Shown here in pieces: positions 1 to 64,000 of a DNA stretch of 64,000 nucleotides. The stretch lies in the NCBI GenBank assembly GCA_946405625.1, contig CAMJHQ010000004.1:62001-126000 (forward strand), in the 5' to 3' direction. The stretch's first letter is position 1. Each line of letters opens with the position of its first letter. The notes under the pieces were generated by a model. The model worked only from the letters and a program-made list of their open reading frames with translations, was not told the origin of the DNA and made no database searches. This DNA comes from an uncultured Lachnospiraceae bacterium. Lineage in GTDB: Bacteria; Bacillota; Clostridia; Lachnospirales; Lachnospiraceae. Both the position numbers and the translations under genes were made by a program.

Positions 1-533
1 CTATATCACGAATACTCCGGTACATTTCATCCGATAAAGAGCATCTTGTTTCAATTCAAAAGGACGTAAGTCATGTTAAGGATTATCTGGACTGCATGAA
101 GATGCGATACGGTGATGACCTGATATATGACATAAACATTCCTGATGAAATGTCTGAACTGAATATACCGAAACTGTGCCTTCAGCTGATTGTCGAGAAT
201 TCGATCAAATTTGCGACAAAGGGTGTTAAGGCACCTTGGAAGATAGATGTCACCGGCCACATGACAGACACTTATTGGGAGATCACAGTGAGGGATAACG
301 GCCCGGGTTTCTCTGAACCGGATCTTAATGAATTGAACAACAAGATTGAAGAGATAAATAATAACTCGTTCCTTCCGAGTCTCGAGATAAACGGAATGGG
401 ACTGCTGAATATATATATCCGTTTCAAAATACTCTATAGCGGAAAACATATATTCAGGATTGATAACAGTGAATCCGGCGGTGCAATTGTCACCATCGGA
501 GGCGACCTTAGCGGAGCCGCGGCCACTTTGTAG
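1..533 (+). CDS. Sensor histidine kinase, YesM/LytS-like (5' end outside window)
   Basis: The reading frame is open from the left edge, so only the C-terminal part (about 176 residues) is present. It shows the end of a His_kinase (PF06580) domain and a GHKL ATPase domain: an LRYISSDKEHLV segment like the region after the phosphorylated histidine, an N-box (QLIVENSIKFA) and a G-box (RDNGPGFSEPD). The family phosphorylates a partner AraC-type response regulator in response to extracellular sugars or peptides, and that partner follows 112 bp downstream. The membrane sensor part is not visible. Confidence 0.85.
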   Translation, partial: ISRILRYISSDKEHLVSIQKDVSHVKDYLDCMKMRYGDDLIYDINIPDEMSELNIPKLCLQLIVENSIKFATKGVKAPWKIDVTGHMTDTYWEITVRDNGPGFSEPDLNELNNKIEEINNNSFLPSLEINGMGLLNIYIRFKILYSGKHIFRIDNSESGGAIVTIGGDLSGAAATL

Positions 534-576
534 GAGACGCAGTTTCCCATATAGCAATAGATATTTCATAAAGTCT

Positions 577-614
577 TTTACCCGATTCTTCAGATAAATG
601 CTGAATCGGGTAAA
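577..614 (+). repeat. Intercistronic hairpin between kinase and regulator
   Basis: Perfect 12-bp inverted repeat (TTTACCCGATTC / GAATCGGGTAAA, 14-nt loop) in the kinase-regulator gap. No T-run follows on either strand, so it is not a clear terminator. It could be an mRNA processing or stability element. Confidence 0.5.
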
Positions 615-645
615 TCCAAGAGATAATTAACGGAGGACATATGCT

Positions 646-1419
646 ATGTCAGAAAATTATTTTCCTGTAGTCATTGTCGAAGATGAAAACCTGATAGCCA
701 AAAATATAGCTAAGCATATTGAAGCCGAGAACAGTAAATTCAAGGTAGTCGGCATATATTCAAACGGTGAAGACGCGCTGAATGCAATCAAAGAGCAGCC
801 ACCCGCTGTTGTTTTTACCGATATATCCATGCCTGTCATGTCGGGACTTGAACTTGCCGCCGAGATAAACCGTACAATGAGTCACATTAAATGTGTTATC
901 ATAACCGGCTATGCTGATTTCGAGTTTGCCAAACAGGCAATGCATTACGAAGTCAAAGACTATCTTCTGAAACCTCTGGATACCGAAGAACTGCATCTGG
1001 TACTAAAAAATCTGGAACTGTCACTGACAGAGATATCCGATAAAATGCATTCCGAAAACAGTAATGAATCAACTATATCTCCTGAAGAAATAGTGACTCT
1101 TGTAAAGGACTATGTAAAGAAGCATTATTCGGAAGAGATCGATCTTAATTCAATCGCACGGACACTGGGCTTTTCGTCTTCATACCTTACCAAGGTATTT
1201 AATAAAGTCGAAAACACGACTCCTTCAAAGGTTATCAGAAGTTACAGAATGGGTATTGCCAAGCAGCTGCTTAACGATGACAGTCTGACAATTCAGCAGA
1301 TTGCTTCGCATGTCGGATACAGCGATCCTTTCCATTTCAGCAAATCCTTTAAGCAGACCGTTGGAATCAGCCCTACACAATATAAACAGGAACTTCAGGA
1401 CAAAGAAAAAGAGAAGTAG
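646..1419 (+). CDS. Response regulator, YesN-like (REC + AraC HTH)
   Basis: The 257-residue protein has a receiver domain (residues 5-122, acidic pocket E12-D13, phosphoacceptor D59 in FTDISMP, lysine in the KDYLLKP motif). After a linker comes a two-helix-turn-helix AraC domain (about 150-252) with the closing signature DPFHFSKSFKQTVGISPTQY. It starts at ATG 646 after GGAGG at 631. It is the likely partner of the upstream YesM-like kinase. In this family such pairs usually activate carbohydrate uptake or degradation genes; the target here is not evident. Confidence 0.9.
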   Translation: MSENYFPVVIVEDENLIAKNIAKHIEAENSKFKVVGIYSNGEDALNAIKEQPPAVVFTDISMPVMSGLELAAEINRTMSHIKCVIITGYADFEFAKQAMHYEVKDYLLKPLDTEELHLVLKNLELSLTEISDKMHSENSNESTISPEEIVTLVKDYVKKHYSEEIDLNSIARTLGFSSSYLTKVFNKVENTTPSKVIRSYRMGIAKQLLNDDSLTIQQIASHVGYSDPFHFSKSFKQTVGISPTQYKQELQDKEKEK

Positions 1420-1458
1420 CTTAAAAAAGGGGGGTTACCAAAAAGCCACTTCTCTTTT
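1407..1458 (+). terminator. Terminator overlapping the yesN-like stop codon
   Basis: Inverted repeat AAAAGAGAAGTAGCT (1407-1421) / AGCCACTTCTCTTTT (1444-1458), 15 bp with one mismatch. The 3' arm ends in TTTT. The left arm contains the TAG stop of the regulator gene. Confidence 0.6.
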
Positions 1459-1529
1459 GCAAAAATATATACAGGAAGCTAGTAATCAAATGTAATTCAT
1501 GTGGGCATAAATATGCCGTTCAAAAATCT

Positions 1530-2516
1530 TTAGTCCCACAACTGAGTCCAATCCTCTGCTCCCGGCCAAAGGAAAACCTGTCCCTTTACAAGACGGCAGT
1601 TCTTATCAGCCTTTCTGAGCAGCATCATTTCTTCATCCGTAAGCGGATCTTCTGTAGTACATTTAAGATTTGATATATACTGTTTTTCCTTTACTGAAAA
1701 AGGAATAGGACACATACCTCTTTGAACAGCCCATTTAAGACATACCACTGCAGGATGAATATTATGATTCTTTGCAACAGTCACAACTTCTTCAATCTCT
1801 GTGTCTGCTATATCCTCAGCTGTTCTGTCTCTCTCCGGCCTGCTTGGAGATCCGATAGGACAGAATCCTATAGGTACAATTCCCTTACTTACCGCATAAT
1901 CAAACAGTTCCTGCTGCTGGAACGACGGATGGCATTCCATCTCCAGTGCTGCCGGTTTAATCCTGCATAAAGGAAGAACCTTTTCAAGCTTTGATACAGT
2001 CATGTTAGACATTCCGATAGCCTTAACAAGTCCCGCATCTACAAGCTCTTCACACTGTTTCCATGTATCCATAAATTCATCAACCGAGAAAGGCTTTGAA
2101 TCCGGATTTCTCGAATCACCGTCACATCCCGGAGCATGATAATTCGGGAATGGCCAATGTACAAAATAGAGATCGATATATTTAAGATGCAGATCACTGA
2201 GACTCTTTTTACATGCCTTTTTAACTTCTCTATGCTGATCATTCCAGACCTTTGAAGTTATAAACAGTTCCTCGCGACTTACGATCTTCTCCTTAAAAAG
2301 ACGATCCAGGACTTCACCGATACGGTCTTCATTCTGATATACCGATGCACAGTCAAGCATCCTGTAGCCGGCACTTACTGCACCGAAAACAGCTTCCGAT
2401 ACCTGATCCGGAGTATACTTATCAGAGCCGAAGGTTCCGAGTCCCATTGCCGGCATGACTGCTCCCGTATAGAGTTTACGTACGGGAACCTTCGTCACAT
2501 CTATTTTTTCACCCAT
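1530..2516 (-). CDS. Aldo/keto reductase
   Basis: A 328-residue NAD(P)H-dependent aldo/keto reductase with a TIM barrel. The catalytic tetrad is visible: Asp in MLDCASVY and the following Tyr, Lys in FITSKVWND, His in YFVHWPF. Cofactor-binding motifs lie near the C terminus (IPFSVKEKQYISNL). The start follows AAAGGAG in the tail of the upstream alcohol dehydrogenase gene, 12 bp away. It is the third gene of an operon with FucU and the dehydrogenase, so a sugar- or aldehyde-reducing step in deoxysugar catabolism is likely. The exact substrate cannot be read from the sequence. Confidence 0.88.
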   Translation of the reverse strand: MGEKIDVTKVPVRKLYTGAVMPAMGLGTFGSDKYTPDQVSEAVFGAVSAGYRMLDCASVYQNEDRIGEVLDRLFKEKIVSREELFITSKVWNDQHREVKKACKKSLSDLHLKYIDLYFVHWPFPNYHAPGCDGDSRNPDSKPFSVDEFMDTWKQCEELVDAGLVKAIGMSNMTVSKLEKVLPLCRIKPAALEMECHPSFQQQELFDYAVSKGIVPIGFCPIGSPSRPERDRTAEDIADTEIEEVVTVAKNHNIHPAVVCLKWAVQRGMCPIPFSVKEKQYISNLKCTTEDPLTDEEMMLLRKADKNCRLVKGQVFLWPGAEDWTQLWD

Positions 2517-2528
2517 TTGAAAACTCCT

Positions 2529-3593
2529 TTACTTCTCGTTCTGATCACCAAATACAACGGCAACCTTACCGCATTTTCCCGAAGCCATAAGTGCATAAGC
2601 ATCGCCTGCATCCTTCAGCTCATATTCATGAGTGATAAGTTCATCCGGATGAATACCCCAGCGAACAAGTCTGTCTACAAGCTCTTCCATTCTCCAGAGT
2701 GATGTTACCCATGAACCGTAAATAGTCTTCTGTCCATGAATGATATCAGGGCTTGGGTTAAAGTTACATGTACCGCCCTCACCTACAAATGCGATCTTTC
2801 CGTAATCATGTGCAGCCCTTATAGCAAGCTGTCTTCCGGCATCTGAAGCAGAGCAGTCTATCGACTTCTCAACTCCTCTTCCGCCTGTACACTCGATTAT
2901 CTTTTCAAGTGTATCATCACCTGGCTTAAAAACATTATCTACAAGTCCGAGCTTCTTTGCGAGTTCTATACGGTAGTCATTCATTTCAACACCGATAAGC
3001 TGATTTGCTCCGAGCGCCTTGCAGAGCATAAGAGTTGCAAGACCTACCGGTCCGAGACCTGTAACAAGAACTGCATCATTTCCGCTTATACCGATCTTCT
3101 CGATTGCTTCATATACTGTACCGAAACCGCATGCAACCTGCGCACCGTCCTTATATGTAAGCTCATCAGGAAGAGCGATAAGATCCTTCTCATCAGCTAA
3201 AATGTATTCTCCCATACCACCGTTTCTCTGCCAGCCGTATGCTGCACGGAACGGGCTTGTACAAGATATGTAATAACCTCTTCTGCAGTTGTTACATACT
3301 CCGCATCCCGAAATATGGTAAACGATGACTCTGTCACCCTTCTTAAATCTCTTAAGTCCTTCGCCTTCTTCGATTATCAGTCCGCAAGGCTCATGACCTG
3401 CGATCATTCCCGGAATATAGCCCTCTGCGCCTTTTCCGGTATGTTCTCTGTAAATACATCTGATATCACTTCCGCAGATTGTAGTTGCCTTAGTCTTGAC
3501 AACAACCTGACCGAATCCCGGCTTCGGAATATCAAACTCTTTTAACTCAACTGTTGAATTACCGGGCAATATAGCCCCCATCATTTTTGCCAT
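2529..3593 (-). CDS. Zinc-dependent alcohol dehydrogenase (MDR family)
   Basis: A 354-residue medium-chain dehydrogenase/reductase. Catalytic zinc ligands are in CGSDIRC and GHEPCG, the structural zinc cysteines in CGVCNNCRRGYYISC, and the NAD-binding Rossmann motif is GLGPVGLATLM. A TTG 21 bp upstream is in frame, but ATG at 3593 has AAGGAG at a 10-nt distance and gives the usual family N-terminus. It lies between a FucU-type mutarotase and an aldo/keto reductase, so oxidation of L-fucose or a similar sugar or polyol is a reasonable inference but unproven. Confidence 0.9.
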   Translation of the reverse strand: MAKMMGAILPGNSTVELKEFDIPKPGFGQVVVKTKATTICGSDIRCIYREHTGKGAEGYIPGMIAGHEPCGLIIEEGEGLKRFKKGDRVIVYHISGCGVCNNCRRGYYISCTSPFRAAYGWQRNGGMGEYILADEKDLIALPDELTYKDGAQVACGFGTVYEAIEKIGISGNDAVLVTGLGPVGLATLMLCKALGANQLIGVEMNDYRIELAKKLGLVDNVFKPGDDTLEKIIECTGGRGVEKSIDCSASDAGRQLAIRAAHDYGKIAFVGEGGTCNFNPSPDIIHGQKTIYGSWVTSLWRMEELVDRLVRWGIHPDELITHEYELKDAGDAYALMASGKCGKVAVVFGDQNEK

Positions 3594-3659
3594 TGTTATA
3601 GTTCTCCTTTTCAATAAATCTTATTTCTCTGTTTTTACCACTGGAATCCCGTGATATAT

Positions 3660-4115
3660 TTATACAACTCCCTTGCGGAGTATAATATTTGCATAAAGTG
3701 CATTTTCTGAAGTCATGATCACCGCACATGACTTCTCTCTTGTCTGATCATAGAACTTCCATTTGTTGATCTCTTCAAATGCGTCCGCGCCGCGTTCATC
3801 ATATTTTGCGACTATTTCCTTATACTCATCCCATATCGGCGTATCGAGTTTACCCACATCACTCGGTTCTAATGCCATAAGAACACAAGGTGCATGCATT
3901 TCACCGTTTCTGTCCGGATATGTATCGAGCGGAAATACCTGAAGTATTGCATCGAGTATCTCAGGTACACCGTGTCCGTCCAGTCTGATCACCGGCTTTC
4001 CGAAGGAATGTCCCGGAAAATTACCGTCCGCAATGGTTATCTCATCTGTATGTCCCATCTCCGCCAGTACCTTAAGCAGCTCCGGCGAAAGGATAGGTGG
4101 TATCCCTTTTAACAT
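3660..4115 (-). CDS. fucU: FucU/RbsD-type sugar mutarotase
   Basis: This 151-residue protein matches the RbsD/FucU fold along its whole length: LKGIPPILSPELLKVLAEMGHTDEI at the N-terminus, the ADGNFP segment with the catalytic-loop histidine GHS, and the terminal NALYANIILRKGVV. These cytoplasmic enzymes interconvert sugar anomers, L-fucose for FucU. The start follows GGGAG. It is first in an operon with an alcohol dehydrogenase and an aldo/keto reductase, behind two LacI-type operators. The length favours FucU over the shorter RbsD. Confidence 0.88.
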   Translation of the reverse strand: MLKGIPPILSPELLKVLAEMGHTDEITIADGNFPGHSFGKPVIRLDGHGVPEILDAILQVFPLDTYPDRNGEMHAPCVLMALEPSDVGKLDTPIWDEYKEIVAKYDERGADAFEEINKWKFYDQTREKSCAVIMTSENALYANIILRKGVV

Positions 4116-4140
4116 ATTTTCTCCCTTTCTTATCTGTTTT

Positions 4141-4158
4141 GAGCGAAACGTTTCGCTC
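4141..4158. promoter_or_regulatory. LacI-type operator 1 of the fucU operon
   Basis: Perfect 18-bp palindrome GAGCGAAACGTTTCGCTC with the central CG of LacI/GalR-family operators. It lies just downstream of the predicted -10, so bound repressor would block transcription start. Confidence 0.75.
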
Positions 4159-4168
4159 TACGAGAATT

Positions 4169-4197
4169 ATTATTACACCGAGATTTGCTAATGTCAA
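4169..4197 (-). promoter_or_regulatory. Promoter of the fucU-adh-akr operon
   Basis: Read on the minus strand: TTGACA (4192-4197), 17-bp spacer, AATAAT (4169-4174). It is flanked by the two LacI-type operators. Confidence 0.65.
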
Positions 4198-4220
4198 CAA
4201 ATATTTTATTAAGTTTTTGT

Positions 4221-4240
4221 TATCGAACCGTTTCGCTAAA
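4221..4240. promoter_or_regulatory. LacI-type operator 2 of the fucU operon
   Basis: Imperfect palindrome TATCGAACCGTTTCGCTAAA sharing the half-site CGTTTCGCT with operator 1. The centres are 80 bp apart, which would allow DNA looping by a tetrameric or paired repressor. Confidence 0.6.
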
Positions 4241-4252
4241 TATGCAAAGATA

Positions 4253-4299
4253 ATTCGCACCACCATGCCTGTGCTTCGTTTCTGCATGATGATGCGAAT
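4253..4299 (-). terminator. Hairpin terminator downstream of the lacI-type gene
   Basis: Arms at 4253-4268 and 4284-4299. On the minus-strand RNA all 16 positions pair (two as G-U). On the plus strand those two positions would be A-C mismatches, so the structure is built for the lacI-type transcript. The following UAUCUUUGCAUAUUU is U-rich but interrupted. Confidence 0.5.
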
Positions 4300-4312
4300 C
4301 TACATTAATCCC

Positions 4313-5311
4313 CTACAGGGATCTGATTGATTTTCCTTCTACTATTTTTGTGCTGAGTGATATTTCCATCGGCATATCCATAGAACCGCTGTCGATTCTG
4401 TTAAGCAGGAGTTCCACTGCCTTTTTACTCATTTCTTCAAGTGGCTGTTCTACCATATATACCGGTGGATTGATAAGATGGAATATGATCTGATCGTCAA
4501 AGCCCATTACAGAAATATCTTCAGGGCATTTAAATCCTAATTCATTAATGGCCATCATCGCACCGAGCGTTATCTCATAATTATCGATAAATACCGCAGT
4601 AGGCGGATCTTTGAGTTCCAGAAGGGATTTCATATTTTCATATCCCCAGGCCAGTGAATGTTTTCCAAGTCGAACATATTCTTTATTCACTTTGATCTTC
4701 GCTTTCTTCAGTGCTTCCGTAAATCCTGCATAACGTTCACGTCCGGTATATTCTCTCTTGGATGCTATTATGGCTATCTTCTCATGATGATTATCAAGCA
4801 GAACCTGCATAGCTTTTATTACCGCTCCCCTGTTATCTATCTTTACGCAATCAAAAGATCCGTCCGAAAGAGCACGGTCCATAAGAACAACCGGAACATT
4901 TTTCTTTAATGCTCCGTCAAGGAAATCAGCTTTATCCGATACGGGAATAACTATAATTCCGTCCACCTTCTTACTGAGAAGGTATTTGACATTTTCACGT
5001 TCGATCTCCTCATCATTATTCGAATCACAGATGAGCAGGCCATACTTATGACTGCGCAGTATCTCGCTCAGATAATGAAGCAGCTGTCCCGAGAAAGGAC
5101 TGCTGACGTTATGCACGAGTATTCCGACCGTCCTGGTCTTACTCGTAACAAGTCCTCTCGCAATCTCATTCACCTCATAATGAAGTGCCTTTATGGAAGC
5201 TTCAATCTTCTCCTTATTTTCCGGAAGAACATTTCCTCCGTTCAGATATTTAGAAATAGTAGCCAGGGAAAGCCCCGTTTGCTCTTTTATATCACGAATA
5301 GTTGCTGCCAT
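4313..5311 (-). CDS. LacI-family transcriptional regulator
   Basis: A 332-residue regulator: N-terminal helix-turn-helix (IRDIKEQTGLSLATISKYLNGG), hinge, then a periplasmic-binding-protein-like effector domain (RTVGILVHNVSSPFSGQLL, DGIIVIPVS, PEDISVMGFDDQ). It starts at ATG 5311 after GGAGAG. It sits directly upstream of the fucU operon, which carries two LacI-type palindromes, so it most likely represses that operon. Its own promoter may be the TTTACT/TATAGT pair at 5341-5369. Confidence 0.92.
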   Translation of the reverse strand: MAATIRDIKEQTGLSLATISKYLNGGNVLPENKEKIEASIKALHYEVNEIARGLVTSKTRTVGILVHNVSSPFSGQLLHYLSEILRSHKYGLLICDSNNDEEIERENVKYLLSKKVDGIIVIPVSDKADFLDGALKKNVPVVLMDRALSDGSFDCVKIDNRGAVIKAMQVLLDNHHEKIAIIASKREYTGRERYAGFTEALKKAKIKVNKEYVRLGKHSLAWGYENMKSLLELKDPPTAVFIDNYEITLGAMMAINELGFKCPEDISVMGFDDQIIFHLINPPVYMVEQPLEEMSKKAVELLLNRIDSGSMDMPMEISLSTKIVEGKSIRSL

Positions 5312-5340
5312 ACATATCCACTCTCCATATTAATGAACTA

Positions 5341-5369
5341 ACTATACCAATATTCTTTCACCGAGTAAA
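5341..5369 (-). promoter_or_regulatory. Putative promoter of the lacI-type gene
   Basis: Minus strand TTTACT (5364-5369), 17 bp, TATAGT (5341-5346), about 30 bp before the start codon. Confidence 0.4.
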
Positions 5370-5394
5370 GCAGTTTCCGAACTAATGCTTTTTG

Positions 5395-5457
5395 TTGCTG
5401 ATTTTCCTTATAAGTGATAAAATATTGTTCGGTTGGGCTATGTTCGAAAATGCCCAA
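5395..5457 (+). promoter_or_regulatory. Putative promoter and dyad upstream of trpB-like gene
   Basis: A weak TTGCTG (5395-5400), 17 bp, TAAAAT (5418-5423) is followed by an inverted repeat TTGGGC / GCCCAA (5433-5457, 13-nt spacer) that would lie just downstream of the start site. It could be an operator or leader hairpin. A second -10-like TATAAA occurs at 5463. Confidence 0.35.
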
Positions 5458-5500
5458 AACACTATAAAATAACGAATTATTTGCAGTATTGGAGGTTAAA

Positions 5501-6871
5501 ATGAACGAAATCCCATACAAAATCTATCTTGAAGAATCCGAGATGCCACAGCAGTGGTACAACGTACGCGCTGACATGAAGAAGAAGCCGGCTCCCATCC
5601 TTAATCCGGGAACTCTCAAGCCGATAACCCTTGAAGAGCTGACACCTATTTTCTGCGAAGAGCTCGCAAAGCAGGAACTTGATGATACAACCGCTTACTT
5701 CGATATTCCCGAAGAGATCAGAAATTTCTATAAAATGTACCGCCCTTCACCGCTTGTAAGAGCATACTGCCTCGAGAAAAAGCTCGGCACTCCTGCTCAT
5801 ATCTATTACAAGTTCGAGGGTAACAACACATCCGGAAGCCATAAGCTGAATTCAGCTATCGCTCAGGCTTACTATGCTAAGAAGCAGGGTCTGAAGGGTG
5901 TAACAACAGAGACAGGTGCAGGTCAGTGGGGAACAGCTCTTTCAATGGCATGTTCATACTTCGATCTGGATTGTCAGGTATATATGGTTAAGGTATCTTA
6001 TGAGCAGAAGCCTTTCAGACGTGAGGTTATGAGAACCTACGGTGCACAGGTTACTCCTTCTCCTTCCATGAATACCGAAGTCGGAAGAAAGATCAACGAA
6101 GAATTTCCGGGAACAACAGGAAGTCTCGGATGTGCTATTTCAGAAGCTGTTGAAGCAGCAACCACACAGGAAGGATACCGTTATGTTCTCGGTTCTGTTC
6201 TTTCTCAGGTTCTCCTTCATCAGTCGGTAATCGGTCTTGAGACCAAGATTGCTCTTGATAAATACGGAATCAAAGCTGACACCATCATCGGATGCGCAGG
6301 CGGCGGATCAAATCTCGGCGGTCTTATATCACCTTTCGCAGGCGAAATGCTCCGTGGCGAAGCAGATTATGAAATTATTGCTGTCGAGCCGGCATCCTGT
6401 CCGAGTCTCACAAGAGGCGTTTATGCATATGACTTCTGTGATACAGGTAAGGTTTGTCCTCTTGCTAAAATGTATACTCTCGGAAGTGGCTTCATCCCAT
6501 CTGCAAATCATGCAGGCGGTCTCAGATATCACGGAATGAGCAGTATCGTTTCAGAGCTTTACGATCAGGGACTTATCACTGCAAGAAGCGTTGAGCAGAC
6601 AAGTGTCTTCGAAGCAGCCGAAATGTTTGCAAGAGTAGAAGGAATCCTTCCTGCTCCTGAGTCAAGCCATGCAATCCGTGTTGCTATCGATGAAGCACTT
6701 AAGTGTAAGGAAACGGGCGAAGAGAAGAATATTGTATTCGGTCTTACAGGAACAGGTTACTTCGATATGGTTGCTTATCAGAAGTATAATGACAGAGAAA
6801 TGTCAGATTACATCCCGACAGACGAAGAACTTAAGAAGTCTATCGACCAGATTCCACAAGTAAATCTTTAA
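5501..6871 (+). CDS. TrpB2-type tryptophan synthase beta-like PLP enzyme
   Basis: A 456-residue fold-II PLP enzyme of the TrpB2 (long TrpB) group. Visible are the PLP lysine in NTSGSHKLNSAIAQA, ETGAGQWGTALS, the glycine-rich phosphate loop GCAGGGSNLGG and the C-terminal GLTGTGYFD. The extra N-terminal arm (YKIYLEESEMPQQWYNVRADM) is typical of TrpB2. ATG 5501 follows GGAGG at 5491; the in-frame TTG at 5489 overlaps that site and is not the start. No trpA is adjacent, so indole salvage or another amino-acid beta-replacement is possible. It appears monocistronic and ends in a terminator. Confidence 0.9.
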   Translation: MNEIPYKIYLEESEMPQQWYNVRADMKKKPAPILNPGTLKPITLEELTPIFCEELAKQELDDTTAYFDIPEEIRNFYKMYRPSPLVRAYCLEKKLGTPAHIYYKFEGNNTSGSHKLNSAIAQAYYAKKQGLKGVTTETGAGQWGTALSMACSYFDLDCQVYMVKVSYEQKPFRREVMRTYGAQVTPSPSMNTEVGRKINEEFPGTTGSLGCAISEAVEAATTQEGYRYVLGSVLSQVLLHQSVIGLETKIALDKYGIKADTIIGCAGGGSNLGGLISPFAGEMLRGEADYEIIAVEPASCPSLTRGVYAYDFCDTGKVCPLAKMYTLGSGFIPSANHAGGLRYHGMSSIVSELYDQGLITARSVEQTSVFEAAEMFARVEGILPAPESSHAIRVAIDEALKCKETGEEKNIVFGLTGTGYFDMVAYQKYNDREMSDYIPTDEELKKSIDQIPQVNL

Positions 6872-6875
6872 TGAA

Positions 6876-6909
6876 AAAGAGGCAGTCCACAAATGTGAGC
6901 TGCCTCTTT
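6876..6909 (+). terminator. Terminator shared by trpB-like and DUF4342 genes
   Basis: AAAGAGGCAG (6876-6885) / CTGCCTCTTT (6900-6909) with a 14-nt loop, followed by CCTTT. It lies between convergent genes and probably works both ways. Confidence 0.75.
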
Positions 6910-6934
6910 CCTTTAAGTGTGTGTATCGTATGAA

Positions 6935-7432
6935 TTAGATCTTATCGAATTCATCCTTTGCTTTTTCTGCGGCTTCCTTTGCCTTGGCTGCTGCTTCTTC
7001 AGCTTTGCCCATTACTTCATTAGCCTTATCAACTCCTGCCTCATTTCCGCTGAATGAATACTCATATCCGCACATCATTGAAACGAATGCTGCCGGAATT
7101 GCGATTGGTGCTACAAGGCCGAGCACTGCTGCTGCTCCCACAGGAACAGTTGCGAAGGTATCGTCACCCTTCTTAATGTTAAGCTTATTCTTTGCCATGA
7201 AGTCTACAAACTTTCCTGCCGGCTTCTTAACATCTTCAAAAGCCTTTCTGCATTTCTCATCTACTGTGCTGCCTGTTGTCTTTGCAGCTCCTGTATTAAG
7301 CTTTCCGAGCTTCTCAAGATATACCATTGCATCAACGATATTTCCGTCACATGCTCTAAGTGCATTTGTTGCATCCTCAAATGATGATCCCGTTACTCTT
7401 ACAAGTTCTTCAATCTTTTCAAATTCTTCCAT
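6935..7432 (-). CDS. DUF4342 protein with UBA-like N-terminus
   Basis: A 165-residue protein. Residues 1-45 form a UBA-like helical module (ELVRVTGSSFEDATNALRACDGNIVDAMVYLEKL), as in DUF4342. A middle region follows with a short hydrophobic stretch (about 98-120, VPVGAAAVLGLVAPIAIPAAF), then an alanine/lysine/glutamate-rich coiled-coil tail (KAEEAAAKAKEAAEKAKDEF). The function of the family is unknown; a membrane-associated adaptor or structural role is conceivable. The start has GGAGG, and a TATAAT at 7455-7460 lies about 20 bp upstream. Confidence 0.7.
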   Translation of the reverse strand: MEEFEKIEELVRVTGSSFEDATNALRACDGNIVDAMVYLEKLGKLNTGAAKTTGSTVDEKCRKAFEDVKKPAGKFVDFMAKNKLNIKKGDDTFATVPVGAAAVLGLVAPIAIPAAFVSMMCGYEYSFSGNEAGVDKANEVMGKAEEAAAKAKEAAEKAKDEFDKI

Positions 7433-7576
7433 TTTTCATTCCTCCGTCTGATAAATTATATATTTAATAAGTTTTCCTTCGAAGCATTTCGTTTTCGCTT
7501 TCGATGGGTATAATTTATCATCCGAAGCTTAAATGGTCTTTTAAGAAAGATTAAAATCAGATTAGAAATACATTTT

Positions 7577-9928
7577 TTAACGACTTTCATTTATATATGT
7601 CGTAACACGGTTCTGTATCATCGAACAGGTTTCATCCAGACTCTTATCTCCGGAATAGTACTGTTTTGCCTCTTCCAATATTATCTCAATTATTTTATCA
7701 TCTTGAAATCCCACCGGAGTTATACTGTCTACCAGATTTCGGAATTCCTGCACTTCTTCATCTGTCAAAGGCTTAATATCCGCTACAATACTTCCCACCT
7801 GATATGAACCTTCATTAGGCCAGATTTCATTTCCGAATTCGTCCGTATATTGCTCAGTAGCTGACTTTGAAGTCATATAAGCCTCAAACACATCTTTTCT
7901 TGTCGGCATACCCACTGCACTTATATAGTTTTTACCTTCCTGCTCCTTTGAAACGCAGAATTTAACAAATTCCCATGCAGTATCCTTATCCTGACATGTT
8001 GTGGATATAGCTATTCCGCCATAGATATTAGGACTTACAATATTTCTATCCTTGTTCGGATAACCTATACAAGTCACTTCATCCCCGAAGAAAACATTAT
8101 ACAGATTCCAGCTGTCAGGAGAAACGCATATAGGATATAATAACTCCTTTCCGCTTCTCAGATCCTCAACAAAATCATCTGACCACTGCGGTTCCTCGTC
8201 CGATCCTTTTTGCGTAAACTCAAGAAGATCCTTGAATTCCTGAGATTCAAAATCACATTCACCCTTTTCCCAGTCAACAAAATCTCCCAAACAATGATAC
8301 AGCAGACTAGTTAATGTCATTTCCCTGTTATCATTTTCAAACAGTCGAACATCGTCCGGCTTTGACTGGATATAATCTATCATTTCTTCAACTGTCCAGC
8401 CGTTTCTGTCTCCCAGTTCGGATTTTTTTGCAAGTACTGTCATCAGATCGAATGATGATATCAGATAATACAGCCTTCCGTTAATCTTAGTCGAATCCAG
8501 CACACTCTCGATAAAATCACTTTCAGAAATGTCCGGATCCTTTTCCAGATACGGAGTCAGATCCTCTATCATATTTTTCTCAACCGCTTCTTCTACCGAA
8601 ATATCCCCAAGTCCCATTGATACTTCATACAGATCCGGGACATTTCCTGCTGCAATATCCGCACTCAGCTTTAAGAATGGATCTTCCTCATCCTCATATG
8701 TCTTAAGTTCAATTCTCACATCCGGATGAGACTTATTGAAGTCAGTAACATTCTGCTTCAGATCAATATTACTGTAGATAACTGCAAGCTTCAAAGTCTT
8801 AACTTCTTTTACGTTCGAAGGGTCAACTTTTCTGTATGCTGTAATAGAATCAGCCCCGCCCATACCAAAGGAATTTATGATAAAATGCTCATTATCAACT
8901 ACAACTACACCCATTATATTTGTTGTATCAATAAGCGATGCATTAAAACTGCATAACTGCTCTGCCGTTCTTTCATTAATCTTATAACCGAATAATCCAT
9001 CATCCCCTTTATAAAAGAAATCATAATCTCCGAATCCTGTCTGGATGGAATCACCGGAAATATAAGATGCCCCAAGTGTGAAACTTTCCTTCTCTTCTCC
9101 CGTCTTTGGATCATAAATTGTGGCTTTGGTTCCGCCTGCCATTTCCTGACTGACTATAACAAGCTTTCCATCCTTCGTAACAACAGAAGCTCCTCCCCAA
9201 CCCGAAAAAGCCTTTGTTGTTATAACTTTTCCATTTTTATCAAGAAGGATCAGATTTTTATCTGTCACAACCGCTATCTCACCACCTTCTGTGACGCTGA
9301 TTGAATAGATATACTCGTCCTTTGCATTCTTATCGATCTCAGAAAGGCTGACTGAGGAAAGTTCCTTTCCGTCTTTATCTATGGTTACAAGTGACTTCTT
9401 ATTTCCATCATTTGTTATAATTCCGATATTTCCGTTAGCATCCAGAATGTTGTCTACTGAAACGCCTTCCGGTGACTCATATATCATTTTCTCTTCGCCG
9501 CCGCTTATCGGTTTCACATAGACTCTGCCGCTCAACATTAATTCTTCAATATCATAAACAGCATCCTGCGCTGTTGCTGCATCCTGTACCGTCGCTGCAT
9601 CCTGTGCTGCCGCTGCATCCTGTGCTGTCGCTGCATCCGCTCCGATCATATCCTCCGGTATCTCATCTACGGCATATGATGCATATACCAGGTCGTCACC
9701 GATTTTTCTGATACTCATAAAATGCATTTCCCCATCGAAACTAACGTCAGGATCCTGTTCGAATGTAACATTCTTCACATCAACTTCGACTTCCGTAGTT
9801 TCTGCAGCTGCTTTGGAATCAGCTGCCGCTGTACTATCCGTATTCCCGGTATTCTTACCGCATCCGACAGTCCCCAGTATCATCGATGCTGCAAGTGTTA
9901 CTGCAATTAACCTTCTTTTTAATCTCAT
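7577..9928 (-). CDS. Solute-binding lipoprotein with N-terminal beta-propeller-like domain
   Basis: A 783-residue secreted lipoprotein. It has a basic signal peptide with lipobox TVGC (lipidated C23), then an Ala/Gln/Asp-rich repeat linker (about residues 96-125). A repeat-rich beta region follows (about 130-375, blocks such as GNIGIITNDGNKKSLVTIDKDGKEL) that resembles a beta-propeller. The C-terminal 400 residues are a family-1 type extracellular solute-binding domain (LKLAVIYSNIDLKQNVTDFNKSHPD, WEFVKFCVS, VGMPTRKDVF). No ABC permease is adjacent, so it may be an orphan sensor or partner of a distant transporter. Such propeller-SBP chimeras are unusual. Confidence 0.8.
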   Translation of the reverse strand: MRLKRRLIAVTLAASMILGTVGCGKNTGNTDSTAAADSKAAAETTEVEVDVKNVTFEQDPDVSFDGEMHFMSIRKIGDDLVYASYAVDEIPEDMIGADAATAQDAAAAQDAATVQDAATAQDAVYDIEELMLSGRVYVKPISGGEEKMIYESPEGVSVDNILDANGNIGIITNDGNKKSLVTIDKDGKELSSVSLSEIDKNAKDEYIYSISVTEGGEIAVVTDKNLILLDKNGKVITTKAFSGWGGASVVTKDGKLVIVSQEMAGGTKATIYDPKTGEEKESFTLGASYISGDSIQTGFGDYDFFYKGDDGLFGYKINERTAEQLCSFNASLIDTTNIMGVVVVDNEHFIINSFGMGGADSITAYRKVDPSNVKEVKTLKLAVIYSNIDLKQNVTDFNKSHPDVRIELKTYEDEEDPFLKLSADIAAGNVPDLYEVSMGLGDISVEEAVEKNMIEDLTPYLEKDPDISESDFIESVLDSTKINGRLYYLISSFDLMTVLAKKSELGDRNGWTVEEMIDYIQSKPDDVRLFENDNREMTLTSLLYHCLGDFVDWEKGECDFESQEFKDLLEFTQKGSDEEPQWSDDFVEDLRSGKELLYPICVSPDSWNLYNVFFGDEVTCIGYPNKDRNIVSPNIYGGIAISTTCQDKDTAWEFVKFCVSKEQEGKNYISAVGMPTRKDVFEAYMTSKSATEQYTDEFGNEIWPNEGSYQVGSIVADIKPLTDEEVQEFRNLVDSITPVGFQDDKIIEIILEEAKQYYSGDKSLDETCSMIQNRVTTYINESR
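9561..9638. repeat. 18-bp tandem repeat inside the lipoprotein gene
   Basis: About 4.3 copies of an 18-bp unit like GCATCCTGTGCTGTCGCT, encoding a repeated AQDAA-type hexapeptide in the linker after the signal peptide. Unit divergence is small, so copy number may vary between strains. Confidence 0.85.
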
Positions 9929-10035
9929 ATCTAAAGTCCTTTCTACCCTCGATTTAAATATTTATACATATCAGCCATTTCATAAGCTGAATAATATCCT
10001 TACTTTTCTGCACAATCCCCAAAAAATGTGTACAA

Positions 10036-10084
10036 AAATAGCAGAATCATTCACTGAGTGATCCTTGACCTGATTCTGCTATTT
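10036..10084 (-). terminator. Terminator of the M56 protease gene
   Basis: 14-bp perfect stem AAATAGCAGAATCA (10036-10049) / TGATTCTGCTATTT (10071-10084). On the minus strand it ends in TTTTTG, 21 bp beyond the gene's stop. Confidence 0.8.
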
Positions 10085-10105
10085 ATTTCTCATTAACGGT
10101 CTGCT

Positions 10106-11857
10106 TTACGGAATCTCTGCCATGACAGGCTCCATGTTCATACCATATTCGTCACATATTTTGAAATTCAAAACTGCTTCTTTCGAAGAGTCATATGAGT
10201 AAAGCTTAGATATTACATCACCCGCTTGTACCTTATCTCCGACAATAACCGAAACGGCGTCATTATCAAGTCCGTCATATGTGTATGTAAGTCCATCATC
10301 ACCTTTTATTGTGATATATGCGACATTATCATCATTCAGACCCATGTCCATAACGGTACCGTCATTTACACTAACGACCTTAACATCTGCATTTGTCACT
10401 ATATTTGTTCCATCTTTTGAATAATTCAGATGCTTTTCCATAACGCCGTCACTCAGAACCGGCCAGAAAACTATCGAATAAACCTCTCCCGGCTTACAGC
10501 TGTAATACTTATTCGGATCATCGGTTTTTATTCCAACAACCTTATTATCACCTAAATTTACAAAATGCGGTTCATCAGGGTTTACAAGATCTTCGGTATT
10601 TATACAAATGTTGGTTATTCCATCATTATCGTAATCATTATAATAAAATACATATCTTGGTTCTTTGGATGATGCACCGGAATCACCCTCTTCGAGTATT
10701 ATTGTTTCCCTTAAAGGAGTTTTTTCTGAAGAATTGTTCTCTTCTTCGGCAACGAAATCTGCCCGGATATCCAGTTCCGACTCTACTGGCTTTTCCGCAT
10801 TTTCAAACCCCGAAATATTTTCGCTCTTTATTTCCTGTTCCAGTTTATCTGCGGCGATTGCTTTTTTCTCCTCAGCAGAACTTCTCGGATAAGTCAGGAA
10901 TCCCAAGGCCAGAATTCCGCATACTCCAAGAGCCGCAACCAGAATTATCTTTCTGCCTTTTCTCATTTTCAATACATTCCTCACCCTTTCACTCACTCCC
11001 AGCTCGCCAAATGCTACCGGACAAGCTGTGATATATTTTCTCGGGATACTGAGGTTAAGCAGTGTCTGTGAATAAGCCTTCTTCTTGTCATAGCCTATTC
11101 TCTTTATAACCTTTTCATCACATGCCAGTTCTATATCTTTGCAGAGCAGGATGTAAGCAATCCATACAAAAGGATTAAACCAGTAAACTGCTGTAATAAT
11201 GAATCCTAAAGGTTTAACAAAATGATCTTTTCTCTTTATATGCGCTTTCTCATGATTCACAACCATAAAAAGCTCATTAATATCAAGTCCGTAAGGAATA
11301 TAGATTTTCGGACTGATTATTCCGAGTACAAATGCACTACCGACTTTCTCGGACTGATATATATTGCCGCGAAGCTTTACAGCATCTCCGATCATGTGTC
11401 TGAGTCTGATATAAGCTGCAAGTGCATATATCATGACAACACCTGCACCGACAACCCAGACTATCGACAGAATATCCATCAGACCGATAGCAGCCGCAGT
11501 TCTTTTCATATCAGAATGAGTATTTACTTCCTTTGTCTCTCCATTTTCTTCACGGACATATTTCATACCGGCTTCTTGCGCAGCTGATGAAGGATTAACT
11601 GTTATGGCTGTGTAGTACTCGCTGTCGCCTACTTCTCCCTGCGTAACCGAAACAGTCACATAATCCTTCTTCGGAAGCATACTGAACGGGCTTTCTATGG
11701 AGAATGGTATTACAAGTCTTACCGCAACCAGCAGCCACATCAGACATCTCACAAACTTCGGCATATTCTTAAAGAGCACACGAATAACAATACAGACAGC
11801 TATCAATATGCCTGCAGATATGCTCATATTCAGAATTTCAGCAAATAACTCTTTCAT
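10106..11857 (-). CDS. BlaR1/MecR1-like M56 metallopeptidase with degenerate M23 domain
   Basis: A 583-residue membrane protein. Hydrophobic helices at about 10-27, 36-52, 122-150 and 215-238 surround an M56 zinc protease core with HEKAH (202-206) and downstream ELACDE. Another membrane helix lies at about 303-322. The extracellular part is not a penicillin-binding sensor. It ends in an M23/lysostaphin-like fold (about 470-583, VVSVNDGTVMDMGLNDDN, VGDKVQAGDVISKLYS). The M23 zinc histidines are missing: YDGLD replaces the usual HL motif and LNFKI replaces HLHFE. In BlaR1-type systems the M56 domain cleaves a BlaI repressor; no blaI lies nearby. A cell-wall sensing role is inferred. Confidence 0.8.
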   Translation of the reverse strand: MKELFAEILNMSISAGILIAVCIVIRVLFKNMPKFVRCLMWLLVAVRLVIPFSIESPFSMLPKKDYVTVSVTQGEVGDSEYYTAITVNPSSAAQEAGMKYVREENGETKEVNTHSDMKRTAAAIGLMDILSIVWVVGAGVVMIYALAAYIRLRHMIGDAVKLRGNIYQSEKVGSAFVLGIISPKIYIPYGLDINELFMVVNHEKAHIKRKDHFVKPLGFIITAVYWFNPFVWIAYILLCKDIELACDEKVIKRIGYDKKKAYSQTLLNLSIPRKYITACPVAFGELGVSERVRNVLKMRKGRKIILVAALGVCGILALGFLTYPRSSAEEKKAIAADKLEQEIKSENISGFENAEKPVESELDIRADFVAEEENNSSEKTPLRETIILEEGDSGASSKEPRYVFYYNDYDNDGITNICINTEDLVNPDEPHFVNLGDNKVVGIKTDDPNKYYSCKPGEVYSIVFWPVLSDGVMEKHLNYSKDGTNIVTNADVKVVSVNDGTVMDMGLNDDNVAYITIKGDDGLTYTYDGLDNDAVSVIVGDKVQAGDVISKLYSYDSSKEAVLNFKICDEYGMNMEPVMAEIP

Positions 11858-11970
11858 CCGATAAATACTACGGTTCTGAACCGAATACCCTTTCTAAATA
11901 GATCTTTTGTCGGAATCATATACCTCATTTGTTTCCAAATTGTTTCAAAATATACTTTTTTACGCAAAAA

Positions 11971-11986
11971 GTCGAACGCGTTCAAC
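11971..11986. promoter_or_regulatory. Operator dyad 2 of the M56 gene
   Basis: Minus-strand sequence GTTGAACGCGTTCGAC, a near-perfect dyad at the expected transcription start. It matches the consensus GTYGAAC-NN-GTTNGAC. Confidence 0.6.
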
Positions 11987-11995
11987 CTAAAAACA

Positions 11996-12024
11996 AGTCT
12001 AACACGTTCGACCTTTACTGTCAA
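11996..12024 (-). promoter_or_regulatory. Promoter of the M56 gene with internal operator dyad 1
   Basis: TTGACA (12019-12024), 17 bp, TAGACT (11996-12001) on the minus strand. Dyad 1 (GTCGAACGTGTTAGAC, 11997-12012) overlaps the spacer and -10, 26 bp centre to centre from dyad 2. Two dyads over a core promoter is the layout of BlaI/MecI-regulated promoters, although the sequence differs from the TACA/TGTA boxes of that family. Confidence 0.6.
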
Positions 12025-12081
12025 CAACATAATTAATATTTTTTAAAATTGTTATAGTGTACGTTCATCTTTCCAACTGCA

Positions 12082-13086
12082 TCAGCATATTCTCGGTAAC
12101 AATTCTCCGCTTGGGCGTGACAGGAATGTCTTTGCTCCAACAGCGGTATTAAGTATAACTTTACCTGTATTCTCTTCCGTTACTTCTCCGATGATGCATG
12201 CTCCTTCCGAATTCTTACATCCGCGAAGTGCTTCGACTATTTTATCCGCTTCCTCTGCAGGTGCGAAGATTACAAGTCTTCCTTCACACGCCAGATATAG
12301 CGGTTCAAGTCCCAGCATAGAACATACGCCGCGGACGCTGTCCTGAACAGGAATCTTATCAGCATCAAGAGATATGCCCACATTACTTTCTGCAGCTATT
12401 TCATAAAGTACTGTTCCGACTCCTCCTCTTGTAGCATCTCTTATTACATGAACATCCTTTGTAGCATCAAGTACTGCTGCAACATTTTTTGCAAGCGGAG
12501 CACAATCGCTTGTCACATCCGCATCAATCTTAAAATCATTTCTCGCAAGAAGGATTGTACAGCCATGACGGCCTATATCACCTGTCACAATAATCTTATC
12601 TCCCGGTTTAGCAAAAGCACCCGAGGTTGATGCACCATCTATTATATGGCCTATGCCGGTAGTTGTTATAAATATCTTATCGACCTGTCCTTTTCCGGCC
12701 ACCTTTGTATCACCTGCTACAAGATATACACCTGCCTCCTCAGCAGTCTTGCCCATAGCCTCAGCAATCTCCTCAAGCTTATCTACAGGAAATCCCTCTT
12801 CAATAACGAAAGAACATGTCAGGTATTCAGGCTTCGCTCCCATACAAGCAACATCATTGACCGTTCCGCAGATTGAAAGCTTTCCGATATTTCCTCCCGG
12901 AAATTCATACGGAGAAACTATAAATCCATCCGTAGACATTGCTATCTTTCCCGCACTCATATCAAGTACAGCTGCATCATCGGCCGTAAGATATGGGTTT
13001 GCAAAGTATTTTTTGAATATACTACCAATCAGTTCATTCGTCTGAACTCCGCCTGAGCCGTGTGCAAGTGTAATTTTATCGTCCAT
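12082..13086 (-). CDS. hypE: HypE, hydrogenase cyanide-ligand maturation enzyme
   Basis: A 334-residue PurM/SelD-like ATPase. HypE dehydrates the carbamoyl group that HypF places on its C-terminal cysteine, giving the thiocyanate that becomes a CN- ligand on iron. The diagnostic C-terminal PRIC motif is intact, as are LAHGSGG, DDAAVLD, CGTVNDVACMGA and DATRGGVGTVL. Length matches the family. It is last in the hyp run, 159 bp after hypD, with a possible promoter of its own in that gap. Confidence 0.95.
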   Translation of the reverse strand: MDDKITLAHGSGGVQTNELIGSIFKKYFANPYLTADDAAVLDMSAGKIAMSTDGFIVSPYEFPGGNIGKLSICGTVNDVACMGAKPEYLTCSFVIEEGFPVDKLEEIAEAMGKTAEEAGVYLVAGDTKVAGKGQVDKIFITTTGIGHIIDGASTSGAFAKPGDKIIVTGDIGRHGCTILLARNDFKIDADVTSDCAPLAKNVAAVLDATKDVHVIRDATRGGVGTVLYEIAAESNVGISLDADKIPVQDSVRGVCSMLGLEPLYLACEGRLVIFAPAEEADKIVEALRGCKNSEGACIIGEVTEENTGKVILNTAVGAKTFLSRPSGELLPRIC

Positions 13087-13173
13087 ATTTGTTGTCCTTT
13101 TGTTCAGCGGATCTTATGAGACACATTTCATAAATCTCTTATCCTGCTAAACAATCGGCCTCCTTCCTATCAT

Positions 13174-13201
13174 ACTATATTATTTCTATAATCTGTCTCA
13201 A
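13174..13201 (-). promoter_or_regulatory. Possible internal promoter for hypE
   Basis: TTGAGA (13196-13201), 16 bp, TATAGT (13174-13179) on the minus strand in the 159-bp hypD-hypE gap. Confidence 0.35.
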
Positions 13202-13245
13202 CTTACTATAGAATAATTATTCTTTCATTAAACATTTTCTATCTT

Positions 13246-14298
13246 CTACTGAACCGAAGCTCCGTATGTATAATAAGCCGCACAAGCGCCTTCATCTGAT
13301 ACCATGCAGGCACCTACTGCATGAAGCGGTGTGCAGGCTTTGCCGAACATAGGGCAGTCCGAAGGCTTACATTTCCCCTGAAGTACTTCTCCGCAGCGGC
13401 ATGCCGGATTAGGCTTACCCTTGATCTCAGGCATATCATACTTGATCCTGGCATCAAAATCCGAATACTCAGCCTTCAACTTCTGGCCTGACATTTCTAT
13501 AACTCCGAGGCCTCTCCACTCTGTATCACAAAGTTCCATGACCTCATTCATAATCTTCTGTGCAGCTGTATTGCCCTCAGATTTAACTACTCTCGGATAA
13601 CAGTTTTCAAAGAAAGGCTCACCCTTCTCAAGGTTATCTATTGTTACCGCAAGTGCTGTCATAAGCTCATTTGCCGTAAAGCCGGCAACAACACCCGATA
13701 CGCCTTCTTCCTTAAGCTTCTCGCATACAGAATTTCCTGTAATTGCATTAACATGTCCCGGATACAGAAATGCATCCGCACTTCCCTTCAGCTTCTGATA
13801 AGCATTAGGCATAGTCTTGTTTGCTGTAAGGATTGAAAAGTTCTTAAGTCCGAGACGCTCTGCCTTTTTAACCGCAAGACATGCAGACGGTGTCGTCGTC
13901 TCAAATCCGACCGCAAGGAATACAACCTCAAGTTCGGGATTTTCCTTTGCAAGTTCAACTGCATCATCCGGTGAATATACAGGGCGTACATCAGCTCCGT
14001 CCGCTCTTGCTCCCGCAAGATTCTGCTTTGTTCCCGGAACCTTGATCAGATCGCCGAAGGTACAGATCGTACAATGCTTCTCCAGTGCAAGATATATTGC
14101 CTCATCTATAAATCCTACCGGAGTTACGCAGACAGGGCAGCCCGGTCCGGAAATAAGATCGATATCAGGAGGAAGAAGGCTCCTGATTCCAAGTCTGAAT
14201 ATCTCATGAGTATGTGTTCCGCACACCTCCATGATGCGGAGCTTACGGCCCTTGTAGCCGGTTATTATCTCTCTTGCGTTTTCTATTACTTCACTCAT
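13246..14298 (-). CDS. hypD: HypD, Fe(CN)2CO assembly scaffold
   Basis: A 350-residue iron-sulfur protein on which, with HypC, the Fe(CN)2CO unit is built. Visible are VCGTHTH, the GPGCPVCVTP motif, GFETTTP and the C-terminal cluster-binding region (CRCGEVLQGKCKPSDC, then two further cysteines). ATG 14298 follows AAGGAT and lies 10 bp after the folA stop. A longer frame starting inside folA is possible but has no better initiation signal. Confidence 0.95.
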   Translation of the reverse strand: MSEVIENAREIITGYKGRKLRIMEVCGTHTHEIFRLGIRSLLPPDIDLISGPGCPVCVTPVGFIDEAIYLALEKHCTICTFGDLIKVPGTKQNLAGARADGADVRPVYSPDDAVELAKENPELEVVFLAVGFETTTPSACLAVKKAERLGLKNFSILTANKTMPNAYQKLKGSADAFLYPGHVNAITGNSVCEKLKEEGVSGVVAGFTANELMTALAVTIDNLEKGEPFFENCYPRVVKSEGNTAAQKIMNEVMELCDTEWRGLGVIEMSGQKLKAEYSDFDARIKYDMPEIKGKPNPACRCGEVLQGKCKPSDCPMFGKACTPLHAVGACMVSDEGACAAYYTYGASVQ

Positions 14299-14308
14299 CA
14301 CTTTATCC

Positions 14309-14794
14309 TTATCTTCTATCCTTTTTTCTGGTATAAGTTGTTCTCGTAAACTTAATCTCATCGCCGCCTGTCTCACCGACAGTCACATCGAAATCATCCT
14401 CATTAAATTCGGGAAAGAATACATCTCCGTCCTCAACGACAGTATCCACCTCAGTAATATACATTACATCAACCAGCGGAAGCCCTTCCTTATACAGTCC
14501 GTATCCTCCGGATATATAAACATTTTTATCATCTCCCGCCATAGCTATTGCTTCCTCAACAGAAGCAGCAGTCCTGAGATTCTCACCTTCATACTTCTTT
14601 GTTCTTGAAACAACTATCGTCTCTCTGTTAGGAAGAGGATGGCCTATCTCTTCATAAGACTTTCGGCCCATAACAACCACATTACCGGTGGTGAGTTCCT
14701 TGAACTGTTTCTGCTCACCCTTTATTCTCCATGGGATCATTCCCTTTTTACCGATCACGTTATTCTTTGAACGTGCAACTATTAATCCAACCAT
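14309..14794 (-). CDS. folA: Dihydrofolate reductase
   Basis: A 161-residue DHFR that reduces dihydrofolate to tetrahydrofolate with NADPH. Motifs are LIVARSKNNVIGKKGMIPW (substrate and cofactor loop), VVMGRKSYEEIG and YISGGYGLY. It lies between hypC and hypD in the same direction, with only 10 bp before hypD. This is not a standard neighbour of hyp genes. No thyA is nearby. Whether it serves the hyp/nitrogenase-like pathway or is merely co-transcribed is unknown. Confidence 0.92.
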   Translation of the reverse strand: MVGLIVARSKNNVIGKKGMIPWRIKGEQKQFKELTTGNVVVMGRKSYEEIGHPLPNRETIVVSRTKKYEGENLRTAASVEEAIAMAGDDKNVYISGGYGLYKEGLPLVDVMYITEVDTVVEDGDVFFPEFNEDDFDVTVGETGGDEIKFTRTTYTRKKDRR

Positions 14795-14923
14795 TGATCA
14801 ATCATCCTTCCTGAATATACTTCCCGAATTCTGCTTCTGCATGAATATCTTAAATATCTTAATCTCTGCCTGAACAAAAATACTCCGGCTGTCCAAAGTA
14901 CTTCCGTAATATGCATACTTCAT

Positions 14924-15136
14924 TTATCTTGCATGCTTCTTCAGGATATCCATTGTTTCATCGGCATCATCATCTGTTATCTTCGCTATGGCAACACCCG
15001 CATGAACCATAACATAATCGCCCGGTTCAAGATCTTCGAGCAACTCTGCACTAACATCTCTTTTTGCTCCGCCTGCATCGATAACCGCAGTTCCATCCTT
15101 AACATTTACTACTCTTGCAGCAAGTCCTACACACAT
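14924..15136 (-). CDS. hypC: HypC, HypD partner chaperone
   Basis: A 70-residue HypC/HybG/HupF protein (OB-fold). Starting at ATG 15136 gives the obligatory MC N-terminus (MCVGLAARV); the processed N-terminal Cys binds iron together with HypD. CCTCC at 15145-15149 (GGAGG on the coding strand) sits 8 nt upstream and supports this start over two in-frame ATGs further up. The conserved core GDYVMVHAGVAIAKI is present. Confidence 0.92.
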   Translation of the reverse strand: MCVGLAARVVNVKDGTAVIDAGGAKRDVSAELLEDLEPGDYVMVHAGVAIAKITDDDADETMDILKKHAR

Positions 15137-15245
15137 TTTCATTCCCTCCATGTTTTTCCGACGGGACAAGGTCCTTCGGTAAATTTTGTATTCTACTTAT
15201 CATATGATTTTATATTTTTATGATTTTATTATTTATTGAAAGTGA

Positions 15246-16049
15246 TCATTCACTGAACACTTTTCTGAATTCTGTTATATTTTCTCCGTTTTCACGGCCA
15301 TATATTGCAAAGCATATTTCATCAAAACATCTGCCATAATCCTCATCGATTATCACCTGCCTGAAATACTCCGCTACATCGTTCGGATTATTACCAAAGG
15401 CTCCGCAGCCCCAGGCACCGAGTACTATATTCTTATAACCGTACTTTGCGGCAGCCGCAAGCATTATCCTGATCCTCGTAAGAAATGTTTTCTTTATAAG
15501 TTCTTTTCCGGCAAGAAGTGCTGCACCGTATCTGTTCGGTGCGGGTACTGTTACAACTCCCATCATTACAGGTTCGGAAAGCATCTCATACTTTTCGTTT
15601 CTGAACACTGCAACCTTCGGAGAAATGAGCATATAATCTGATTCAACACGGCTCATATGTGTATTATTATATTTATACATTTCCGATGCTTTATTCGAAT
15701 TGATCGATGCATAAAGTGTACTGCATCTGCAGAGCGCTTCCTCCTGTGCATTGGCTCCGATTCTGAAACCGCCTCCCGGATTATGAGCATTTGCAAAGTT
15801 CATGACCAGTGGATTATCATACTCCCGACCGGCTTGAAAAGAATCTGCATTTATAACTTTAATCCCACACATTTCGGAAGACTTATATGATGAAATACCA
15901 TTTGCCAGAAACTCCTGCCCTTCTTCCGGAGTGATCACGATAACTTCTTCATAATCTTCTTTCGGAAGAAAAATCTCTCTGCCGTCAAATCTGTACTTGC
16001 CTTCCTCGGTTATTCTCATAGTTTCTTTCGCAATTTGAATATTATTCAT
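15246..16049 (-). CDS. TIGR02452 macrodomain protein (bacterial PARG type)
   Basis: A 267-residue macrodomain protein of the microbial poly(ADP-ribose) glycohydrolase family. It has the catalytic signature GGG followed by QEE (NPGGGFRIGANAQEEALCR, about residues 113-132), the NFANAHNPGGG loop and the phosphate-loop segment VLGAWGCGAFGNNP. Such enzymes remove ADP-ribose from proteins. ATG 16049 follows GGAGG. It lies 46 bp after hypF and before hypC in one transcriptional run with two NifH-like proteins, the classic targets of regulatory ADP-ribosylation in nitrogen fixers. A role in reversing such a modification is inference. Confidence 0.88.
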   Translation of the reverse strand: MNNIQIAKETMRITEEGKYRFDGREIFLPKEDYEEVIVITPEEGQEFLANGISSYKSSEMCGIKVINADSFQAGREYDNPLVMNFANAHNPGGGFRIGANAQEEALCRCSTLYASINSNKASEMYKYNNTHMSRVESDYMLISPKVAVFRNEKYEMLSEPVMMGVVTVPAPNRYGAALLAGKELIKKTFLTRIRIMLAAAAKYGYKNIVLGAWGCGAFGNNPNDVAEYFRQVIIDEDYGRCFDEICFAIYGRENGENITEFRKVFSE

Positions 16050-16095
16050 AGGGGTTATCCTCCTACTCTCTAATGCTTTTACTATAGAGTAACAT

Positions 16096-18618
16096 TTACT
16101 GTTCCCGGGATAACGCAGCCATTCCGGCAAGCGCCTGTCCTACACAGATTCCTCCGTCATTCGGTGGTATCAGACTGTGGCGTAGAACTTTCAGCCCGGA
16201 TTTTTTAAGTCCTTCATCAACAAGACCGAGAAGAAGCTTATTCTGAAATACACCTCCGCTCAAAGCTATCGTTCTTATTCCTGTTTTATCTGAATATCTT
16301 ATACAACTTTCAATGATATATCCGGCAAGCTTCGAATGGAACATATAGGCAAGCCTGCCTCTATCCTCTCCATTCAGGACTCTGACCGCAATATCTCTTG
16401 CAAGACTGCTTGTAAAATCCTTCGATATATCAAGTCCTTCAGCGGCGGTAAAGCTTATCTTGTCCAAATTCTTCTTCAGATATCTTTCTGCCTCAAACAT
16501 CAGCGCAGTTGAAGCTTCTCCTTCAAAGGTCGAGCTTCTTCTGATTCCGAGTATCGCACTTACCGCATCGAATAGTCTTCCTGCACTTGTCGAGATAATG
16601 CTGTTTATTCCGGTCCTCGCCATATTCTCCAGAAGTGAGAATTCCATAGGCGAACACAGTTTCAGATCATTACATATCACTTCTTTGCCAAGTGAGGCAT
16701 GAGCTTTGATTTCCGGATCAGAAGGATTCTCCGTTCCTTCCGCATTCATGTCTGCTGCTTTAGTTCCCGCAAAATCGCCGAGCAGCGATGCCGCAATCCT
16801 CCATCCTTCCTTCGAAGAAAGATCTCCTCCGCTTTGTATGAACGGTGTGATGGAACCAAGTCTCTCAAATCCCGACACACTGCATCTGAGAAATTCTCCT
16901 CCCCATATTGTACCGTCGGTTCCGTAACCCGTTCCGTCAAAGGAAACTCCGATCACTTCATCCAAATGATCATTCTCAGCCATACATGAAAGTATATGCG
17001 CATAATGATGCTGAATCTTCATAACCGGAAGTCCAAGTGACTCTGCTGCTGCAGTAGTATTATACTTCGGATGCATGTCACATACAACCAGTGAAGGCTC
17101 TGCCTCAAGAAGTGACTGCATTCTCGTAATTGACTCTTCAAGTGCATTTACGGTTCTGATATCCTCCATATCACCAACATATGCAGATGGGTATATAAGC
17201 GAATTCTTCGCTATCGCAAATGTATTCTTCAGTTCGCCTCCGACTGCAAGTACGCATCCTTTAAGCGTGCTCATATCTTCCGGCTTACTGCTTATCATAA
17301 CCGGAAGCGGTGCAAATCCTCTTGACCTTCTGATCATATAAGGGCGTCCCTTATAGAAATCGGTAACAGAGTCATCCGCTCTCGTTCTTATCATTCTGTC
17401 ATTGGATAAAATGTAATCCGTGAAGTCATATATTTCGGAAAGTGCATCCTCGTCGGTTCTGCATATAGGTGCTCCGGATGCATTTGCACTTGTCATAACA
17501 AGACAGTCCGACACTTCATACTCATCATCATAATCAAAGAGAAGCATGTGGATCGGCGTATACGGGAGCATGACACCGACATAAGGATTATCGGGTGCCA
17601 CCGACTCGGCAAGACTTGTATGCGAAGCAACGTTTGCAGCATCACTCAATCTTTTTTCAAGTAATACTATCGGTTTCTGATATCCTGTAAGAAGCTCTCT
17701 TATCTTACCTGCCTCAGAACCTTCGGGATTCTCAGGTCTCGCTTCAACCGGGATCATAGTACCGAACAGATCATCTTCAAGTTTACATTCCCTGAGGACT
17801 GTTTCCATATTTTTCATCATGACCGCAAAAGGCTTCATCGGTCTATGTTTTAACATTCTAAGTCTTGCAACAGCTTCTTCGCTCTTTGCATCACAGGCAA
17901 GATGAAATCCACCGATTCCCTTTACGGCAACTATCTTTCCTTCGGAAAGTGCACGTCTCGCCGCAGTTATCGCATTTCTGCCGCGAGCTGTAATTCTGCT
18001 TTCCCCATTCTTTTCATTTCCGCTGTTCTTGTCATTTTTGCCATTCACGTCACCGGTTTCGATCAGATATACCGACGGTCCGCAGTTCGGACAGCATACA
18101 GGCTGAGCATCATAGCGTCTTGTTTCCGGATGAGTATATTCATACTCGCATTCCGGACACATTTCAAAATCCTTCATGCTGGTACGTTCTCTGTCATATG
18201 GCATGGAGTCAAGAATAGTAAGCCTCGGTCCGCAGTTGGTACAGTTAATGAAAGGATGCATATATCTGCGATTCGACTTATCATAGAGCTCTCTCTTGCA
18301 TTCCTCACAGATAGCAATATCCGGCGAAACAAATATATCCCCTTCATCTCTCTCGCTTTCAATGATTTCAAATGAATCAAATCCGTCCATATCACATTCA
18401 CGGCTTATTATATTAAGTATCACTGCTCTATCGGGCGGTGTATGCCTCAGTGCATCGAAGAGCGTTCCGACATTATCTCCCTGTGCGAATATTTCAACAT
18501 AGGATCCTTTATTTGCAACTGTTCCGGTTATTTCATTATCCTTGCATATCCTGCTGACAAAAGGTCTGAAGCCAACGCCCTGAACTATTCCGTATACTCT
18601 TATCATATATGTAAGCAC
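16096..18618 (-). CDS. hypF: HypF carbamoyltransferase
   Basis: An 840-residue protein with the complete HypF domain order: acylphosphatase (RVYGIVQGVGFRPFV, to about 95), two C4 zinc fingers (CEECKRELYD to CCPNCGP, about 108-180), YrdC-like domain (about 210-400) and Kae1-like carbamoyltransferase (HHYAHILSCMAEN, SFDGTGYGTDGTIWGGEF, LSGGVFQN). It uses carbamoyl phosphate and ATP to carbamoylate the HypE C-terminal Cys. GTG 18618 lies 8 nt after AGGAGG; ATG 18606 is the alternative. It follows the last nitrogenase-like gene by 64 bp. Confidence 0.94.
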   Translation of the reverse strand: MLTYMIRVYGIVQGVGFRPFVSRICKDNEITGTVANKGSYVEIFAQGDNVGTLFDALRHTPPDRAVILNIISRECDMDGFDSFEIIESERDEGDIFVSPDIAICEECKRELYDKSNRRYMHPFINCTNCGPRLTILDSMPYDRERTSMKDFEMCPECEYEYTHPETRRYDAQPVCCPNCGPSVYLIETGDVNGKNDKNSGNEKNGESRITARGRNAITAARRALSEGKIVAVKGIGGFHLACDAKSEEAVARLRMLKHRPMKPFAVMMKNMETVLRECKLEDDLFGTMIPVEARPENPEGSEAGKIRELLTGYQKPIVLLEKRLSDAANVASHTSLAESVAPDNPYVGVMLPYTPIHMLLFDYDDEYEVSDCLVMTSANASGAPICRTDEDALSEIYDFTDYILSNDRMIRTRADDSVTDFYKGRPYMIRRSRGFAPLPVMISSKPEDMSTLKGCVLAVGGELKNTFAIAKNSLIYPSAYVGDMEDIRTVNALEESITRMQSLLEAEPSLVVCDMHPKYNTTAAAESLGLPVMKIQHHYAHILSCMAENDHLDEVIGVSFDGTGYGTDGTIWGGEFLRCSVSGFERLGSITPFIQSGGDLSSKEGWRIAASLLGDFAGTKAADMNAEGTENPSDPEIKAHASLGKEVICNDLKLCSPMEFSLLENMARTGINSIISTSAGRLFDAVSAILGIRRSSTFEGEASTALMFEAERYLKKNLDKISFTAAEGLDISKDFTSSLARDIAVRVLNGEDRGRLAYMFHSKLAGYIIESCIRYSDKTGIRTIALSGGVFQNKLLLGLVDEGLKKSGLKVLRHSLIPPNDGGICVGQALAGMAALSREQ

Positions 18619-18682
18619 CGACTTCACCTCCTTTTCACTCCTGTTGTTATACTCTGATTTATGGTTAATCCTTATTACATCA

Positions 18683-19888
18683 TCAGCTGTTGTATTTCAG
18701 TTCATGAATTGTTCTGCCTTCATCGAGCGGTCTGCCCGATATTGCAAAATGCGGAAATTCAATAAACCTGCCTTTAAATCCCGCTGCTGTAAGCAGTCTC
18801 TTAATATCTTCATCTGCAATCACTGCATCATAGTCTTCTTCAGATATGAGTTCCCAAAGATCATCTTCTCCCGAAAGTCTTATATCTCCGGATTCCTTAT
18901 AATCATCATCCTGCATAAAGAATGTGGCGCAATTAATACTGAGCCTTACATTTTCTTTATTACTTACATTTCGTATGATATTACGTACTTCGTTTGCAGC
19001 AAACTGAGAATGAATGATAAGTACTCTCTTCTCATCTTTTTCATCAGATAAAGACTCTGTATATTCTTTCACTTCCGAAACAACACTGTCCGGAACAAAA
19101 GGATATCCGACTTCATAAGGAACACCAAACTCTTTCTTCAGATATTCCGCTGCTTTAATCCCCGCAGCACTTACCACAAGATTCTTCTTTGCTTCAGGTG
19201 CTTTTCTGATTTCCTCAAGCCCTGTTCCCATTGAATAAATGACAGCCTCATCTATTCCGTAATTCTTCAGTCCCTGAATCAGTGGCTCAGATGTAGAATA
19301 TCCTGTTTCAAGCGGTGTAGCTCCGATCACTCCGATGAGCGAACACAACTCTACTTCTTCTACTTTGGCATTTCCGGATGCTTCTGCTGCCGGCTCCGGT
19401 TTTGTGCCGTCCGGTGTGGAAGTTTCAGCATCTAAAATATCCGCTCCTGCGAATTCACGAAAGAGCTTATCCCAGGCTTCACTCTCGCCCTCATCGTAAT
19501 ATTTCGTTCCGACAGCATTTACGGTTATGCACGGAACTCCCGTTTTCTTTTCCGCCATTCTCTTAAGTGCCTTCATATCGGTACCGATAACGGCAGGGAC
19601 AGGTGTTGCAACGATTGCCGTAAACTTACATTTAAGAGTATCCTGTGCATCGGAAAGCTTTTGTATCAGCTTGTCATCGCGTCCCATTATTGCATCCATA
19701 TCACGAAGTCCCGCACTGAACACAGCACTTTTCTTCATGAACCATCTTGGTTCATCAAAACCGCAGATATTTCCTGCACATCCTCCTGCATCGCAGATAA
19801 CGATGATTCCTCCAAGCTCATATAAGACACCGCATGCTCCCGACTGATCCGGAGCAAAGGGTGATAAATATTTAAGCATTTTCTTCAT
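18683..19888 (-). CDS. Nitrogenase component 1-type oxidoreductase, beta-like subunit 2
   Basis: A 401-residue member of PF00148 resembling NifK/NifE-type chains. Cysteines at 19, 32, 37, 42 and 87 include two at P-cluster-like positions (SGACGVLYELGG, DAGGCAGN). The third conserved position is not Cys: ATPVPAVIGTD replaces the nitrogenase TTC.AE.IGDD segment. A Pro/Ala/Glu-rich insertion lies at about 155-175. It starts at 19888 after GGAGG, 20 bp downstream of the alpha-like partner, so they probably form a heterotetramer. The missing nifEN/nifB context argues against nitrogen fixation. Confidence 0.8.
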   Translation of the reverse strand: MKKMLKYLSPFAPDQSGACGVLYELGGIIVICDAGGCAGNICGFDEPRWFMKKSAVFSAGLRDMDAIMGRDDKLIQKLSDAQDTLKCKFTAIVATPVPAVIGTDMKALKRMAEKKTGVPCITVNAVGTKYYDEGESEAWDKLFREFAGADILDAETSTPDGTKPEPAAEASGNAKVEEVELCSLIGVIGATPLETGYSTSEPLIQGLKNYGIDEAVIYSMGTGLEEIRKAPEAKKNLVVSAAGIKAAEYLKKEFGVPYEVGYPFVPDSVVSEVKEYTESLSDEKDEKRVLIIHSQFAANEVRNIIRNVSNKENVRLSINCATFFMQDDDYKESGDIRLSGEDDLWELISEEDYDAVIADEDIKRLLTAAGFKGRFIEFPHFAISGRPLDEGRTIHELKYNS

Positions 19889-19908
19889 TGATCAAATCCT
19901 CCGGTAAA

Positions 19909-21189
19909 TCAGCCAAGCTTTTCCGACAGTCTGTTGAAAAGCTTTATAACTCCGTCATATCCGAAAGGCTGCTCATCATCGCACCAGTCAATTCCCGGAG
20001 TATCCGGATGATAATATGCCGAGTCCGCTCCGATATAGCAGTCAACCTTCTCTTCCTCATAATGAAGCATGGAAGGGGACAGATTAGAATATACCTTTGT
20101 CTCGGGACTAAGCTCTGCAAGGCGTTTCAGGAATCTGAAATTCAGTTCTCCGATAGTCGCAAAGATTTCCTTAACCTCAAAACCTTCTTCAATAAGCATA
20201 AGAGCCATTTCGATAGGATCTCCGTTCTGTATCTCACCGACCGCAAAGCTCTTCTTTCCGTGCTTTTCTCTGAATGCATCAATTACATTACGTGCATTTT
20301 CAAAATATTCGGTGTCATCAAGTTCTACGCCGATAGCCTGTCCGAGAAGTCTGTACTGGTTTCTGATCTTATCGGTTCTATAGAGCCTGAGCAGCTCGAT
20401 AAAGGGAATCCCCAGTCTTTCCTGCATGTCCTGTGCGGCAGCTCTTGCTTCCGGATTTAAAACCAGATTAAAGTTTGCTTTCGACAGCTCATGATATTCA
20501 TCAATATTATTGCATCGTGACAGCTCTCGTATATTTTTAATCCCTACTGACTTCATAAGCGGATAAAGCTCTGACGAATCAAAAAGCGGAGTAAAATATC
20601 CGAGCAGATTCATATCTGCCGAATTCCTCTTCTCTCTTTTCTCAAGAAGTGAATATACCGAAGTTCTGACTGCAGCCATCGGTGGAAGTCTCTTCTCTCT
20701 GGTCAGTGCATACATATAGCAGGCAACCGCCGGAATTCCCGTTTTCTCCGTAACCTTCCTGCAGACTCTTTCCATATCCGTTCCGAGCAGCGCATCAACG
20801 CATGTGATACATATCATTATTGCCGATGGTTTCTTCGGAAGAACCGATAGCATTTCTTCCGCAGCCTGAGGAATCTTTGTCAAATGTCTGCCCGTTACTA
20901 TATCCGTATCATCCAGAAGCTGGAAGAAAAATCTGTCTCTATATTCAGGCGTTGAACGGAAAAGCGATGTATTCCTGCCGCAGCAGCCCGGTGATACCAG
21001 CAGCATCACAGAATCAGGTACCGCAAGTCCCGCACGCTTAACTCCGAAGCCCTTTGCACCCGGAGAGTTAAATGCAAGCGTTGCCGGAGAACTGTATATC
21101 AGATGCTCCGAACTCTTTAATTCTCCCGGCAGAGCCATAAGTCCGGCCTCCGCAAGTTCCTTTGCAGTTTTATAAAACGCCTTGGTCAT
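19909..21189 (-). CDS. Nitrogenase component 1-type oxidoreductase, alpha-like subunit 2
   Basis: A 426-residue PF00148 protein. Candidate iron-sulfur ligands are C69/C70 (SPGCCGRN) and C127/C130 (ICITCVDALLGTD), the latter aligning with NifD C154. It has the family pattern of three Rossmann-like domains but little else in common with NifD; no FeMo-cofactor Cys/His site could be recognised. It lies 26 bp after the NifH-like gene and 20 bp before its beta-like partner. The substrate is unknown; other nitrogenase-like enzymes reduce tetrapyrroles or methylthioalkanes. Confidence 0.8.
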   Translation of the reverse strand: MTKAFYKTAKELAEAGLMALPGELKSSEHLIYSSPATLAFNSPGAKGFGVKRAGLAVPDSVMLLVSPGCCGRNTSLFRSTPEYRDRFFFQLLDDTDIVTGRHLTKIPQAAEEMLSVLPKKPSAIMICITCVDALLGTDMERVCRKVTEKTGIPAVACYMYALTREKRLPPMAAVRTSVYSLLEKREKRNSADMNLLGYFTPLFDSSELYPLMKSVGIKNIRELSRCNNIDEYHELSKANFNLVLNPEARAAAQDMQERLGIPFIELLRLYRTDKIRNQYRLLGQAIGVELDDTEYFENARNVIDAFREKHGKKSFAVGEIQNGDPIEMALMLIEEGFEVKEIFATIGELNFRFLKRLAELSPETKVYSNLSPSMLHYEEEKVDCYIGADSAYYHPDTPGIDWCDDEQPFGYDGVIKLFNRLSEKLG

Positions 21190-21215
21190 CTCTGTTACCT
21201 TTCAGATTCAAAAGA

Positions 21216-21983
21216 TTAATTATCGGACTTCTCATCCTCTTCGATAAGGAGTCTTGCGAGGTCGAGAAATCTCTTACTTACTTCAAGTGTCGGGTCGCCT
21301 TCGATAACAGTCTTTCCCTGATCCTCATAATGAATAATGTCATTTGTTCTCGGAATATCCGCTATTATCGGAAGACCTGTTCTTTCCGCAAAGGCACGTA
21401 CCTTTTCCTCCTCACCCTCGACAGCTCTGCGGTTCATAACGATGCCTCTTACCTTTGCATAGCTTCTGTCCTGAAAATTCTTAACCGCACTGTTTATATT
21501 GTCTGCCGCATAAAGGGCCATCTTCTCACCGGATGTAACTATCAGAACCTTATCGGCATAGCCCTCTCTTATAGGTGCGGCAAATCCTCCGCATACTACA
21601 TCTCCGAGAACATCATAGAGGATTGCATCCGGCTTATATTTCTTATTAAGCTCCAATTCTTCAAGCAGGGAAAATGTAGTTATTATTCCTCTTCCCGCAC
21701 ATCCGAGCCCCGGTGTAGGTCCCCCCGTTTCTATACATACAACTCCGCCGAAACCTTCTCTTGTTATCTGGTCCAGCGAGGTCGGTTCCTCGTCATGTTC
21801 TCTCATATAATTCATAACCGGTGTCACTGGATTTCCCGCAAGAAGATTAGCTGTGGAATCAGCCTTCGGATCACATCCTATCTGTATTACCTTCTTACCG
21901 AGGGATGCCAGTGCAGCCGAAAGGTTTGATGTAACCGTCGACTTACCTATACCACCCTTACCGTAAATGGCAACCTTGATCAT
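21216..21983 (-). CDS. NifH-like iron protein 1
   Basis: A 255-residue NifH/BchL-type reductase: P-loop GKGGIGKST (residues 8-16), [10 protein letters not shown], and the [4Fe-4S] ligands C95 (GLGCAGRGI) and C131 (GDVVCGGFA). R98 next to C95 corresponds to the arginine that DraT ADP-ribosylates in classical NifH. It should couple ATP hydrolysis to single-electron delivery to the neighbouring component-1 proteins. It lies between the two alpha/beta pairs, with AAGGAG upstream of the ATG. A second paralogue is encoded at 25171-25923. Confidence 0.93.
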
Positions 21984-22021
21984 AATTTCAAACTCCTTTA
22001 TCTTTTCTACGAAATTAAAGC

Positions 22022-23245
22022 TTATCCGATATCCTTCAGAAAACCAAGTTTCGTATCTATCATATTCTTTTCAAACTTTTTAAAGCATCTTCCCGAAAAT
22101 GCATCATGCGGGATTTCAATAAACTTCTTTCCTTTACATATCGGTCTGAAGAGCGGGTCTCCGATGATAATGTCGGATTTCTCTATTTCTTTTTCGAGAC
22201 GGTCTTCATCATCACAGGATATATCTCCAAAAAACTCTGTACCACCGACTGTCCTTACCGATGAATCATCTTTAAGCTGAGACATATCCCCGTCACCTAC
22301 AGTTTCAAGTACTCTCGTACCATATCCTGTTTCCAGTGATATGGCGGCAGCAAGCGACGCTGCAAGAACGCTCTCACCCAAAACCGCAATCCGATTATCA
22401 TAAAGCCTGCACTCATCCGCGATACTTATCTCTGAATATGTTTCTCCGGTCATAGCAGCCTCTCCCACACATTTCAGCTTTTCTATAATAAGCTTCGGAA
22501 GCTTCTCTCCATATGGAGTTCCTACCACAAAAGGAATCCCGTATCTTTTTTCCAAGCTTTCCGCAAGTGCTCTTCCCGAAGATGAAACGACAAGGCTTAC
22601 ATCTGCTATGATTAATCGTCTCACTTCATCAAGTGAAGTTCCCATTCCGATACATGCATTAACCGTAAGACCTTCTCTCTCAATCCAGTTACGTATTATC
22701 AGGTCGGTCCCCAGCGGAAAATCAAGCGGTGTCATTCCCAGAATATTAACACTGATCTTCCTGCCGATCTTCGATTCCGGTACATCCGAAGACTCATCTT
22801 TTGCAGTAAATCTCTCTGACAGAGTAAGAAATGCATTTCCTGCTCCGGTTATGTAGCTCTGCATTCCGTTTGTCTTAACATTGAAACTCGGTATGCCTGT
22901 ACGGCATTCAACCTCATATGCGATCGCATCCATATCTATGCCTATCATAGCGGGCATCGGCGAAGCACATATCGCTATATATTCCGGATGAAGCTCTTCA
23001 GCCGCTGCAACAAGATCACTGATAAACTTCTCATCATTTCCCATTACTGCGTCATTTTCGGTAAGTCCCGATATAAACATCATACTGTCCATATCGTACC
23101 ATCTCGGTTCATCATGAGTCGTATATGTGGAATTACAACCCGATGCATCATGTATCACTGTCATTCCACCAAATTCATATAGGGCAGAGCATACTCCTGA
23201 TGTATCTGCAGCATATATTGATATTATTCTTGCAGTCTGATTCAT
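22022..23245 (-). CDS. Nitrogenase component 1-type oxidoreductase, beta-like subunit 1
   Basis: A 407-residue PF00148 protein. C19 ([13 protein letters not shown]) and C37 ([10 protein letters not shown], followed by THDEPRW) are P-cluster-like. C93 (AICASPMP) is close to but not at the NifK C153 position, which is Pro. The ATG overlaps the TGA of the upstream alpha-like gene (ATGA), so translation is probably coupled and the two proteins form one complex. An in-frame ATG 21 bp further upstream is less likely. It is clearly paralogous to the chain at 18683-19888. Confidence 0.8.
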
Positions 23246-24654
23246 AGGCAGCTCTCGCACCCCCATCCCTTATGGCTGATGATCTTCTTTGTTTCTTTCG
23301 GATTCCGATATGCATCTATAAGCAGCTCAGAAAGCTTTTCTACAGCCTGATAGCCATAGCATCCGCCTCCTTCCACTATATCAACGAAGTGCTCCGTCCC
23401 GGTAAAATATGCTGCCTTCTGTCCGATTGCAAGTATCATTTTATCCGCCCCATCTGCAGCACTTCCCGCATCGATTCCTGTCTTACATAATCCCGCATCT
23501 GAGTTCAGATTACATCCGCATCCCGCAGCAAATCTCATAGCAGGATCGTTTGTCGGATATATCATTATATCCGCGCATTTTTCATCTGCGATTATCCTCT
23601 CAAACGCATCTCTTTCATCTGCAGGAAAGTTATCAGAATATATTCTCTTTACATTAAATCCATATTTTATAAGCAGTTCCAAAAGTTCAAGTATGTACGG
23701 ATATGCTGTATAATCTATCGCAATCTCAGTGTCACCGATCAAATCATGAGCTCTTTCCAGCGCAGACCCTGCAGCTGTTTTACGCTCTTCTATCCATTCT
23801 TTTATGACTGCATGTTCAAGACCCAATGATTCTCCGATCATATAGAGGTTCTCATCCAGCTTCTGCTCATCAAATCTGAGCGGAGCACGGAGCCATTTAA
23901 GTCCCAACCTTTCAGAAAGCTGTTTACCTGATGCATCCGCAACCGAAAGATAGGATATCGCCGTACCTGCGGCTCCGAGTTTCAGGTATTCATCGTAGGT
24001 TTTACAATCTGTTATATCCCATATATTTTTTCCTGACATTTCAATCAATGAAACCAGATCAGACTTCTTATCATTCGGGAGGTTGCACCCGATTATTGCA
24101 ACAAGCTTTTCATCCTTATCCTGTTTTTTTACCGATTCATATAGGCTCAGCTTCATCATTGAATCCGGTGACATAGTTTTTCTCATTGTCGGAATCATGA
24201 AGCATTCAACAAAATCTATATCCGGATACATTTCCGATAATTCATCAGTGATCATTGTGAAGTCACAGCCCTCGAACATATGCATACAGCTGAGATAGAT
24301 CAGAATGCATCTCGGATGTTTATCCATTTGATCAACTATATGTGCAGTACCTTCGATAACACGTTTCTCCATCTCTCCGTTCCACATATCCTCTTCACGG
24401 AGAGCCACCCATGACATACGCTCTGTCTCGTTCATTTCGGCTGCAGTAAGGATCACACCTCTGAGGCAGCCCTGGGCACAGACATAAACCTGATGTGATT
24501 CCGGAATCAGCATTCCGGTATGGACGATATTCCATACGCCACGTGCCGGAGCATTGTATTGCAGTCCTTCATAGAAAGGCACCGGAAAATCAATATCCTT
24601 GAGCAGCACGGGCTCCGGGATTCTATGTTCAGTTGTCCGAAGGGATTTGATCAT
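23242..24654 (-). CDS. Nitrogenase component 1-type oxidoreductase, alpha-like subunit 1
   Basis: A 470-residue PF00148 protein. Cysteines at 59 and 63 (YVCAQGCLRGV) and at 123 (LSCMHMFEGCD) match the NifD P-cluster ligand pattern; C116, C130, C151 and C190 are extra. A long frame continues 75 codons upstream through the palindromic leader, but ATG 24654 has GGAGG 5 nt away and the extension encodes hairpin DNA with no domain. It is first gene of the main operon, behind a promoter, an attenuator and a hairpin array. Confidence 0.82.
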   Translation of the reverse strand: MIKSLRTTEHRIPEPVLLKDIDFPVPFYEGLQYNAPARGVWNIVHTGMLIPESHQVYVCAQGCLRGVILTAAEMNETERMSWVALREEDMWNGEMEKRVIEGTAHIVDQMDKHPRCILIYLSCMHMFEGCDFTMITDELSEMYPDIDFVECFMIPTMRKTMSPDSMMKLSLYESVKKQDKDEKLVAIIGCNLPNDKKSDLVSLIEMSGKNIWDITDCKTYDEYLKLGAAGTAISYLSVADASGKQLSERLGLKWLRAPLRFDEQKLDENLYMIGESLGLEHAVIKEWIEERKTAAGSALERAHDLIGDTEIAIDYTAYPYILELLELLIKYGFNVKRIYSDNFPADERDAFERIIADEKCADIMIYPTNDPAMRFAAGCGCNLNSDAGLCKTGIDAGSAADGADKMILAIGQKAAYFTGTEHFVDIVEGGGCYGYQAVEKLSELLIDAYRNPKETKKIISHKGWGCESCL

Positions 24655-24677
24655 GGTTGCCTCCTTAATGGTTGCAT

Positions 24678-24866
24678 ATCTGCTCTTGCACATAAATGTG
24701 CGAGCAGATAAAGGATATTTCGCAATTGATAAATCAATTGCGAAATGATGCGATCTCGTCAAAGCAGCATATCTGCTGAAATCAGATATGTATGTGATAT
24801 TGCATATGTTCCTGCAAGCAAGCTTGCGAACATATGCAATATCACATGCATATGCTTCGCATATGC
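24678..24866 (-). repeat. Array of five long hairpins in the nitrogenase-like operon leader
   Basis: Five inverted repeats lie head to tail: 24678-24709 (13 bp, 2-nt bulge); 24718-24745 (perfect 13 bp, TTTCGCAATTGAT arms); 24768-24790 (8 bp); 24794-24845 (18-bp outer arms plus 5-bp inner stem); 24848-24866 (8-bp GCATATGC arms). They fill nearly all of the leader between attenuator and start codon. None is followed by a T-run in the operon direction, so they are not terminators. Roles in mRNA stability, processing or protein binding are possible. Confidence 0.85.
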
Positions 24867-24888
24867 TGCCTTGCCTCAATTAACGCAC

Positions 24889-25022
24889 AAAAATGCACTC
24901 TTCTACTGATAGAAGAGTGCAGTAATTCCCTATAGAACTATTGCCACATGCTTCTATCTCAAGCTGCGGATGTTTCGTACATCCTATAGGTTTCAATATC
25001 AGGTTGGTATTTGTTTATTTGT
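24889..25022 (-). ncRNA. Riboswitch-like leader with attenuator
   Basis: Predicted minus-strand leader from about 25022. Stem P1 is CCTATAG (24984-24990) / CTATAGG (24929-24935). It encloses a GGATGT/ACATCC hairpin and a GCTT/AAGC hairpin. A perfect 12-bp terminator (24894-24921) with TTTTT follows. The segment GATAGAAG inside the aptamer-like part (24951-24958) is exactly complementary to CTTCTATC in the terminator (24908-24915), so the two folds exclude each other. I do not recognise the class; it lacks the landmarks of TPP, SAM-I, cobalamin, T-box, purine or c-di-GMP-I elements. Confidence 0.55.
24894..24921 (-). terminator. Attenuator terminator before the nitrogenase-like operon
   Basis: Perfect stem TGCACTCTTCTA / TAGAAGAGTGCA with a 4-nt loop, then TTTTTG on the minus strand, about 240 bp before the first start codon. 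There is no gene between it and the promoter, so it must act on leader RNA. Confidence 0.8.
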
Positions 25023-25028
25023 TCTGTT

Positions 25029-25058
25029 ATTTTATCACCTCACACGAGGCTATGTCAA
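25029..25058 (-). promoter_or_regulatory. Promoter of the nitrogenase-like operon
   Basis: TTGACA (25053-25058), 18 bp, TAAAAT (25029-25034) on the minus strand. The spacer holds a CCTC-ACAC-GAGG dyad (25038-25049). Confidence 0.65.
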
Positions 25059-25069
25059 ACCGGTTCAAC
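25054..25069. promoter_or_regulatory. Operator-like dyad at the -35 of the nitrogenase-like operon
   Basis: Minus-strand GTTGAACCGGTTTGAC overlaps TTGACA. It matches 13 of 16 positions of the M56-gene operator at 11971-11986, which suggests the same DNA-binding protein. Confidence 0.45.
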
Positions 25070-25124
25070 ACATTTATATACTTTTCACAGTTCATCATCT
25101 TAATTACCACCAAACTGTATTAAT

Positions 25125-25154
25125 AAAGCCCCGACAGATTCCTGACGGGGCTTT
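25125..25154 (-). terminator. Terminator after NifH-like gene 2
   Basis: AAAGCCCCG (25125-25133) / CGGGGCTTT (25146-25154) with a 12-nt loop, then ATTAAT on the minus strand, 17 bp after the stop. It separates the hydE transcript from the main operon. Confidence 0.85.
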
Positions 25155-25170
25155 CATATCTCATATTGGA

Positions 25171-25923
25171 TCATTCTTTGAAGCTGTTAAATATATAATC
25201 TGCAGCCTTAAGAAGTTTCTTCGTAACTTCGCTGTCCGGATACAGTTCAACAACGGTTCCTCCTTCGGATTCAGCCTTTTCGAAAATGCTGTCCCGAGGG
25301 ATGGTTGCTATAACATCCGTACCGAAATCCGCCGCCAGCTCAGCCGCACGCTTTTCTTCATTTTCAACACCTCTGCAGTTAAGGATGATTCCTCCGAGCT
25401 TTGCATAATCACGGCTTTTAAAATTCTCTACAGCCATAGCTATATTTGCTGCCGCATAGATGGCCATCTTCTCTCCCGATGTCACTATATAAACCTTATC
25501 GGCATAACCTTTACGCATCGGCATAGTAAAACCTCCGCATACAACATCCCCGAGAACATCATATATCACTACATCCGGCTTATACTTCTCATATGCGCCC
25601 TTCGCTTCAAGCTGTTCAAGTGCATTTATGATACCTCTTCCGGCACATCCCAGACCCGGAACAGGGCCGCCGGCTTCTACGCAGAGAACACCCGATCTGC
25701 TCTCCTTAACCATATCCTCTATAGTGAAATTCTTTTTGCTTCTTACCAGATCAAGGACAGAAGTAACCTCTTCTTTCGGTCTCAGAAGCGTTGTAGAATC
25801 CGCCTTCGGGTCGCATCCTATCTGCATTACCCTGAGTCCGTTTGCCGCAAATGCCGCAGACAGATTCGATGAAAGCGTCGACTTTCCGATTCCTCCTTTT
25901 CCGTAAATTGCAAATTTTATCAT
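25171..25923 (-). CDS. NifH-like iron protein 2
   Basis: A 250-residue NifH/BchL-type protein: P-loop GKGGIGKST (8-16), [10 protein letters not shown], cluster ligands C93 (GLGCAGRGI) and C129 (GDVVCGGF), and R96 at the ADP-ribosylation position. It differs from the first paralogue in the segment after Switch I and near the C terminus, so each may serve a different component-1 pair. It is last gene of the hydE operon, 10 bp after the membrane protein, and is followed by a strong terminator. Confidence 0.93.
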
Positions 25924-25933
25924 TGTCTCTCCT

Positions 25934-26965
25934 TTACTGATTATATTCCATTATAGGTCTCTCAGTACTGTTCACTTTACTGTCACTTGCCATGCGATTC
26001 CTAAGTTCTCTCAGGAACTTTCTGTCAAGGTTGAGCTCCGCTTCACTATACATATCCATATTCACATTCTCCATCGCCTTCTCGGCCTGATATGCGGAGC
26101 TGGCCGCCAGATCCGGTCTTCCCATTATAAAATACTGATAAAATGCAAGTATTCTTTTTGCATTCGGATCTTCATCACTTTCAATCCTGTCCTTTATAAG
26201 TGAATACATTTTAAATGCATTTTGAACATTTATAAAAATGTATGATGAATAAAAGAGCAGATTATAATAACAGCCCGTATAATTTGTCATTGATGTATTA
26301 TAGCCGTTTGCTGTCATCAGGAGCTCATCCATGTGCTTCATATATTTCGGAAGGATCTGATAATCTCCCCTGTCCAGTGCTTTGTTGATACACATATTTA
26401 AATGAGCCACCCTGAGATGCTTCGCTCCACGCCCGGACATCGCAAGTCCCTCATAAACATCAAGCTCCGAATAATATGTTCCGTCCATCAACTTAGCTCT
26501 CTGCTCCCTGAAAAGCTTCATAAGTTCCTTGTTATCCTTATTACTATCAGAAATCAGTGCTAAAATGACAACAAATGCCGAAATGGCAGCTCCAAACTCC
26601 ACAATTCCGGAGAAAAAGCCTATCCCCTCCGAGTTCATTGCACTTCCGTAGATTATCCTGAGCGTAATAACAAATATGAAATAGAACAAAAAGTTAACCA
26701 CCATAGGCCCATAGCCCAGTATATATTCTTCACGGACACTTTTGTTCATGCCTGTCGCAAGAGCTATTACCGGGGTCAATCTGAACTTTCCTGTTTTAAC
26801 CCATTTACGCTTTTCTTTTTCAGAACGTTTACATCCTTCCCATTCGAGTACCTTGATCATATATGGATAGCATTTAAACGCTTTCCCAATTAAATAAGTA
26901 AACAGTAAATACGTATATCCGAAAAGGATTATTCCGACTATACCTCCTAATGTAACTGAAAACAT
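25934..26965 (-). CDS. Unknown membrane protein between hydE and nifH-like gene
   Basis: I do not recognise this 343-residue protein. Three hydrophobic segments are clear (about 5-27, 86-107 and 116-140). The last 200 residues are soluble and helical, with a TPR-like feel ([52 protein letters not shown]). A basic loop ([18 protein letters not shown]) follows the first helix. Spacing of 23 bp to hydE and 10 bp to the NifH-like gene shows co-transcription. It might anchor or service the redox complex, but nothing in the sequence proves it. Confidence 0.7.
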
Positions 26966-26988
26966 ACTACTTTCCTCACTAATATATT

Positions 26989-28059
26989 CTAACTTGCATA
27001 TGAGATATGATCCCCTCTTGCTATCTCAACCTTATATCCTATTCTTTCCATTCTTCCTTCTATGCATCCCCTGCATGCAGCAGACGTATCACCTGTGCAG
27101 ATTTTATTATCATAAAGCATATAGTTTTTTCTGACATCTATCGGCGAAAGGTTTGGCATAATAACATTTGCGCCTGCAAGAACCCCTTCCTCTCTTCCTC
27201 TCGGATTAATAGTTCCGAGTGCAGTTGTTGCAGGAAGCAGAACCTCCGGAAGCATAAGTCTCGAAAGACTGAGCAGAAAGAGTGTAAGTTCATAAGAGCC
27301 CTTAGGCATATCTCTGAACGGAGTATCCTTATGCGGAAGAAATGGACCGATGCCGATCATTTCCGGTTTAAATTCCTCCATAAAGATCATATCCTCGGCT
27401 ATACAGTTGACCGTCTGGTAAGGTGAACCCACCATGATCCCACAGCCGGTCTGAAAACCAAGCTCCTTAAGGTCTCTCAGACATCTCATTCTGTTCTTCC
27501 AGGACATTTCCGAAGGATGAAGTTTTCCGTAATGTTCCTCGTCAGCAGTCTCATGACGAAGCAGATACCTGTCAGCTCCTGCAGCCTTATATGCCGCATA
27601 CTCTTCGCGCTTTTTTTCTCCTATCGAGAGAGTCACCGCACAATCAGGATACTCTTCCTTTATCTTTGATACTATCCTGCATATATCGTCGCAGGTATAT
27701 GTAAGATCTTCACCGCTCTGAAGAACAAATGTTCTGAATCCGTATTCATAACCGGCTCTGCAGCATTCAAGTATTTCATCCTCAGTCAGTCTGTATCTTT
27801 CAAGGCAATCATTTCCCGCCCTGATTCCGCAATAATAGCAGTTATTCTTACAAACATTTGAGAATTCAACAATTCCTCTTATAAAAATACTCTTCCCGTA
27901 AACGCTGTCAGCAGCTTCACGTGCCTTACCTGCAGCATAGAGTCTGTCCTCATCCGAATATGTACTGAGAAGAGTGATCCATTCTCCTTTTGTGAGTTTT
28001 CTCTCTTCCCTCAGTTTATCGATCAATTCCTGATTTGATTTCTTATCCATTTCTGTCAT
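26989..28059 (-). CDS. hydE: HydE-like radical SAM maturase
   Basis: A 356-residue radical SAM protein of the HydE/BioB-like group. The CX3CX2C cluster motif is C70-C74-C77 (CKNNCYYCGIR). Further HydE-like features are TFVLQSGED, LRHETADEEHYGKLHP and the tail CTGDTSAACRGCIEGRMERIGYKVEIARGD. HydE helps build the 2Fe subcluster of [FeFe]-hydrogenase. PylB is a homologue but normally sits in pyl clusters. ATG 28059 follows AAGGA. It heads the operon with the membrane protein and NifH-like protein 2; hydF is encoded at 34041-35264 and hydG is not in the window. Confidence 0.88.
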   Translation of the reverse strand: MTEMDKKSNQELIDKLREERKLTKGEWITLLSTYSDEDRLYAAGKAREAADSVYGKSIFIRGIVEFSNVCKNNCYYCGIRAGNDCLERYRLTEDEILECCRAGYEYGFRTFVLQSGEDLTYTCDDICRIVSKIKEEYPDCAVTLSIGEKKREEYAAYKAAGADRYLLRHETADEEHYGKLHPSEMSWKNRMRCLRDLKELGFQTGCGIMVGSPYQTVNCIAEDMIFMEEFKPEMIGIGPFLPHKDTPFRDMPKGSYELTLFLLSLSRLMLPEVLLPATTALGTINPRGREEGVLAGANVIMPNLSPIDVRKNYMLYDNKICTGDTSAACRGCIEGRMERIGYKVEIARGDHISYAS

Positions 28060-28108
28060 ATATCAATTCCTTTAATAGACGTTAAAAGCCGTCAATACGT
28101 TATGGAAT

Positions 28109-28137
28109 ATAATAACATTTCATATAATGTGCGTCAA
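28109..28137 (-). promoter_or_regulatory. Promoter of the hydE operon
   Basis: TTGACG (28132-28137), 17 bp, TATTAT (28109-28114) on the minus strand, about 45 bp before the start codon. Confidence 0.6.
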
Positions 28138-28154
28138 TTTGGTATTCTTTATGA

Positions 28155-28197
28155 TATAATAGTTCCCGACCTGACAGCGGCATATTAAAAAGCCGCT
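28155..28197 (+). promoter_or_regulatory. Extended -10 promoter and leader hairpin of the Dlt-like operon
   Basis: TGATATAAT (extended -10; TATAAT at 28155-28160) without a good -35. A 6-bp hairpin AGCGGC/GCCGCT (28176-28197) follows in the leader, 30 bp before the MBOAT start. Confidence 0.5.
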
Positions 28198-28226
28198 TAA
28201 AAAAAGTTGTTACGGAGAATCCATTT

Positions 28227-29867
28227 ATGGCATATTATACACTTGCCTTCGGCGTTGTTTTTCTGCCTGTGGCAATAATCCTATATCAGATATTTCCGAA
28301 GAAATTCAGATGGTGCGCACTGCTGCTCATGAGCCTTGCGTATTATTTTACATACAGTTCTGTCGGTGTTCGGATTTTCCTATACCCTATAACCGCAGCT
28401 GCTGTCTGCTTCATTATCGGACATTTTCTTGAAAAGCTGGATAAGAAGAAAGCCTCTCTTACAGACCTTGTTCGAACTGAAGATGATAACGGAAAAGCTC
28501 GTCCCAAGGATGAGATCAGAAAAGAAAAATCAGAAATCAGAGACTCTTATCTGAAGAAAAGCCGGGCAGTTCTTGCTATAGGAATATTGTTACTTGTTGC
28601 TATGCTTCTTTATCTGAAGTATACGAATTTCTTTATTGAAAATATTAATCACATCTTTGAAGCCGCAGGCAGCGAAAAGCATTTCGCTCTTAAGCATCTA
28701 CTGCTTCCACTTGGAATATCCTTCTATACAATGCAGGCAATCGGCTATATGGTCGATGTTTACTGGAAGAAGGTTGCCGCCGAAAAGAATCCTCTGAAAC
28801 TTCTTCTTTTTATAACCTTCTTTCCGACAATTGTGGAAGGCCCGATCGCTTCATATAACGATATACATGAAGATCTTTTCAGAGGAAGCTCCATCGATCC
28901 CGAAAACATAATTCAGGGTTATATAAGGATTATCTGGGGAGCTGTTAAAAAGCTTGTTATCGCAGACAGGCTTTACCCTGCCGTAAATCTTCTCTTTGAC
29001 TCATCAACCACACTTCGCGGCTTTGAAGTAATTGCTGCCGCAGTGCTTTTCACGGTTATGGAATATATGGATTTTTCCGGAAGTATCGATATGGTACTGG
29101 GATGCGGCAGGATTTTCGGAATAGGACTTCCCGAGAATTTCCGCCAGCCGTTCTTCGCAAGGAATGCGTCCGAATTCTGGAGAAGATGGCATATTTCACT
29201 CGGTGTATGGTTTAAGACATACATTTTCTACCCTGTATCGATCGGTTCTCTTGCCAAAAAATGGAATAAATTCGCTAAGGGACGTTTCAGTAAGCATCCT
29301 ACCAAAATGGTCGTATCTGCAATGGCACTGCTTCCGGTTTGGCTTTGCAACGGACTGTGGCATGGTCCGAAGTGGACCTATATATTCTACGGAATCTTCT
29401 ATTTCTTTATTATTCTGATCGAACTGATCTTCGAACCGCTCGGAGATAAACTTCTTGATAAGCTTAAGCTTACAAGGAAAAGCAAAGGTGTGGAAGTAAT
29501 CCGCATCCTCAGAACCTGGATTGTAATCTTTATTGGTGAACTGTTCTTCCGTGCAAATTCTCTGAAGGATGGTTTCATAATGTTTGGAAATATATTCAAG
29601 AGTTTCAACCCTTCGATAGTATGGAACGGCTCTGCTCTCAGCTGGGGCATCGACCTTGCTGACTGGGTTGTTGTTTTTGTCATGCTTATCATAGTTTTGA
29701 TAGTCGGTATCATCAGGGAAAGAGGCATTGAAATAACAGCAGCACTGCTTGAAAAACCGATGATTCTCAGATGGGGACTAACTCTCGGTCTTATTATGAT
29801 TCTTTTAGTATTCGGCCTTTACGGACCGGGATTTCAGGAGGTGGATCTGATCTATGCAGGTTTCTGA
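28227..29867 (+). CDS. MBOAT-family O-acyltransferase (DltB/AlgI-like)
   Basis: A 546-residue polytopic membrane protein with about ten hydrophobic helices. MBOAT signatures are EFWRRWHISLGVWFKTYIFYP (about residue 320) and the catalytic-histidine region CNGLWHGPKWTY (about 375). A charged cytoplasmic loop lies at about 75-115. In Dlt systems DltB receives an aminoacyl group from the carrier protein and passes it across the membrane. This is first of five tightly linked genes (SGNH protein, adenylation enzyme, PLP decarboxylase, carrier protein) that together look like a dlt variant. Confidence 0.9.
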   Translation: MAYYTLAFGVVFLPVAIILYQIFPKKFRWCALLLMSLAYYFTYSSVGVRIFLYPITAAAVCFIIGHFLEKLDKKKASLTDLVRTEDDNGKARPKDEIRKEKSEIRDSYLKKSRAVLAIGILLLVAMLLYLKYTNFFIENINHIFEAAGSEKHFALKHLLLPLGISFYTMQAIGYMVDVYWKKVAAEKNPLKLLLFITFFPTIVEGPIASYNDIHEDLFRGSSIDPENIIQGYIRIIWGAVKKLVIADRLYPAVNLLFDSSTTLRGFEVIAAAVLFTVMEYMDFSGSIDMVLGCGRIFGIGLPENFRQPFFARNASEFWRRWHISLGVWFKTYIFYPVSIGSLAKKWNKFAKGRFSKHPTKMVVSAMALLPVWLCNGLWHGPKWTYIFYGIFYFFIILIELIFEPLGDKLLDKLKLTRKSKGVEVIRILRTWIVIFIGELFFRANSLKDGFIMFGNIFKSFNPSIVWNGSALSWGIDLADWVVVFVMLIIVLIVGIIRERGIEITAALLEKPMILRWGLTLGLIMILLVFGLYGPGFQEVDLIYAGF

Positions 29868-30789
29868 TAAAACTCCAAAAAATATCGAAAGCACCGATAA
29901 TACAAATACATCCCATAAGGTAAAGAGATGGCTTGAAATTGCAGGTTTCCTCGCAGTTCTTTTTGTCATGCTGAAACTGATGTCATATCTGATGGACCCT
30001 GTCAGACTCGGACGACCGCAGTGCGTAGGTGAGAAGGATACTTATTTTGTATCGGCAATGACTGAAAAGGATATTCCTATTGATGTTGCGGTATTCGGTG
30101 ACAGTGAATCCATAGTCCTCTTATCACCGAAAATCCTGCTTGATGAAGGTGAAATATCCTCATATATAGTAGGTGCAACAGGTGAAAGAGTCAGCGAAGC
30201 ATATTATGCTATTGAAGACTTCTTAGAGGTTCATAATCCAAAGGTTATCCTGCTCGAAGCAAATATGTTTTTTACGACCTCCGGAGATGCTCGTGAAACA
30301 CTTCATTCCTTTAACTCTATTATGTTTCACACCTTCCCTGTGTTCAGGTATCACAACTCATGGAAGGCACTCAGCGGAATAAATCATAGCGAACCGCTCA
30401 CACATTTCCGAGGTTTTGATGAACGTCCTGAGGTCAATCCATATACAGGAGACGAATATATGATTCCGACTGACGATAAGGAATCAATAATCCATACAAA
30501 CATTTACTATATGGACAAGATATGTGAACTCTGCAATAAGCACGGTACCGAAATTGTTCTTGTAAGTGCACCTTCACCGACTAACCATAACTACAGACGT
30601 CATAATGCACTTCAGGCTCTCGCCGACTCAAAAGGTCTAAACTATCTGGACCTCAACCTTCTGAAGAATGAAATTGGTCTGGATTGGACAACTGATTCTC
30701 TGGACGGAGGAGATCATATAAATCTCTCCGGTTCTGAAAAAGTATCGCGATATATGATACAATATCTGAAGGATAATTTTGATTTTTAA
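29854..30789 (+). CDS. DltD-like/SGNH-type membrane-anchored protein
   Basis: A 311-residue protein with one N-terminal membrane helix (about 29-48) and an extracellular SGNH-hydrolase-like domain: FGDSES (nucleophile Ser, about residue 85), LLEANMF (block III-like Asn) and the catalytic pair in DGGDHINLSG. DltD-like proteins work with the MBOAT protein on the outer face to move the acyl group to the polymer. It overlaps the MBOAT gene by 14 bp, with AGGAGGT inside that gene. Confidence 0.82.
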   Translation: MQVSDKTPKNIESTDNTNTSHKVKRWLEIAGFLAVLFVMLKLMSYLMDPVRLGRPQCVGEKDTYFVSAMTEKDIPIDVAVFGDSESIVLLSPKILLDEGEISSYIVGATGERVSEAYYAIEDFLEVHNPKVILLEANMFFTTSGDARETLHSFNSIMFHTFPVFRYHNSWKALSGINHSEPLTHFRGFDERPEVNPYTGDEYMIPTDDKESIIHTNIYYMDKICELCNKHGTEIVLVSAPSPTNHNYRRHNALQALADSKGLNYLDLNLLKNEIGLDWTTDSLDGGDHINLSGSEKVSRYMIQYLKDNFDF

Positions 30790-30805
30790 CCGAAAGGTAA
30801 TCTAT

Positions 30806-32347
30806 ATGAAAAATGTACTCGAATATCTCGAGGCTTCTGCCCTCGGATCACCTGATAAAATCGCAGTAAAGGATGACAAGGAATCCTGCACCTACAGTGA
30901 GCTGCTTAACATTTCGAAAGCTCTCGGCTTTCTTCTTTCATCCCATATACATCATGAGAAGCCTGTAGCTGTCATGCTTAAGAAGAGTGTCCTGACTCTG
31001 GAAATGTTTTTCGGATCAGTATATGCAGGAGGTTTCTACAGCCTTATCGATCCGGATTTCCCTGTTCCCAGAATCAAGAATATACTCTCTGTTCTCGAAC
31101 CGGAGGCGGTGATCACTTCAGACGAATATCTGGATAAACTGAAGGAGTCAGGCTACGAAGGAAATATCTTTATCGGAACAGAACTCAGATCATCTGCAGC
31201 ATTGCAGGATCCCGATTCGGAAGAACTTCGAAAATCTTTAAGTGTGATCAGAGAAAAGCAGTCACCATCCGCACCGCTCTACTGTAATTTCACTTCAGGT
31301 TCAACGGGTGTTCCAAAGGGTGTTCTTGTCGGTCATGCATCTGTTATCAGTTTTATCGACAGTTTCACTGAGCTTTTCAATATCACCGGAGAAGATGTAA
31401 TCGGCAATCAGGCTCCCTTCGATTTCGATGTATCTGTAAAAGATATTTACAGCTGCATGAAATGCGGAGCTACCATGGTTATAATCCCTACTGCATTTTT
31501 CCGTCTTCCTAACGGAGTGATGGATATGCTGGATGATAATAAGGTCACTACTCTCATATGGGCAGTATCTGCGCTGGTTCTTCTGAACCGGCTTCATGAA
31601 TTCATGTATAAGATTCCGTCTTGTATTAACAAGGTTCTCTTCAGCGGAGAGGAAATGCCGCCAAAGCATCTTGCCGACTGGATGAATGTTTATCCGGATG
31701 CGGAGTTTGTCAACCTGTACGGGCCTACTGAGGTGACATGCAACTGCTCATACTACAGAGTTCCAAAGGATATTCAGCCTGAAGAGAAACTTCCGGCAGG
31801 CTTCACATTTCCTGGAAAGACTATCACGCTTCTCGGTGATGATGGAAATATCATCCCAAATGATTCAGAAGAGATCATAGGAGAAATATGTGTCGGCGGA
31901 AATGAACTTGCTCTCGGCTATTACAGAAATCCTGAAGTTACAAATGCCGCTTTTATCGAGAGCACAGATTCAGACGGATCCGTGAATCGTTTATATAAAA
32001 CCGGAGATCTCGGATATTGGAAAGCGGGACTTCTCTACTTCGCGGGACGCAGGGATTTTCAGATAAAGCATAACGGACACAGAATCGAGCTTGAAGAAAT
32101 AGAAAGAGCACTTAATTCACTTCCCGAAATACTTCAGGCCTGCTGTATCTACGATGAAGCACGTTACAGAATAATCGCATTCTGCACAGGAACGAACGAT
32201 AAGAAGCTTATTGTGGAAGGACTTAAGAAGATTCTTCCCGATTATATGCTTCCGAATATTTATAAATTTATGGACGAACTTCCTCTCACAAAGAACGGAA
32301 AGATTGACAGAAATAATCTCAGAAGCCTCGTGACTGCGAAAGGTTAG
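30806..32347 (+). CDS. Adenylation enzyme (DltA-like amino-acid:carrier ligase)
   Basis: A 513-residue AMP-binding enzyme with all core motifs: FTSGSTGVPKG (162-172), NLYGPTE (303-309), YKTGDLG and the C-terminal lysine in LPLTKNGKIDR. It should activate an amino acid with ATP and load it on the carrier protein at 33704-33931. At the site where D-alanine-specific DltA has FCGE, this protein has FSGE (S280), so the loaded amino acid may not be D-alanine. ATG 30806 has GAAAGG upstream; the earlier in-frame start lies in the previous gene. Confidence 0.88.
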   Translation: MKNVLEYLEASALGSPDKIAVKDDKESCTYSELLNISKALGFLLSSHIHHEKPVAVMLKKSVLTLEMFFGSVYAGGFYSLIDPDFPVPRIKNILSVLEPEAVITSDEYLDKLKESGYEGNIFIGTELRSSAALQDPDSEELRKSLSVIREKQSPSAPLYCNFTSGSTGVPKGVLVGHASVISFIDSFTELFNITGEDVIGNQAPFDFDVSVKDIYSCMKCGATMVIIPTAFFRLPNGVMDMLDDNKVTTLIWAVSALVLLNRLHEFMYKIPSCINKVLFSGEEMPPKHLADWMNVYPDAEFVNLYGPTEVTCNCSYYRVPKDIQPEEKLPAGFTFPGKTITLLGDDGNIIPNDSEEIIGEICVGGNELALGYYRNPEVTNAAFIESTDSDGSVNRLYKTGDLGYWKAGLLYFAGRRDFQIKHNGHRIELEEIERALNSLPEILQACCIYDEARYRIIAFCTGTNDKKLIVEGLKKILPDYMLPNIYKFMDELPLTKNGKIDRNNLRSLVTAKG

Positions 32348-32353
32348 GGTTAT

Positions 32354-33655
32354 ATGATGAACGTAAAAAATATCATAGAAAAATATAAGACACCTTTCTA
32401 TCTGTATGATATTTCTCTGCTAAAAGAGCGTACAGACCTGATGAGAAAATATCTCCCGGACATAGGACTCTGCTTTGCAATGAAGGCAGCTCCTGTTCTT
32501 GCCGGATTTATTTCGGATATGGTTGACAGACTTGAGGTCTGTTCTCCCGGAGAATTTGAAATATGTATCAGGCAGGGTGTAAAACCTGAGAAGCTTCTTA
32601 TATCAGGCGTAAATAAAACATATGAAAGCATCATGCGGACCCTTACTCTTGGAGAAGGTAAATGCATATATACTATAGAATCCGAGGATCAGTTCAGACT
32701 GCTCGACAGAGCTGCCGGAGATACAGGCCACATTCTCAAATGCTATATCAGACTTTCGTCAGGCAACCAGTTCGGTGTCGATAAAGTAACTCTGGAGAAA
32801 CTGATTGAAAGTGTTAATTCATCTGATAATCTGAATCTTGCGGGAATACATTTTTTCTCCGGAACACAGAAAACCCTGAAGCGCATTTCATCTGAACTTT
32901 CAGAACTTAAGACCTATGGTTCGGAGCTTCGAGAAAAATATAACAGGGACTTCTGCCTTGAATTCGGACCCGGAATAGGTACTGATTATTTCGGTTCCGG
33001 CGAAAATGACGGAAGAACCGCTGAAATTCTGCATGCCGAAGAACAGCTGGATGGTCTCGCAAAGATTGTTGAAGAAACAGGGATCGGAGATATCTTCAAG
33101 AATATCACTTTCGAATACGGAAGATTTATCGCAGCACCTGCAGCAAAATATTATACAGGTGTTGCAGATATTAAATCCACATTCGGAACAAATTATGCTA
33201 TACTTGAGGGCGGAATTCATCAACTGACCTATTACGGAAGCATGGCAGGAATGAAGGTGCCGTATATAGATGTGATCAAAATGTCAGCCAATGACGATAC
33301 TCTCTCAGATGATGTAAAGACGTCATCTGACTCCGGTTCAACGAAAGCTGACAAGTTGACGCAGGACTCCGGTTCAACGGACGAAACTGCAGAGTATGTA
33401 CTTGCCGGTTCGCTCTGCTCCGTAAATGATATACTGGTCAGAAAAGCCGTACTTCCAGAACTTAAAAAGGGTGATGTACTTTCCTTTGATCTTGCGGGAG
33501 CCTATGCTCTCACAGAAGGTATCGCACTATTCCTGAGTCGCGACCTTCCCGCAATACTTATCAGGGATAATGATGATATCCGTATTATCAGAGATCATAT
33601 AGAGACAAATCCTATCAACGACGGAAGCGCTGTCATTACGGAAAAATCTCTTTAA
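32354..33655 (+). CDS. Fold-III PLP decarboxylase (LysA-like) in Dlt-like operon
   Basis: A 433-residue alanine-racemase-fold decarboxylase. The PLP lysine is in CFAMKAAP, the glycine-rich phosphate segment is EFGPGIGTDYFG, and the C-terminal active site has GSLCSVND and GDVLSFDLAGAY. The usual CES.D of diaminopimelate decarboxylase is CSVND here, so the substrate may differ. A disordered insertion at about 316-342 contains a repeated DSGST peptide. Six bp after the adenylation gene and before the carrier gene, it may make the amine that is loaded, or decarboxylate a carrier-bound amino acid as BtrK does. Both are inference. Confidence 0.85.
   Translation: MMNVKNIIEKYKTPFYLYDISLLKERTDLMRKYLPDIGLCFAMKAAPVLAGFISDMVDRLEVCSPGEFEICIRQGVKPEKLLISGVNKTYESIMRTLTLGEGKCIYTIESEDQFRLLDRAAGDTGHILKCYIRLSSGNQFGVDKVTLEKLIESVNSSDNLNLAGIHFFSGTQKTLKRISSELSELKTYGSELREKYNRDFCLEFGPGIGTDYFGSGENDGRTAEILHAEEQLDGLAKIVEETGIGDIFKNITFEYGRFIAAPAAKYYTGVADIKSTFGTNYAILEGGIHQLTYYGSMAGMKVPYIDVIKMSANDDTLSDDVKTSSDSGSTKADKLTQDSGSTDETAEYVLAGSLCSVNDILVRKAVLPELKKGDVLSFDLAGAYALTEGIALFLSRDLPAILIRDNDDIRIIRDHIETNPINDGSAVITEKSL
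33329..33379. repeat. 15-bp direct repeat in the decarboxylase insertion
   Basis: GACTCCGGTTCAACG occurs at 33329-33343 and 33365-33379, 36 bp (12 codons) apart, in a Ser/Thr/Asp-rich loop. Confidence 0.8.
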
Positions 33656-33703
33656 TCTCATAACCTAATGAAAAACATATATGTAATTTAAAAGGAGACT
33701 CAT

Positions 33704-33931
33704 ATGGACAGACTGTTAGAAATTCTTGAAGAAATAATTCCGGGAGAAGATATCGAAACCTGCACAACTCTGGTTGATGATAACATCCTTGATTCCTTTG
33801 CTATCATTTCACTGGTACAGGCACTTGAGGAAGAATATGATATCGTTGTTTCTCCTGCAGAACTGATTCCGGAAAACTTCAATTCCGCAGAAGCTCTGTG
33901 GGAAATGGTCGACAGACTTATGAATGAATAA
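33704..33931 (+). CDS. Acyl/aminoacyl carrier protein (DltC-like)
   Basis: A 75-residue acidic four-helix carrier protein. The phosphopantetheine serine is S31 in DNILDSFAIISL. It starts after AAAAGGAG, 48 bp beyond the decarboxylase gene, and is the last gene before a terminator. It should carry the amino acid activated by the DltA-like enzyme and hand it to the MBOAT protein. Confidence 0.9.
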   Translation: MDRLLEILEEIIPGEDIETCTTLVDDNILDSFAIISLVQALEEEYDIVVSPAELIPENFNSAEALWEMVDRLMNE

Positions 33932-33944
33932 ACAGTAAACAAAG

Positions 33945-33974
33945 AGGCAGTCCGATTTATACACCGGACTGCCT
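33945..33974. terminator. Bidirectional terminator between Dlt-like operon and hydF
   Basis: AGGCAGTCCG / CGGACTGCCT with a 10-nt loop. It is followed by CCTTGTTT on the plus strand and CTTTGTTT on the minus strand. The arm AAAGAGGCAGTCC is nearly the same as in the terminator at 6876. Confidence 0.8.
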
Positions 33975-34040
33975 CCTTGTTTATATACTTCTCATGTTCA
34001 TGTATTACACTTTACACGACCGAAACTCAGTTAATATTAT

Positions 34041-35264
34041 CTATTTCAGCTTCTCCAAAAGTTCCGGAAATACCTCAAGGCTTCTCGGAAGTATCCCCTT
34101 CATATATGCTATAGCTACTCCATAGTTGGTAAATGGAATTCCCGCGTCTTCCGCACATTTCATGCGATATATCATTTCACGTGATGTAAGCATACATCCG
34201 CCGCAATGAATTATAAGACTGAATTCCGATAAGTCCTCCGGAAATTCCGTTCCCGAGCTTGTTACTATTTCAAGTTCTTTTCCTGTCTTCTGCTTCAGGA
34301 AACGAGGAATCTTCACTGTTCCTATATCACCGCACTGTCTGTGATGGGTGCAGCCCTCGCTGATCAGAACCTTATCTCCGTCCTTCAGGCTGTCGATTGC
34401 TTTTGCACCGCCAACTGCCGTATCGAGGAATCCCTTATATCTTGCCATAAGTATCGAGAAGGATGTAAGCTTTATATCCTTCGGAACTATACCGCTTACA
34501 AGCTCAAAAGCCTGGCTGTCAGTAATTACGAGATCCGGCTTCGGATTCATTTTAGAAAGCAGCTCCGCAAGCTCGGTCTCCCTGGTGGATATCGAGTATG
34601 CTCCCGACTCCAGAATATCGCGTATTGCCTGCTGCTGCGGAAGTATCAGTCTTCCCTTCGGAGCAGACTCATCAATCGGAATTACCAGAACTATCATCTG
34701 TCCCGGTGAAATAACATCACCGACCAGACGTACTGTCGGGCCGTCGGTACTTACGCTTTTTCCGATAAGCTCTTTAAGTTCATATATATTTGTCTTCTCG
34801 GTTGCACTGACATATATCACTCCGGAAGCATCTTTCTCATCCGAAACTGCCTGACTGTCAGCATCCTTTAGGAGATCCATCTTATTCTTAACAACTATGT
34901 AAGGAATATTCTTATTCTTAAATATATCTATAAGCTCCTGCTCCGATGCATCAAGCTCTCTCGAAGCATCTGTAACAAGGACCGCTATATCCGTCTTATT
35001 GAGAATCTGCTTGGTCTTTCTTACTCTCAGCTCTCCCAATTCGCCCGAATCATCAAAACCCGGAGTATCCGTTATAACCACAGGGCCAAGCGGAAGCAGC
35101 TCCATTGCCTTTGACACGGGATCCGTTGTTGTTCCGAGTGTATCCGAAACCACAGCAAGCTCCTGGCCTGTAACCGCATTTACAAGGCTCGATTTTCCCG
35201 CATTTCTCTTTCCGAAAAAGCTTATTCTCAGGCGCTCGCCTGAAGGTGTATCATTTAAACTCAT
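34041..35264 (-). CDS. hydF: HydF, [FeFe]-hydrogenase maturation GTPase
   Basis: A 407-residue protein with an N-terminal Era/TrmE-like GTPase (GKRNAGKSS, DTPGFDD, VVKNKMDL), a dimerisation middle part, and a C-terminal [4Fe-4S] domain whose ligand set C-x-H ... H-C-x2-C is visible as CTHHRQC and HCGGC. HydF carries the 2Fe precursor and inserts it into HydA. AGGAT precedes ATG 35264. It is 7 kb from hydE and on the same strand as the ABC/two-component genes upstream; the hydrogenase itself is outside the window. Confidence 0.95.
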   Translation of the reverse strand: MSLNDTPSGERLRISFFGKRNAGKSSLVNAVTGQELAVVSDTLGTTTDPVSKAMELLPLGPVVITDTPGFDDSGELGELRVRKTKQILNKTDIAVLVTDASRELDASEQELIDIFKNKNIPYIVVKNKMDLLKDADSQAVSDEKDASGVIYVSATEKTNIYELKELIGKSVSTDGPTVRLVGDVISPGQMIVLVIPIDESAPKGRLILPQQQAIRDILESGAYSISTRETELAELLSKMNPKPDLVITDSQAFELVSGIVPKDIKLTSFSILMARYKGFLDTAVGGAKAIDSLKDGDKVLISEGCTHHRQCGDIGTVKIPRFLKQKTGKELEIVTSSGTEFPEDLSEFSLIIHCGGCMLTSREMIYRMKCAEDAGIPFTNYGVAIAYMKGILPRSLEVFPELLEKLK

Positions 35265-35399
35265 TTATTTTATCCTGCCTGATCATTCGAAAATCAGACA
35301 CATCCTTTCTCTCCGTCACTTCCGGATCATCAGACTATCTAATGTGATTCAGCCTGTCTCATGCTATATTATCACTTTTCATGTAAAATACAATCTTCT

Positions 35400-36065
35400 T
35401 TACTTCTTTCCCGTCAGATAATATACAGCAAGCGCCGTACGATGTGAAAGGTTTTCTTTGGCAAGGATCGAAGTTATATAATTCTTTACCGTTCCCTCGG
35501 AAATGAAAAGCTTCGCCGCAATTTCTTTATTTGATAAGCCTTCAGCCACCGCTTTTACAATATCAAGCTCTCTTTCGGAATAGCCTTCGGAATCAAAGCC
35601 TTCACCGAACGATGAACCTGAAACCTCCTGGGCTGAATCCCCCTGTGTACCGGCTTTACCTGCCAGAGCTTCGAGTATGCTTTCCTCCATAACACCCGTT
35701 CCATTATATACAGACTTGATCATCTGCTTCAAATGTTCAGGCGTATGATTCTTTATCAGATAACCCTTGGCTCCGTTCCTGAGAGCCTGCTGAACCAGCT
35801 CATCGTCATCGAAAGTCGTAAGTATCAGGACCTTGCCGAGTTCCTTCTCAACTATATACTTTGTTGCCTCTATTCCGTCCATTTCCGGCATCTGAATATC
35901 CATCAGGAATACATCCGGCTTATTCTTCTCGGCCAGTTCGATAGCTTCGCGTCCGTTTGCCGCTGTCCCCAGCACCTCAAAATCATCATCCACATCAAGG
36001 ATTATCTTCATTCCGTCTCTAACGAAATCGCTGTCATCAGCTATGATCACTTTAATCTTATCCAT
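35400..36065 (-). CDS. Response regulator, NarL/LuxR type
   Basis: A 221-residue regulator: receiver domain (acidic D10-D11, phosphoacceptor D56, lysine in GYLIKNH), a Gly/Ser-rich linker, then a LuxR helix-turn-helix (YSERELDIVKAVAEGLSNKEIAAKLFISEGTVKNYI). ATG 36065 follows AGAGGAT. It is encoded downstream of a HisKA_3 kinase and an ABC-2 exporter, which it probably controls. Confidence 0.93.
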   Translation of the reverse strand: MDKIKVIIADDSDFVRDGMKIILDVDDDFEVLGTAANGREAIELAEKNKPDVFLMDIQMPEMDGIEATKYIVEKELGKVLILTTFDDDELVQQALRNGAKGYLIKNHTPEHLKQMIKSVYNGTGVMEESILEALAGKAGTQGDSAQEVSGSSFGEGFDSEGYSERELDIVKAVAEGLSNKEIAAKLFISEGTVKNYITSILAKENLSHRTALAVYYLTGKK

Positions 36066-36200
36066 ATATTATCCTCTTTAATATCCACACGGTATGTTGC
36101 CCCGTAAATTTCCAATATTCTTCAACGACGGCATACTCCAGTTTTTTTGTTCCATAAGCAATATTCCAAACTTCTATACCAACGTTAACTCTTCGGACTG

Positions 36201-37376
36201 CTACTCCAGCGGAAGAAGCATACTTACTTTGAAGCCAACTTCTGTTTCAAAATCTATTGAACCGCCCGACATCCTTACCCTCTGTCTCATTCCGGAGATT
36301 CCCATTCCGTCTTCAATCTTCGGGCAGCCTACGCCATCATCGGTAACGGTACATTTCACCAGCTTATTCATAACCGATATACTGATATTTATATGCTTAC
36401 ATTTCGAATATTTCATGGAATTGGTCACGGCTTCAAAGGTGTTGTCCAGGATCACTTCCCACATACTGTCCGGAATCTTAGATATATCTCCCTCATTCAG
36501 GAGTTCAGCCTCAACACCCTTACTGTTACAATCTTCGCAGAGTTCGTAAAGCTGAAGCAGTGCCATCTGCTTCTTCTCCGGCCTCTCCTTCCTGAGTATG
36601 GCACGGATTTCATCCATTCCGGTGCGGAGCTGATCTATAACAGCCTGAGACATACCGCGTGCCTTCTCCGGATCCTTATCCATAAGGAGTTTCACTGCTT
36701 CAAGCTGATAGATGGATCCATTGATATTATGGCCCAGCTTATCGTGAAGGGTCTGCGACAGAGTCGCTCTCTCCGCAAGAACCTTGTTCTCCGCCATAAG
36801 CATGTTCTTCTTCATCTGTTCTCTCGCAGTATTTTCCTGAATACGCATATCTCTTTTCAGCCCCTGCTGGGCTATAGTATCCTGCATCATCTGCTTCTCA
36901 TAATCCGTGACAACAAACTCATGCTGCACATAGAAAATAAGCATAAATGTGAGTATGATAAGCTCTGTTACAAGAGCCATAGGTTCCTCCCCTATTAATC
37001 TTACAAGCAGGTACCTCTCGATAAAGATATTAAGGTAAATCGGATAATACCAGAAGCGGTTTGCCTTTAAGTATAGCAGCAGCTCATAATATAGAAATAC
37101 TCCCATAAAACTGAAGCTGATACCTCCGAAATATAAAAGAGCTATATACGCAGCCGCTGCCGTTGCTATAAAGATAAGCACTTTCTTACCCTCGGTAAAT
37201 TCCTTCAGGCAGATTACGGATATATATAACGCAACAAGCAGGAGTATCTCTGCAGATACTCCTGTCTTATCATCTATTCCGTCTATCCCATACAGACCAA
37301 GCAGCAGCATGATCACTATACGGGCTATAAGAAAGTACTTTTCTTTAAGGATATTGTCGTTTATGAAACTCCCCAC
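36201..37376 (-). CDS. Sensor histidine kinase, HisKA_3 (NarX/DesK-like)
   Basis: A 391-residue kinase: five or six membrane helices (1-165), coiled coil (about 165-205), HisKA_3 dimerisation domain with phosphorylated His in SQTLHDKLGHNINGS, and a HATPase domain (NSMKYSKCKHINI, DDGVGCP). The start is GTG 37376 with AAGGAG 6 nt upstream, inside the end of the permease gene (16-bp overlap). There is no large extracellular domain, so it probably senses membrane stress or the paired exporter. Partner: the response regulator at 35400. Confidence 0.9.
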   Translation of the reverse strand: MGSFINDNILKEKYFLIARIVIMLLLGLYGIDGIDDKTGVSAEILLLVALYISVICLKEFTEGKKVLIFIATAAAAYIALLYFGGISFSFMGVFLYYELLLYLKANRFWYYPIYLNIFIERYLLVRLIGEEPMALVTELIILTFMLIFYVQHEFVVTDYEKQMMQDTIAQQGLKRDMRIQENTAREQMKKNMLMAENKVLAERATLSQTLHDKLGHNINGSIYQLEAVKLLMDKDPEKARGMSQAVIDQLRTGMDEIRAILRKERPEKKQMALLQLYELCEDCNSKGVEAELLNEGDISKIPDSMWEVILDNTFEAVTNSMKYSKCKHINISISVMNKLVKCTVTDDGVGCPKIEDGMGISGMRQRVRMSGGSIDFETEVGFKVSMLLPLE

Positions 37377-38626
37377 TCCGTGCTCCTTCTGACCTTAAGC
37401 CCGATACCTCCGAGACTTAAGGTCAATATAAGATATGCTGCTGTAATACATATTAACATACTAAAAACCTTATTGTCTCCAACAAATATCATTTCTGTTC
37501 CATCCAGGAACCATTTCTGCGGCATCAGAGAAGAGAGGATCTTTATGCCTCTCGAAGTATCATCCAGAGGGAAGTAAAGTCCGCTGAAGAGCGATGACGT
37601 ACACCAGAGTGTAAAGGATGCTATACTTGCACTGAATATATCATTCAGCATAATTGCCACAAACATACTGAGTGAACTGAATATGAGTCCCATCATAAAG
37701 ATCAATATGAGAAATGTTATCCTTCCCATTCCCATATCATTCATATCAAGCATGAAGCTGCATGCACCGACTACACCGGTCATCAGCACCGATACCAAAA
37801 ATACAGATACAAACTTCGAAGTAAAATATGTAAGCGTGCTGGTCTTCGAAAGATTTACTCTTGTAAATACTCCGTTCTTCTGTTCCTTAATAACTCCGCT
37901 TGCTACAAAGAATCCCGCAAATACAAAGCCAAGTGTCAGGAATGAAAATGCATATCCCATCTGGGCTTTCTGATTTATCTGCTCTTCCGTAAGCTTTCTT
38001 GCCTTGTTGGTATCCACCGATACTATATCCTTCTTCGGATTCATATCATCTATATATTTTAAACCTTCAACTAATTCTTTTTCACCCTCTGCACCTACTC
38101 TGAAAGAGTCCATTCTGGAAAGCTGCAATGTCAGCTCACTTTCAAAGGCGTCGATTCTCGCATCATCAGAAAGAACATACATTGTAAGTGCTTCAGCGGT
38201 CTTGCCGTCCAGAATCTTCTTACCGAAATCAGGTGTAATATACAGAGCCGCTCCCATTCTGTCCTCATTTCCGTCAAACTCTATATGGTTCTGTATAAAC
38301 TCATCTATATTCTCTTCCCCTGAAATATCTGTCTTGCAGAGTATAAACATTCCGCTGTCTGCCAGTCTGTCTATAAGGTAATCCGAAAGCTCCGAACCGG
38401 AAGCATCATATATCTTAATTACACAATCACCTTTTGAGCCATAATAGGCGACTTTTTCGTCAGCATTTTCCAGTTCAACTATGCTGCTGAGCTCATCCTG
38501 ATACGAAGTATAATTATTATTACTTTTAAGGATAATTGTCGATAATATCGGCGTTATTATGATAAAAAGCCAGATTATCTTTGTTCTTATCAAAAGCTTA
38601 ATGCTGGATTTTATTAAAACTATCAT
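37361..38626 (-). CDS. ABC-2 type transporter permease 2
   Basis: A 421-residue ABC-2 permease: one N-terminal helix (about 18-33), a large extracellular domain (34-210), then five C-terminal helices (AFSFLTLGFVFAGFFVASGV, MGRITFLILIFMMGLIFSSL, SMLICITAAYLILTLSLGGI). ATG 38626 overlaps the TGA of permease 1 (ATGA). It works with the ATPase at 40375. The substrate is unknown; drug or peptide export is likely. Confidence 0.88.
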   Translation of the reverse strand: MIVLIKSSIKLLIRTKIIWLFIIITPILSTIILKSNNNYTSYQDELSSIVELENADEKVAYYGSKGDCVIKIYDASGSELSDYLIDRLADSGMFILCKTDISGEENIDEFIQNHIEFDGNEDRMGAALYITPDFGKKILDGKTAEALTMYVLSDDARIDAFESELTLQLSRMDSFRVGAEGEKELVEGLKYIDDMNPKKDIVSVDTNKARKLTEEQINQKAQMGYAFSFLTLGFVFAGFFVASGVIKEQKNGVFTRVNLSKTSTLTYFTSKFVSVFLVSVLMTGVVGACSFMLDMNDMGMGRITFLILIFMMGLIFSSLSMFVAIMLNDIFSASIASFTLWCTSSLFSGLYFPLDDTSRGIKILSSLMPQKWFLDGTEMIFVGDNKVFSMLICITAAYLILTLSLGGIGLKVRRSTEWGVS

Positions 38627-39690
38627 GCTCTTCCTCTCTTTCTGATCTGTCCGAACAGTATGGCTATGATCGAAGATGCAGCTACTATCAGACCTGCGTA
38701 ACCGACTGCACTTCCCACATAATCGCTGCGTCCCATACATGATAACTCCGTAAGTGCTCTGTTGATATGATATATCGGAGACATGAGCTTCACACTCATC
38801 GGATGTGATGAGAAGATATAGGTCTCAAATGCACCTCCATAGAAACCGGCGATCCATACAACCGTAAATGTAACTATTATCGTTCCGACCATGCTATCGG
38901 TAATACTGTAAATCATGATTCCCATTGCGGTAGCTGCCGCTACGGATGCAACAAGTACAATAATTGAAATCAGCGGATTGCCCCAATGTACTCCCAGTAA
39001 AACCACCGTCAGTAACGCAGCGATCACGGTACCGATTGAAGCTACTATTGCTATCGGAATAAATTTGCTCATATATTCCTTAATAGGTGTCAGATTCGCA
39101 ACCTGATATCTCTTTCTGATCTTATATTTCTTCTCATTGATTAAAATACCGGCACCAGCAAATATTGCGCACCATCCAAAGTATACGATCTCAACTATTC
39201 CGTAATAATCCTTTGAATCTATGCTTTCCTTATATTCCGGATGTTCCACCGTAAGTGTTGCAGCATCTGTTTTCACTCCCATTGCTGTAGCCGCTGCATT
39301 TTCGTAGAATGCATTTACAAAATACTCGAGTGCCCTTCCCTTGGCCGAGCTTTCTTCATATACAGTATAAGTATCATCCTTAAATATGATAAAACCTGTA
39401 AGGGAGTTCTCATGCATCAGATCCTCAGGATCTCCTGTCGGATACTCACTGAGCGTTATATCATTTTCCTCAGCCACCGCATTCATGGCCTCTATCATCT
39501 CCGGTGTTATTCCGTCTCCTTCTATGCGGTATCCTGCTGTCATCTCAGTCTCTTCATACTTGCTCATCAAAGTTTCAAATGCACTTGATAAGCAGAATAT
39601 AAGTATGACCGGCATGATAACAAAAAGAAGGATGTTTCCCCAGCTTCTGTACATAAGCTTTATATTATTTTTGATCAAATATCTGTTCAT
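38623..39690 (-). CDS. ABC-2 type transporter permease 1
   Basis: A 355-residue ABC-2 permease with the same layout as permease 2: first helix about 17-36, extracellular segment, then five helices after about residue 180. The TGA overlaps the next ATG, so the two are probably made in equal amounts and pair. ATG 39690 is preceded by AGAGG; the longer frame reaches back into the upstream gene without support. Confidence 0.88.
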   Translation of the reverse strand: MNRYLIKNNIKLMYRSWGNILLFVIMPVILIFCLSSAFETLMSKYEETEMTAGYRIEGDGITPEMIEAMNAVAEENDITLSEYPTGDPEDLMHENSLTGFIIFKDDTYTVYEESSAKGRALEYFVNAFYENAAATAMGVKTDAATLTVEHPEYKESIDSKDYYGIVEIVYFGWCAIFAGAGILINEKKYKIRKRYQVANLTPIKEYMSKFIPIAIVASIGTVIAALLTVVLLGVHWGNPLISIIVLVASVAAATAMGIMIYSITDSMVGTIIVTFTVVWIAGFYGGAFETYIFSSHPMSVKLMSPIYHINRALTELSCMGRSDYVGSAVGYAGLIVAASSIIAILFGQIRKRGRA

Positions 39691-39721
39691 TTCTTTACCT
39701 CTTTGTTCCTTTCTCCGGCTG

Positions 39722-40345
39722 TTATTCAGCCTTCGTCTGCCCGGAGCCCTGTTCCTTAAAATGTAGGAACGCTGTGATTCCGATAGGCAGGAAGTACAGA
39801 CACCATATTTCAAGTGCGATCACGCCTCCTTTTGAGCCGGATCCGTTACTCCTCGTAAAAATACCTGTCATTGGCATGATCAGGCATCCCGGGAAGAAAA
39901 GGCCATGCACTAACAGCAAAATCTTTAAGACCTTGTCTTTCTTATTCTTCACATTGACAGTCAGTCCGATAAAGAACGTCGAAAGCGCCATAAGCCCGTA
40001 TCCTAACATATCCAGGTTAAACATATAACCCATGTAACTGTAATCCAGTATCCTGCTTGCTTCCTCTCCCAGTTTCTCATTGAGGACCGTTGTACATTGC
40101 GTGAAGTATACGATGAGGATCAGCGTTGCATACATTCCTGCAAATACAAGTGCCGTTCTGCCGGCTGCCTTTGTCCGATCGGTGCCCTCAGCATCCAGTG
40201 CTGAAACCATACATACAAAGCCAAGTGCCAGAAAGATACACACAAAGAAATATCCAAAGGACCAGTCTGCCAGCAAAAATACCGCAAACATAAGCACGGT
40301 AAATGCATTTACCAAAGATCCTATCATACCTATTTTTCTGTTCAT
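39722..40345 (-). CDS. Six-helix membrane protein of ABC operon
   Basis: A 207-residue hydrophobic protein with about six membrane helices (for example SLVNAFTVLMFAVFLLADW, ALVFAGMYATLILIVYF, LDMLGYGLMALSTFFIGL). I do not recognise a family. It starts after AAGGAG and sits 29-31 bp from the ABC ATPase and the first permease, so it belongs to the transporter operon, perhaps as an accessory or immunity-like subunit. Confidence 0.75.
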   Translation of the reverse strand: MNRKIGMIGSLVNAFTVLMFAVFLLADWSFGYFFVCIFLALGFVCMVSALDAEGTDRTKAAGRTALVFAGMYATLILIVYFTQCTTVLNEKLGEEASRILDYSYMGYMFNLDMLGYGLMALSTFFIGLTVNVKNKKDKVLKILLLVHGLFFPGCLIMPMTGIFTRSNGSGSKGGVIALEIWCLYFLPIGITAFLHFKEQGSGQTKAE

Positions 40346-40374
40346 TGTAATCTCCTTGCCTTGTCACTTGTTTT

Positions 40375-41127
40375 CTAATAATCTCTGAGTTTCTTTCCGG
40401 TAAGTGTGAGGAATACTTCCTCAAGTGTGATGGTTGATGTATCTTCGACAACCATTTTCTTAAGCTCTTCGCTAGTACCGATTGCTATAATCTTTCCGTT
40501 ATCCATAATGGCTATCCTGCTGCAGATAGCTTCAACCTCTTCCATATAATGACTGGTGTAAATGATAGTCGCTCCGTTCTCGTTTGATTCCTTTATCTTA
40601 TCCAGAATGAAGTTTCTTGACTGTGGATCGATACCGACTGTCGGCTCATCAAAGATAAGAAGCTTTGGATGATGGCCTATAGCACAGGCGATATTAAGTC
40701 TTCTTTTCATACCTCCGGAAAATGTCTTGGCGAAATCATTTCTCCTGTCGAGCAGTCCTACATATTCGAGACTTTCATCAATTCTCTTCTTCAGTTCAGC
40801 ACCCTTGATTCCGTAAAGTGAAGTGAAGAGCTCAACATTCTCCCAGGCTTTAAGATTTCCGTGTATTGCTAGGTCCTGCGGGATATATCCCAGCTTATCG
40901 ACCAGTTCCTTACGGTTCTTCTGAAAGTCCTTTCCGAAGAACTCTACATTTCCGAGAGTCGGCTTCACCAGATCACAGACCATATTCATCGTGGTACTTT
41001 TTCCGGCTCCGTTCGGTCCCAGAAGTCCGAATATCTCGCCTTCCTCTATTTCTATATTGAGATTATCCACAACAACCTTGTTGCCGTATTTCTTTGTCAG
41101 CTCGTTCAGCTTTAATATTGTTCCCAT
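40375..41127 (-). CDS. ABC transporter ATP-binding protein
   Basis: A 250-residue ATPase with Walker A GPNGAGKST, Q-loop YIPQDL, signature FSGGMKRRL, Walker B LLIFDEPTVG and the H-loop in YTSHYMEE. ATG 41127 follows GGAGAG; the earlier frame start runs through the terminator upstream. It powers the two ABC-2 permeases. The subfamily is that of drug/lantibiotic and NodI-type exporters. Confidence 0.93.
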   Translation of the reverse strand: MGTILKLNELTKKYGNKVVVDNLNIEIEEGEIFGLLGPNGAGKSTTMNMVCDLVKPTLGNVEFFGKDFQKNRKELVDKLGYIPQDLAIHGNLKAWENVELFTSLYGIKGAELKKRIDESLEYVGLLDRRNDFAKTFSGGMKRRLNIACAIGHHPKLLIFDEPTVGIDPQSRNFILDKIKESNENGATIIYTSHYMEEVEAICSRIAIMDNGKIIAIGTSEELKKMVVEDTSTITLEEVFLTLTGKKLRDY

Positions 41128-41170
41128 AGTCTCTCCATTCTTCAAAATATCTATTTTTATCCTAAACAAA

Positions 41171-41217
41171 AAAATGAGTGTGCCGATGAAGTCTATCTCC
41201 ATCTGACACACTCATTA
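41171..41217 (-). terminator. Terminator between xre and ABC genes
   Basis: Arms AATGAGTGTG / CACACTCATT with an inner GATG/CATC stem, followed by a long T-run on the minus strand. A TATAAT overlaps the 5' edge of the left arm; transcripts starting there would lack that arm and escape termination. Confidence 0.7.
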
Positions 41218-41263
41218 TATAAATTCAATATTTTGTTTTGTAGTGAGAAAAGATACATTTCCG

Positions 41264-41306
41264 ATGTGACTAAAGTCACATTTCGATTTTGTCTAGTCAA
41301 CTAGAC
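41264..41306. promoter_or_regulatory. Two palindromes upstream of the ABC operon
   Basis: ATGTGACTAAAGTCACAT (41264-41281), which fits the CRP-type pattern TGTGA-N6-TCACA, and GTCTAGTCAACTAGAC (41291-41306). They are possible operators for the XRE protein encoded just upstream or for a CRP/FNR-family factor. Confidence 0.5.
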
Positions 41307-41316
41307 TTGAGTATAA

Positions 41317-41892
41317 TCATTTCAAACGACATGTTGCTTTCTTAAACACATTATTATCAATCTCAAACTTCTTCGGATCCACCTTATTTGTCAGCTGACT
41401 TATAAACATGAAGTCCGATGATATACGAACCAGCAACTGTTTTCCGGACTCTTCAACCAGATAATATCCGTCGGAGTTATTGATATAATCTCCCAACTGC
41501 ACTACTCCGGGCTTAACCAGGAAGTCCAGGATTGCCTCCTTCTTATTCATCTTCTTTGTTCTGATCAGCGGATAGATGGCATCTGCATTCGGAAATCTGG
41601 CAAAGCATGCCGCATCCTTCTTATCTCTGCAATGTCCGGTTTTCTCGAAGCTGTCCAGATTGATCGGCTCTCTTGTTTCCATCAGATTAAGACTCTCATC
41701 TTCATCCAGCAGATGATCAATGCTGACTCCCAAAAGCTGTGACATAATCTTCAGGTTGTTTACATCAGGCATACCCTTGTCTGATTCCCACTTTGCTACT
41801 GCCGATCTTGATATGCTCATCTTTTCGGCAAATTGTTCCTGCGTAAATCCTGCTTCTTTTCTTGCATTTTTGAGTTTCTCTCCAAACGTCAT
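41317..41892 (-). CDS. XRE-family transcriptional regulator
   Basis: A 191-residue protein: Cro/CI-type helix-turn-helix (residues 5-60, LKNARKEAGFTQEQFAEKMSISRSAVAKWE) and an unassigned C-terminal domain. It starts after GGAGG. It precedes the ABC exporter operon, separated by two palindromes and a terminator, and probably regulates that operon. A GTAACA/TGTTAC dyad at 42060-42075 lies further upstream. Confidence 0.88.
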   Translation of the reverse strand: MTFGEKLKNARKEAGFTQEQFAEKMSISRSAVAKWESDKGMPDVNNLKIMSQLLGVSIDHLLDEDESLNLMETREPINLDSFEKTGHCRDKKDAACFARFPNADAIYPLIRTKKMNKKEAILDFLVKPGVVQLGDYINNSDGYYLVEESGKQLLVRISSDFMFISQLTNKVDPKKFEIDNNVFKKATCRLK

Positions 41893-42059
41893 ATCTCATG
41901 TCCTCCGTTATAAAATATTTTACTCTTACCGATGCTTTTTTCGCAAGTCAGGATATTTTTTCACAAGCAATGTTCAATTACTGATCATCATCCTGACCGC
42001 TCATGCATCTTATGGTCTGAGCTTATCCCAAAATACCGGAAACACGCAAGAAACGTACT

Positions 42060-42085
42060 GTAACAAGGCTGTTACTCTCCGTAAC
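42060..42085. repeat. Overlapping GTAACA dyads upstream of xre
   Basis: GTAACA-AGGC-TGTTAC (42060-42075) shares its right arm with GTTAC-TCTCC-GTAAC (42071-42085). They may be operator sites for the XRE regulator gene. The rest of 41893-42140 shows nothing recognisable. Confidence 0.4.
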
Positions 42086-42148
42086 AAACCCATTTTATAT
42101 GATATTGTCCAAAAAATTACCCTCATTCTTTATTAGATAAAAATGCTT

Positions 42149-42177
42149 TTGACAATCGGAATCGGTTAAACTAAAAT
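42149..42177 (+). promoter_or_regulatory. Promoter of candidate small RNA
   Basis: TTGACA (42149-42154), exactly 17 bp, TAAAAT (42172-42177). There is no open reading frame downstream before the terminator. Confidence 0.65.
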
Positions 42178-42184
42178 ATTCTTA

Positions 42185-42290
42185 ACAGGACAGTCAGAAG
42201 GTGGGTACTCCTCACCCGACCCTGTATTTGTTTAAGAAAACTAAGAAAAGCCGTCCTAAACTTTTCCAGAGGTCAGGACGGCTCTTTCAT
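42185..42290 (+). ncRNA. Candidate small RNA with anti-Shine-Dalgarno loop
   Basis: About 105 nt between a consensus promoter and an intrinsic terminator (AGCCGTCCT 42249-42257 / AGGACGGCT 42275-42283, then CTTTCATTT). The 5' domain can fold as ACAGG (42185-42189) / CCTGT (42221-42225), enclosing a GGGT/ACCC hairpin whose loop is ACTCCTC, complementary to AGGAG. There is no start codon with a ribosome site. C-rich, SD-complementary loops are common in Gram-positive trans-acting sRNAs. Class and targets are unknown; it could also be a leader remnant. Confidence 0.5.
42249..42283. terminator. Terminator shared by sRNA and TM1266-type gene
   Basis: 9-bp stem with T-rich tails on both strands (CTTTCATTT plus, TTTCTTAGTTTTC minus), between convergent transcripts. 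Confidence 0.75.
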
Positions 42291-42292
42291 TT

Positions 42293-42529
42293 CTAATATA
42301 CTGTTTTCGCAGATACTCCTTCAATCCTTCCGATCTTTCCGGCAAGGGTATTGATCGTATCCATATCCGCATCAACTGCAATACTTATGATATTGATTCC
42401 CTTCTCGCGATAAGGGATTCCCATTCTTCCGATTATACAATCATTATATTCATGAAGAATCGCATTGATCTCAGGTGATGACTTAACATCCTTCAAAATG
42501 ATCGCAATGACTGCCGCTTTTGTTTCCAT
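42293..42529 (-). CDS. TM1266-type putative iron-only hydrogenase system regulator
   Basis: This 78-residue ACT-like protein matches the small family found with hydEFG genes: METKAAVIAIILKDVKSSPEINAIL, the YNDCIIGRMGIPYREKGI core, then ISIAVDAD and GRIEGVSAKTVY. Its biochemical role is unproven; it is named from its genomic association. It lies 60 bp after the GH127 gene on the same strand, away from hydE and hydF. Confidence 0.85.
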   Translation of the reverse strand: METKAAVIAIILKDVKSSPEINAILHEYNDCIIGRMGIPYREKGINIISIAVDADMDTINTLAGKIGRIEGVSAKTVY

Positions 42530-42588
42530 AGTAAAATCCTCCTTCTCATATATTCAACTGCTTAACGCAGATAAAAAGTTCAACCGAA

Positions 42589-44415
42589 TTATTTCTTCGC
42601 TTCTTCGAAATATAATGTATATGCTTCATCCTTTACATCATAGAGAGGCATGAACTTGATAGCCTTCGGCTGACGTTTTGTCCTGTAATTATTCTGAAGC
42701 CATACAAATATATCATATGCATGTTCCGTAACCGGGTCAAGGAATTCTGACGGATTATCAAAATCTCCGCTGATCACATCCACTTCATCCGTTAGTCCCG
42801 CAAGAACTATCGGTCCGTCAACAAATGCAGCCAGATGCTTCATATCAGGAAGTCTTTCAGCCTTAACTACGGAAGGAAGGAACAGGTCAATCACGTCACT
42901 GCCCTTTATGCCGTCGATCAGTGCATATCCGGACTCCTTCTTTATATCTGAAGCTGTACCATTTACAGATACCTCCGCTTCTCCTTCAACCCACTCCGGA
43001 ATTCTGAGTGCAAGTGTAAAGGCCTCATCTGCCTCCTCAACCTTGAATCTCAGCTTCCATCTGGACTTTTCACTTATAGAATGCTCCTCAAAAAGTGTAA
43101 CAACTTCATTTCCCATCATTCCAAGGGATTGAACCACCTTTACTTTCTTATCACCGAGTGTTGAAGAAAGCTCCGATGGAATATACTGATTTACGAACAG
43201 TATTTTGTTTTCATCATCCGCTGAATAGATCATCTCAGGATATTTCGTTGCCGACTGGATCATAGTTCCCTGGCAGCACCAGAAATCATTTCTCTTGGAA
43301 GCCCATTTTTTATGAGAACCGGTAGTCATCGGAAGGAAATATGTCGGCATACCTGTCTCAGCTGACTGCTGTGCCAGGAAGCCGTTATAGATACATTTTT
43401 CTATATAGTCGGTATACTCTGAGTTTCCGGTCCATTTGAAGAGATATTCCGCAACTCGTACCATGTTATATACTGTACAGAATTCCTGTCCGCGGTCACC
43501 TCTGTATTCGCCCATCTTCATAGGCGGAATCCAGAATTCTCCCGCATTCTGTCCCGTAGTTGCATACATGCCTCTTTTTGATACAGCCAGATCCCAGAAA
43601 ACTTCAACGATCTTACGCCAATCTTCATCTCCTGTCAGCTCATACATTTTTGCCGCTCCCTGAATGATCGGAATGCTGGCGTTGGTATGCTCATCGGTAA
43701 GAGCATCAGCTCCTGCCTTTATTTTCCTAAAAATTCCCTGATCCTTATAATTTTCCGCAAGTATCTTATATCTCTCGTCGCCTGTAACCGAATACGCATC
43801 TGCCCAGGTTTCAAGCATTCCTGCCTGCTCACCCTTATAGATTGTCTCCGGACTTCTCTTCTTCATATCCTCTGTCCAGTCTATGAACCAGTCTGCCATT
43901 CCCGAAAGAATCTTCAAAGCTTCCTCATTTCCGGTATATTTATATGTATCCAGAAGTCCCATCAGGAGCTTGTGGATTGTATACTGAGGCGACCAGATAT
44001 ATCTGTCCTCGATCATTATCTCAAAGTACTTTTCCGGAATAGAGCCTACCCATCTTCCGCCGTTCATCTTTTGGCAACGGCTCAGCTCACTTACTATATG
44101 TCGAAGTTTGGCATCAAGTATTGCGTCTCCGTCATTTGCAACAACTGCAGCTGCTGCAGACATGTAATGTCCCAGGAAATGTCCTCTCAGCTGACAGGAA
44201 GGTGCTTCCCATCCCCAATGCATATTTGCCTTTGATGGATCTTCAACTGTCATAAGCCCCGGAATAATGATTCCTGCCTCAAAATAATAATTCTGCAGCA
44301 GACAAGTATCATCCAGCTCACGAAGATAAGACTTGTTGATTTCCATTCTCTTTCTAAAGAGACTTTCATTTACTTTAACATCCTTAAATGTGTATGTTCT
44401 TAATGCCTTTTTCAT
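42589..44415 (-). CDS. GH127 beta-L-arabinofuranosidase-like glycosidase
   Basis: A 608-residue (alpha/alpha)6-barrel protein (old DUF1680). The zinc-cysteine catalytic site of GH127 is visible: E311 and C313 (GQEFCTVYNM), C380 and C381 (DFWCCQG). Further motifs are GHFLGHYMSA and TIHKLLMGLLD. There is no signal peptide, so it acts on imported oligosaccharides such as plant arabinosides. GAGGT precedes ATG 44415. It follows an alpha/beta hydrolase gene by 44 bp, so both probably belong to one plant-glycan operon. GH146 is the closest alternative. Confidence 0.9.
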   Translation of the reverse strand: MKKALRTYTFKDVKVNESLFRKRMEINKSYLRELDDTCLLQNYYFEAGIIIPGLMTVEDPSKANMHWGWEAPSCQLRGHFLGHYMSAAAAVVANDGDAILDAKLRHIVSELSRCQKMNGGRWVGSIPEKYFEIMIEDRYIWSPQYTIHKLLMGLLDTYKYTGNEEALKILSGMADWFIDWTEDMKKRSPETIYKGEQAGMLETWADAYSVTGDERYKILAENYKDQGIFRKIKAGADALTDEHTNASIPIIQGAAKMYELTGDEDWRKIVEVFWDLAVSKRGMYATTGQNAGEFWIPPMKMGEYRGDRGQEFCTVYNMVRVAEYLFKWTGNSEYTDYIEKCIYNGFLAQQSAETGMPTYFLPMTTGSHKKWASKRNDFWCCQGTMIQSATKYPEMIYSADDENKILFVNQYIPSELSSTLGDKKVKVVQSLGMMGNEVVTLFEEHSISEKSRWKLRFKVEEADEAFTLALRIPEWVEGEAEVSVNGTASDIKKESGYALIDGIKGSDVIDLFLPSVVKAERLPDMKHLAAFVDGPIVLAGLTDEVDVISGDFDNPSEFLDPVTEHAYDIFVWLQNNYRTKRQPKAIKFMPLYDVKDEAYTLYFEEAKK

Positions 44416-44459
44416 ATGACTACCTCAATGCTATATAATTTCATTATATTCAAACCCGA

Positions 44460-46061
44460 CTATTTTTTTACAAACTGTGATATAAACTTCCATGCCTCCC
44501 TACAGGTATGCTGTCTGCATTCATGAACCTGATTGCTCACACTCGCAAGTGCCGTACGGCATTTTCCATCAGTACTGTTATAATATCTTATTGTAAGGAT
44601 GCTGTCTCTTTCCTCATTTGCAACCTTTTCAACCTTATCAGGTTCAGCTCCGTAGATTTCATCCTTCCAGTTTTCTTTGTCTTCGAAGCTCAGATCAAAA
44701 TCAGCCGCAAGCTTATTTACCTCTGCCAGATACTTTATCCTGTCAAGAGCTGTATCTGCATGACACGGCAGTTCAGGAAGATGTGAGTTTTCTCCTCCCG
44801 AATAGAAGAATGGAACTGCTACCGACATATTTAGTTTCGGATCTCCAAGCGAAAGTCCGAACGGATTATCCTTGATAGGGAATAATGCACTTGCAGGACA
44901 GAAACCTGCAAAGATTTCCGGATATTCATGATACATATCCCATGTCTTTCCGCATCCCATAGAAAATCCGGTCGCATAGATACGTTTTTCATCTATATCA
45001 TACTTCTGCTTCAGATCTTCGATAACCTGAACTACTTCCGTAGCTGTGACATCCTGATGATTCTCTAAAGCTACAAACAGGAAGTCCTCATCATGTGCGA
45101 TTTCCCACCATCCCGAAACAAATGTGAGATACATCGATGAATCACCACCGCCATGGAAACCTATCATAAGCGGTACCGGTCCCTTATCGAAAAGCGTTGT
45201 ATTGTAATAAGCAAAGTAACCTACCTTATGTTCAGGTTCATCCTTAAATATTCCTCTGTTATCAGGTGATGTCTTTACAAGAGAATATCCTGCATCCTCT
45301 ACTATACCCAATGTATCAAAATCAGGTTCAAGTTCTATATGGCCGCACCACATTTTATATTTCCACACAAAGCTCTTAAAGTCTTCGATATATTCTGCCT
45401 TACCCTTTATAAGAAGGTTTTCGCATCCTTCAAAGGCTTTGTTGATATCATCACTGTTTCCGACACTGAGAATTGCAATATCCTGTCTCTCAATCTGAGG
45501 AACTACGCTGAGTCTCTCCATAGAGCAGCATGCCGGTGTTATCTCACCCGGCCCCCACAGATATTCTCCGTCTATTTTCTTCAGAAGCTTCGATGCAACA
45601 TAGTCTGCGGATTTTCCATAACTGTAAATATCCGCACGGAATATGGCTCCTCTTATAAAGAATCCCTTAAATTCCTGTGCGAAGAAATCCGTAACAGGTG
45701 CGATTCCGTCATCATATATAAAATGATTCTTAGTCTCGGCTATCAGATCGATATATACATTTTCTTCCGCATTCTCCCAGCCACCTTCACAGGTAGGATA
45801 TACGAAAAGAACACTTGCATCATATTCGGATGCTAACCGGGCAAGTCCCGTGTCTTCTGCAAATCTGACTGCATCCTCAGCCGTCTTTCTCTCCTCTTCA
45901 AAAACAAGAAGGAATGGTGCTCTGAAACCATAATTATTCACCTTTCCATCAATATCCGTTGCCGGTACATACACCTTCAGATAGAAAGAATCATACTCAT
46001 GCTCCCAGTATTTTCCACCATTATCCAGACTCTTTACTTCAGGTCTTTCCATTAAGCCCAT
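44460..46061 (-). CDS. Alpha/beta-hydrolase (PHB-depolymerase/esterase-like)
   Basis: A 533-residue cytoplasmic protein. The C-terminal half is an alpha/beta-hydrolase: oxyanion segment GFHGGGDSSMY, nucleophile elbow GFSMGCGKTW, and a late His in the VHECRQH region. The N-terminal half (about 1-270) contains a second, weaker hydrolase-like pattern, possibly a degenerate duplicate. No signal peptide. It sits with GH127, so removal of acyl groups from imported glycans is plausible. The start at 46061 has GGGGG upstream; ATG 46052 is possible. Confidence 0.7.
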   Translation of the reverse strand: MGLMERPEVKSLDNGGKYWEHEYDSFYLKVYVPATDIDGKVNNYGFRAPFLLVFEEERKTAEDAVRFAEDTGLARLASEYDASVLFVYPTCEGGWENAEENVYIDLIAETKNHFIYDDGIAPVTDFFAQEFKGFFIRGAIFRADIYSYGKSADYVASKLLKKIDGEYLWGPGEITPACCSMERLSVVPQIERQDIAILSVGNSDDINKAFEGCENLLIKGKAEYIEDFKSFVWKYKMWCGHIELEPDFDTLGIVEDAGYSLVKTSPDNRGIFKDEPEHKVGYFAYYNTTLFDKGPVPLMIGFHGGGDSSMYLTFVSGWWEIAHDEDFLFVALENHQDVTATEVVQVIEDLKQKYDIDEKRIYATGFSMGCGKTWDMYHEYPEIFAGFCPASALFPIKDNPFGLSLGDPKLNMSVAVPFFYSGGENSHLPELPCHADTALDRIKYLAEVNKLAADFDLSFEDKENWKDEIYGAEPDKVEKVANEERDSILTIRYYNSTDGKCRTALASVSNQVHECRQHTCREAWKFISQFVKK

Positions 46062-46149
46062 GTCTTTATAACCCCCATATAAAATAAAAACTCGACCGAC
46101 CAGCTTTCAATAAAAAAGAATAAAGCTGAATCAGTATGATCACCTCACC

Positions 46150-46175
46150 ATACAGTAAATGTAACCATACTGTAT
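46150..46175. promoter_or_regulatory. Operator-like inverted repeat
   Basis: ATACAGTA (46150-46157) / TACTGTAT (46168-46175), spacer 10, between the divergent hydrolase and sodium-pump genes. Confidence 0.5.
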
Positions 46176-46222
46176 CATAATAACTTATTTTCATTCACAT
46201 TACTACAATAAACACCGAAATA

Positions 46223-46251
46223 TTGAGAATAAAAATTTTTGATGGTATAAT
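46223..46251 (+). promoter_or_regulatory. Promoter of the sodium-pump genes
   Basis: TTGAGA (46223-46228), 17 bp, TATAAT (46246-46251), about 50 bp before ATG 46300. Confidence 0.75.
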
Positions 46252-46299
46252 GTGTAACGTCATTATTTTAGCAGAATAGTCGAAAGGGGTATAATATCA

Positions 46300-47433
46300 A
46301 TGGGTGAATTATTTTCACTGTTTTCTAATATCACAAATCTGGATATTAAACAAATTATCATGTGGATCATCGGAGGAGTTCTCATTTACCTTGCCATTAA
46401 AAAGGAAATGGAGCCGACACTTCTTCTTCCGATCGGTTTCGGAACCATACTGGTTAATCTTCCGATGTCAGGAGCCATAAATCAGAAGGTCGGTGAGATT
46501 CTTCAGGAAGGTCCTATCTCAATACTTTTCGAAAGTGGAATAGCGAATGAGCTCTTTCCTCTTCTGCTCTTTGTCGGAATCGGTGCAATGATCGATTTCG
46601 GACCTTTACTATCAAATCCAAAGCTCATGATATTCGGTGCTGCTGCTCAGTTTGGTATTTTCTTCACACTGAGTCTTGCTTCACTCTTCGGATTTGAGCT
46701 TAAGGATGCTGCTTCAATCGCAATAATCGGTGCAGCTGACGGACCGACATCCATATTTGTAGCAAATTACTTCGGAACCAAATATATCGGTGCAATTATA
46801 GTAGCCGCATATTCCTACATGGCCCTTGTACCTATCGTACAGCCTCCGATCATCAAGCTTCTTACAACCAAAAAAGAGCGTAAGATCCGTATGGAATATA
46901 CATCAAAAAATGTATCTAAAACAGCAAAGATCATTTTCCCGATCTTCGTTACTGTTCTTACAGGACTCGTTGCTCCTAATGCAGTAGCACTCATTGGTTT
47001 CCTTATGTTCGGTAATCTTATAAGAGAATGCGGTGTTCTTAATTCACTTTCAGAAACAGCCAAGAACGATCTTTCGAATCTTATTACACTGTTTCTCGGA
47101 ATTACAATTGCAGAGAAAATGCAGGCTGACGCATTTCTTAATCCTCAGACTCTGCTGATCCTCTGTCTCGGTCTTATAGCATTTATCTTTGATACAGCCG
47201 GCGGAGTGCTTTTCGCAAAGTTCATCAACTTATTTGCTAAAAAGAAGCTTAATCCTATGATCGGTGCTGCAGGAATCTCTGCATTTCCTATGTCTGCAAG
47301 AGTCGTTCATAAGCTCGGTCTTGAGGAGGACAGCTCCAACTTCCTTCTCACACATACAATCGGTATAAATGTTTCAGGTCAGATAGCTTCCGTAATCGCC
47401 GGTGGTCTTATCCTTAACCTGATTGCCAGATAG
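46300..47433 (+). CDS. oadB: Na+-translocating decarboxylase beta subunit
   Basis: A 377-residue polytopic protein of the OadB/GcdB/MmdB family, the membrane pump that couples decarboxylation of biotin-bound CO2 to Na+ export. Conserved motifs are AADGPTSIFVANYFG (Asp in a membrane loop), FLLTHTIGINVSGQIASVIAGG at the C terminus and GIGAMIDFGPLL. A gamma-like subunit follows after 11 bp. The biotin and carboxyltransferase (alpha) subunits are not in the window, so the substrate acid cannot be named. Confidence 0.92.
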   Translation: MGELFSLFSNITNLDIKQIIMWIIGGVLIYLAIKKEMEPTLLLPIGFGTILVNLPMSGAINQKVGEILQEGPISILFESGIANELFPLLLFVGIGAMIDFGPLLSNPKLMIFGAAAQFGIFFTLSLASLFGFELKDAASIAIIGAADGPTSIFVANYFGTKYIGAIIVAAYSYMALVPIVQPPIIKLLTTKKERKIRMEYTSKNVSKTAKIIFPIFVTVLTGLVAPNAVALIGFLMFGNLIRECGVLNSLSETAKNDLSNLITLFLGITIAEKMQADAFLNPQTLLILCLGLIAFIFDTAGGVLFAKFINLFAKKKLNPMIGAAGISAFPMSARVVHKLGLEEDSSNFLLTHTIGINVSGQIASVIAGGLILNLIAR

Positions 47434-47444
47434 GAGGAATAATC

Positions 47445-47735
47445 ATGAAAATAGATACAGGTGCATTTATGCAGTCTCTCCCGATCATGGGAATCGGCCT
47501 GCTGGGAATATTCATCGTAACTGCTGTTTTAATTATCGGAATCTATATTCTGAGAGCATTCACATCATTAAAGCCCGACTCAGAGCCGGCCGCTGATACG
47601 GATGCCTCCGAATCGAATAATAAAAAAGCAGACTCCTCCGTTAAGAAGGAATCCGCTATGGATCTGATGAATGAACGTGAAAAGAAAGATTTTCTTGATA
47701 AAGACGATACTTTCTCCATTTCAAAGGATCTTTAA
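47445..47735 (+). CDS. OadG-like small membrane subunit
   Basis: A 96-residue protein: one membrane helix (about 14-38, MGIGLLGIFIVTAVLIIGIYIL), then a charged Ser/Asp/Lys-rich cytoplasmic tail. This is the architecture of decarboxylase gamma subunits, which hold the alpha subunit to OadB. GGAGG precedes ATG 47445. Sequence similarity in this family is low, so the call rests on topology and position. Confidence 0.7.
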   Translation: MKIDTGAFMQSLPIMGIGLLGIFIVTAVLIIGIYILRAFTSLKPDSEPAADTDASESNNKKADSSVKKESAMDLMNEREKKDFLDKDDTFSISKDL

Positions 47736-47750
47736 TTTCAGATTTATCTT

Positions 47751-47793
47751 AATTCGCGTATTGTGATCTTCCAAGGATTATAATACGCGAATT
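47751..47793. terminator. Bidirectional terminator overlapping aroB 3' end
   Basis: AATTCGCGTATT (47751-47762) / AATACGCGAATT (47782-47793), 12-bp perfect stem, followed by ATTTCTC on the plus strand. The right arm codes for the last residues of AroB. Confidence 0.7.
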
Positions 47794-48890
47794 ATTTCTC
47801 TTACGAAATCTTCATCAAGGGGTTTGGCGAAAACACCCGGTTCAAACTCCTTAACGCTTCCAATACTGTCCTGAAGCACGAAGCGAAGCTTTCCGTCACG
47901 GACCTTCTTATCCGTATAAAGCTTCTTAACAAGTGCTTCTCTGTCTATATAGTCAGGTATTCTTGTAGGAAGTCCTGCTTTATCAAGAAGTGCAACAACC
48001 TTATCCCTATCATCTGCACTCAGAAGTCCCAGCTTTTCAGCCAGATATACTTCCGCAACCATTCCTATAGATACAGCCTCTCCATGCATAAGCTCATAAT
48101 CACTTACTGTCTCAATTGCACGTCCGACAGTATGTCCGAGATTGAGGATTTCTCTGAGACCGGATTCTCTCTCATCCTTCATAACAACCTCATACTTAAT
48201 CCTGCAATTTTCTTCGGAAATGTGCTCACATGCATCTTTATCCAGATTCAGGATATCATCCATATGCTCATCCAGATAATCAAAGAATTCTCTGTCAGCC
48301 ATGCATGCATGCTTTATTGTTTCTGCAAGTCCGCTGATTATCTGCCTCTTCGGAAGAGTTTTCCATGTCGCGATATCTATATATACCTTCTTCGGCTGAT
48401 TAAAAAGACCGATAAGATTAGTTGCAAGCGGCGTATCAACAGCAGTTTTTCCGCCGACCGATGCATCTGCAGCTGCAAGAAGTGTTGTAGCATAATTAAT
48501 GAACGGAACACCTCTTCCATAGGTTCCTGCTATAAATCCGGATAAGTCGGTAACAACGCCGCCACCCACTGCGATAATACAGCAATCTCTTCTATAGCCT
48601 TTCTCAAGCATGCGATCTTCTATATCCGCCTTAACCTCTCTGGTCTTACTCTTTTCTCCTTCAGGAAAAACAAAGAGATCTACCTGATAGCCTTCTTTCT
48701 TCAGGAGCTCAACTATCGGTTCTGCATATAGATCCTTAACTATACTGTCTGTAATAACAGCAAATTTATGAAGCTTTCCTACCAGACCGTTTCGCAGATC
48801 CTCTATCAGACTTCCCGAAAGCTCGTATCCGACTTCAATATCATAGCTGTCATCCACTACCTTTTTCAATTCGACTCTGAATTTATTCAT
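47778..48890 (-). CDS. aroB: 3-dehydroquinate synthase
   Basis: A 370-residue AroB, converting DAHP to 3-dehydroquinate in the shikimate pathway. NAD-binding motifs PEGEKSKTREV and IAVGGGVVTDLSGFIAGTYGRG, zinc ligands in LRE-ILNLGHTVGRAIE and MHGEAVSIGM. ATG 48890 (GGTGGG upstream) gives the family N-terminus; the frame extends 23 codons further without support. No other aro genes are nearby. Confidence 0.93.
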   Translation of the reverse strand: MNKFRVELKKVVDDSYDIEVGYELSGSLIEDLRNGLVGKLHKFAVITDSIVKDLYAEPIVELLKKEGYQVDLFVFPEGEKSKTREVKADIEDRMLEKGYRRDCCIIAVGGGVVTDLSGFIAGTYGRGVPFINYATTLLAAADASVGGKTAVDTPLATNLIGLFNQPKKVYIDIATWKTLPKRQIISGLAETIKHACMADREFFDYLDEHMDDILNLDKDACEHISEENCRIKYEVVMKDERESGLREILNLGHTVGRAIETVSDYELMHGEAVSIGMVAEVYLAEKLGLLSADDRDKVVALLDKAGLPTRIPDYIDREALVKKLYTDKKVRDGKLRFVLQDSIGSVKEFEPGVFAKPLDEDFVREIIRVL

Positions 48891-48939
48891 ATTACCCACC
48901 ATTCTGTAAATCCAAGTGCTGTAAAGCCCATAAAATAAA

Positions 48940-48977
48940 GATACAGTGCGATTTCTCACCTGAAATCACACTGTATC
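48940..48977 (-). terminator. Terminator after the GGDEF gene
   Basis: 16-bp stem on the minus strand (one G-U pair; GATACAGTG outer arm), followed by TTTATTTTAT. It lies between the GGDEF gene and aroB. Confidence 0.75.
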
Positions 48978-49064
48978 ATAATATCGTATTTTACATTAAG
49001 TTGCAAACTGCTTCTCTTCTCTTAACTTCTCTTCAGCGAAATAAGTATTCTGTTCTGATATTTC

Positions 49065-50966
49065 TTATCTATCCTGTTTATGCGCTTCCTGCTTCATTTC
49101 ATACATAGCATCATCAGCCATACGGAAGTATTCTTCATTTTCCAGATCGTTATCAGGATCTATAACAACATATCCTATACTTACACTCAGATTATAAGGA
49201 AGACTTAAATCATCGGAAATTCTCTTAACCTTCTCAATGATTGCTTTCTTTATATCTTCCATATCCGCAGAAACCGTATAATCTCCGATGATTACATACT
49301 CATCACCGCCGTATCTTACGGCTTTCCAATTCTTCGGAATTGATGACTTTATAACGCTTGCCACTATCTTGATTGCCGTATCTCCCTGAAGATGACCATA
49401 TTTATCATTTATCACCTTCATCCTGTTTATATCGGCTACCATGATAACGCAGTTCTGCTTAGTATGTCTAAGCTCATCCAGATATGGAATCGCTATCTTC
49501 TCATATCCCATTCTGTTATAGAGTCCGGTAAGCTCGTCTCTTACAGATATATCGGCAAGAAGCTTATTGAGCTTATCAAGCTTTATATTCTGGCGCGCTC
49601 TTCCGAGACCTGATGCGATATGCCTTGTTAAAGAATTAACATAAAAATCTTTGATCATCTTAGAATGATTCTTACTGACATAATATCCAAAGCTCTCATC
49701 CTCTAAATGCAGCGGAACAAACAGATATACAGCCGTTTCATCAGAATCCGGATCATAGTAAGGTACCATATCCGATACAGATATCGTATGTCTCGGAACC
49801 GTGACACCGTCCTTCATTCCGTAGATAACATCGATTTCATCACTGTAGCCCTCAGTTCTTGCCTCCACCTCTTTCTCTGTGGAATCAACAAATTGTTTAT
49901 CCAGACAGATATAGAAATCATCACCCTCATAAACATGTGACTTATCCATCAATCCGGTGAATCCTTTATGTATATCATCTGTGGTTTTTACACCTGCCAC
50001 GGCATTATCAATATCTATCAGATGCCAGTCAAATATAGTTCTCTCCACCGGAGTACGAAATGCTCTGGTTCTCGCTTCCTTCTGGATTTTCAAGCCTTCA
50101 GCACCCATAGAGCATCCACAGCTTTCCCCAAGATCAAAGGTCGAATGGTAAACCTTATCGCCAAAATCAGGAGCACCGTTCATAAGCCCTATCAGACTGT
50201 CTGTTGCCTGATAGCTTCTCTTTTCCCAACCACGATCTACTGAAGTAAGTATAGGTGAAAAATGATTTCCGCTCATCAGATTATCAAATCCGGTAACTTT
50301 AACATCCTGAGGAACACTTATTCCCATATTATCCAGTGCCACACATGCCGCCAATGCCATAGAATCATTTGCACATATAAATACATCCGGAAGCTTTGAC
50401 ATACCCTCAACGATCTTAGGCAGTTTCTCTTCCACGATAGCATAGCTCCAGCAGCCGTCAAATGTTTTCTCCGGATCCACGGAAAGTCCATGCTTCTCCA
50501 TGACATCTACGATTGCCTGATATCTCTCATTACTTTCCTCATTATCAGTCGGACCGCTGATCCAGAAAATATCTTTCACGTCATGTACGGTAATCAGATG
50601 TTCAACAAGTTCCTTCATACCATTTACATTTTCTGTTCTTATGCAGTTTATATCATCAAGTGAATATTCCAGACATAACGAAGGAACCTTAGCCTTAAGG
50701 ATTTTTTCACGAAGGATTGCATTTTCCCCGCCATTATTTAAGGTATTTCCCAAGAGAAGCACCCCATCAAAATCCTCCAGCTTCGGAAGGTTCAAAATAT
50801 TCAGTTCGCCGGCCATATCCTCCTTGGTCTTATCATATGATGTATAATCCAAGAATATAAATACATCGACGTTATCCTCAGACGCACGTCTTCTTATGCC
50901 TTCGAGTGCAAAATCCAGATAATCATCATTCCAACCATTTGTGAATACGGCAATTCTTTTTTTCAT
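49065..50966 (-). CDS. Diguanylate cyclase with LacI-like sensor domain
   Basis: A 633-residue cytoplasmic protein. Residues 1-270 form a LacI-type periplasmic-binding-like domain without the helix-turn-helix (RIAVFTNGWNDDYLDFALEGI, DVKVTGFDNLMSG). A GAF-like middle (about 300-450) follows, then a GGDEF domain (about 465-630) with an active-site RYGGDEY and the upstream RDELTGLYNRMGY. It probably makes c-di-GMP in response to a sugar or similar ligand. A possible promoter is the extended TGATATAAT at 51022-51030. Confidence 0.88.
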   Translation of the reverse strand: MKKRIAVFTNGWNDDYLDFALEGIRRRASEDNVDVFIFLDYTSYDKTKEDMAGELNILNLPKLEDFDGVLLLGNTLNNGGENAILREKILKAKVPSLCLEYSLDDINCIRTENVNGMKELVEHLITVHDVKDIFWISGPTDNEESNERYQAIVDVMEKHGLSVDPEKTFDGCWSYAIVEEKLPKIVEGMSKLPDVFICANDSMALAACVALDNMGISVPQDVKVTGFDNLMSGNHFSPILTSVDRGWEKRSYQATDSLIGLMNGAPDFGDKVYHSTFDLGESCGCSMGAEGLKIQKEARTRAFRTPVERTIFDWHLIDIDNAVAGVKTTDDIHKGFTGLMDKSHVYEGDDFYICLDKQFVDSTEKEVEARTEGYSDEIDVIYGMKDGVTVPRHTISVSDMVPYYDPDSDETAVYLFVPLHLEDESFGYYVSKNHSKMIKDFYVNSLTRHIASGLGRARQNIKLDKLNKLLADISVRDELTGLYNRMGYEKIAIPYLDELRHTKQNCVIMVADINRMKVINDKYGHLQGDTAIKIVASVIKSSIPKNWKAVRYGGDEYVIIGDYTVSADMEDIKKAIIEKVKRISDDLSLPYNLSVSIGYVVIDPDNDLENEEYFRMADDAMYEMKQEAHKQDR

Positions 50967-51021
50967 AATCAGTAAAGTCCCCCGGAACGGTTCTAAAATG
51001 TATATTACCCCATTTTCACTA

Positions 51022-51049
51022 ATTATATCATTCTACTACCGCAATACAA
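51022..51049 (-). promoter_or_regulatory. Putative promoter of the GGDEF gene
   Basis: Minus strand TTGTAT, 16 bp, extended -10 TGATATAAT (TATAAT at 51022-51027), about 55 bp before the start codon. Confidence 0.45.
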
Positions 51050-51165
51050 ACAGTTTTATTAAGTTGTCGTCATTATTCCAGGTCAACTTCATTGCACGTT
51101 CAGATTCAATGCAGTTAAAAAAATGTAGTCAATTGTCGTCATATGATCACTACAAGTCCAAAATG

Positions 51166-52731
51166 TCAGCGCGTGATATATTCCATAAGCATTTCAGGCA
51201 CATACTGATAATGATGGCTGCTATATATCTTCACCTCATATGTTGTAACACCGTGGGCGCGAAGCCTTTCCTTCAGATTCTCCACACCTTCGAGAGTCGA
51301 ATCATTTTCACCGAAATACTCTTCATAATCTTCATCTTCCATATCACCTGCTGTTATGAAAAGATTTCTGTCATATGATTCATTTCTGTCAAAATACCCA
51401 TATTCATTTTTATACTCTTCATAATCGCTTACTCCGGTAAAATACGGTGTCCAAAATGTAGGGCTTCCGATAATGTAATTTCCGAAAGGAATATTTTCAT
51501 ATCTGTCATAATTAAATGCAGCATAATGTGTGAATACACCACCCTGCGAATGCCCGAAGAGTGTTGAATTACTGTAATCAAAATTATAATCGCCGCTGAG
51601 ATATGGCATCATATTGTCAGTTATGAAATCCAGGAATTCCTTCTTATGATTGCATAAAATATTTCCCCGAACCTCATTGTCCCATCCGTCGACATCATAT
51701 TCGAATCCTATTGTAATAAGGATCTGTGGCTTTGCCTTTCCTTCTGACATCGCTCCATACAGTGATGTAACATCATTAAATCTCCATACTGCATCTGTCA
51801 TCACAAGTGCAGGATAAGCTGTACTTTCTTCGTAGGATGGAGGAGTGATCACGTGTACTGTAAATCCAATATCAAGCTCTTCATCATACAGATGGTACTC
51901 CGTGATATGATCCTGTATTTCCGCCACCTTCTCCTCGTCCATTTCCCAGTACATACTGTCACTATCTGTTTCATCAAAGCTTCCATAGTAAAAATCCAGA
52001 TACTTATCCAGATAATCCTGTTCTATCGGCTCATAATCCCCCCATATTACCGCGTCATAAAGCATGATCAGATTATTATATTCTTCATCAGCCGGTACTT
52101 TCGGAAAACCGCCAGCGATAACTTCGTCATATTCAGCTCTGAACTTTTCTTTCGCATCATCAAAACTGTCAAATTCAATCGTTTCATAAAAAGTTTCAGA
52201 TGTTTTCGAATTGAAATGTAAAAAATCAATCTTCCCCGCTCCTCCCGTATAATCCTTCGGCGGCAGAGCATTGAATAGCGGCTCTCCGTGCACAACAGCT
52301 CCTATTCCTTCGCAGTAACAGATCTTATCTTTAAGAGCACTGTAATCTTCTTCTGGTTCTTCCCGCTTTTCTGTTGCTCCGGCTCCTTCGCTGTTCTTAT
52401 CCGATTCTCCTCCATCCTTATCGGAATCCGTCACTGACTCCCACGGTTTATCAAGCAGCTGAAATTCTGTTTTTTTCGCAAGGCCAACTTCTTTATCAGT
52501 CATACGATTTACAAGCTTTTCCGTATCAGGCTTTTTCTCGTCATTGTCATCAGCGACGGCAACATCGCCATCATCAGTAACATCAGCAACGTCGTTATCA
52601 TCATTTTCATACACGCTGTTCTCTATACTTGTTTCCTGCTGTCTTCCTGATTCTCCGCATCCGGAAAATCCCATCGCAAAAGTCAATAATGCAATAAATA
52701 AAACAAGTCCCCTTCTAAGATTCCTTTTCAT
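51166..52731 (-). CDS. Secreted esterase lipoprotein (alpha/beta hydrolase)
   Basis: A 521-residue lipoprotein: signal peptide with lipobox FSGC, then an acidic Asp/Asn/Val-rich linker (about 30-130). The C-terminal esterase domain of the Fes/feruloyl-esterase type has PSYEESTAYPALVMTDAVW, nucleophile motif FGHSQGGVFTHYA and His in YSSHHYQYVPEM. ATG 52731 follows GGAGG. It probably removes acyl groups from polysaccharides outside the cell. It lies 159 bp after a two-component system that may control it. Confidence 0.82.
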   Translation of the reverse strand: MKRNLRRGLVLFIALLTFAMGFSGCGESGRQQETSIENSVYENDDNDVADVTDDGDVAVADDNDEKKPDTEKLVNRMTDKEVGLAKKTEFQLLDKPWESVTDSDKDGGESDKNSEGAGATEKREEPEEDYSALKDKICYCEGIGAVVHGEPLFNALPPKDYTGGAGKIDFLHFNSKTSETFYETIEFDSFDDAKEKFRAEYDEVIAGGFPKVPADEEYNNLIMLYDAVIWGDYEPIEQDYLDKYLDFYYGSFDETDSDSMYWEMDEEKVAEIQDHITEYHLYDEELDIGFTVHVITPPSYEESTAYPALVMTDAVWRFNDVTSLYGAMSEGKAKPQILITIGFEYDVDGWDNEVRGNILCNHKKEFLDFITDNMMPYLSGDYNFDYSNSTLFGHSQGGVFTHYAAFNYDRYENIPFGNYIIGSPTFWTPYFTGVSDYEEYKNEYGYFDRNESYDRNLFITAGDMEDEDYEEYFGENDSTLEGVENLKERLRAHGVTTYEVKIYSSHHYQYVPEMLMEYITR

Positions 52732-52890
52732 CTTAAAACCTCCTATACATTTGCCCTGATCATATTTACGGCAAACTGAATGTACTTGGTATATTACCAG
52801 ATGAATATGGAGTCGAAAGGGACTCAATATGGATTTTATGTGGATTTTTATCTCAGCAAGATGACCTCTTCCTCTAAGAATGGGAAGATG

Positions 52891-54285
52891 TCACACCGAC
52901 GGAAGAATAATCCTTGCCATAACTCCGTCGGATGTATTTGATATTTCTGCAGTTCCTTTTTGTCTTGTGATGATAAGATCTGCCAGATATAGTCCGAGGC
53001 CGCTTCCTTCATGTCTTCCATTCCTTGATGATTCAGCCCTGTAGAATGGTTCGAAAAGATGTGGAAGATCTTTTTCATCAACGGACGCACCGCAGTTTCT
53101 TATCTCAGTTAAAATGTTTTCGTTCTCCCGATAAGCTCTGACCTTTATCTCTGTACCTTCCTCGGAATAGAAAACCGCATTGCTTATAAATGCACCTAAA
53201 GCAAGTGCCGTGAGGTCTGCATTTCCCTCGAAATAAAGGTCCTTCTCGATTTCCTTATTTACGGTTATATCTCTTATCGTGAACAGGTCTTCGGATTCCG
53301 CAAGCTTCCTGTTCAGAACTTCAGCCATATCTATTCTTGATACCGCCATTTCACCGGAAGACTGCATCTTTGATACGGTAAGGATCTCATTTATGAGTGC
53401 TTCCATCTGTTTTACCGTACGAAGCGATCTGGCCAGATATACATCATGATCCGCATACGGCTCTACACCTTCTGCCATTCCCCTGATATTTCCTTCAAGC
53501 ACCGTAACAGGAGTTTTCATCTCATGGGAAGCTGCGGCAAAAAACATTTCCTTCTGACTCTCAAGTTCTTTAACTCTTTCGATCTCATTTTCGAGTTCTT
53601 TGATCTTTTGGTCGAGTGTCGCAGACATAAAGTTAAGGTTTCTTGCAAGATCTCCGATTTCATCTGTACGCCTGTCGTCACATTTAACCGTAAAGTCCAT
53701 ATCTGCCATTTTCTCGGACACCTTACTGAGTTTTCTGACAGGTCGGGCGAAAAGATATGCATATATAAATGAGCTGATAAAAGAAATAAGCACTATGATA
53801 ATGGCTATGTATTTATAACTTCCCGCCAGCGCCCTCGGAATAAGATTGTGCTTTTCGCCGTAATCATAATACAGGATAATGTATTCTACATCCTCATCTG
53901 TAGGTGTGAATGCAGATGTTCCCATAGTTCCCTTATCACCCAGCTTATCATCCGCATTATTAATCTCATCGGATGTTCTGAGACTTCGGGTTCCGATCGT
54001 ATTTACAGGTTTATTATATTTCCCTGCAACATAGTCATCGGCAACATATATAGCCAGATCCATCCCTGTTTCATTTATAAAATCATCTATCAGCTTTCCT
54101 CCCTTTGCCCTTGGAGATTTATTAAGCATCTCAATCAGATCATCAAGTGCGTCTACGGGGGAATACATCATTTCAGGCGTTCTTGAATATAAGAAAAAAC
54201 ATATCAAAAATCCTGACAGGATCTGCACAACAAATGAAATAAGGAATACTTTGAATGATAATCCTTTAATCAGTTTTTTTATCAA
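52891..54285 (-). CDS. Sensor histidine kinase (HAMP, HisKA)
   Basis: A 464-residue classical kinase: two membrane helices (about 12-32 and 150-172) around a small extracellular domain, HAMP (about 173-225), HisKA with the phosphorylated His in ASHEMKTPVTVLEGN, and HATPase (N-box ALGAFISNAVFYS, G-boxes GSGLGLYLADLI). The start is TTG 54285 with AGGGGG upstream, overlapping the response regulator gene by 20 bp. Confidence 0.9.
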   Translation of the reverse strand: MIKKLIKGLSFKVFLISFVVQILSGFLICFFLYSRTPEMMYSPVDALDDLIEMLNKSPRAKGGKLIDDFINETGMDLAIYVADDYVAGKYNKPVNTIGTRSLRTSDEINNADDKLGDKGTMGTSAFTPTDEDVEYIILYYDYGEKHNLIPRALAGSYKYIAIIIVLISFISSFIYAYLFARPVRKLSKVSEKMADMDFTVKCDDRRTDEIGDLARNLNFMSATLDQKIKELENEIERVKELESQKEMFFAAASHEMKTPVTVLEGNIRGMAEGVEPYADHDVYLARSLRTVKQMEALINEILTVSKMQSSGEMAVSRIDMAEVLNRKLAESEDLFTIRDITVNKEIEKDLYFEGNADLTALALGAFISNAVFYSEEGTEIKVRAYRENENILTEIRNCGASVDEKDLPHLFEPFYRAESSRNGRHEGSGLGLYLADLIITRQKGTAEISNTSDGVMARIILPSV

Positions 54286-54955
54286 TCTTATACCCCCTGC
54301 CCCTTACTGTTTCTATATAATCATCCCCAATCTTATGGCGGAGATTCTTTATGTGACTGTCGACTATTCTTTCATCCACGAGAGAATTGAAATCCCATAG
54401 AAGATTCAGCAGCATTTCCCTGCTGTATACTCTGCCCGGATTCTTCGCAAGTGTCAGCAGTATGTCAAATTCACGTGAAGTAAGCACGACATCCTTACCC
54501 TTTACCGTAACACTCATTGTATCCGGATTAATTATGATATCTCCGCAGACCAGTACCTCGTCCTGTCTGATTTCCGCAGAATTACTGCGTCTAAGAAGCG
54601 CTTTTACCTTTCTGAGAAAAATCGGCATTGAGAAGGGCTTTGTTATATAATCATCGGCCATAAGATCATAGCCTTTTATCTGCGTCTTATCATCATTTAA
54701 TGCTGATAGAAAAATCACCGGCACATTTGACTGTTTCTTTATGACCTCACATACACCGAACCCATCTATCTTCGGCATCATAATATCAAGTATCACAAGA
54801 TCATAGTTTTCTTTAGAAAATAAGCCGATTGCCTCAACTCCGTCCGAAGCCGAAACAACCTGATACCCCTCATTGGAAAGGTAATTCATCAGAAGCTCTC
54901 TTATATCCGGCTCATCCTCAACAACAAGCAGTCTTTTACTATTCCTATCAGCCAT
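54266..54955 (-). CDS. Response regulator, OmpR family
   Basis: A 229-residue regulator: receiver (acidic E13-D14, phosphoacceptor D57 in LVILDIMMP, lysine in DDYITKPFS) and winged-helix DNA-binding domain (VVLTSREFDILLTLAKNPGRVYSREMLL, VDSHIKNLRHKIG). ATG 54955 is preferred to an in-frame TTG 9 bp upstream. It is first gene of the pair with the kinase at 52891. Confidence 0.92.
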   Translation of the reverse strand: MADRNSKRLLVVEDEPDIRELLMNYLSNEGYQVVSASDGVEAIGLFSKENYDLVILDIMMPKIDGFGVCEVIKKQSNVPVIFLSALNDDKTQIKGYDLMADDYITKPFSMPIFLRKVKALLRRSNSAEIRQDEVLVCGDIIINPDTMSVTVKGKDVVLTSREFDILLTLAKNPGRVYSREMLLNLLWDFNSLVDERIVDSHIKNLRHKIGDDYIETVRGRGYKIDKKTD

Positions 54956-55001
54956 TCTCTTCAATCCTCATAATAACCATATTTTGATATGCACCTTAAA
55001 A

Positions 55002-55024
55002 CGGCCGGACTCATGGTCCGGCCG
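55002..55024 (-). terminator. Terminator of the CD3324-DUF1062 operon
   Basis: CGGCCGGAC / GTCCGGCCG, loop 5, then TTTT on the minus strand, a few bases after the DUF1062 stop. Confidence 0.85.
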
Positions 55025-55028
55025 ATAT

Positions 55029-55334
55029 TTACTTAAATTCAGCATTGTTTCTTTTCAAAAATTCTATATTATTGCCATATTCCATGGCAGTATCCATGTC
55101 GTTACTTAAAAAGCTTTCATACATATCCTGAGGAATCTTACCCGGCCGCGTCCTTTCATAAATCGTAAGGTTTTTGGGATGCTTACATTTCTTACATCGA
55201 TATATCAGCCAAACGTCAACGCTTTTACCGTTCGCATTTACTCTGTATTTATAAGAATTGATAAACTCCTGTTTCTTCCCGCAACCTCCGCAGCGAAAGT
55301 ACACTTTTATCCCTGCATGTTCAGGCTGATTCAA
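55029..55334 (-). CDS. DUF1062 zinc-ribbon-like protein
   Basis: A 101-residue protein with two CxxC pairs (CGGCGKK and CKKCKHP) separated by SYKYRVNANGKSVDVWLIY, then the NLTIYERTRPGKIP signature of DUF1062. It probably binds zinc; the role is unknown. The start overlaps the preceding CD3324-like gene by 14 bp, so they are translationally linked. Confidence 0.82.
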   Translation of the reverse strand: MNQPEHAGIKVYFRCGGCGKKQEFINSYKYRVNANGKSVDVWLIYRCKKCKHPKNLTIYERTRPGKIPQDMYESFLSNDMDTAMEYGNNIEFLKRNNAEFK

Positions 55335-55611
55335 CGTCTTCTTCTAAGGCCAGTCGCTGATTCCTGAGAATCCTCTGAATGCTTTTCTCCGACAAAGAAA
55401 AACTGCGGGCAAGCTCACGTAAACCCATTCCGCCTTTATAGGACTCATAGATTTTTTCGTTACGCTCACGAAAGAAAACTTTCGCAGAGCTCAGACTGCC
55501 CCACTCCTGTTTTTCCTTGCATGGAATATATATCATTTTCCCGTCTACATATTGCTGAATCGCTTCTATTAATTCCTGTGGCAGTACATTTTCTGCCTTT
55601 ATATAGCTCAT
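55321..55611 (-). CDS. CD3324-family helix-turn-helix protein
   Basis: A 96-residue protein: N-terminal YIKAENVLPQELIEAIQQYVDGKMIYIP and a C-terminal helix-turn-helix (LRELARSFSLSEKSIQRILRN). This matches the small CD3324/Mor-like DNA-binding family of Clostridia. GGGGG precedes the ATG. A CTGAGCTTA/TAAGCTCAG inverted repeat (55646-55680) in the 225-bp gap upstream could be its operator or a leader hairpin. Confidence 0.82.
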   Translation of the reverse strand: MSYIKAENVLPQELIEAIQQYVDGKMIYIPCKEKQEWGSLSSAKVFFRERNEKIYESYKGGMGLRELARSFSLSEKSIQRILRNQRLALEEDVESA

Positions 55612-55836
55612 TTTGATCCCCCTAATTGTATTTCTTTAGGATTCATCTGAGCTTACGATTCATTCATATATTTAAGCTCAGACTACTGAGCGCTAACAAC
55701 TCTGATTCGCATAAAATAATGCTCCTTTCTTCAAAACTATGTATGTCCTTATCATACGTAATATTATCTTATTTTTCAACCTCAATAATGATTATAATAG
55801 AACTTGCTCCGACAATATAATACATGCCTTTACAAA

Positions 55837-56892
55837 TTATATTTCGCAAGCGTGTGTTCTCGTAAGAACCATACCTTCTGTCGATGGAACAAATCCAAGA
55901 TTTTTATACAGAGGCCGGCCCTCCTCTGTCGAGTCAAGACTGATCTCCGTAACACCTCGTTCCCATGCTTCATCTATCAGCATCGAAACCATTTTCTTCG
56001 CAATGCCCTGTCTCTGCCACTCCTTCATTGTATATACATTCATGAGATGAGATCTCTTTCCTGTAGGATGATCGAAGGTCGGCATAATGTATATATAACT
56101 CATCGTCGCACATCCTATAACCCTTTGTCCGTCAAGAGCAAGCACAGTAGTCTGATCACCCTTTTCAAAATACTCCCGACTGCTTTCGATAAGCTCGTCG
56201 CTGTACTCATAAGAAATGTCCAGGTCATTTACAACCTTAAGCATTTCAAGGCGGCTGCTCATCAAGAGTTCCATGTCATCAGGTGAAGCAATCTTATATG
56301 TAACGCTGTAGGTTAACTGATCCGGCAAATGATGAAGATACATGTCTATCGCATCGCGGCTTTCTTCCAGAGCCTTCATCAATCCATAATCCGGATAGGA
56401 ATGATTGTCATGATAATCTATCTCTCCTTCGGATTTTATATCAAAAGCAAGTATCTCTTCATCCGTCGAAAACTCGGCACTTACACCTTCTTTATTTCCT
56501 CTGGAATCAAGTCTTATCCACTTATCGAGACTGCTCACATAAACCGTATTCATTGCGTGAATGCAGTATCCTGTATCGGGCGTATCCCCGAGAGTCAGTC
56601 GTTTGTAGCTGAATCCTGCAGGGATTCCGTTTGCTCTGAGAAGTGCCGCCAGCAGATTCGCCTTTGCCCAGCAGATCCCGACACCAACTCTCAGTGTATC
56701 ACTCGCAGATACGGTAACTCGTCTGTCCTGTGCATCCCATGAATGTTTAATCTCATCTCTGACAAAATAAAATGTATTCTTTATAAGTGACAATTCGTCC
56801 TTCGACTCAGCTTTTAAACGTTCAGCCAGACTTTTGACATCCGGATTGTCGTAATCCACATATTCTGTTTTTTCCAAATATTCGTTATACAT
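55837..56892 (-). CDS. Transglutaminase-like / GNAT acetyltransferase fusion
   Basis: A 351-residue two-domain protein. Residues 1-190 are transglutaminase-like with the catalytic Cys in VGICWAKANLLAALLRANGI, His in YCIHAMNTVYV and Asp in WIRLDSRGN. Residues 205-351 are a GNAT N-acetyltransferase (MNVYTMKEWQRQGIAKKMVSMLIDEAWERG). AGGAAA precedes ATG 56892. The substrates are unknown; linking proteolysis-like and acetylating activities suggests processing of a small peptide or amine. Confidence 0.85.
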   Translation of the reverse strand: MYNEYLEKTEYVDYDNPDVKSLAERLKAESKDELSLIKNTFYFVRDEIKHSWDAQDRRVTVSASDTLRVGVGICWAKANLLAALLRANGIPAGFSYKRLTLGDTPDTGYCIHAMNTVYVSSLDKWIRLDSRGNKEGVSAEFSTDEEILAFDIKSEGEIDYHDNHSYPDYGLMKALEESRDAIDMYLHHLPDQLTYSVTYKIASPDDMELLMSSRLEMLKVVNDLDISYEYSDELIESSREYFEKGDQTTVLALDGQRVIGCATMSYIYIMPTFDHPTGKRSHLMNVYTMKEWQRQGIAKKMVSMLIDEAWERGVTEISLDSTEEGRPLYKNLGFVPSTEGMVLTRTHACEI

Positions 56893-56930
56893 GATGTATT
56901 TCCTATTATGAATTTGTTTTCAGCATTTAA

Positions 56931-57404
56931 TCATGGCTGTTTAATTTCCGCCCTGTACACACGGCTTTCATCGCCGTAAACATCCGTCATCATTTTCCAG
57001 AAAGTATATCCGTATTTCTCATATAGTCCTATCTCACCTGTTGAAATATAAATGTACTTATGTCCTTCCTTATCAGCAAGATCATAGGCATATTCCAGAA
57101 GTTTTCCCATACACCTTTTTCCCCTATGTTCAGGAAAAGTATACGCAAATCCGACCCACGGCGTGAGTGAAGCATCTCGGATATCATCCTGCTCAGCATA
57201 TGTACAAAATGCAAGTAACTCATCACCCTCAGTAAGCAGCAGCACTTGGGTTAATTCACCGCATAGTTCTTTCAGCTTCTTATCACGGAGTAGTTCATAC
57301 AGATACTTTCCCGCTCTCCAATCACTTTTCTCAATTTCATTAAGCCAGTGTTCCTTATTGTCACTGCTATAATAATCATATATTTTCAAATTACTGTTCT
57401 CCAT
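56931..57404 (-). CDS. GNAT N-acetyltransferase
   Basis: A 157-residue GNAT protein. The acetyl-CoA-binding segment is the AYTFPEHRGKRCMGKLLEYAYDLA motif A region, and GEIGLYEKYGYTFWK is the usual C-terminal signature. ATG 57404 is preferred; an in-frame TTG starts 27 bp upstream. Substrate unknown. Confidence 0.87.
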   Translation of the reverse strand: MENSNLKIYDYYSSDNKEHWLNEIEKSDWRAGKYLYELLRDKKLKELCGELTQVLLLTEGDELLAFCTYAEQDDIRDASLTPWVGFAYTFPEHRGKRCMGKLLEYAYDLADKEGHKYIYISTGEIGLYEKYGYTFWKMMTDVYGDESRVYRAEIKQP

Positions 57405-57487
57405 ATTTTTCCAATAATTTAAGCTATACAAATGATTTAGTATTATTTTATATAAATAATTATTTCATACAACAAAAAATCAACAGT

Positions 57488-58792
57488 TTAAAAGAGTTCA
57501 TCCAGCAGTATAAAGTACTTTATTTTCTCCCAATCAGGTTCTATACCGAGTACATCGAAAATCACGTCCGGATTAAAATCAGGATAAACCTTGCCACCAT
57601 ATGTTCCGTCAAAATTATGCTTCAGGCTTCTGTAACAAAGTGCTATATCCTTCCATTTATCTCCGATACCGGTATCACCTACATCTATAAATCCGCTGAT
57701 ATGTCCGGCCTCTATGAATATATTCGGAAGACAGAAGTCTCCGTGAGAAAGTACCGGCTCATAATCCGGCTTATTATTCTCCAGCCATTTGAGCAAAGCC
57801 TCAGGATTCTCGAAGCCATTTTCCCCATAGGTTTCGGGCTCAGCATCCGATGTATCCACCAGATTATTATCGACTCTGTATCTAGCCGCTTTCAACTCAT
57901 CATCAAGACTGCTGCATTTAGGGCAATCGGAAATATTTATACTCCAAAACATTTTAAGTGCTTCTGCCAGCAAAGGCACCAGTTCCTTCGGATGATCCAG
58001 ATAATACCGGCTGCATGACATTTCTCCCGGTATCCTGCTCATAAGCAGATACTGATATTTCTCATCCTTTTCAAAAGCCAAAGCCTTTGGTGCCGGGATT
58101 TTCCCGTCAAGCCAGTTCATGACTCTGACACTCGGTTCTTCATCATATAGCCTGCTATTTAGTATCTTCAGGACGCAGTCATCAAATATCATCACCTTTG
58201 AACCGGACATTCCGATATCACTCGTTGTATACTCTTTTCCGGCGATCATTTTTCGGATACTATCCGGAATCAGTAAAAACACTTTCTCTATAACCTGTTC
58301 GTAATCCGAATCTATCAGATCTATAAACTCACCTGTCTTTTCAAAGCCTTCTATAAACCTGATATTATCTTCTTTTATCCAATCGACAGTGCAATCGGAA
58401 TCTTCGAGTCTCGCCTCTATATCAGAAGCATGATTTCTAATCTCATCATAATGCGCATCAATATATCCCTCTGTCATCGCAAGACAGAAAAATCGAATAT
58501 CCTTCAGATACTCTTCTTCAAAATCCTTTCGCCAGTCAAACGGAATATAGCAACCTTCGACTATAAGACTCTGCTTATTCTCTATGGCAGTCTTTATCAT
58601 TTCCCTTACTATTGGCCAGATATATGTCGTCATCTCCTCATCATCTGACGGAGTAAGAAGAGTATTTCCACTTCTAATGAGCCCCATCTTCAGATGATCT
58701 ATTGAATAGTATGGTATTTTATATTTTTCCAGCATCCGCTGAGCAAGTAATGTCTTTCCCGTATGTGATGCTCCTGTTAGAATTATTACCAT
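57488..58792 (-). CDS. P-loop kinase / aminoglycoside-phosphotransferase fusion
   Basis: A 434-residue fusion. Residues 1-175 are a P-loop kinase like zeta-toxin or nucleotide kinases (GASHTGKT Walker A, IVEGCYIPFDW). Residues 195-434 are an APH(3')-like phosphotransferase (VLSHGDFCLPNIFIEAGHISGFIDVGDTG, with HGD catalytic loop, Asn and metal-binding D). GGAGG precedes ATG 58792. Aminoglycoside resistance is not implied; small-molecule phosphorylation is the safer reading. No antitoxin is adjacent. Confidence 0.85.
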   Translation of the reverse strand: MVIILTGASHTGKTLLAQRMLEKYKIPYYSIDHLKMGLIRSGNTLLTPSDDEEMTTYIWPIVREMIKTAIENKQSLIVEGCYIPFDWRKDFEEEYLKDIRFFCLAMTEGYIDAHYDEIRNHASDIEARLEDSDCTVDWIKEDNIRFIEGFEKTGEFIDLIDSDYEQVIEKVFLLIPDSIRKMIAGKEYTTSDIGMSGSKVMIFDDCVLKILNSRLYDEEPSVRVMNWLDGKIPAPKALAFEKDEKYQYLLMSRIPGEMSCSRYYLDHPKELVPLLAEALKMFWSINISDCPKCSSLDDELKAARYRVDNNLVDTSDAEPETYGENGFENPEALLKWLENNKPDYEPVLSHGDFCLPNIFIEAGHISGFIDVGDTGIGDKWKDIALCYRSLKHNFDGTYGGKVYPDFNPDVIFDVLGIEPDWEKIKYFILLDELF

Positions 58793-58819
58793 AATACCTC
58801 CATCATAATCATTACCAAT

Positions 58820-59581
58820 TCAATGCGTCCGATCTTCTCCGGACACTTCATATGCGGTATATTCATGATCAAATTCATATCCCAATTTCTCAGCAAGATG
58901 AACCGAATTCATATTCTGTGCGTCCCAGCTTGGATATAATCCCTCATCGAGGCACCGCAGGATCAGTGCTGCACATACAATTGTCGCAAGCCCGATTCTC
59001 CGTTCTTCCTCTACTGTATCAACCTCTATCTCTATTCCTTCTTTGTATCTGGTATAAGAGGATGCTCCGGCTACAATCCGGCCTGATTTAAGAATCACCA
59101 TACCTCGACCCATTTCCAGATATTTTTCTTTGCTTCCGAATGCCGAAACAAAATCCCTTGTCACCGGATCCGGCAGACACATATCATAAATCTTTTCATC
59201 TATCTCTTTCATCTCATATCCGACAGGCAGTTCCTTTATCATGCTTCTGAGAAGCTCTTTATCAAACTGCGTATCCTTTTTGATGGCATATCTGACCACC
59301 TTCTTTGCCATGGGAAAACACTCTTCGATACATACTTCCCAAGCTTTATTCTGAGGTGTCATAATCACAAAACCATCAGGTTTTTTCTCTACAAGTTCCT
59401 TATCCGGTTCTCCCGCATAGAAAGCAAAGCATCCTACATATGCCATTGCAGAGATCGGAGACTCCAGATCGGTAACATAGATTTTCCCCATTACCTTCTG
59501 CAAACAGGAATAGATCAGAGTTTCCTGCCAGCCTTCAAAAAGATGCATTACTTTAGATGTATCTGTAAGTTCGTATATCAT
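58820..59581 (-). CDS. GNAT acetyltransferase (PF12746/ZmaR-like)
   Basis: A 253-residue protein. The C-terminal half holds the acetyl-CoA fold (EVDTVEEERRIGLATIVCAALILRCLDEG, then YPSWDAQNMNSVHLAEKLGYEF). The N-terminal half is the extra domain of the GNAT_acetyltran group, which includes zwittermicin-resistance protein. ATG overlaps the TGA of the upstream fusion gene (ATGA). Confidence 0.85.
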   Translation of the reverse strand: MIYELTDTSKVMHLFEGWQETLIYSCLQKVMGKIYVTDLESPISAMAYVGCFAFYAGEPDKELVEKKPDGFVIMTPQNKAWEVCIEECFPMAKKVVRYAIKKDTQFDKELLRSMIKELPVGYEMKEIDEKIYDMCLPDPVTRDFVSAFGSKEKYLEMGRGMVILKSGRIVAGASSYTRYKEGIEIEVDTVEEERRIGLATIVCAALILRCLDEGLYPSWDAQNMNSVHLAEKLGYEFDHEYTAYEVSGEDRTH

Positions 59582-60687
59582 TTTTTAATATCATCCTTTT
59601 TCAACAATGAATAATACATCCTGCCCTCATATTTACCATCGATAAAAAAGTAATCCCTGAGGGTACCTTCATACTCAAAGCCGCATTTTTCAATTACTTT
59701 TTTTGATTTTATATTGGATGGTCTGACGCAGATCTGAACTTTATTAAAGCCTATCTTATCGAAGCCATAACGTATGATTGCCTTTGTGGCTTCGGTTGCA
59801 TAACCTTTTCCCTGATAAGCTCTGCCGATACAATACTCTATCTCGCCCCAGCTGCCTGCCTTATCTACAAGGAAATACGCGATCTGTCCGATGCATTCAC
59901 CGGACTCTTTTTCAATCACTGCCCATCTGAATGTAAAATCGGAGTTATATGCAATTATATATTTCTGAATGAGGCCCTGTACTTTCTCAAGCGAATCATA
60001 AACCGGCTCGCCGTAATTTTTCTGAACCTCTTCATCTCCTGCCCAGTTGCTTAGTATAGACTCCGCGTCATCCGGCTTAAACGGACGTATCAAAAGTCTA
60101 TCGGTTTCAACCTCTCTCGTACCGCAAGCATTAATCCTGATAGAAATCTCACTCTTCTTATAGGTCTTTATCATCTCGATCGTTTCTGAAACCTTAGGGC
60201 ATGCCGCATATCTACCCGGCCACATACTCTCATTGTAGAATTTATACGTAGTCTCGGCATCCATATACGGATTGCTTTGTGTAGAATTACATTCCTTTGG
60301 CACGATCATTTCAAAGCCTTTTTCAAAGCCGCTCTTTATGGTTGCGTCTATGCAGTAATCCGTCTGAAGTCCCACAGTTATTATCTTCTTAATATTCTTT
60401 GATCTGAGATATGCCTCCAGTCCGGTCGATTCATGAAAAGCACTGTTTACATTCTTATCAAATATCTTTTCGTCCTCCTTCGGAGCGACTACATCATATA
60501 TCTCAAAAGCATCATCTCCCTTTGAGAAACCCGAACCCGGACCATCGTCATGTCTTACATAGATCACTTCAACTCCATTTTTACGGGAAGCATCGATCAG
60601 CTGCTTTAAATTATCTTCAAACTGCTGGTAACCATACAGTCTCTCATCAGTTATTCCCTTTTGCACATCAATCACAAGTAAAACCAT
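59578..60687 (-). CDS. Isochorismatase-like hydrolase / GNAT fusion
   Basis: A 369-residue protein. Residues 1-170 are a cysteine hydrolase of the isochorismatase/nicotinamidase family (LLVIDVQKG, KNVNSAF, catalytic Cys in VGLQTDYCIDAT). Residues 195-369 are a RimJ/RimL-type GNAT (TDRLLIRPFKPDD, GEIEYCIGRAYQGKGYATEA, GFEYEGTLRDYFFIDGKYE). ATG 60687 is the first methionine giving the proper isochorismatase N-terminus. Confidence 0.88.
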   Translation of the reverse strand: MVLLVIDVQKGITDERLYGYQQFEDNLKQLIDASRKNGVEVIYVRHDDGPGSGFSKGDDAFEIYDVVAPKEDEKIFDKNVNSAFHESTGLEAYLRSKNIKKIITVGLQTDYCIDATIKSGFEKGFEMIVPKECNSTQSNPYMDAETTYKFYNESMWPGRYAACPKVSETIEMIKTYKKSEISIRINACGTREVETDRLLIRPFKPDDAESILSNWAGDEEVQKNYGEPVYDSLEKVQGLIQKYIIAYNSDFTFRWAVIEKESGECIGQIAYFLVDKAGSWGEIEYCIGRAYQGKGYATEATKAIIRYGFDKIGFNKVQICVRPSNIKSKKVIEKCGFEYEGTLRDYFFIDGKYEGRMYYSLLKKDDIKK

Positions 60688-60716
60688 AATTCTCTTAACC
60701 CTCAGCCTTCTAATAG

Positions 60717-61643
60717 TCAGAACAATCTTTCTTGCAGGTCTATCCACGATTCCTGCGGAACTTCATGTATCTTATCACCTTCCATATAATTTCCGATCAG
60801 GAACGGGGATGCAATGTCATGCAGTTTGTTCTGTGCAAGCACTGTTTCCGGTTCTGCATTTGCGTAACAGTACTTGCAAAGGTGCATACAGGTATTATAT
60901 GCGCCAATATCACAAGAAAGGTAACATGCACATTCTGCTCTGGCTCCCTTCTTATTCGGTGCGATCAGCCTTTTGCCGATAGCCTTTTCGTAATCACTGA
61001 TCTTCATACATCCGCTGCAGTCAGCTCCGTACTCTGCCAGTTCTGTGCCTTCTGCGCAGGGCTTAACGATCATGCCGCAATCTGTCGCAATCTTTATCAT
61101 ACTTTTCCCCAGCGTCAATCTGTCCTCTTTCGAAACCTCTCTTGCCTCAGGAAAGTTCTTTCTGACCTTCGGGTATAAATCTATAAAACTGATAACCACC
61201 GTCTTCGTATACCCCTTCAGACTTTCCGCTATCTGTCTGAAAGCATGTAAATGATATTCTGCCGTATATTTTTCAGAGAGAAATATCGGATCATACCTCC
61301 AACCTACGGAATTTACTCCTACAATATCGGATAGTGTTATGAAATCCTCTATCAAGCGATGTTTATCCGGAACATTAGGCTCGATATCGCGTCCGTAAGG
61401 AGTCAGTGTCACAAACCAGTATTGACCGAAGTCCTCTATCAAATCCATATAAGGAAACATCGGTGCCGGATTCTTTGTACAGAACCCAATCACGTCGACC
61501 ACTGACGGTTCCAGCCTGTACTTATTCACCTGGCTCGGATTGTACGGATTGCGGACACAGACAAAACCTTCTTTTATTCTGCCCGCAAACCACTCAGCGT
61601 AGAAAGCCGGTATATCTGTTCTTTGTCCCGTATTAATGATCAT
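60717..61643 (-). CDS. DUF1848 protein (radical-SAM-like cysteine motif)
   Basis: A 308-residue DUF1848 protein. The N-terminal barrel-like part (INTGQRTDIPAFYAEW, GFCTKNPAPMFPYM) precedes cysteines in CSGCM, CACYLSCDIGAYNTC and CKYCYAN. The last resembles an SPL-type radical SAM or Fe-S site. Enzymatic role unknown. It is common in Clostridia. Confidence 0.85.
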   Translation of the reverse strand: MIINTGQRTDIPAFYAEWFAGRIKEGFVCVRNPYNPSQVNKYRLEPSVVDVIGFCTKNPAPMFPYMDLIEDFGQYWFVTLTPYGRDIEPNVPDKHRLIEDFITLSDIVGVNSVGWRYDPIFLSEKYTAEYHLHAFRQIAESLKGYTKTVVISFIDLYPKVRKNFPEAREVSKEDRLTLGKSMIKIATDCGMIVKPCAEGTELAEYGADCSGCMKISDYEKAIGKRLIAPNKKGARAECACYLSCDIGAYNTCMHLCKYCYANAEPETVLAQNKLHDIASPFLIGNYMEGDKIHEVPQESWIDLQERLF

Positions 61644-61674
61644 ATCGCATATTCACCCTGTATCGCTCCATCAA

Positions 61675-62544
61675 TTATACCTTGTTCTGCATTTCATACT
61701 CATCTTTTAAATAAGACAAATGTGTTACTATGTCCTTGTTCCACGGCATCAGCTCCGGAATTCTATCACATGGGAATTCTTTGCACAGACCGCAAAACTG
61801 AACGCCATGCTCCTTAACACATGCATGGATCCGGCACCTGCCTGATTCAGCCCATTCCGGAACATATCCGTCCGCTTCTATACATCCCGGGCATTCTCCG
61901 GCTATCTTTTTTGCACATCCCGTACAGCACTCTCCGCAGGCAGTAATAACAGAAAAATCAATTTTTTGAAATGTCTTCTCTATATGAGCGAGCTCCTTTT
62001 TGTCTATCAAGGCTTCTCCGTCGAATGTCAGTTCTACTATGTATGGCATCCAATTAACAATTCGCAGAAAATCATTAAGCCCGAAGGATCTGTCAAAGTA
62101 ATTCAATATACTGCTCAGAGCCGTCCCATGAGTTCCGATGACCACAGTCTTACCTTCATACATATGTAAGACCTCTTTCAGCGCTTCTATATTTCTTTTT
62201 TGAACAGATTCCAGATTCTCTCCGCCTTCCTCTGCAAAAGAAAAATCCGCCCATCTTTTATCCCGCATTTTTGATGCATCTGTTCCGTATTGCCTTTCAC
62301 GGAATCTCTCATCGGTTTTTATTTCCATACCGAAGAATTCTGCCGCCACAGATATCGTGTCGATGCTCCTCTTATAAGGGCTGCATAAAAATGCATCAAT
62401 CTTCCTGTCTCTAAGTGTATCAAGCACAATCTCCCTATCCTTTAATCCTTCATTCGTAAGCGGTCTGGTACGATCATCACTATACGGATGAAATGACTGT
62501 GCATGCCTTACAAATATAACTTTTGTGTTTAACCTATCGTGCAT
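61675..62544 (-). CDS. Histidine phosphatase / DUF3795 fusion
   Basis: A 289-residue fusion. Residues 1-190 are a phosphoglycerate-mutase-like phosphatase (catalytic VRHAQS, second His in GTHGTALSS, RERQYG). Residues 200-289 are a cysteine-rich DUF3795 module (CGECCTGCAKKIAGECPGC, CRIHACVKEHGVQFCGLCKEFPC). AGGGG precedes the ATG, which lies inside the end of the upstream GNAT gene (16-bp overlap). The substrate is unknown. Confidence 0.85.
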   Translation of the reverse strand: MHDRLNTKVIFVRHAQSFHPYSDDRTRPLTNEGLKDREIVLDTLRDRKIDAFLCSPYKRSIDTISVAAEFFGMEIKTDERFRERQYGTDASKMRDKRWADFSFAEEGGENLESVQKRNIEALKEVLHMYEGKTVVIGTHGTALSSILNYFDRSFGLNDFLRIVNWMPYIVELTFDGEALIDKKELAHIEKTFQKIDFSVITACGECCTGCAKKIAGECPGCIEADGYVPEWAESGRCRIHACVKEHGVQFCGLCKEFPCDRIPELMPWNKDIVTHLSYLKDEYEMQNKV

Positions 62545-63320
62545 AGTTTTCCCCTAAGAACATATCCTATCTTCTCATAACATGCGTTTGATGCTACATA
62601 ATCAGCATCTGTATAAAGCATCGGAATACATCCTGCTTCTTTTACTTTCATTGTCACCTGATAAACCAGATTTTCAGCATAATGTTTTCTTCGAAACTCA
62701 GGGCGTGTGAACACTAGATTTATCGATGCCATATCTCCGGTCTGAGCCCATTTACAGCTTGCTGCATTATTACCCTGTTCATCCTTCCAGAAGTACATGT
62801 TTCCGGAATTAATATAATCCTCAGCATCTTTTCTGCAGTCGCCTATATCATTCCCATTGACACCCGTTTCCTCAAGGAATTTTTCCAAAAAATCTGCCAG
62901 TTCATCCAGATCCGTACTCTCACATCGATATATTTCTCCATCCGCTTGGAATTCCGGCTTGATAGGATTAAGGCAGTCATATGCCAGCATATTCATAGTT
63001 ATTTTAATCTTTAATCCGTCTTCAGCTGCTCTTTTTACGAAATATTCCGCAAGCGCATACTTAACATTAAAATGATATTCGCCCGAAAGCAGTCCGTTCT
63101 TTTCAGCAAGCTGATATGCCTTCTCCAATTCTTCTTCGGAAGCATCCTCCGGAGTCCATATCCAGACCGGATTAGGATGGCCCGTAAAACATAGGATCAG
63201 ATTCTCATGATCTGATAAAAGCAGTTCAGAATCTCCACCCATTATCCGCTTCAGAATAAAGAATGTATATTTATCCGCATCAAGTAGTTTATAATCTCTT
63301 TCATCAACATAAGTATCCAT
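62529..63320 (-). CDS. GNAT N-acetyltransferase, long form
   Basis: A 263-residue protein: an N-terminal domain of about 125 residues and a C-terminal GNAT (INLVFTRPEFRRKHYAENLVYQVTMKVKEAG, DADYVASNACYEKIGYVLRG). AAAGGAT supports ATG 63320; ATG 63338 and TTG 63359 are alternatives. It overlaps the phosphatase fusion by 16 bp. Confidence 0.85.
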   Translation of the reverse strand: MDTYVDERDYKLLDADKYTFFILKRIMGGDSELLLSDHENLILCFTGHPNPVWIWTPEDASEEELEKAYQLAEKNGLLSGEYHFNVKYALAEYFVKRAAEDGLKIKITMNMLAYDCLNPIKPEFQADGEIYRCESTDLDELADFLEKFLEETGVNGNDIGDCRKDAEDYINSGNMYFWKDEQGNNAASCKWAQTGDMASINLVFTRPEFRRKHYAENLVYQVTMKVKEAGCIPMLYTDADYVASNACYEKIGYVLRGKLCTIG

Positions 63321-63355
63321 TATCTTATCCTTTTCCATCTGCCTATCAAAATCTC

Positions 63356-63562
63356 TCAAAAAAGTTTCTCCCCCTTTACCTTCATCAGTTCTTCATATTT
63401 CAACTGATAGGCAATAAGCCTCGGAATATACTCCGGAGGAGTTCTCCTTCCCGCCTCCCAGTCTTCCAATGTACGAACAGGGATACCCGTATGCTCTGAA
63501 AACTCTTTACGTGACATCCCTGTGCTTTCTCTCAAATCTCTTATCGATTTGGCTATATCCAT
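63356..63562 (-). CDS. Small helix-turn-helix protein (XRE)
   Basis: A 68-residue XRE-type DNA-binding protein (IRDLRESTGMSRKEFSEHTGIPVRTLEDWEAGRR). GAGGTGATGAT precedes ATG 63562. Its promoter carries two CGCAWTGCG palindromes, so it is probably self-regulated and may control the acetyltransferase genes that follow. No toxin-like partner was recognised. Confidence 0.85.
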   Translation of the reverse strand: MDIAKSIRDLRESTGMSRKEFSEHTGIPVRTLEDWEAGRRTPPEYIPRLIAYQLKYEELMKVKGEKLF

Positions 63563-63572
63563 ATCATCACCT

Positions 63573-63627
63573 CGCATTGCGTGCTTTTAATCGTAGTATA
63601 TCACATACCGCCAGTTGTCGCAATGCG
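63573..63627 (-). promoter_or_regulatory. Promoter and palindromes of the small xre gene
   Basis: TTGCGA (63618-63623), 17 bp, TATACT (63595-63600) on the minus strand. CGCATTGCG (63573-63581) and CGCAATGCG (63619-63627) are near-palindromes 46 bp apart; one overlaps the -35 and one lies before the ribosome site. Confidence 0.6.
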
Positions 63628-63633
63628 TGGATT

Positions 63634-64000
63634 CTAAAGTTTTAATCGCATATCTGTATACTTCTGAACCTTATCTTCAAACCCCAGTTTTTTATATATA
63701 GGATATCCTTCATCCGTTGCTACCAGATCAATGCGGCATATCTGATGCTCTCTGGCGTATTCAATCATATTGCTCATAAGGCTCGTACAGATTCCTTTAC
63801 CACGGTATTCTTCTTCTGTGTATACGCTTAAAACTTCTGAATCCAATCCATTTAGAAAAAATGGATTTGCCGGCTTCTCGATAATCAACAGATAAGCCGC
63901 AGCAACAAGCCTGCCCTCTGCTCTTGCTACAAACGCAATCAGCTTTTTCCCGAGTTCTCTCTCAAAATATCCCGGAAGCTGTTTTTCCATACCTTCTCTT
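63634..64000 (-). CDS. GNAT N-acetyltransferase (N-terminus outside window)
   Basis: The frame is open to the right edge. The visible part has LGKKLIAFVARAEGRLVAAAYLLI, the acetyl-CoA motif VYTEEEYRGKGICTSLMSNMIEYA and the end DEGYPIYKKLGFED. An ATG at 63990 exists, but the family usually has 30-40 more N-terminal residues, so the gene probably starts beyond the window. Confidence 0.82.
   Translation of the reverse strand, partial: REGMEKQLPGYFERELGKKLIAFVARAEGRLVAAAYLLIIEKPANPFFLNGLDSEVLSVYTEEEYRGKGICTSLMSNMIEYAREHQICRIDLVATDEGYPIYKKLGFEDKVQKYTDMRLKL

Follow-up and report, generated by a model that had tools for sequence, protein, structure and literature searches.

Which metal centre would be served by genes for nitrogenase-like proteins, for HypCDEF and for the maturase HydE that share one strand in an uncultured Lachnospiraceae bacterium is the question raised by this locus, which lies in a stretch of 64,000 nucleotides, here called the window. 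All of the genes named in the original prediction were recovered by open reading frame (ORF) and profile searches, co-oriented on the minus strand at 12082-28059. However, the cluster extends beyond these limits: HydF, the H-cluster scaffold GTPase, is encoded on the same strand of the window at 34041-35264 (407 aa; PF18133/PF18128; TIGR03918 562.4 bits, cut-off 325.55), where it had been overlooked. HydE, the radical SAM H-cluster maturase (26989-28059; 356 aa; TIGR03956 563.9 bits, cut-off 254.6), matches HydE of the PDB with an E-value of 1e-90, and the four cluster cysteine columns of HydF are conserved in 37-38 of 38 sequences. The carbamoyltransferase HypF (16096-18627; TIGR00143 697.5 bits, cut-off 466.1), HypC (14924-15136; TIGR00074 66.6 bits, cut-off 48; start set at the methionine of MCVGL, 15136, instead of 15169 as in the ORF list), HypD (13246-14376; TIGR00075 404.6 bits, cut-off 192.8) and HypE (12082-13086; TIGR02124 427.2 bits, cut-off 251.6) all exceed the NCBIfam cut-offs. 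Their cysteine motifs are conserved in alignments of homologues, i.e., the Met-Cys start of HypC in 68 of 71, both CGTH and GPGCPVC of HypD in 65 of 69, and the C-terminal PRIC of HypE in 61 of 61. Three further genes on this strand are patchy among relatives and are, therefore, regarded as passengers: a dihydrofolate-reductase-like gene (14309-14794; PF00186 154 bits) and a PARG-like gene (15246-16130; PF10021 110.4 bits), which only some relatives possess, and a membrane-protein-like ORF (25934-26965; no Pfam or NCBIfam match), matched only in G001 among the other loci of the genus.

The nitrogenase-like part comprises two Fer4_NifH proteins (296 and 283 bits) and four Oxidored_nitro proteins (56-112 bits), all on the minus strand. 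Module I consists of the putative reductase H1 (21216-21983; PF00142 295.9 bits) with the component-1-like proteins c1_A (K/N type; 18683-19888; PF00148 78.8 bits) and c1_B (D/E type; 19909-21189; 111.5 bits), and module II of the putative reductase H2 (25171-25923; PF00142 282.5 bits) with c1_C (K/N type; 22022-23266; PF00148 106.2 bits) and c1_D (D/E type; 23242-24654; 56.4 bits), the latter with a C-terminal CxxC and a start re-called from homologues at 24654 (24879 in the ORF list). With the NifH model TIGR01287, H1 and H2 scored 302.1 and 302.9 bits against a cut-off of 394.35; the best component-1 score was 77.8 (NifE model; cut-off 505.1), no protein reaching the NifD or NifK equivalog level, and the best scores for CfbC (303.5; cut-off 402) and CfbD (25.9; cut-off 268.4) were likewise too low. 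Four cysteine columns are conserved in H1 (86/86) and in H2 (67/67), as are the cysteine pairs 69/70 and 127/130 of c1_B (91/91) and Cys37 and Cys42 of c1_A (81/81). The predicted model of c1_B has a nitrogenase fold (pLDDT 84.6), and the best Foldseek matches of the AlphaFold model of c1_D (pLDDT 83.6) are nitrogenases. The absence of NifB, as originally noted, holds for the scanned locus genes; the genome does carry a NifB-like gene just below the cut-off (321 versus 343.65 bits), but it sits in a separate cluster of NifB-H-D-K style layout on C6, and NifB was rejected as part of the hyp/hyd operon.

The order HydF-HydE-NifH-like-(component-1 pair)-NifH-like-(component-1 pair)-HypF-C-D-E recurs in Lachnospiraceae and Ruminococcus. 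Using c1_B as the marker, a wide scan reported 509 encoding stretches, and among the best 80 of these all twelve genes occur in order in 23. Of the same 80, 48 extend downstream of c1_B for 8 kb or more; all 48 contain HypF, HypC and HypD, and 45 contain HypE. The HydF-HydE gap has a median of 32, and HydF and HydE form the head of the operon in many loci, HydF directly adjoining HydE in, e.g., G005, G007, G014 and G015. Among the 25 genomes of the genus, HypD was found in 8 of the 9 with a nitrogenase-like gene versus none of the 16 others. The co-occurrence and adjacency of hyp and nitrogenase-like genes, for which a check had been proposed, are thus borne out, and since the same gene order is seen in dozens of contigs the adjacency is far beyond chance. 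To this there are exceptions, which count against a HydG-free maturation operon: HydE is absent from 11 of the 44 loci (of the best 80 of 509) with at least 9 kb upstream, and HydE occurs with H2-c1_D-c1_C in G266, G108 and G415 with no hyp genes in the stretch (HydF in two of the three). Such hyp-free loci can stand beside a FecBCD-like ABC transporter. Weak c1 homologues near H2/c1 genes with no Hyd or Hyp neighbours (G217, G187, G180) or near a c1_A-like gene only (G306) were set aside as other nitrogenase-like families, the neighbourhoods of G111 and G181 being left out; HydG was found in G217, G187, G306 and G111, and not in G180 and G181. No paper describing the operon was found in the open-access literature searched.

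HydG, for which a search had been proposed, was not found over the cut-off in the window genome. The two matches to its model are HydE itself and ThiH; the latter, of 175 bits, lies in a thiamine operon, and a hidden divergent HydG was rejected on this ground. HydG was found in 240 of 391 class genomes (at most four candidates scored per genome; R. albus and R. bicirculans left out of the genome-wide search for HydG) versus none of the 11 with strong c1_B (>460 bits), a split with a Fisher p of 2.3e-5 when, as for all p-values given here, genomes are treated as independent and relatedness is ignored. The same exclusivity is seen within genera: three HydG-bearing genomes without c1_B (E 1e-20) versus six of the opposite type in g80 and one versus two in g160 (genomes with neither not all being listed), and G002, G010 and G011 with HydG versus eight with c1_B and no HydG in the window genus, four of these eight being >90% complete and four only 71-80%. 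Among the 22 HydF-bearing genomes of a 41-genome set, the module occurs in 8 of the 10 without HydG and in none of the 12 with it. Three genomes count against a replacement of HydG: G040 (HydE-HydF present; HydG, c1_B and HypD not found) and G031 (HydF present; HydG and module not found), which indicate that HydG can be missing without the module, and G004 (58% complete), which has both, its HydE being interrupted by stops. HydG of G040 may be merely unassembled. Module HydE is not recovered as one clade in a tree of 63 of the 67 rows (four near-duplicates dropped), with four label changes and L149, L169 and L060/L187 as outliers; judged from these sequences, a single origin may nevertheless apply, the well-supported branches forcing only one change.

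These distributions raise the question of a client. The window genome contains one [FeFe]-hydrogenase gene, outside the locus (PF02906 326 bits), with the motifs TSCSPGW/MPCTAKK/MGCPGGC; its best PDB match is HydA1 (7q4v), a solved structure carrying the same TSCSPGW, and the idea of a non-catalytic form was dropped for that reason. [FeFe]-hydrogenase-family genes occur in 7 of the 9 module-bearing genomes of the genus, the other two being 72-73% complete, and within ca. 5 kb of the module in G197 (TSCCPGW/MPC/MACPGGC), L200 and L250 (by Pfam) and L255 (by tblastn only). An [FeFe]-hydrogenase is the likely client of the locus. However, 13 of the 25 genus genomes encode a PF02906 protein with no HydE, HydF or HydG over the cut-off, and the single PF02906 protein of the window genome is of the same TSCSPGW type, which counts against a HydG-free maturation operon and leaves the dependence of this protein on the locus putative. 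One of these 13, G009, has a HydF fragment.

The operon is conserved, the Hyp, HydE and HydF families are intact, and neither a NiFe large subunit nor HydG was found in the genomes searched that carry the module, G004 excepted for HydG. On this basis we consider it probable that the locus is a maturation operon for the H-cluster, the diiron site of [FeFe]-hydrogenase, working without HydG. For the client, the order of steps, the source of CO and the division of labour between the component-1 pairs we infer the following. HypF and HypE would make cyanide from carbamoyl phosphate, and HypC and HypD would load it on iron. H1 with c1_A/c1_B and H2 with c1_C/c1_D would carry out ATP-driven reductions at low potential; in the simplest case these would turn CO2 into CO and/or remodel the Fe(CN)x(CO)y unit made by Hyp. 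HydE and subsequently HydF would complete and deliver the [2Fe] precursor, so that HypCDEF and the nitrogenase-like proteins, possibly with CO from CO2, would take the place of HydG upstream of HydE/HydF. More tentatively, and with somewhat less than even confidence, metal-bound CO may be made by the nitrogenase-like enzyme on or for the HypCD-held Fe-cyanide, yielding an Fe(CN)(CO)2-type unit that passes via HydE and HydF into the H-cluster. The chemistry has precedents, since Fe proteins are reported to reduce CO2 to CO (PMC9571451) and a synthetic analogue of the HydE product to bypass both HydG and HydE (PMC11736057). However, labelling in R. eutropha is reported to rule out added CO2 as the direct source of the CO ligand of NiFe hydrogenase (PMC12134894), which counts against a CO-from-CO2 step.

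The alternative that survives best, although we consider it unlikely, is that Hyp-made Fe(CN)2CO and HydE chemistry would furnish a new cofactor for the nitrogenase-like enzyme, a catalytic reductase, with HydF as the scaffold for that cofactor. Nitrogenase-like enzymes are usually catalysts; two full component-1 pairs, each with a NifH-like protein, seem to exceed what a single step of a pathway requires, and c1_B and c1_A carry extra invariant cysteines. However, it leaves unexplained both why the operon includes HydF and why HydG is absent from all 11 module-bearing genomes of the class set, and the hydrogenase genes in most module-bearing genus genomes speak against it. The original prediction of an unusual joint metallocofactor system is thus partly supported by the conserved operon, but its suggestion that Hyp or HydE matures the nitrogenase-like enzyme is less likely: with HydF in the operon and HydG missing in these 11 genomes, the nitrogenase-like proteins are more likely maturation factors acting with Hyp.

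Slightly less probable again is that an unlinked factor replaces HydG, the module performing a helper step around HydE/HydF (e.g., reduction, iron supply or another ligand) and Hyp having a second client. G040 and G031 would fit, as would the hyp-free HydE/H2-c1_D-c1_C loci beside the transporter and the ~1% activation by HydE and HydF alone cited in PMC9431212, but the exclusivity of HydG and module within three genera, G004 excepted, is most simply a functional swap. Finally, a NiFe hydrogenase encoded elsewhere as the client of the hyp genes, with coincidental neighbours, is extremely improbable and was rejected: HypCDEF is known from NiFe maturation (PMC12134894), but searches for a NiFe large subunit were negative in the 25 genus genomes, the window genome included, and in the 11 strongly c1_B-positive class genomes (E 1e-10; at most three candidates scored per genome), HypA had no match at E 0.001 in the window genome, and the gene order is conserved across dozens of contigs. 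The absence of HypA and of a NiFe hydrogenase, originally noted for the window, thus extends to the whole genome and, for the large subunit, to 24 congeners, while relatives keep the hyp/nitrogenase-like adjacency; the NiFe absence by itself is not significant (p 0.38). Module-I HypD forms a short-branched set apart from NiFe-linked HypD in a tree of 21 of 68 rows that includes only two of the latter.

A HydG-independent H-cluster route would differ from each known system that the locus resembles. Like HydEFG maturation it has true HydE and HydF, over the equivalog cut-offs and adjacent in many loci, but it lacks HydG and adds ten conserved genes (two NifH-like, four component-1-like and HypF-C-D-E). 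Like the [NiFe] branch it has all four HypCDEF proteins with their cysteine motifs, but in a genome where neither HypA nor a NiFe large subunit was matched, with HydE/HydF and nitrogenase-like proteins as partners and a HypD distant from both NiFe-linked HypD of the tree. The NifH-like and component-1 folds are shared with CfbCD, BchLNB and methylthio-alkane reductase (Cluster IV NifH), but the locus proteins fall below every matched NCBIfam cut-off for NifH/CfbC/BchL/BchX and NifD/K/E/N/BchB, and the locus is tied to Hyp and Hyd. The methylthio-alkane reductase cluster is of NifB-H-D-K style, unlike the hyp/hyd locus, which has no NifB-like gene. For Clostridium acetogens, HydE, HydF and HypCDEF were reported in 8 of 8 species, hydG in only three and HypAB in only three; a divergent HydG, stray CO/CN- or unidentified mechanisms were offered for the missing hydG, and no Hyp or nitrogenase-like route is proposed in the part of that paper considered here (PMC9431212).

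The CO and CN- ligands of the H-cluster are attributed to HydG (PMC9431212). The operon described here draws on three machineries for metal cofactors (nitrogenase-like, HypCDEF, HydE/HydF) and suggests a second, so far undescribed, route to this cluster. If the more tentative reading, with CO made by the nitrogenase-like enzyme, is true, this would constitute a second, HydG-independent H-cluster biosynthesis and the first anaerobic, enzymatic supply of CO linked to Hyp, and the pairing of HypCDEF with a nitrogenase-like reductase makes such a route testable. NifH homologues have been reported in 23% of rumen genomes (PMC6776011), and in human faeces Cluster IV, of largely unknown function, accounted for 39 of 44 NifH OTUs (PMC4995403). 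Some of these homologues, with a putative H1 or H2 identity, may be hydrogenase-maturation genes and not nitrogenases, which would give a function to part of the abundant Cluster IV NifH genes of the gut. A widespread HydG-free operon in rumen and gut Clostridia would rewrite the H-cluster pathway.

The genome from which the window derives (G000; 3.3 Mb in 70 contigs, 97.8% complete) carries on a single strand the genes for HydE, a membrane-protein-like ORF, H2, c1_D, c1_C, H1, c1_B and c1_A, and then HypF, a PARG-like protein, HypC, a DHFR-like protein, HypD and HypE, where H1 and H2 are NifH-like proteins and c1_A/c1_B and c1_C/c1_D their respective component-1-like partners. HydF (34041-35264; 562 bits) lies 6 kb beyond HydE. 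Between the two sits a dlt-like insert on the plus strand (28227-33942), comprising MBOAT, AMP-binding and PLP decarboxylase genes and a 75-aa ORF of carrier-protein size; a similar insert occurs in G001 and a different one in G021. The single protein of the [FeFe]-hydrogenase family (PF02906) in this genome is of the TSCSPGW type common to relatives without HydE, HydF or HydG, a motif also present in its closest solved relative (HydA1, 7q4v).

The nitrogenase-like and HypF-C-D-E genes with HydE/HydF (hereafter the module) were traced in 41 genomes, 25 of them in the genus, own genome included, and 7 of these <80% complete. Orthologues of c1_B (>760 bits) occur in 9 of the 25, and HypD was found in 8 of these nine vs. 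0 of the 16 others (Fisher p 8e-6); in the sole c1_B-bearing genome without HypD, G021 (73% complete), the contig stops just past HypF and PARG. Gene order is identical in the long-contig genomes G001, G005, G007 and G014, HydF directly adjoins HydE in G005, G007, G014 and G015, and the DHFR, PARG and membrane-protein genes are variably present. No NiFe large subunit was found in the 25 genus genomes. HypA exceeded the cut-off only in G017, a genome without HypD; weaker matches below it occur in five others (G004, G005, G014, G016, and G023), and the window genome gave no HypA match, not even a weak one.

When the c1_B profile (A1) was run against 391 genomes of the class, 11 scored >460 bits (own included), the next match down being at 182 bits. 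H1, c1_B, c1_A and HypF are contiguous and in the same order in all 10 others, and HypC-D-E come next in 9 of them, the exception being G348, where 2.7 kb are left before the contig end. The fetched stretches include c1_D and c1_C for 8 of these 10 genomes and H2 for 3; where this second nitrogenase-like set lies varies between families. HydF adjoins c1_C or HydE in 6 and HydE was seen in 2 (G248 and G197). Among named-species genomes a scan reported 509 encoding stretches; the analysis covers the 80 best, many of them on cut contigs. They derive from Lachnospiraceae, Ruminococcus (R. bicirculans 80/3 and R. albus KH2T6 and AR67; L217 and L220, in the order given) and other Oscillospiraceae, plus a few bins whose labels, Lentisphaeria or Synergistaceae, may be wrong. 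Among these 80, c1_A was present in 79, H1 in 76, c1_C in 73, c1_D in 65, H2 in 63, HypF in 70, HypC and HypD in 61 each, HypE in 52, HydE in 43, HydF in 33, an [FeFe]-hydrogenase-like gene in 3 and HydG, on these often cut contigs, in none. All twelve genes stand in one order in 23 of the 80, and seven more have eleven, HypE missing; the median gap is <100 bases for every pair of neighbours. In R. bicirculans 80/3 a 133-aa ORF without Pfam match lies between c1_A and HypF (L206:12363-12764). Where at least 8 kb remained downstream of c1_B (n = 48), HypF, HypC and HypD were found in 48/48 and HypE in 45/48; with at least 9 kb upstream (n = 44), HydE was found in 33 and HydF in 28.

The proteins appear intact. 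The PRIC C-terminal end of HypE is kept in 61/61 sequences, the Met-Cys start of HypC in 68/71, both HypD motifs in 65/69, nine N-terminal Cys columns of HypF in 76/76, four Cys columns each in H1 and H2 in every row, two Cys pairs in c1_B in 91/91 and two Cys in c1_A in 81/81. AlphaFold models of c1_B (pLDDT 84.6) and c1_D (83.6) resemble nitrogenase component 1 (TM 0.54-0.69, 11-19% identity), with no clear nearest subfamily among the matches listed (50 each). Against the NCBIfam nitrogenase, CfbC/D, BchL/X and BchB models the locus proteins scored below all cut-offs, and c1_D gave no match. In a quick tree of 21 rows (support 79) the module HypD formed a short-branched set; the two NiFe-linked HypD included, one joined from two pieces, had terminal branches 5 to 8 changes per column long.

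HydG exceeded the cut-off in 240 of the 391 class genomes vs. 0 of the 11 module-bearing ones (p 2.3e-5, not corrected for relatedness). The same exclusion is seen inside genera: in g80, HydG comes without a c1_B match at E 1e-20 in three genomes and c1_B without HydG in six, the corresponding numbers being one and two in g160, and three (G002, G010, G011) and eight in the window genus. Of these eight, G000, G005, G014 and G015 are >90% complete and the other four 71-80%. The exception is G004 (58% complete), with both HydG and c1_B, in which stop codons interrupt HydE. A NiFe large subunit was likewise found in 0/11 module-bearing class genomes, although this is weak evidence alone because only 58/391 class genomes have one (p 0.38).

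HydE and HydF are not known to act outside the H-cluster. Since they recur beside HypCDEF and two nitrogenase-like systems, and searches of the 11 module-bearing class genomes found neither HydG nor a NiFe large subunit, the locus is best read as a swap, with Hyp and nitrogenase-like proteins in place of HydG. Several results stand against this. HydE is missing upstream in 11 of the 44 loci above. G040 has a HydE-HydF pair and no match for HydG, c1_B or HypD, and G031 has HydF without HydG. The G040 pair (L114, G040:C7; genome 99% complete) is followed by a 580-aa ORF. Because 13 of the 25 genus genomes (G003, G006, G008, G009, G012, G013, G016-G019, G022-G024; six at least 95% complete, and G009 with a HydF fragment) have a PF02906 protein without HydE, HydF or HydG above cut-off, the distribution of HydA does not follow that of the module; the one PF02906 protein of the window genome is, moreover, of the TSCSPGW type that these relatives have. 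Lastly, H2-c1_D-c1_C stand with HydE, and in two cases HydF, but without hyp genes in the stretches from G266, G108 and G415 (L163, L164, L165), so that hyp genes may be dispensable in some loci. A FecBCD-like ABC transporter adjoins them there, and G407 (L166) has the same nitrogenase-like and transporter genes, with HydE/HydF not in the stretch; none of these four is among the HydG-bearing class genomes.

The window genome also holds a separate nitrogenase-like cluster (G000:C6, L066:7267-12809), with a NifH (453 bits, above cut-off), a NifX/NifB-like fusion (321 bits, just below cut-off) and two component-1-like genes, close to cystathionine-lyase-like and serine-dehydratase-like genes and an ABC transporter, an arrangement similar to that of methylthio-alkane reductase.

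Among the matches listed in the open-access literature searched, there was no description of this system. The closest of them is a report on eight Clostridium acetogens, all with HydE, HydF and HypCDEF, three with hydG and three with hypAB (PMC9431212). R. albus strain 7 makes H2 in pure culture (PMC6776011). In the proposed replacement of HydG, Hyp would be the source of cyanide on iron and the nitrogenase-like proteins that of the missing reduction. The simplest guess for the latter would be CO2 to CO, because nitrogenase Fe proteins alone perform it (PMC9571451). A labelling result in R. eutropha counts against this guess: there, the NiFe CO ligand was shown not to come directly from added CO2 (PMC12134894). 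That the downstream steps would be independent of HydG itself is supported by a synthetic [Fe2(SH)2(CN)2(CO)4] complex, which matures hydrogenase without HydG and HydE (PMC11736057).
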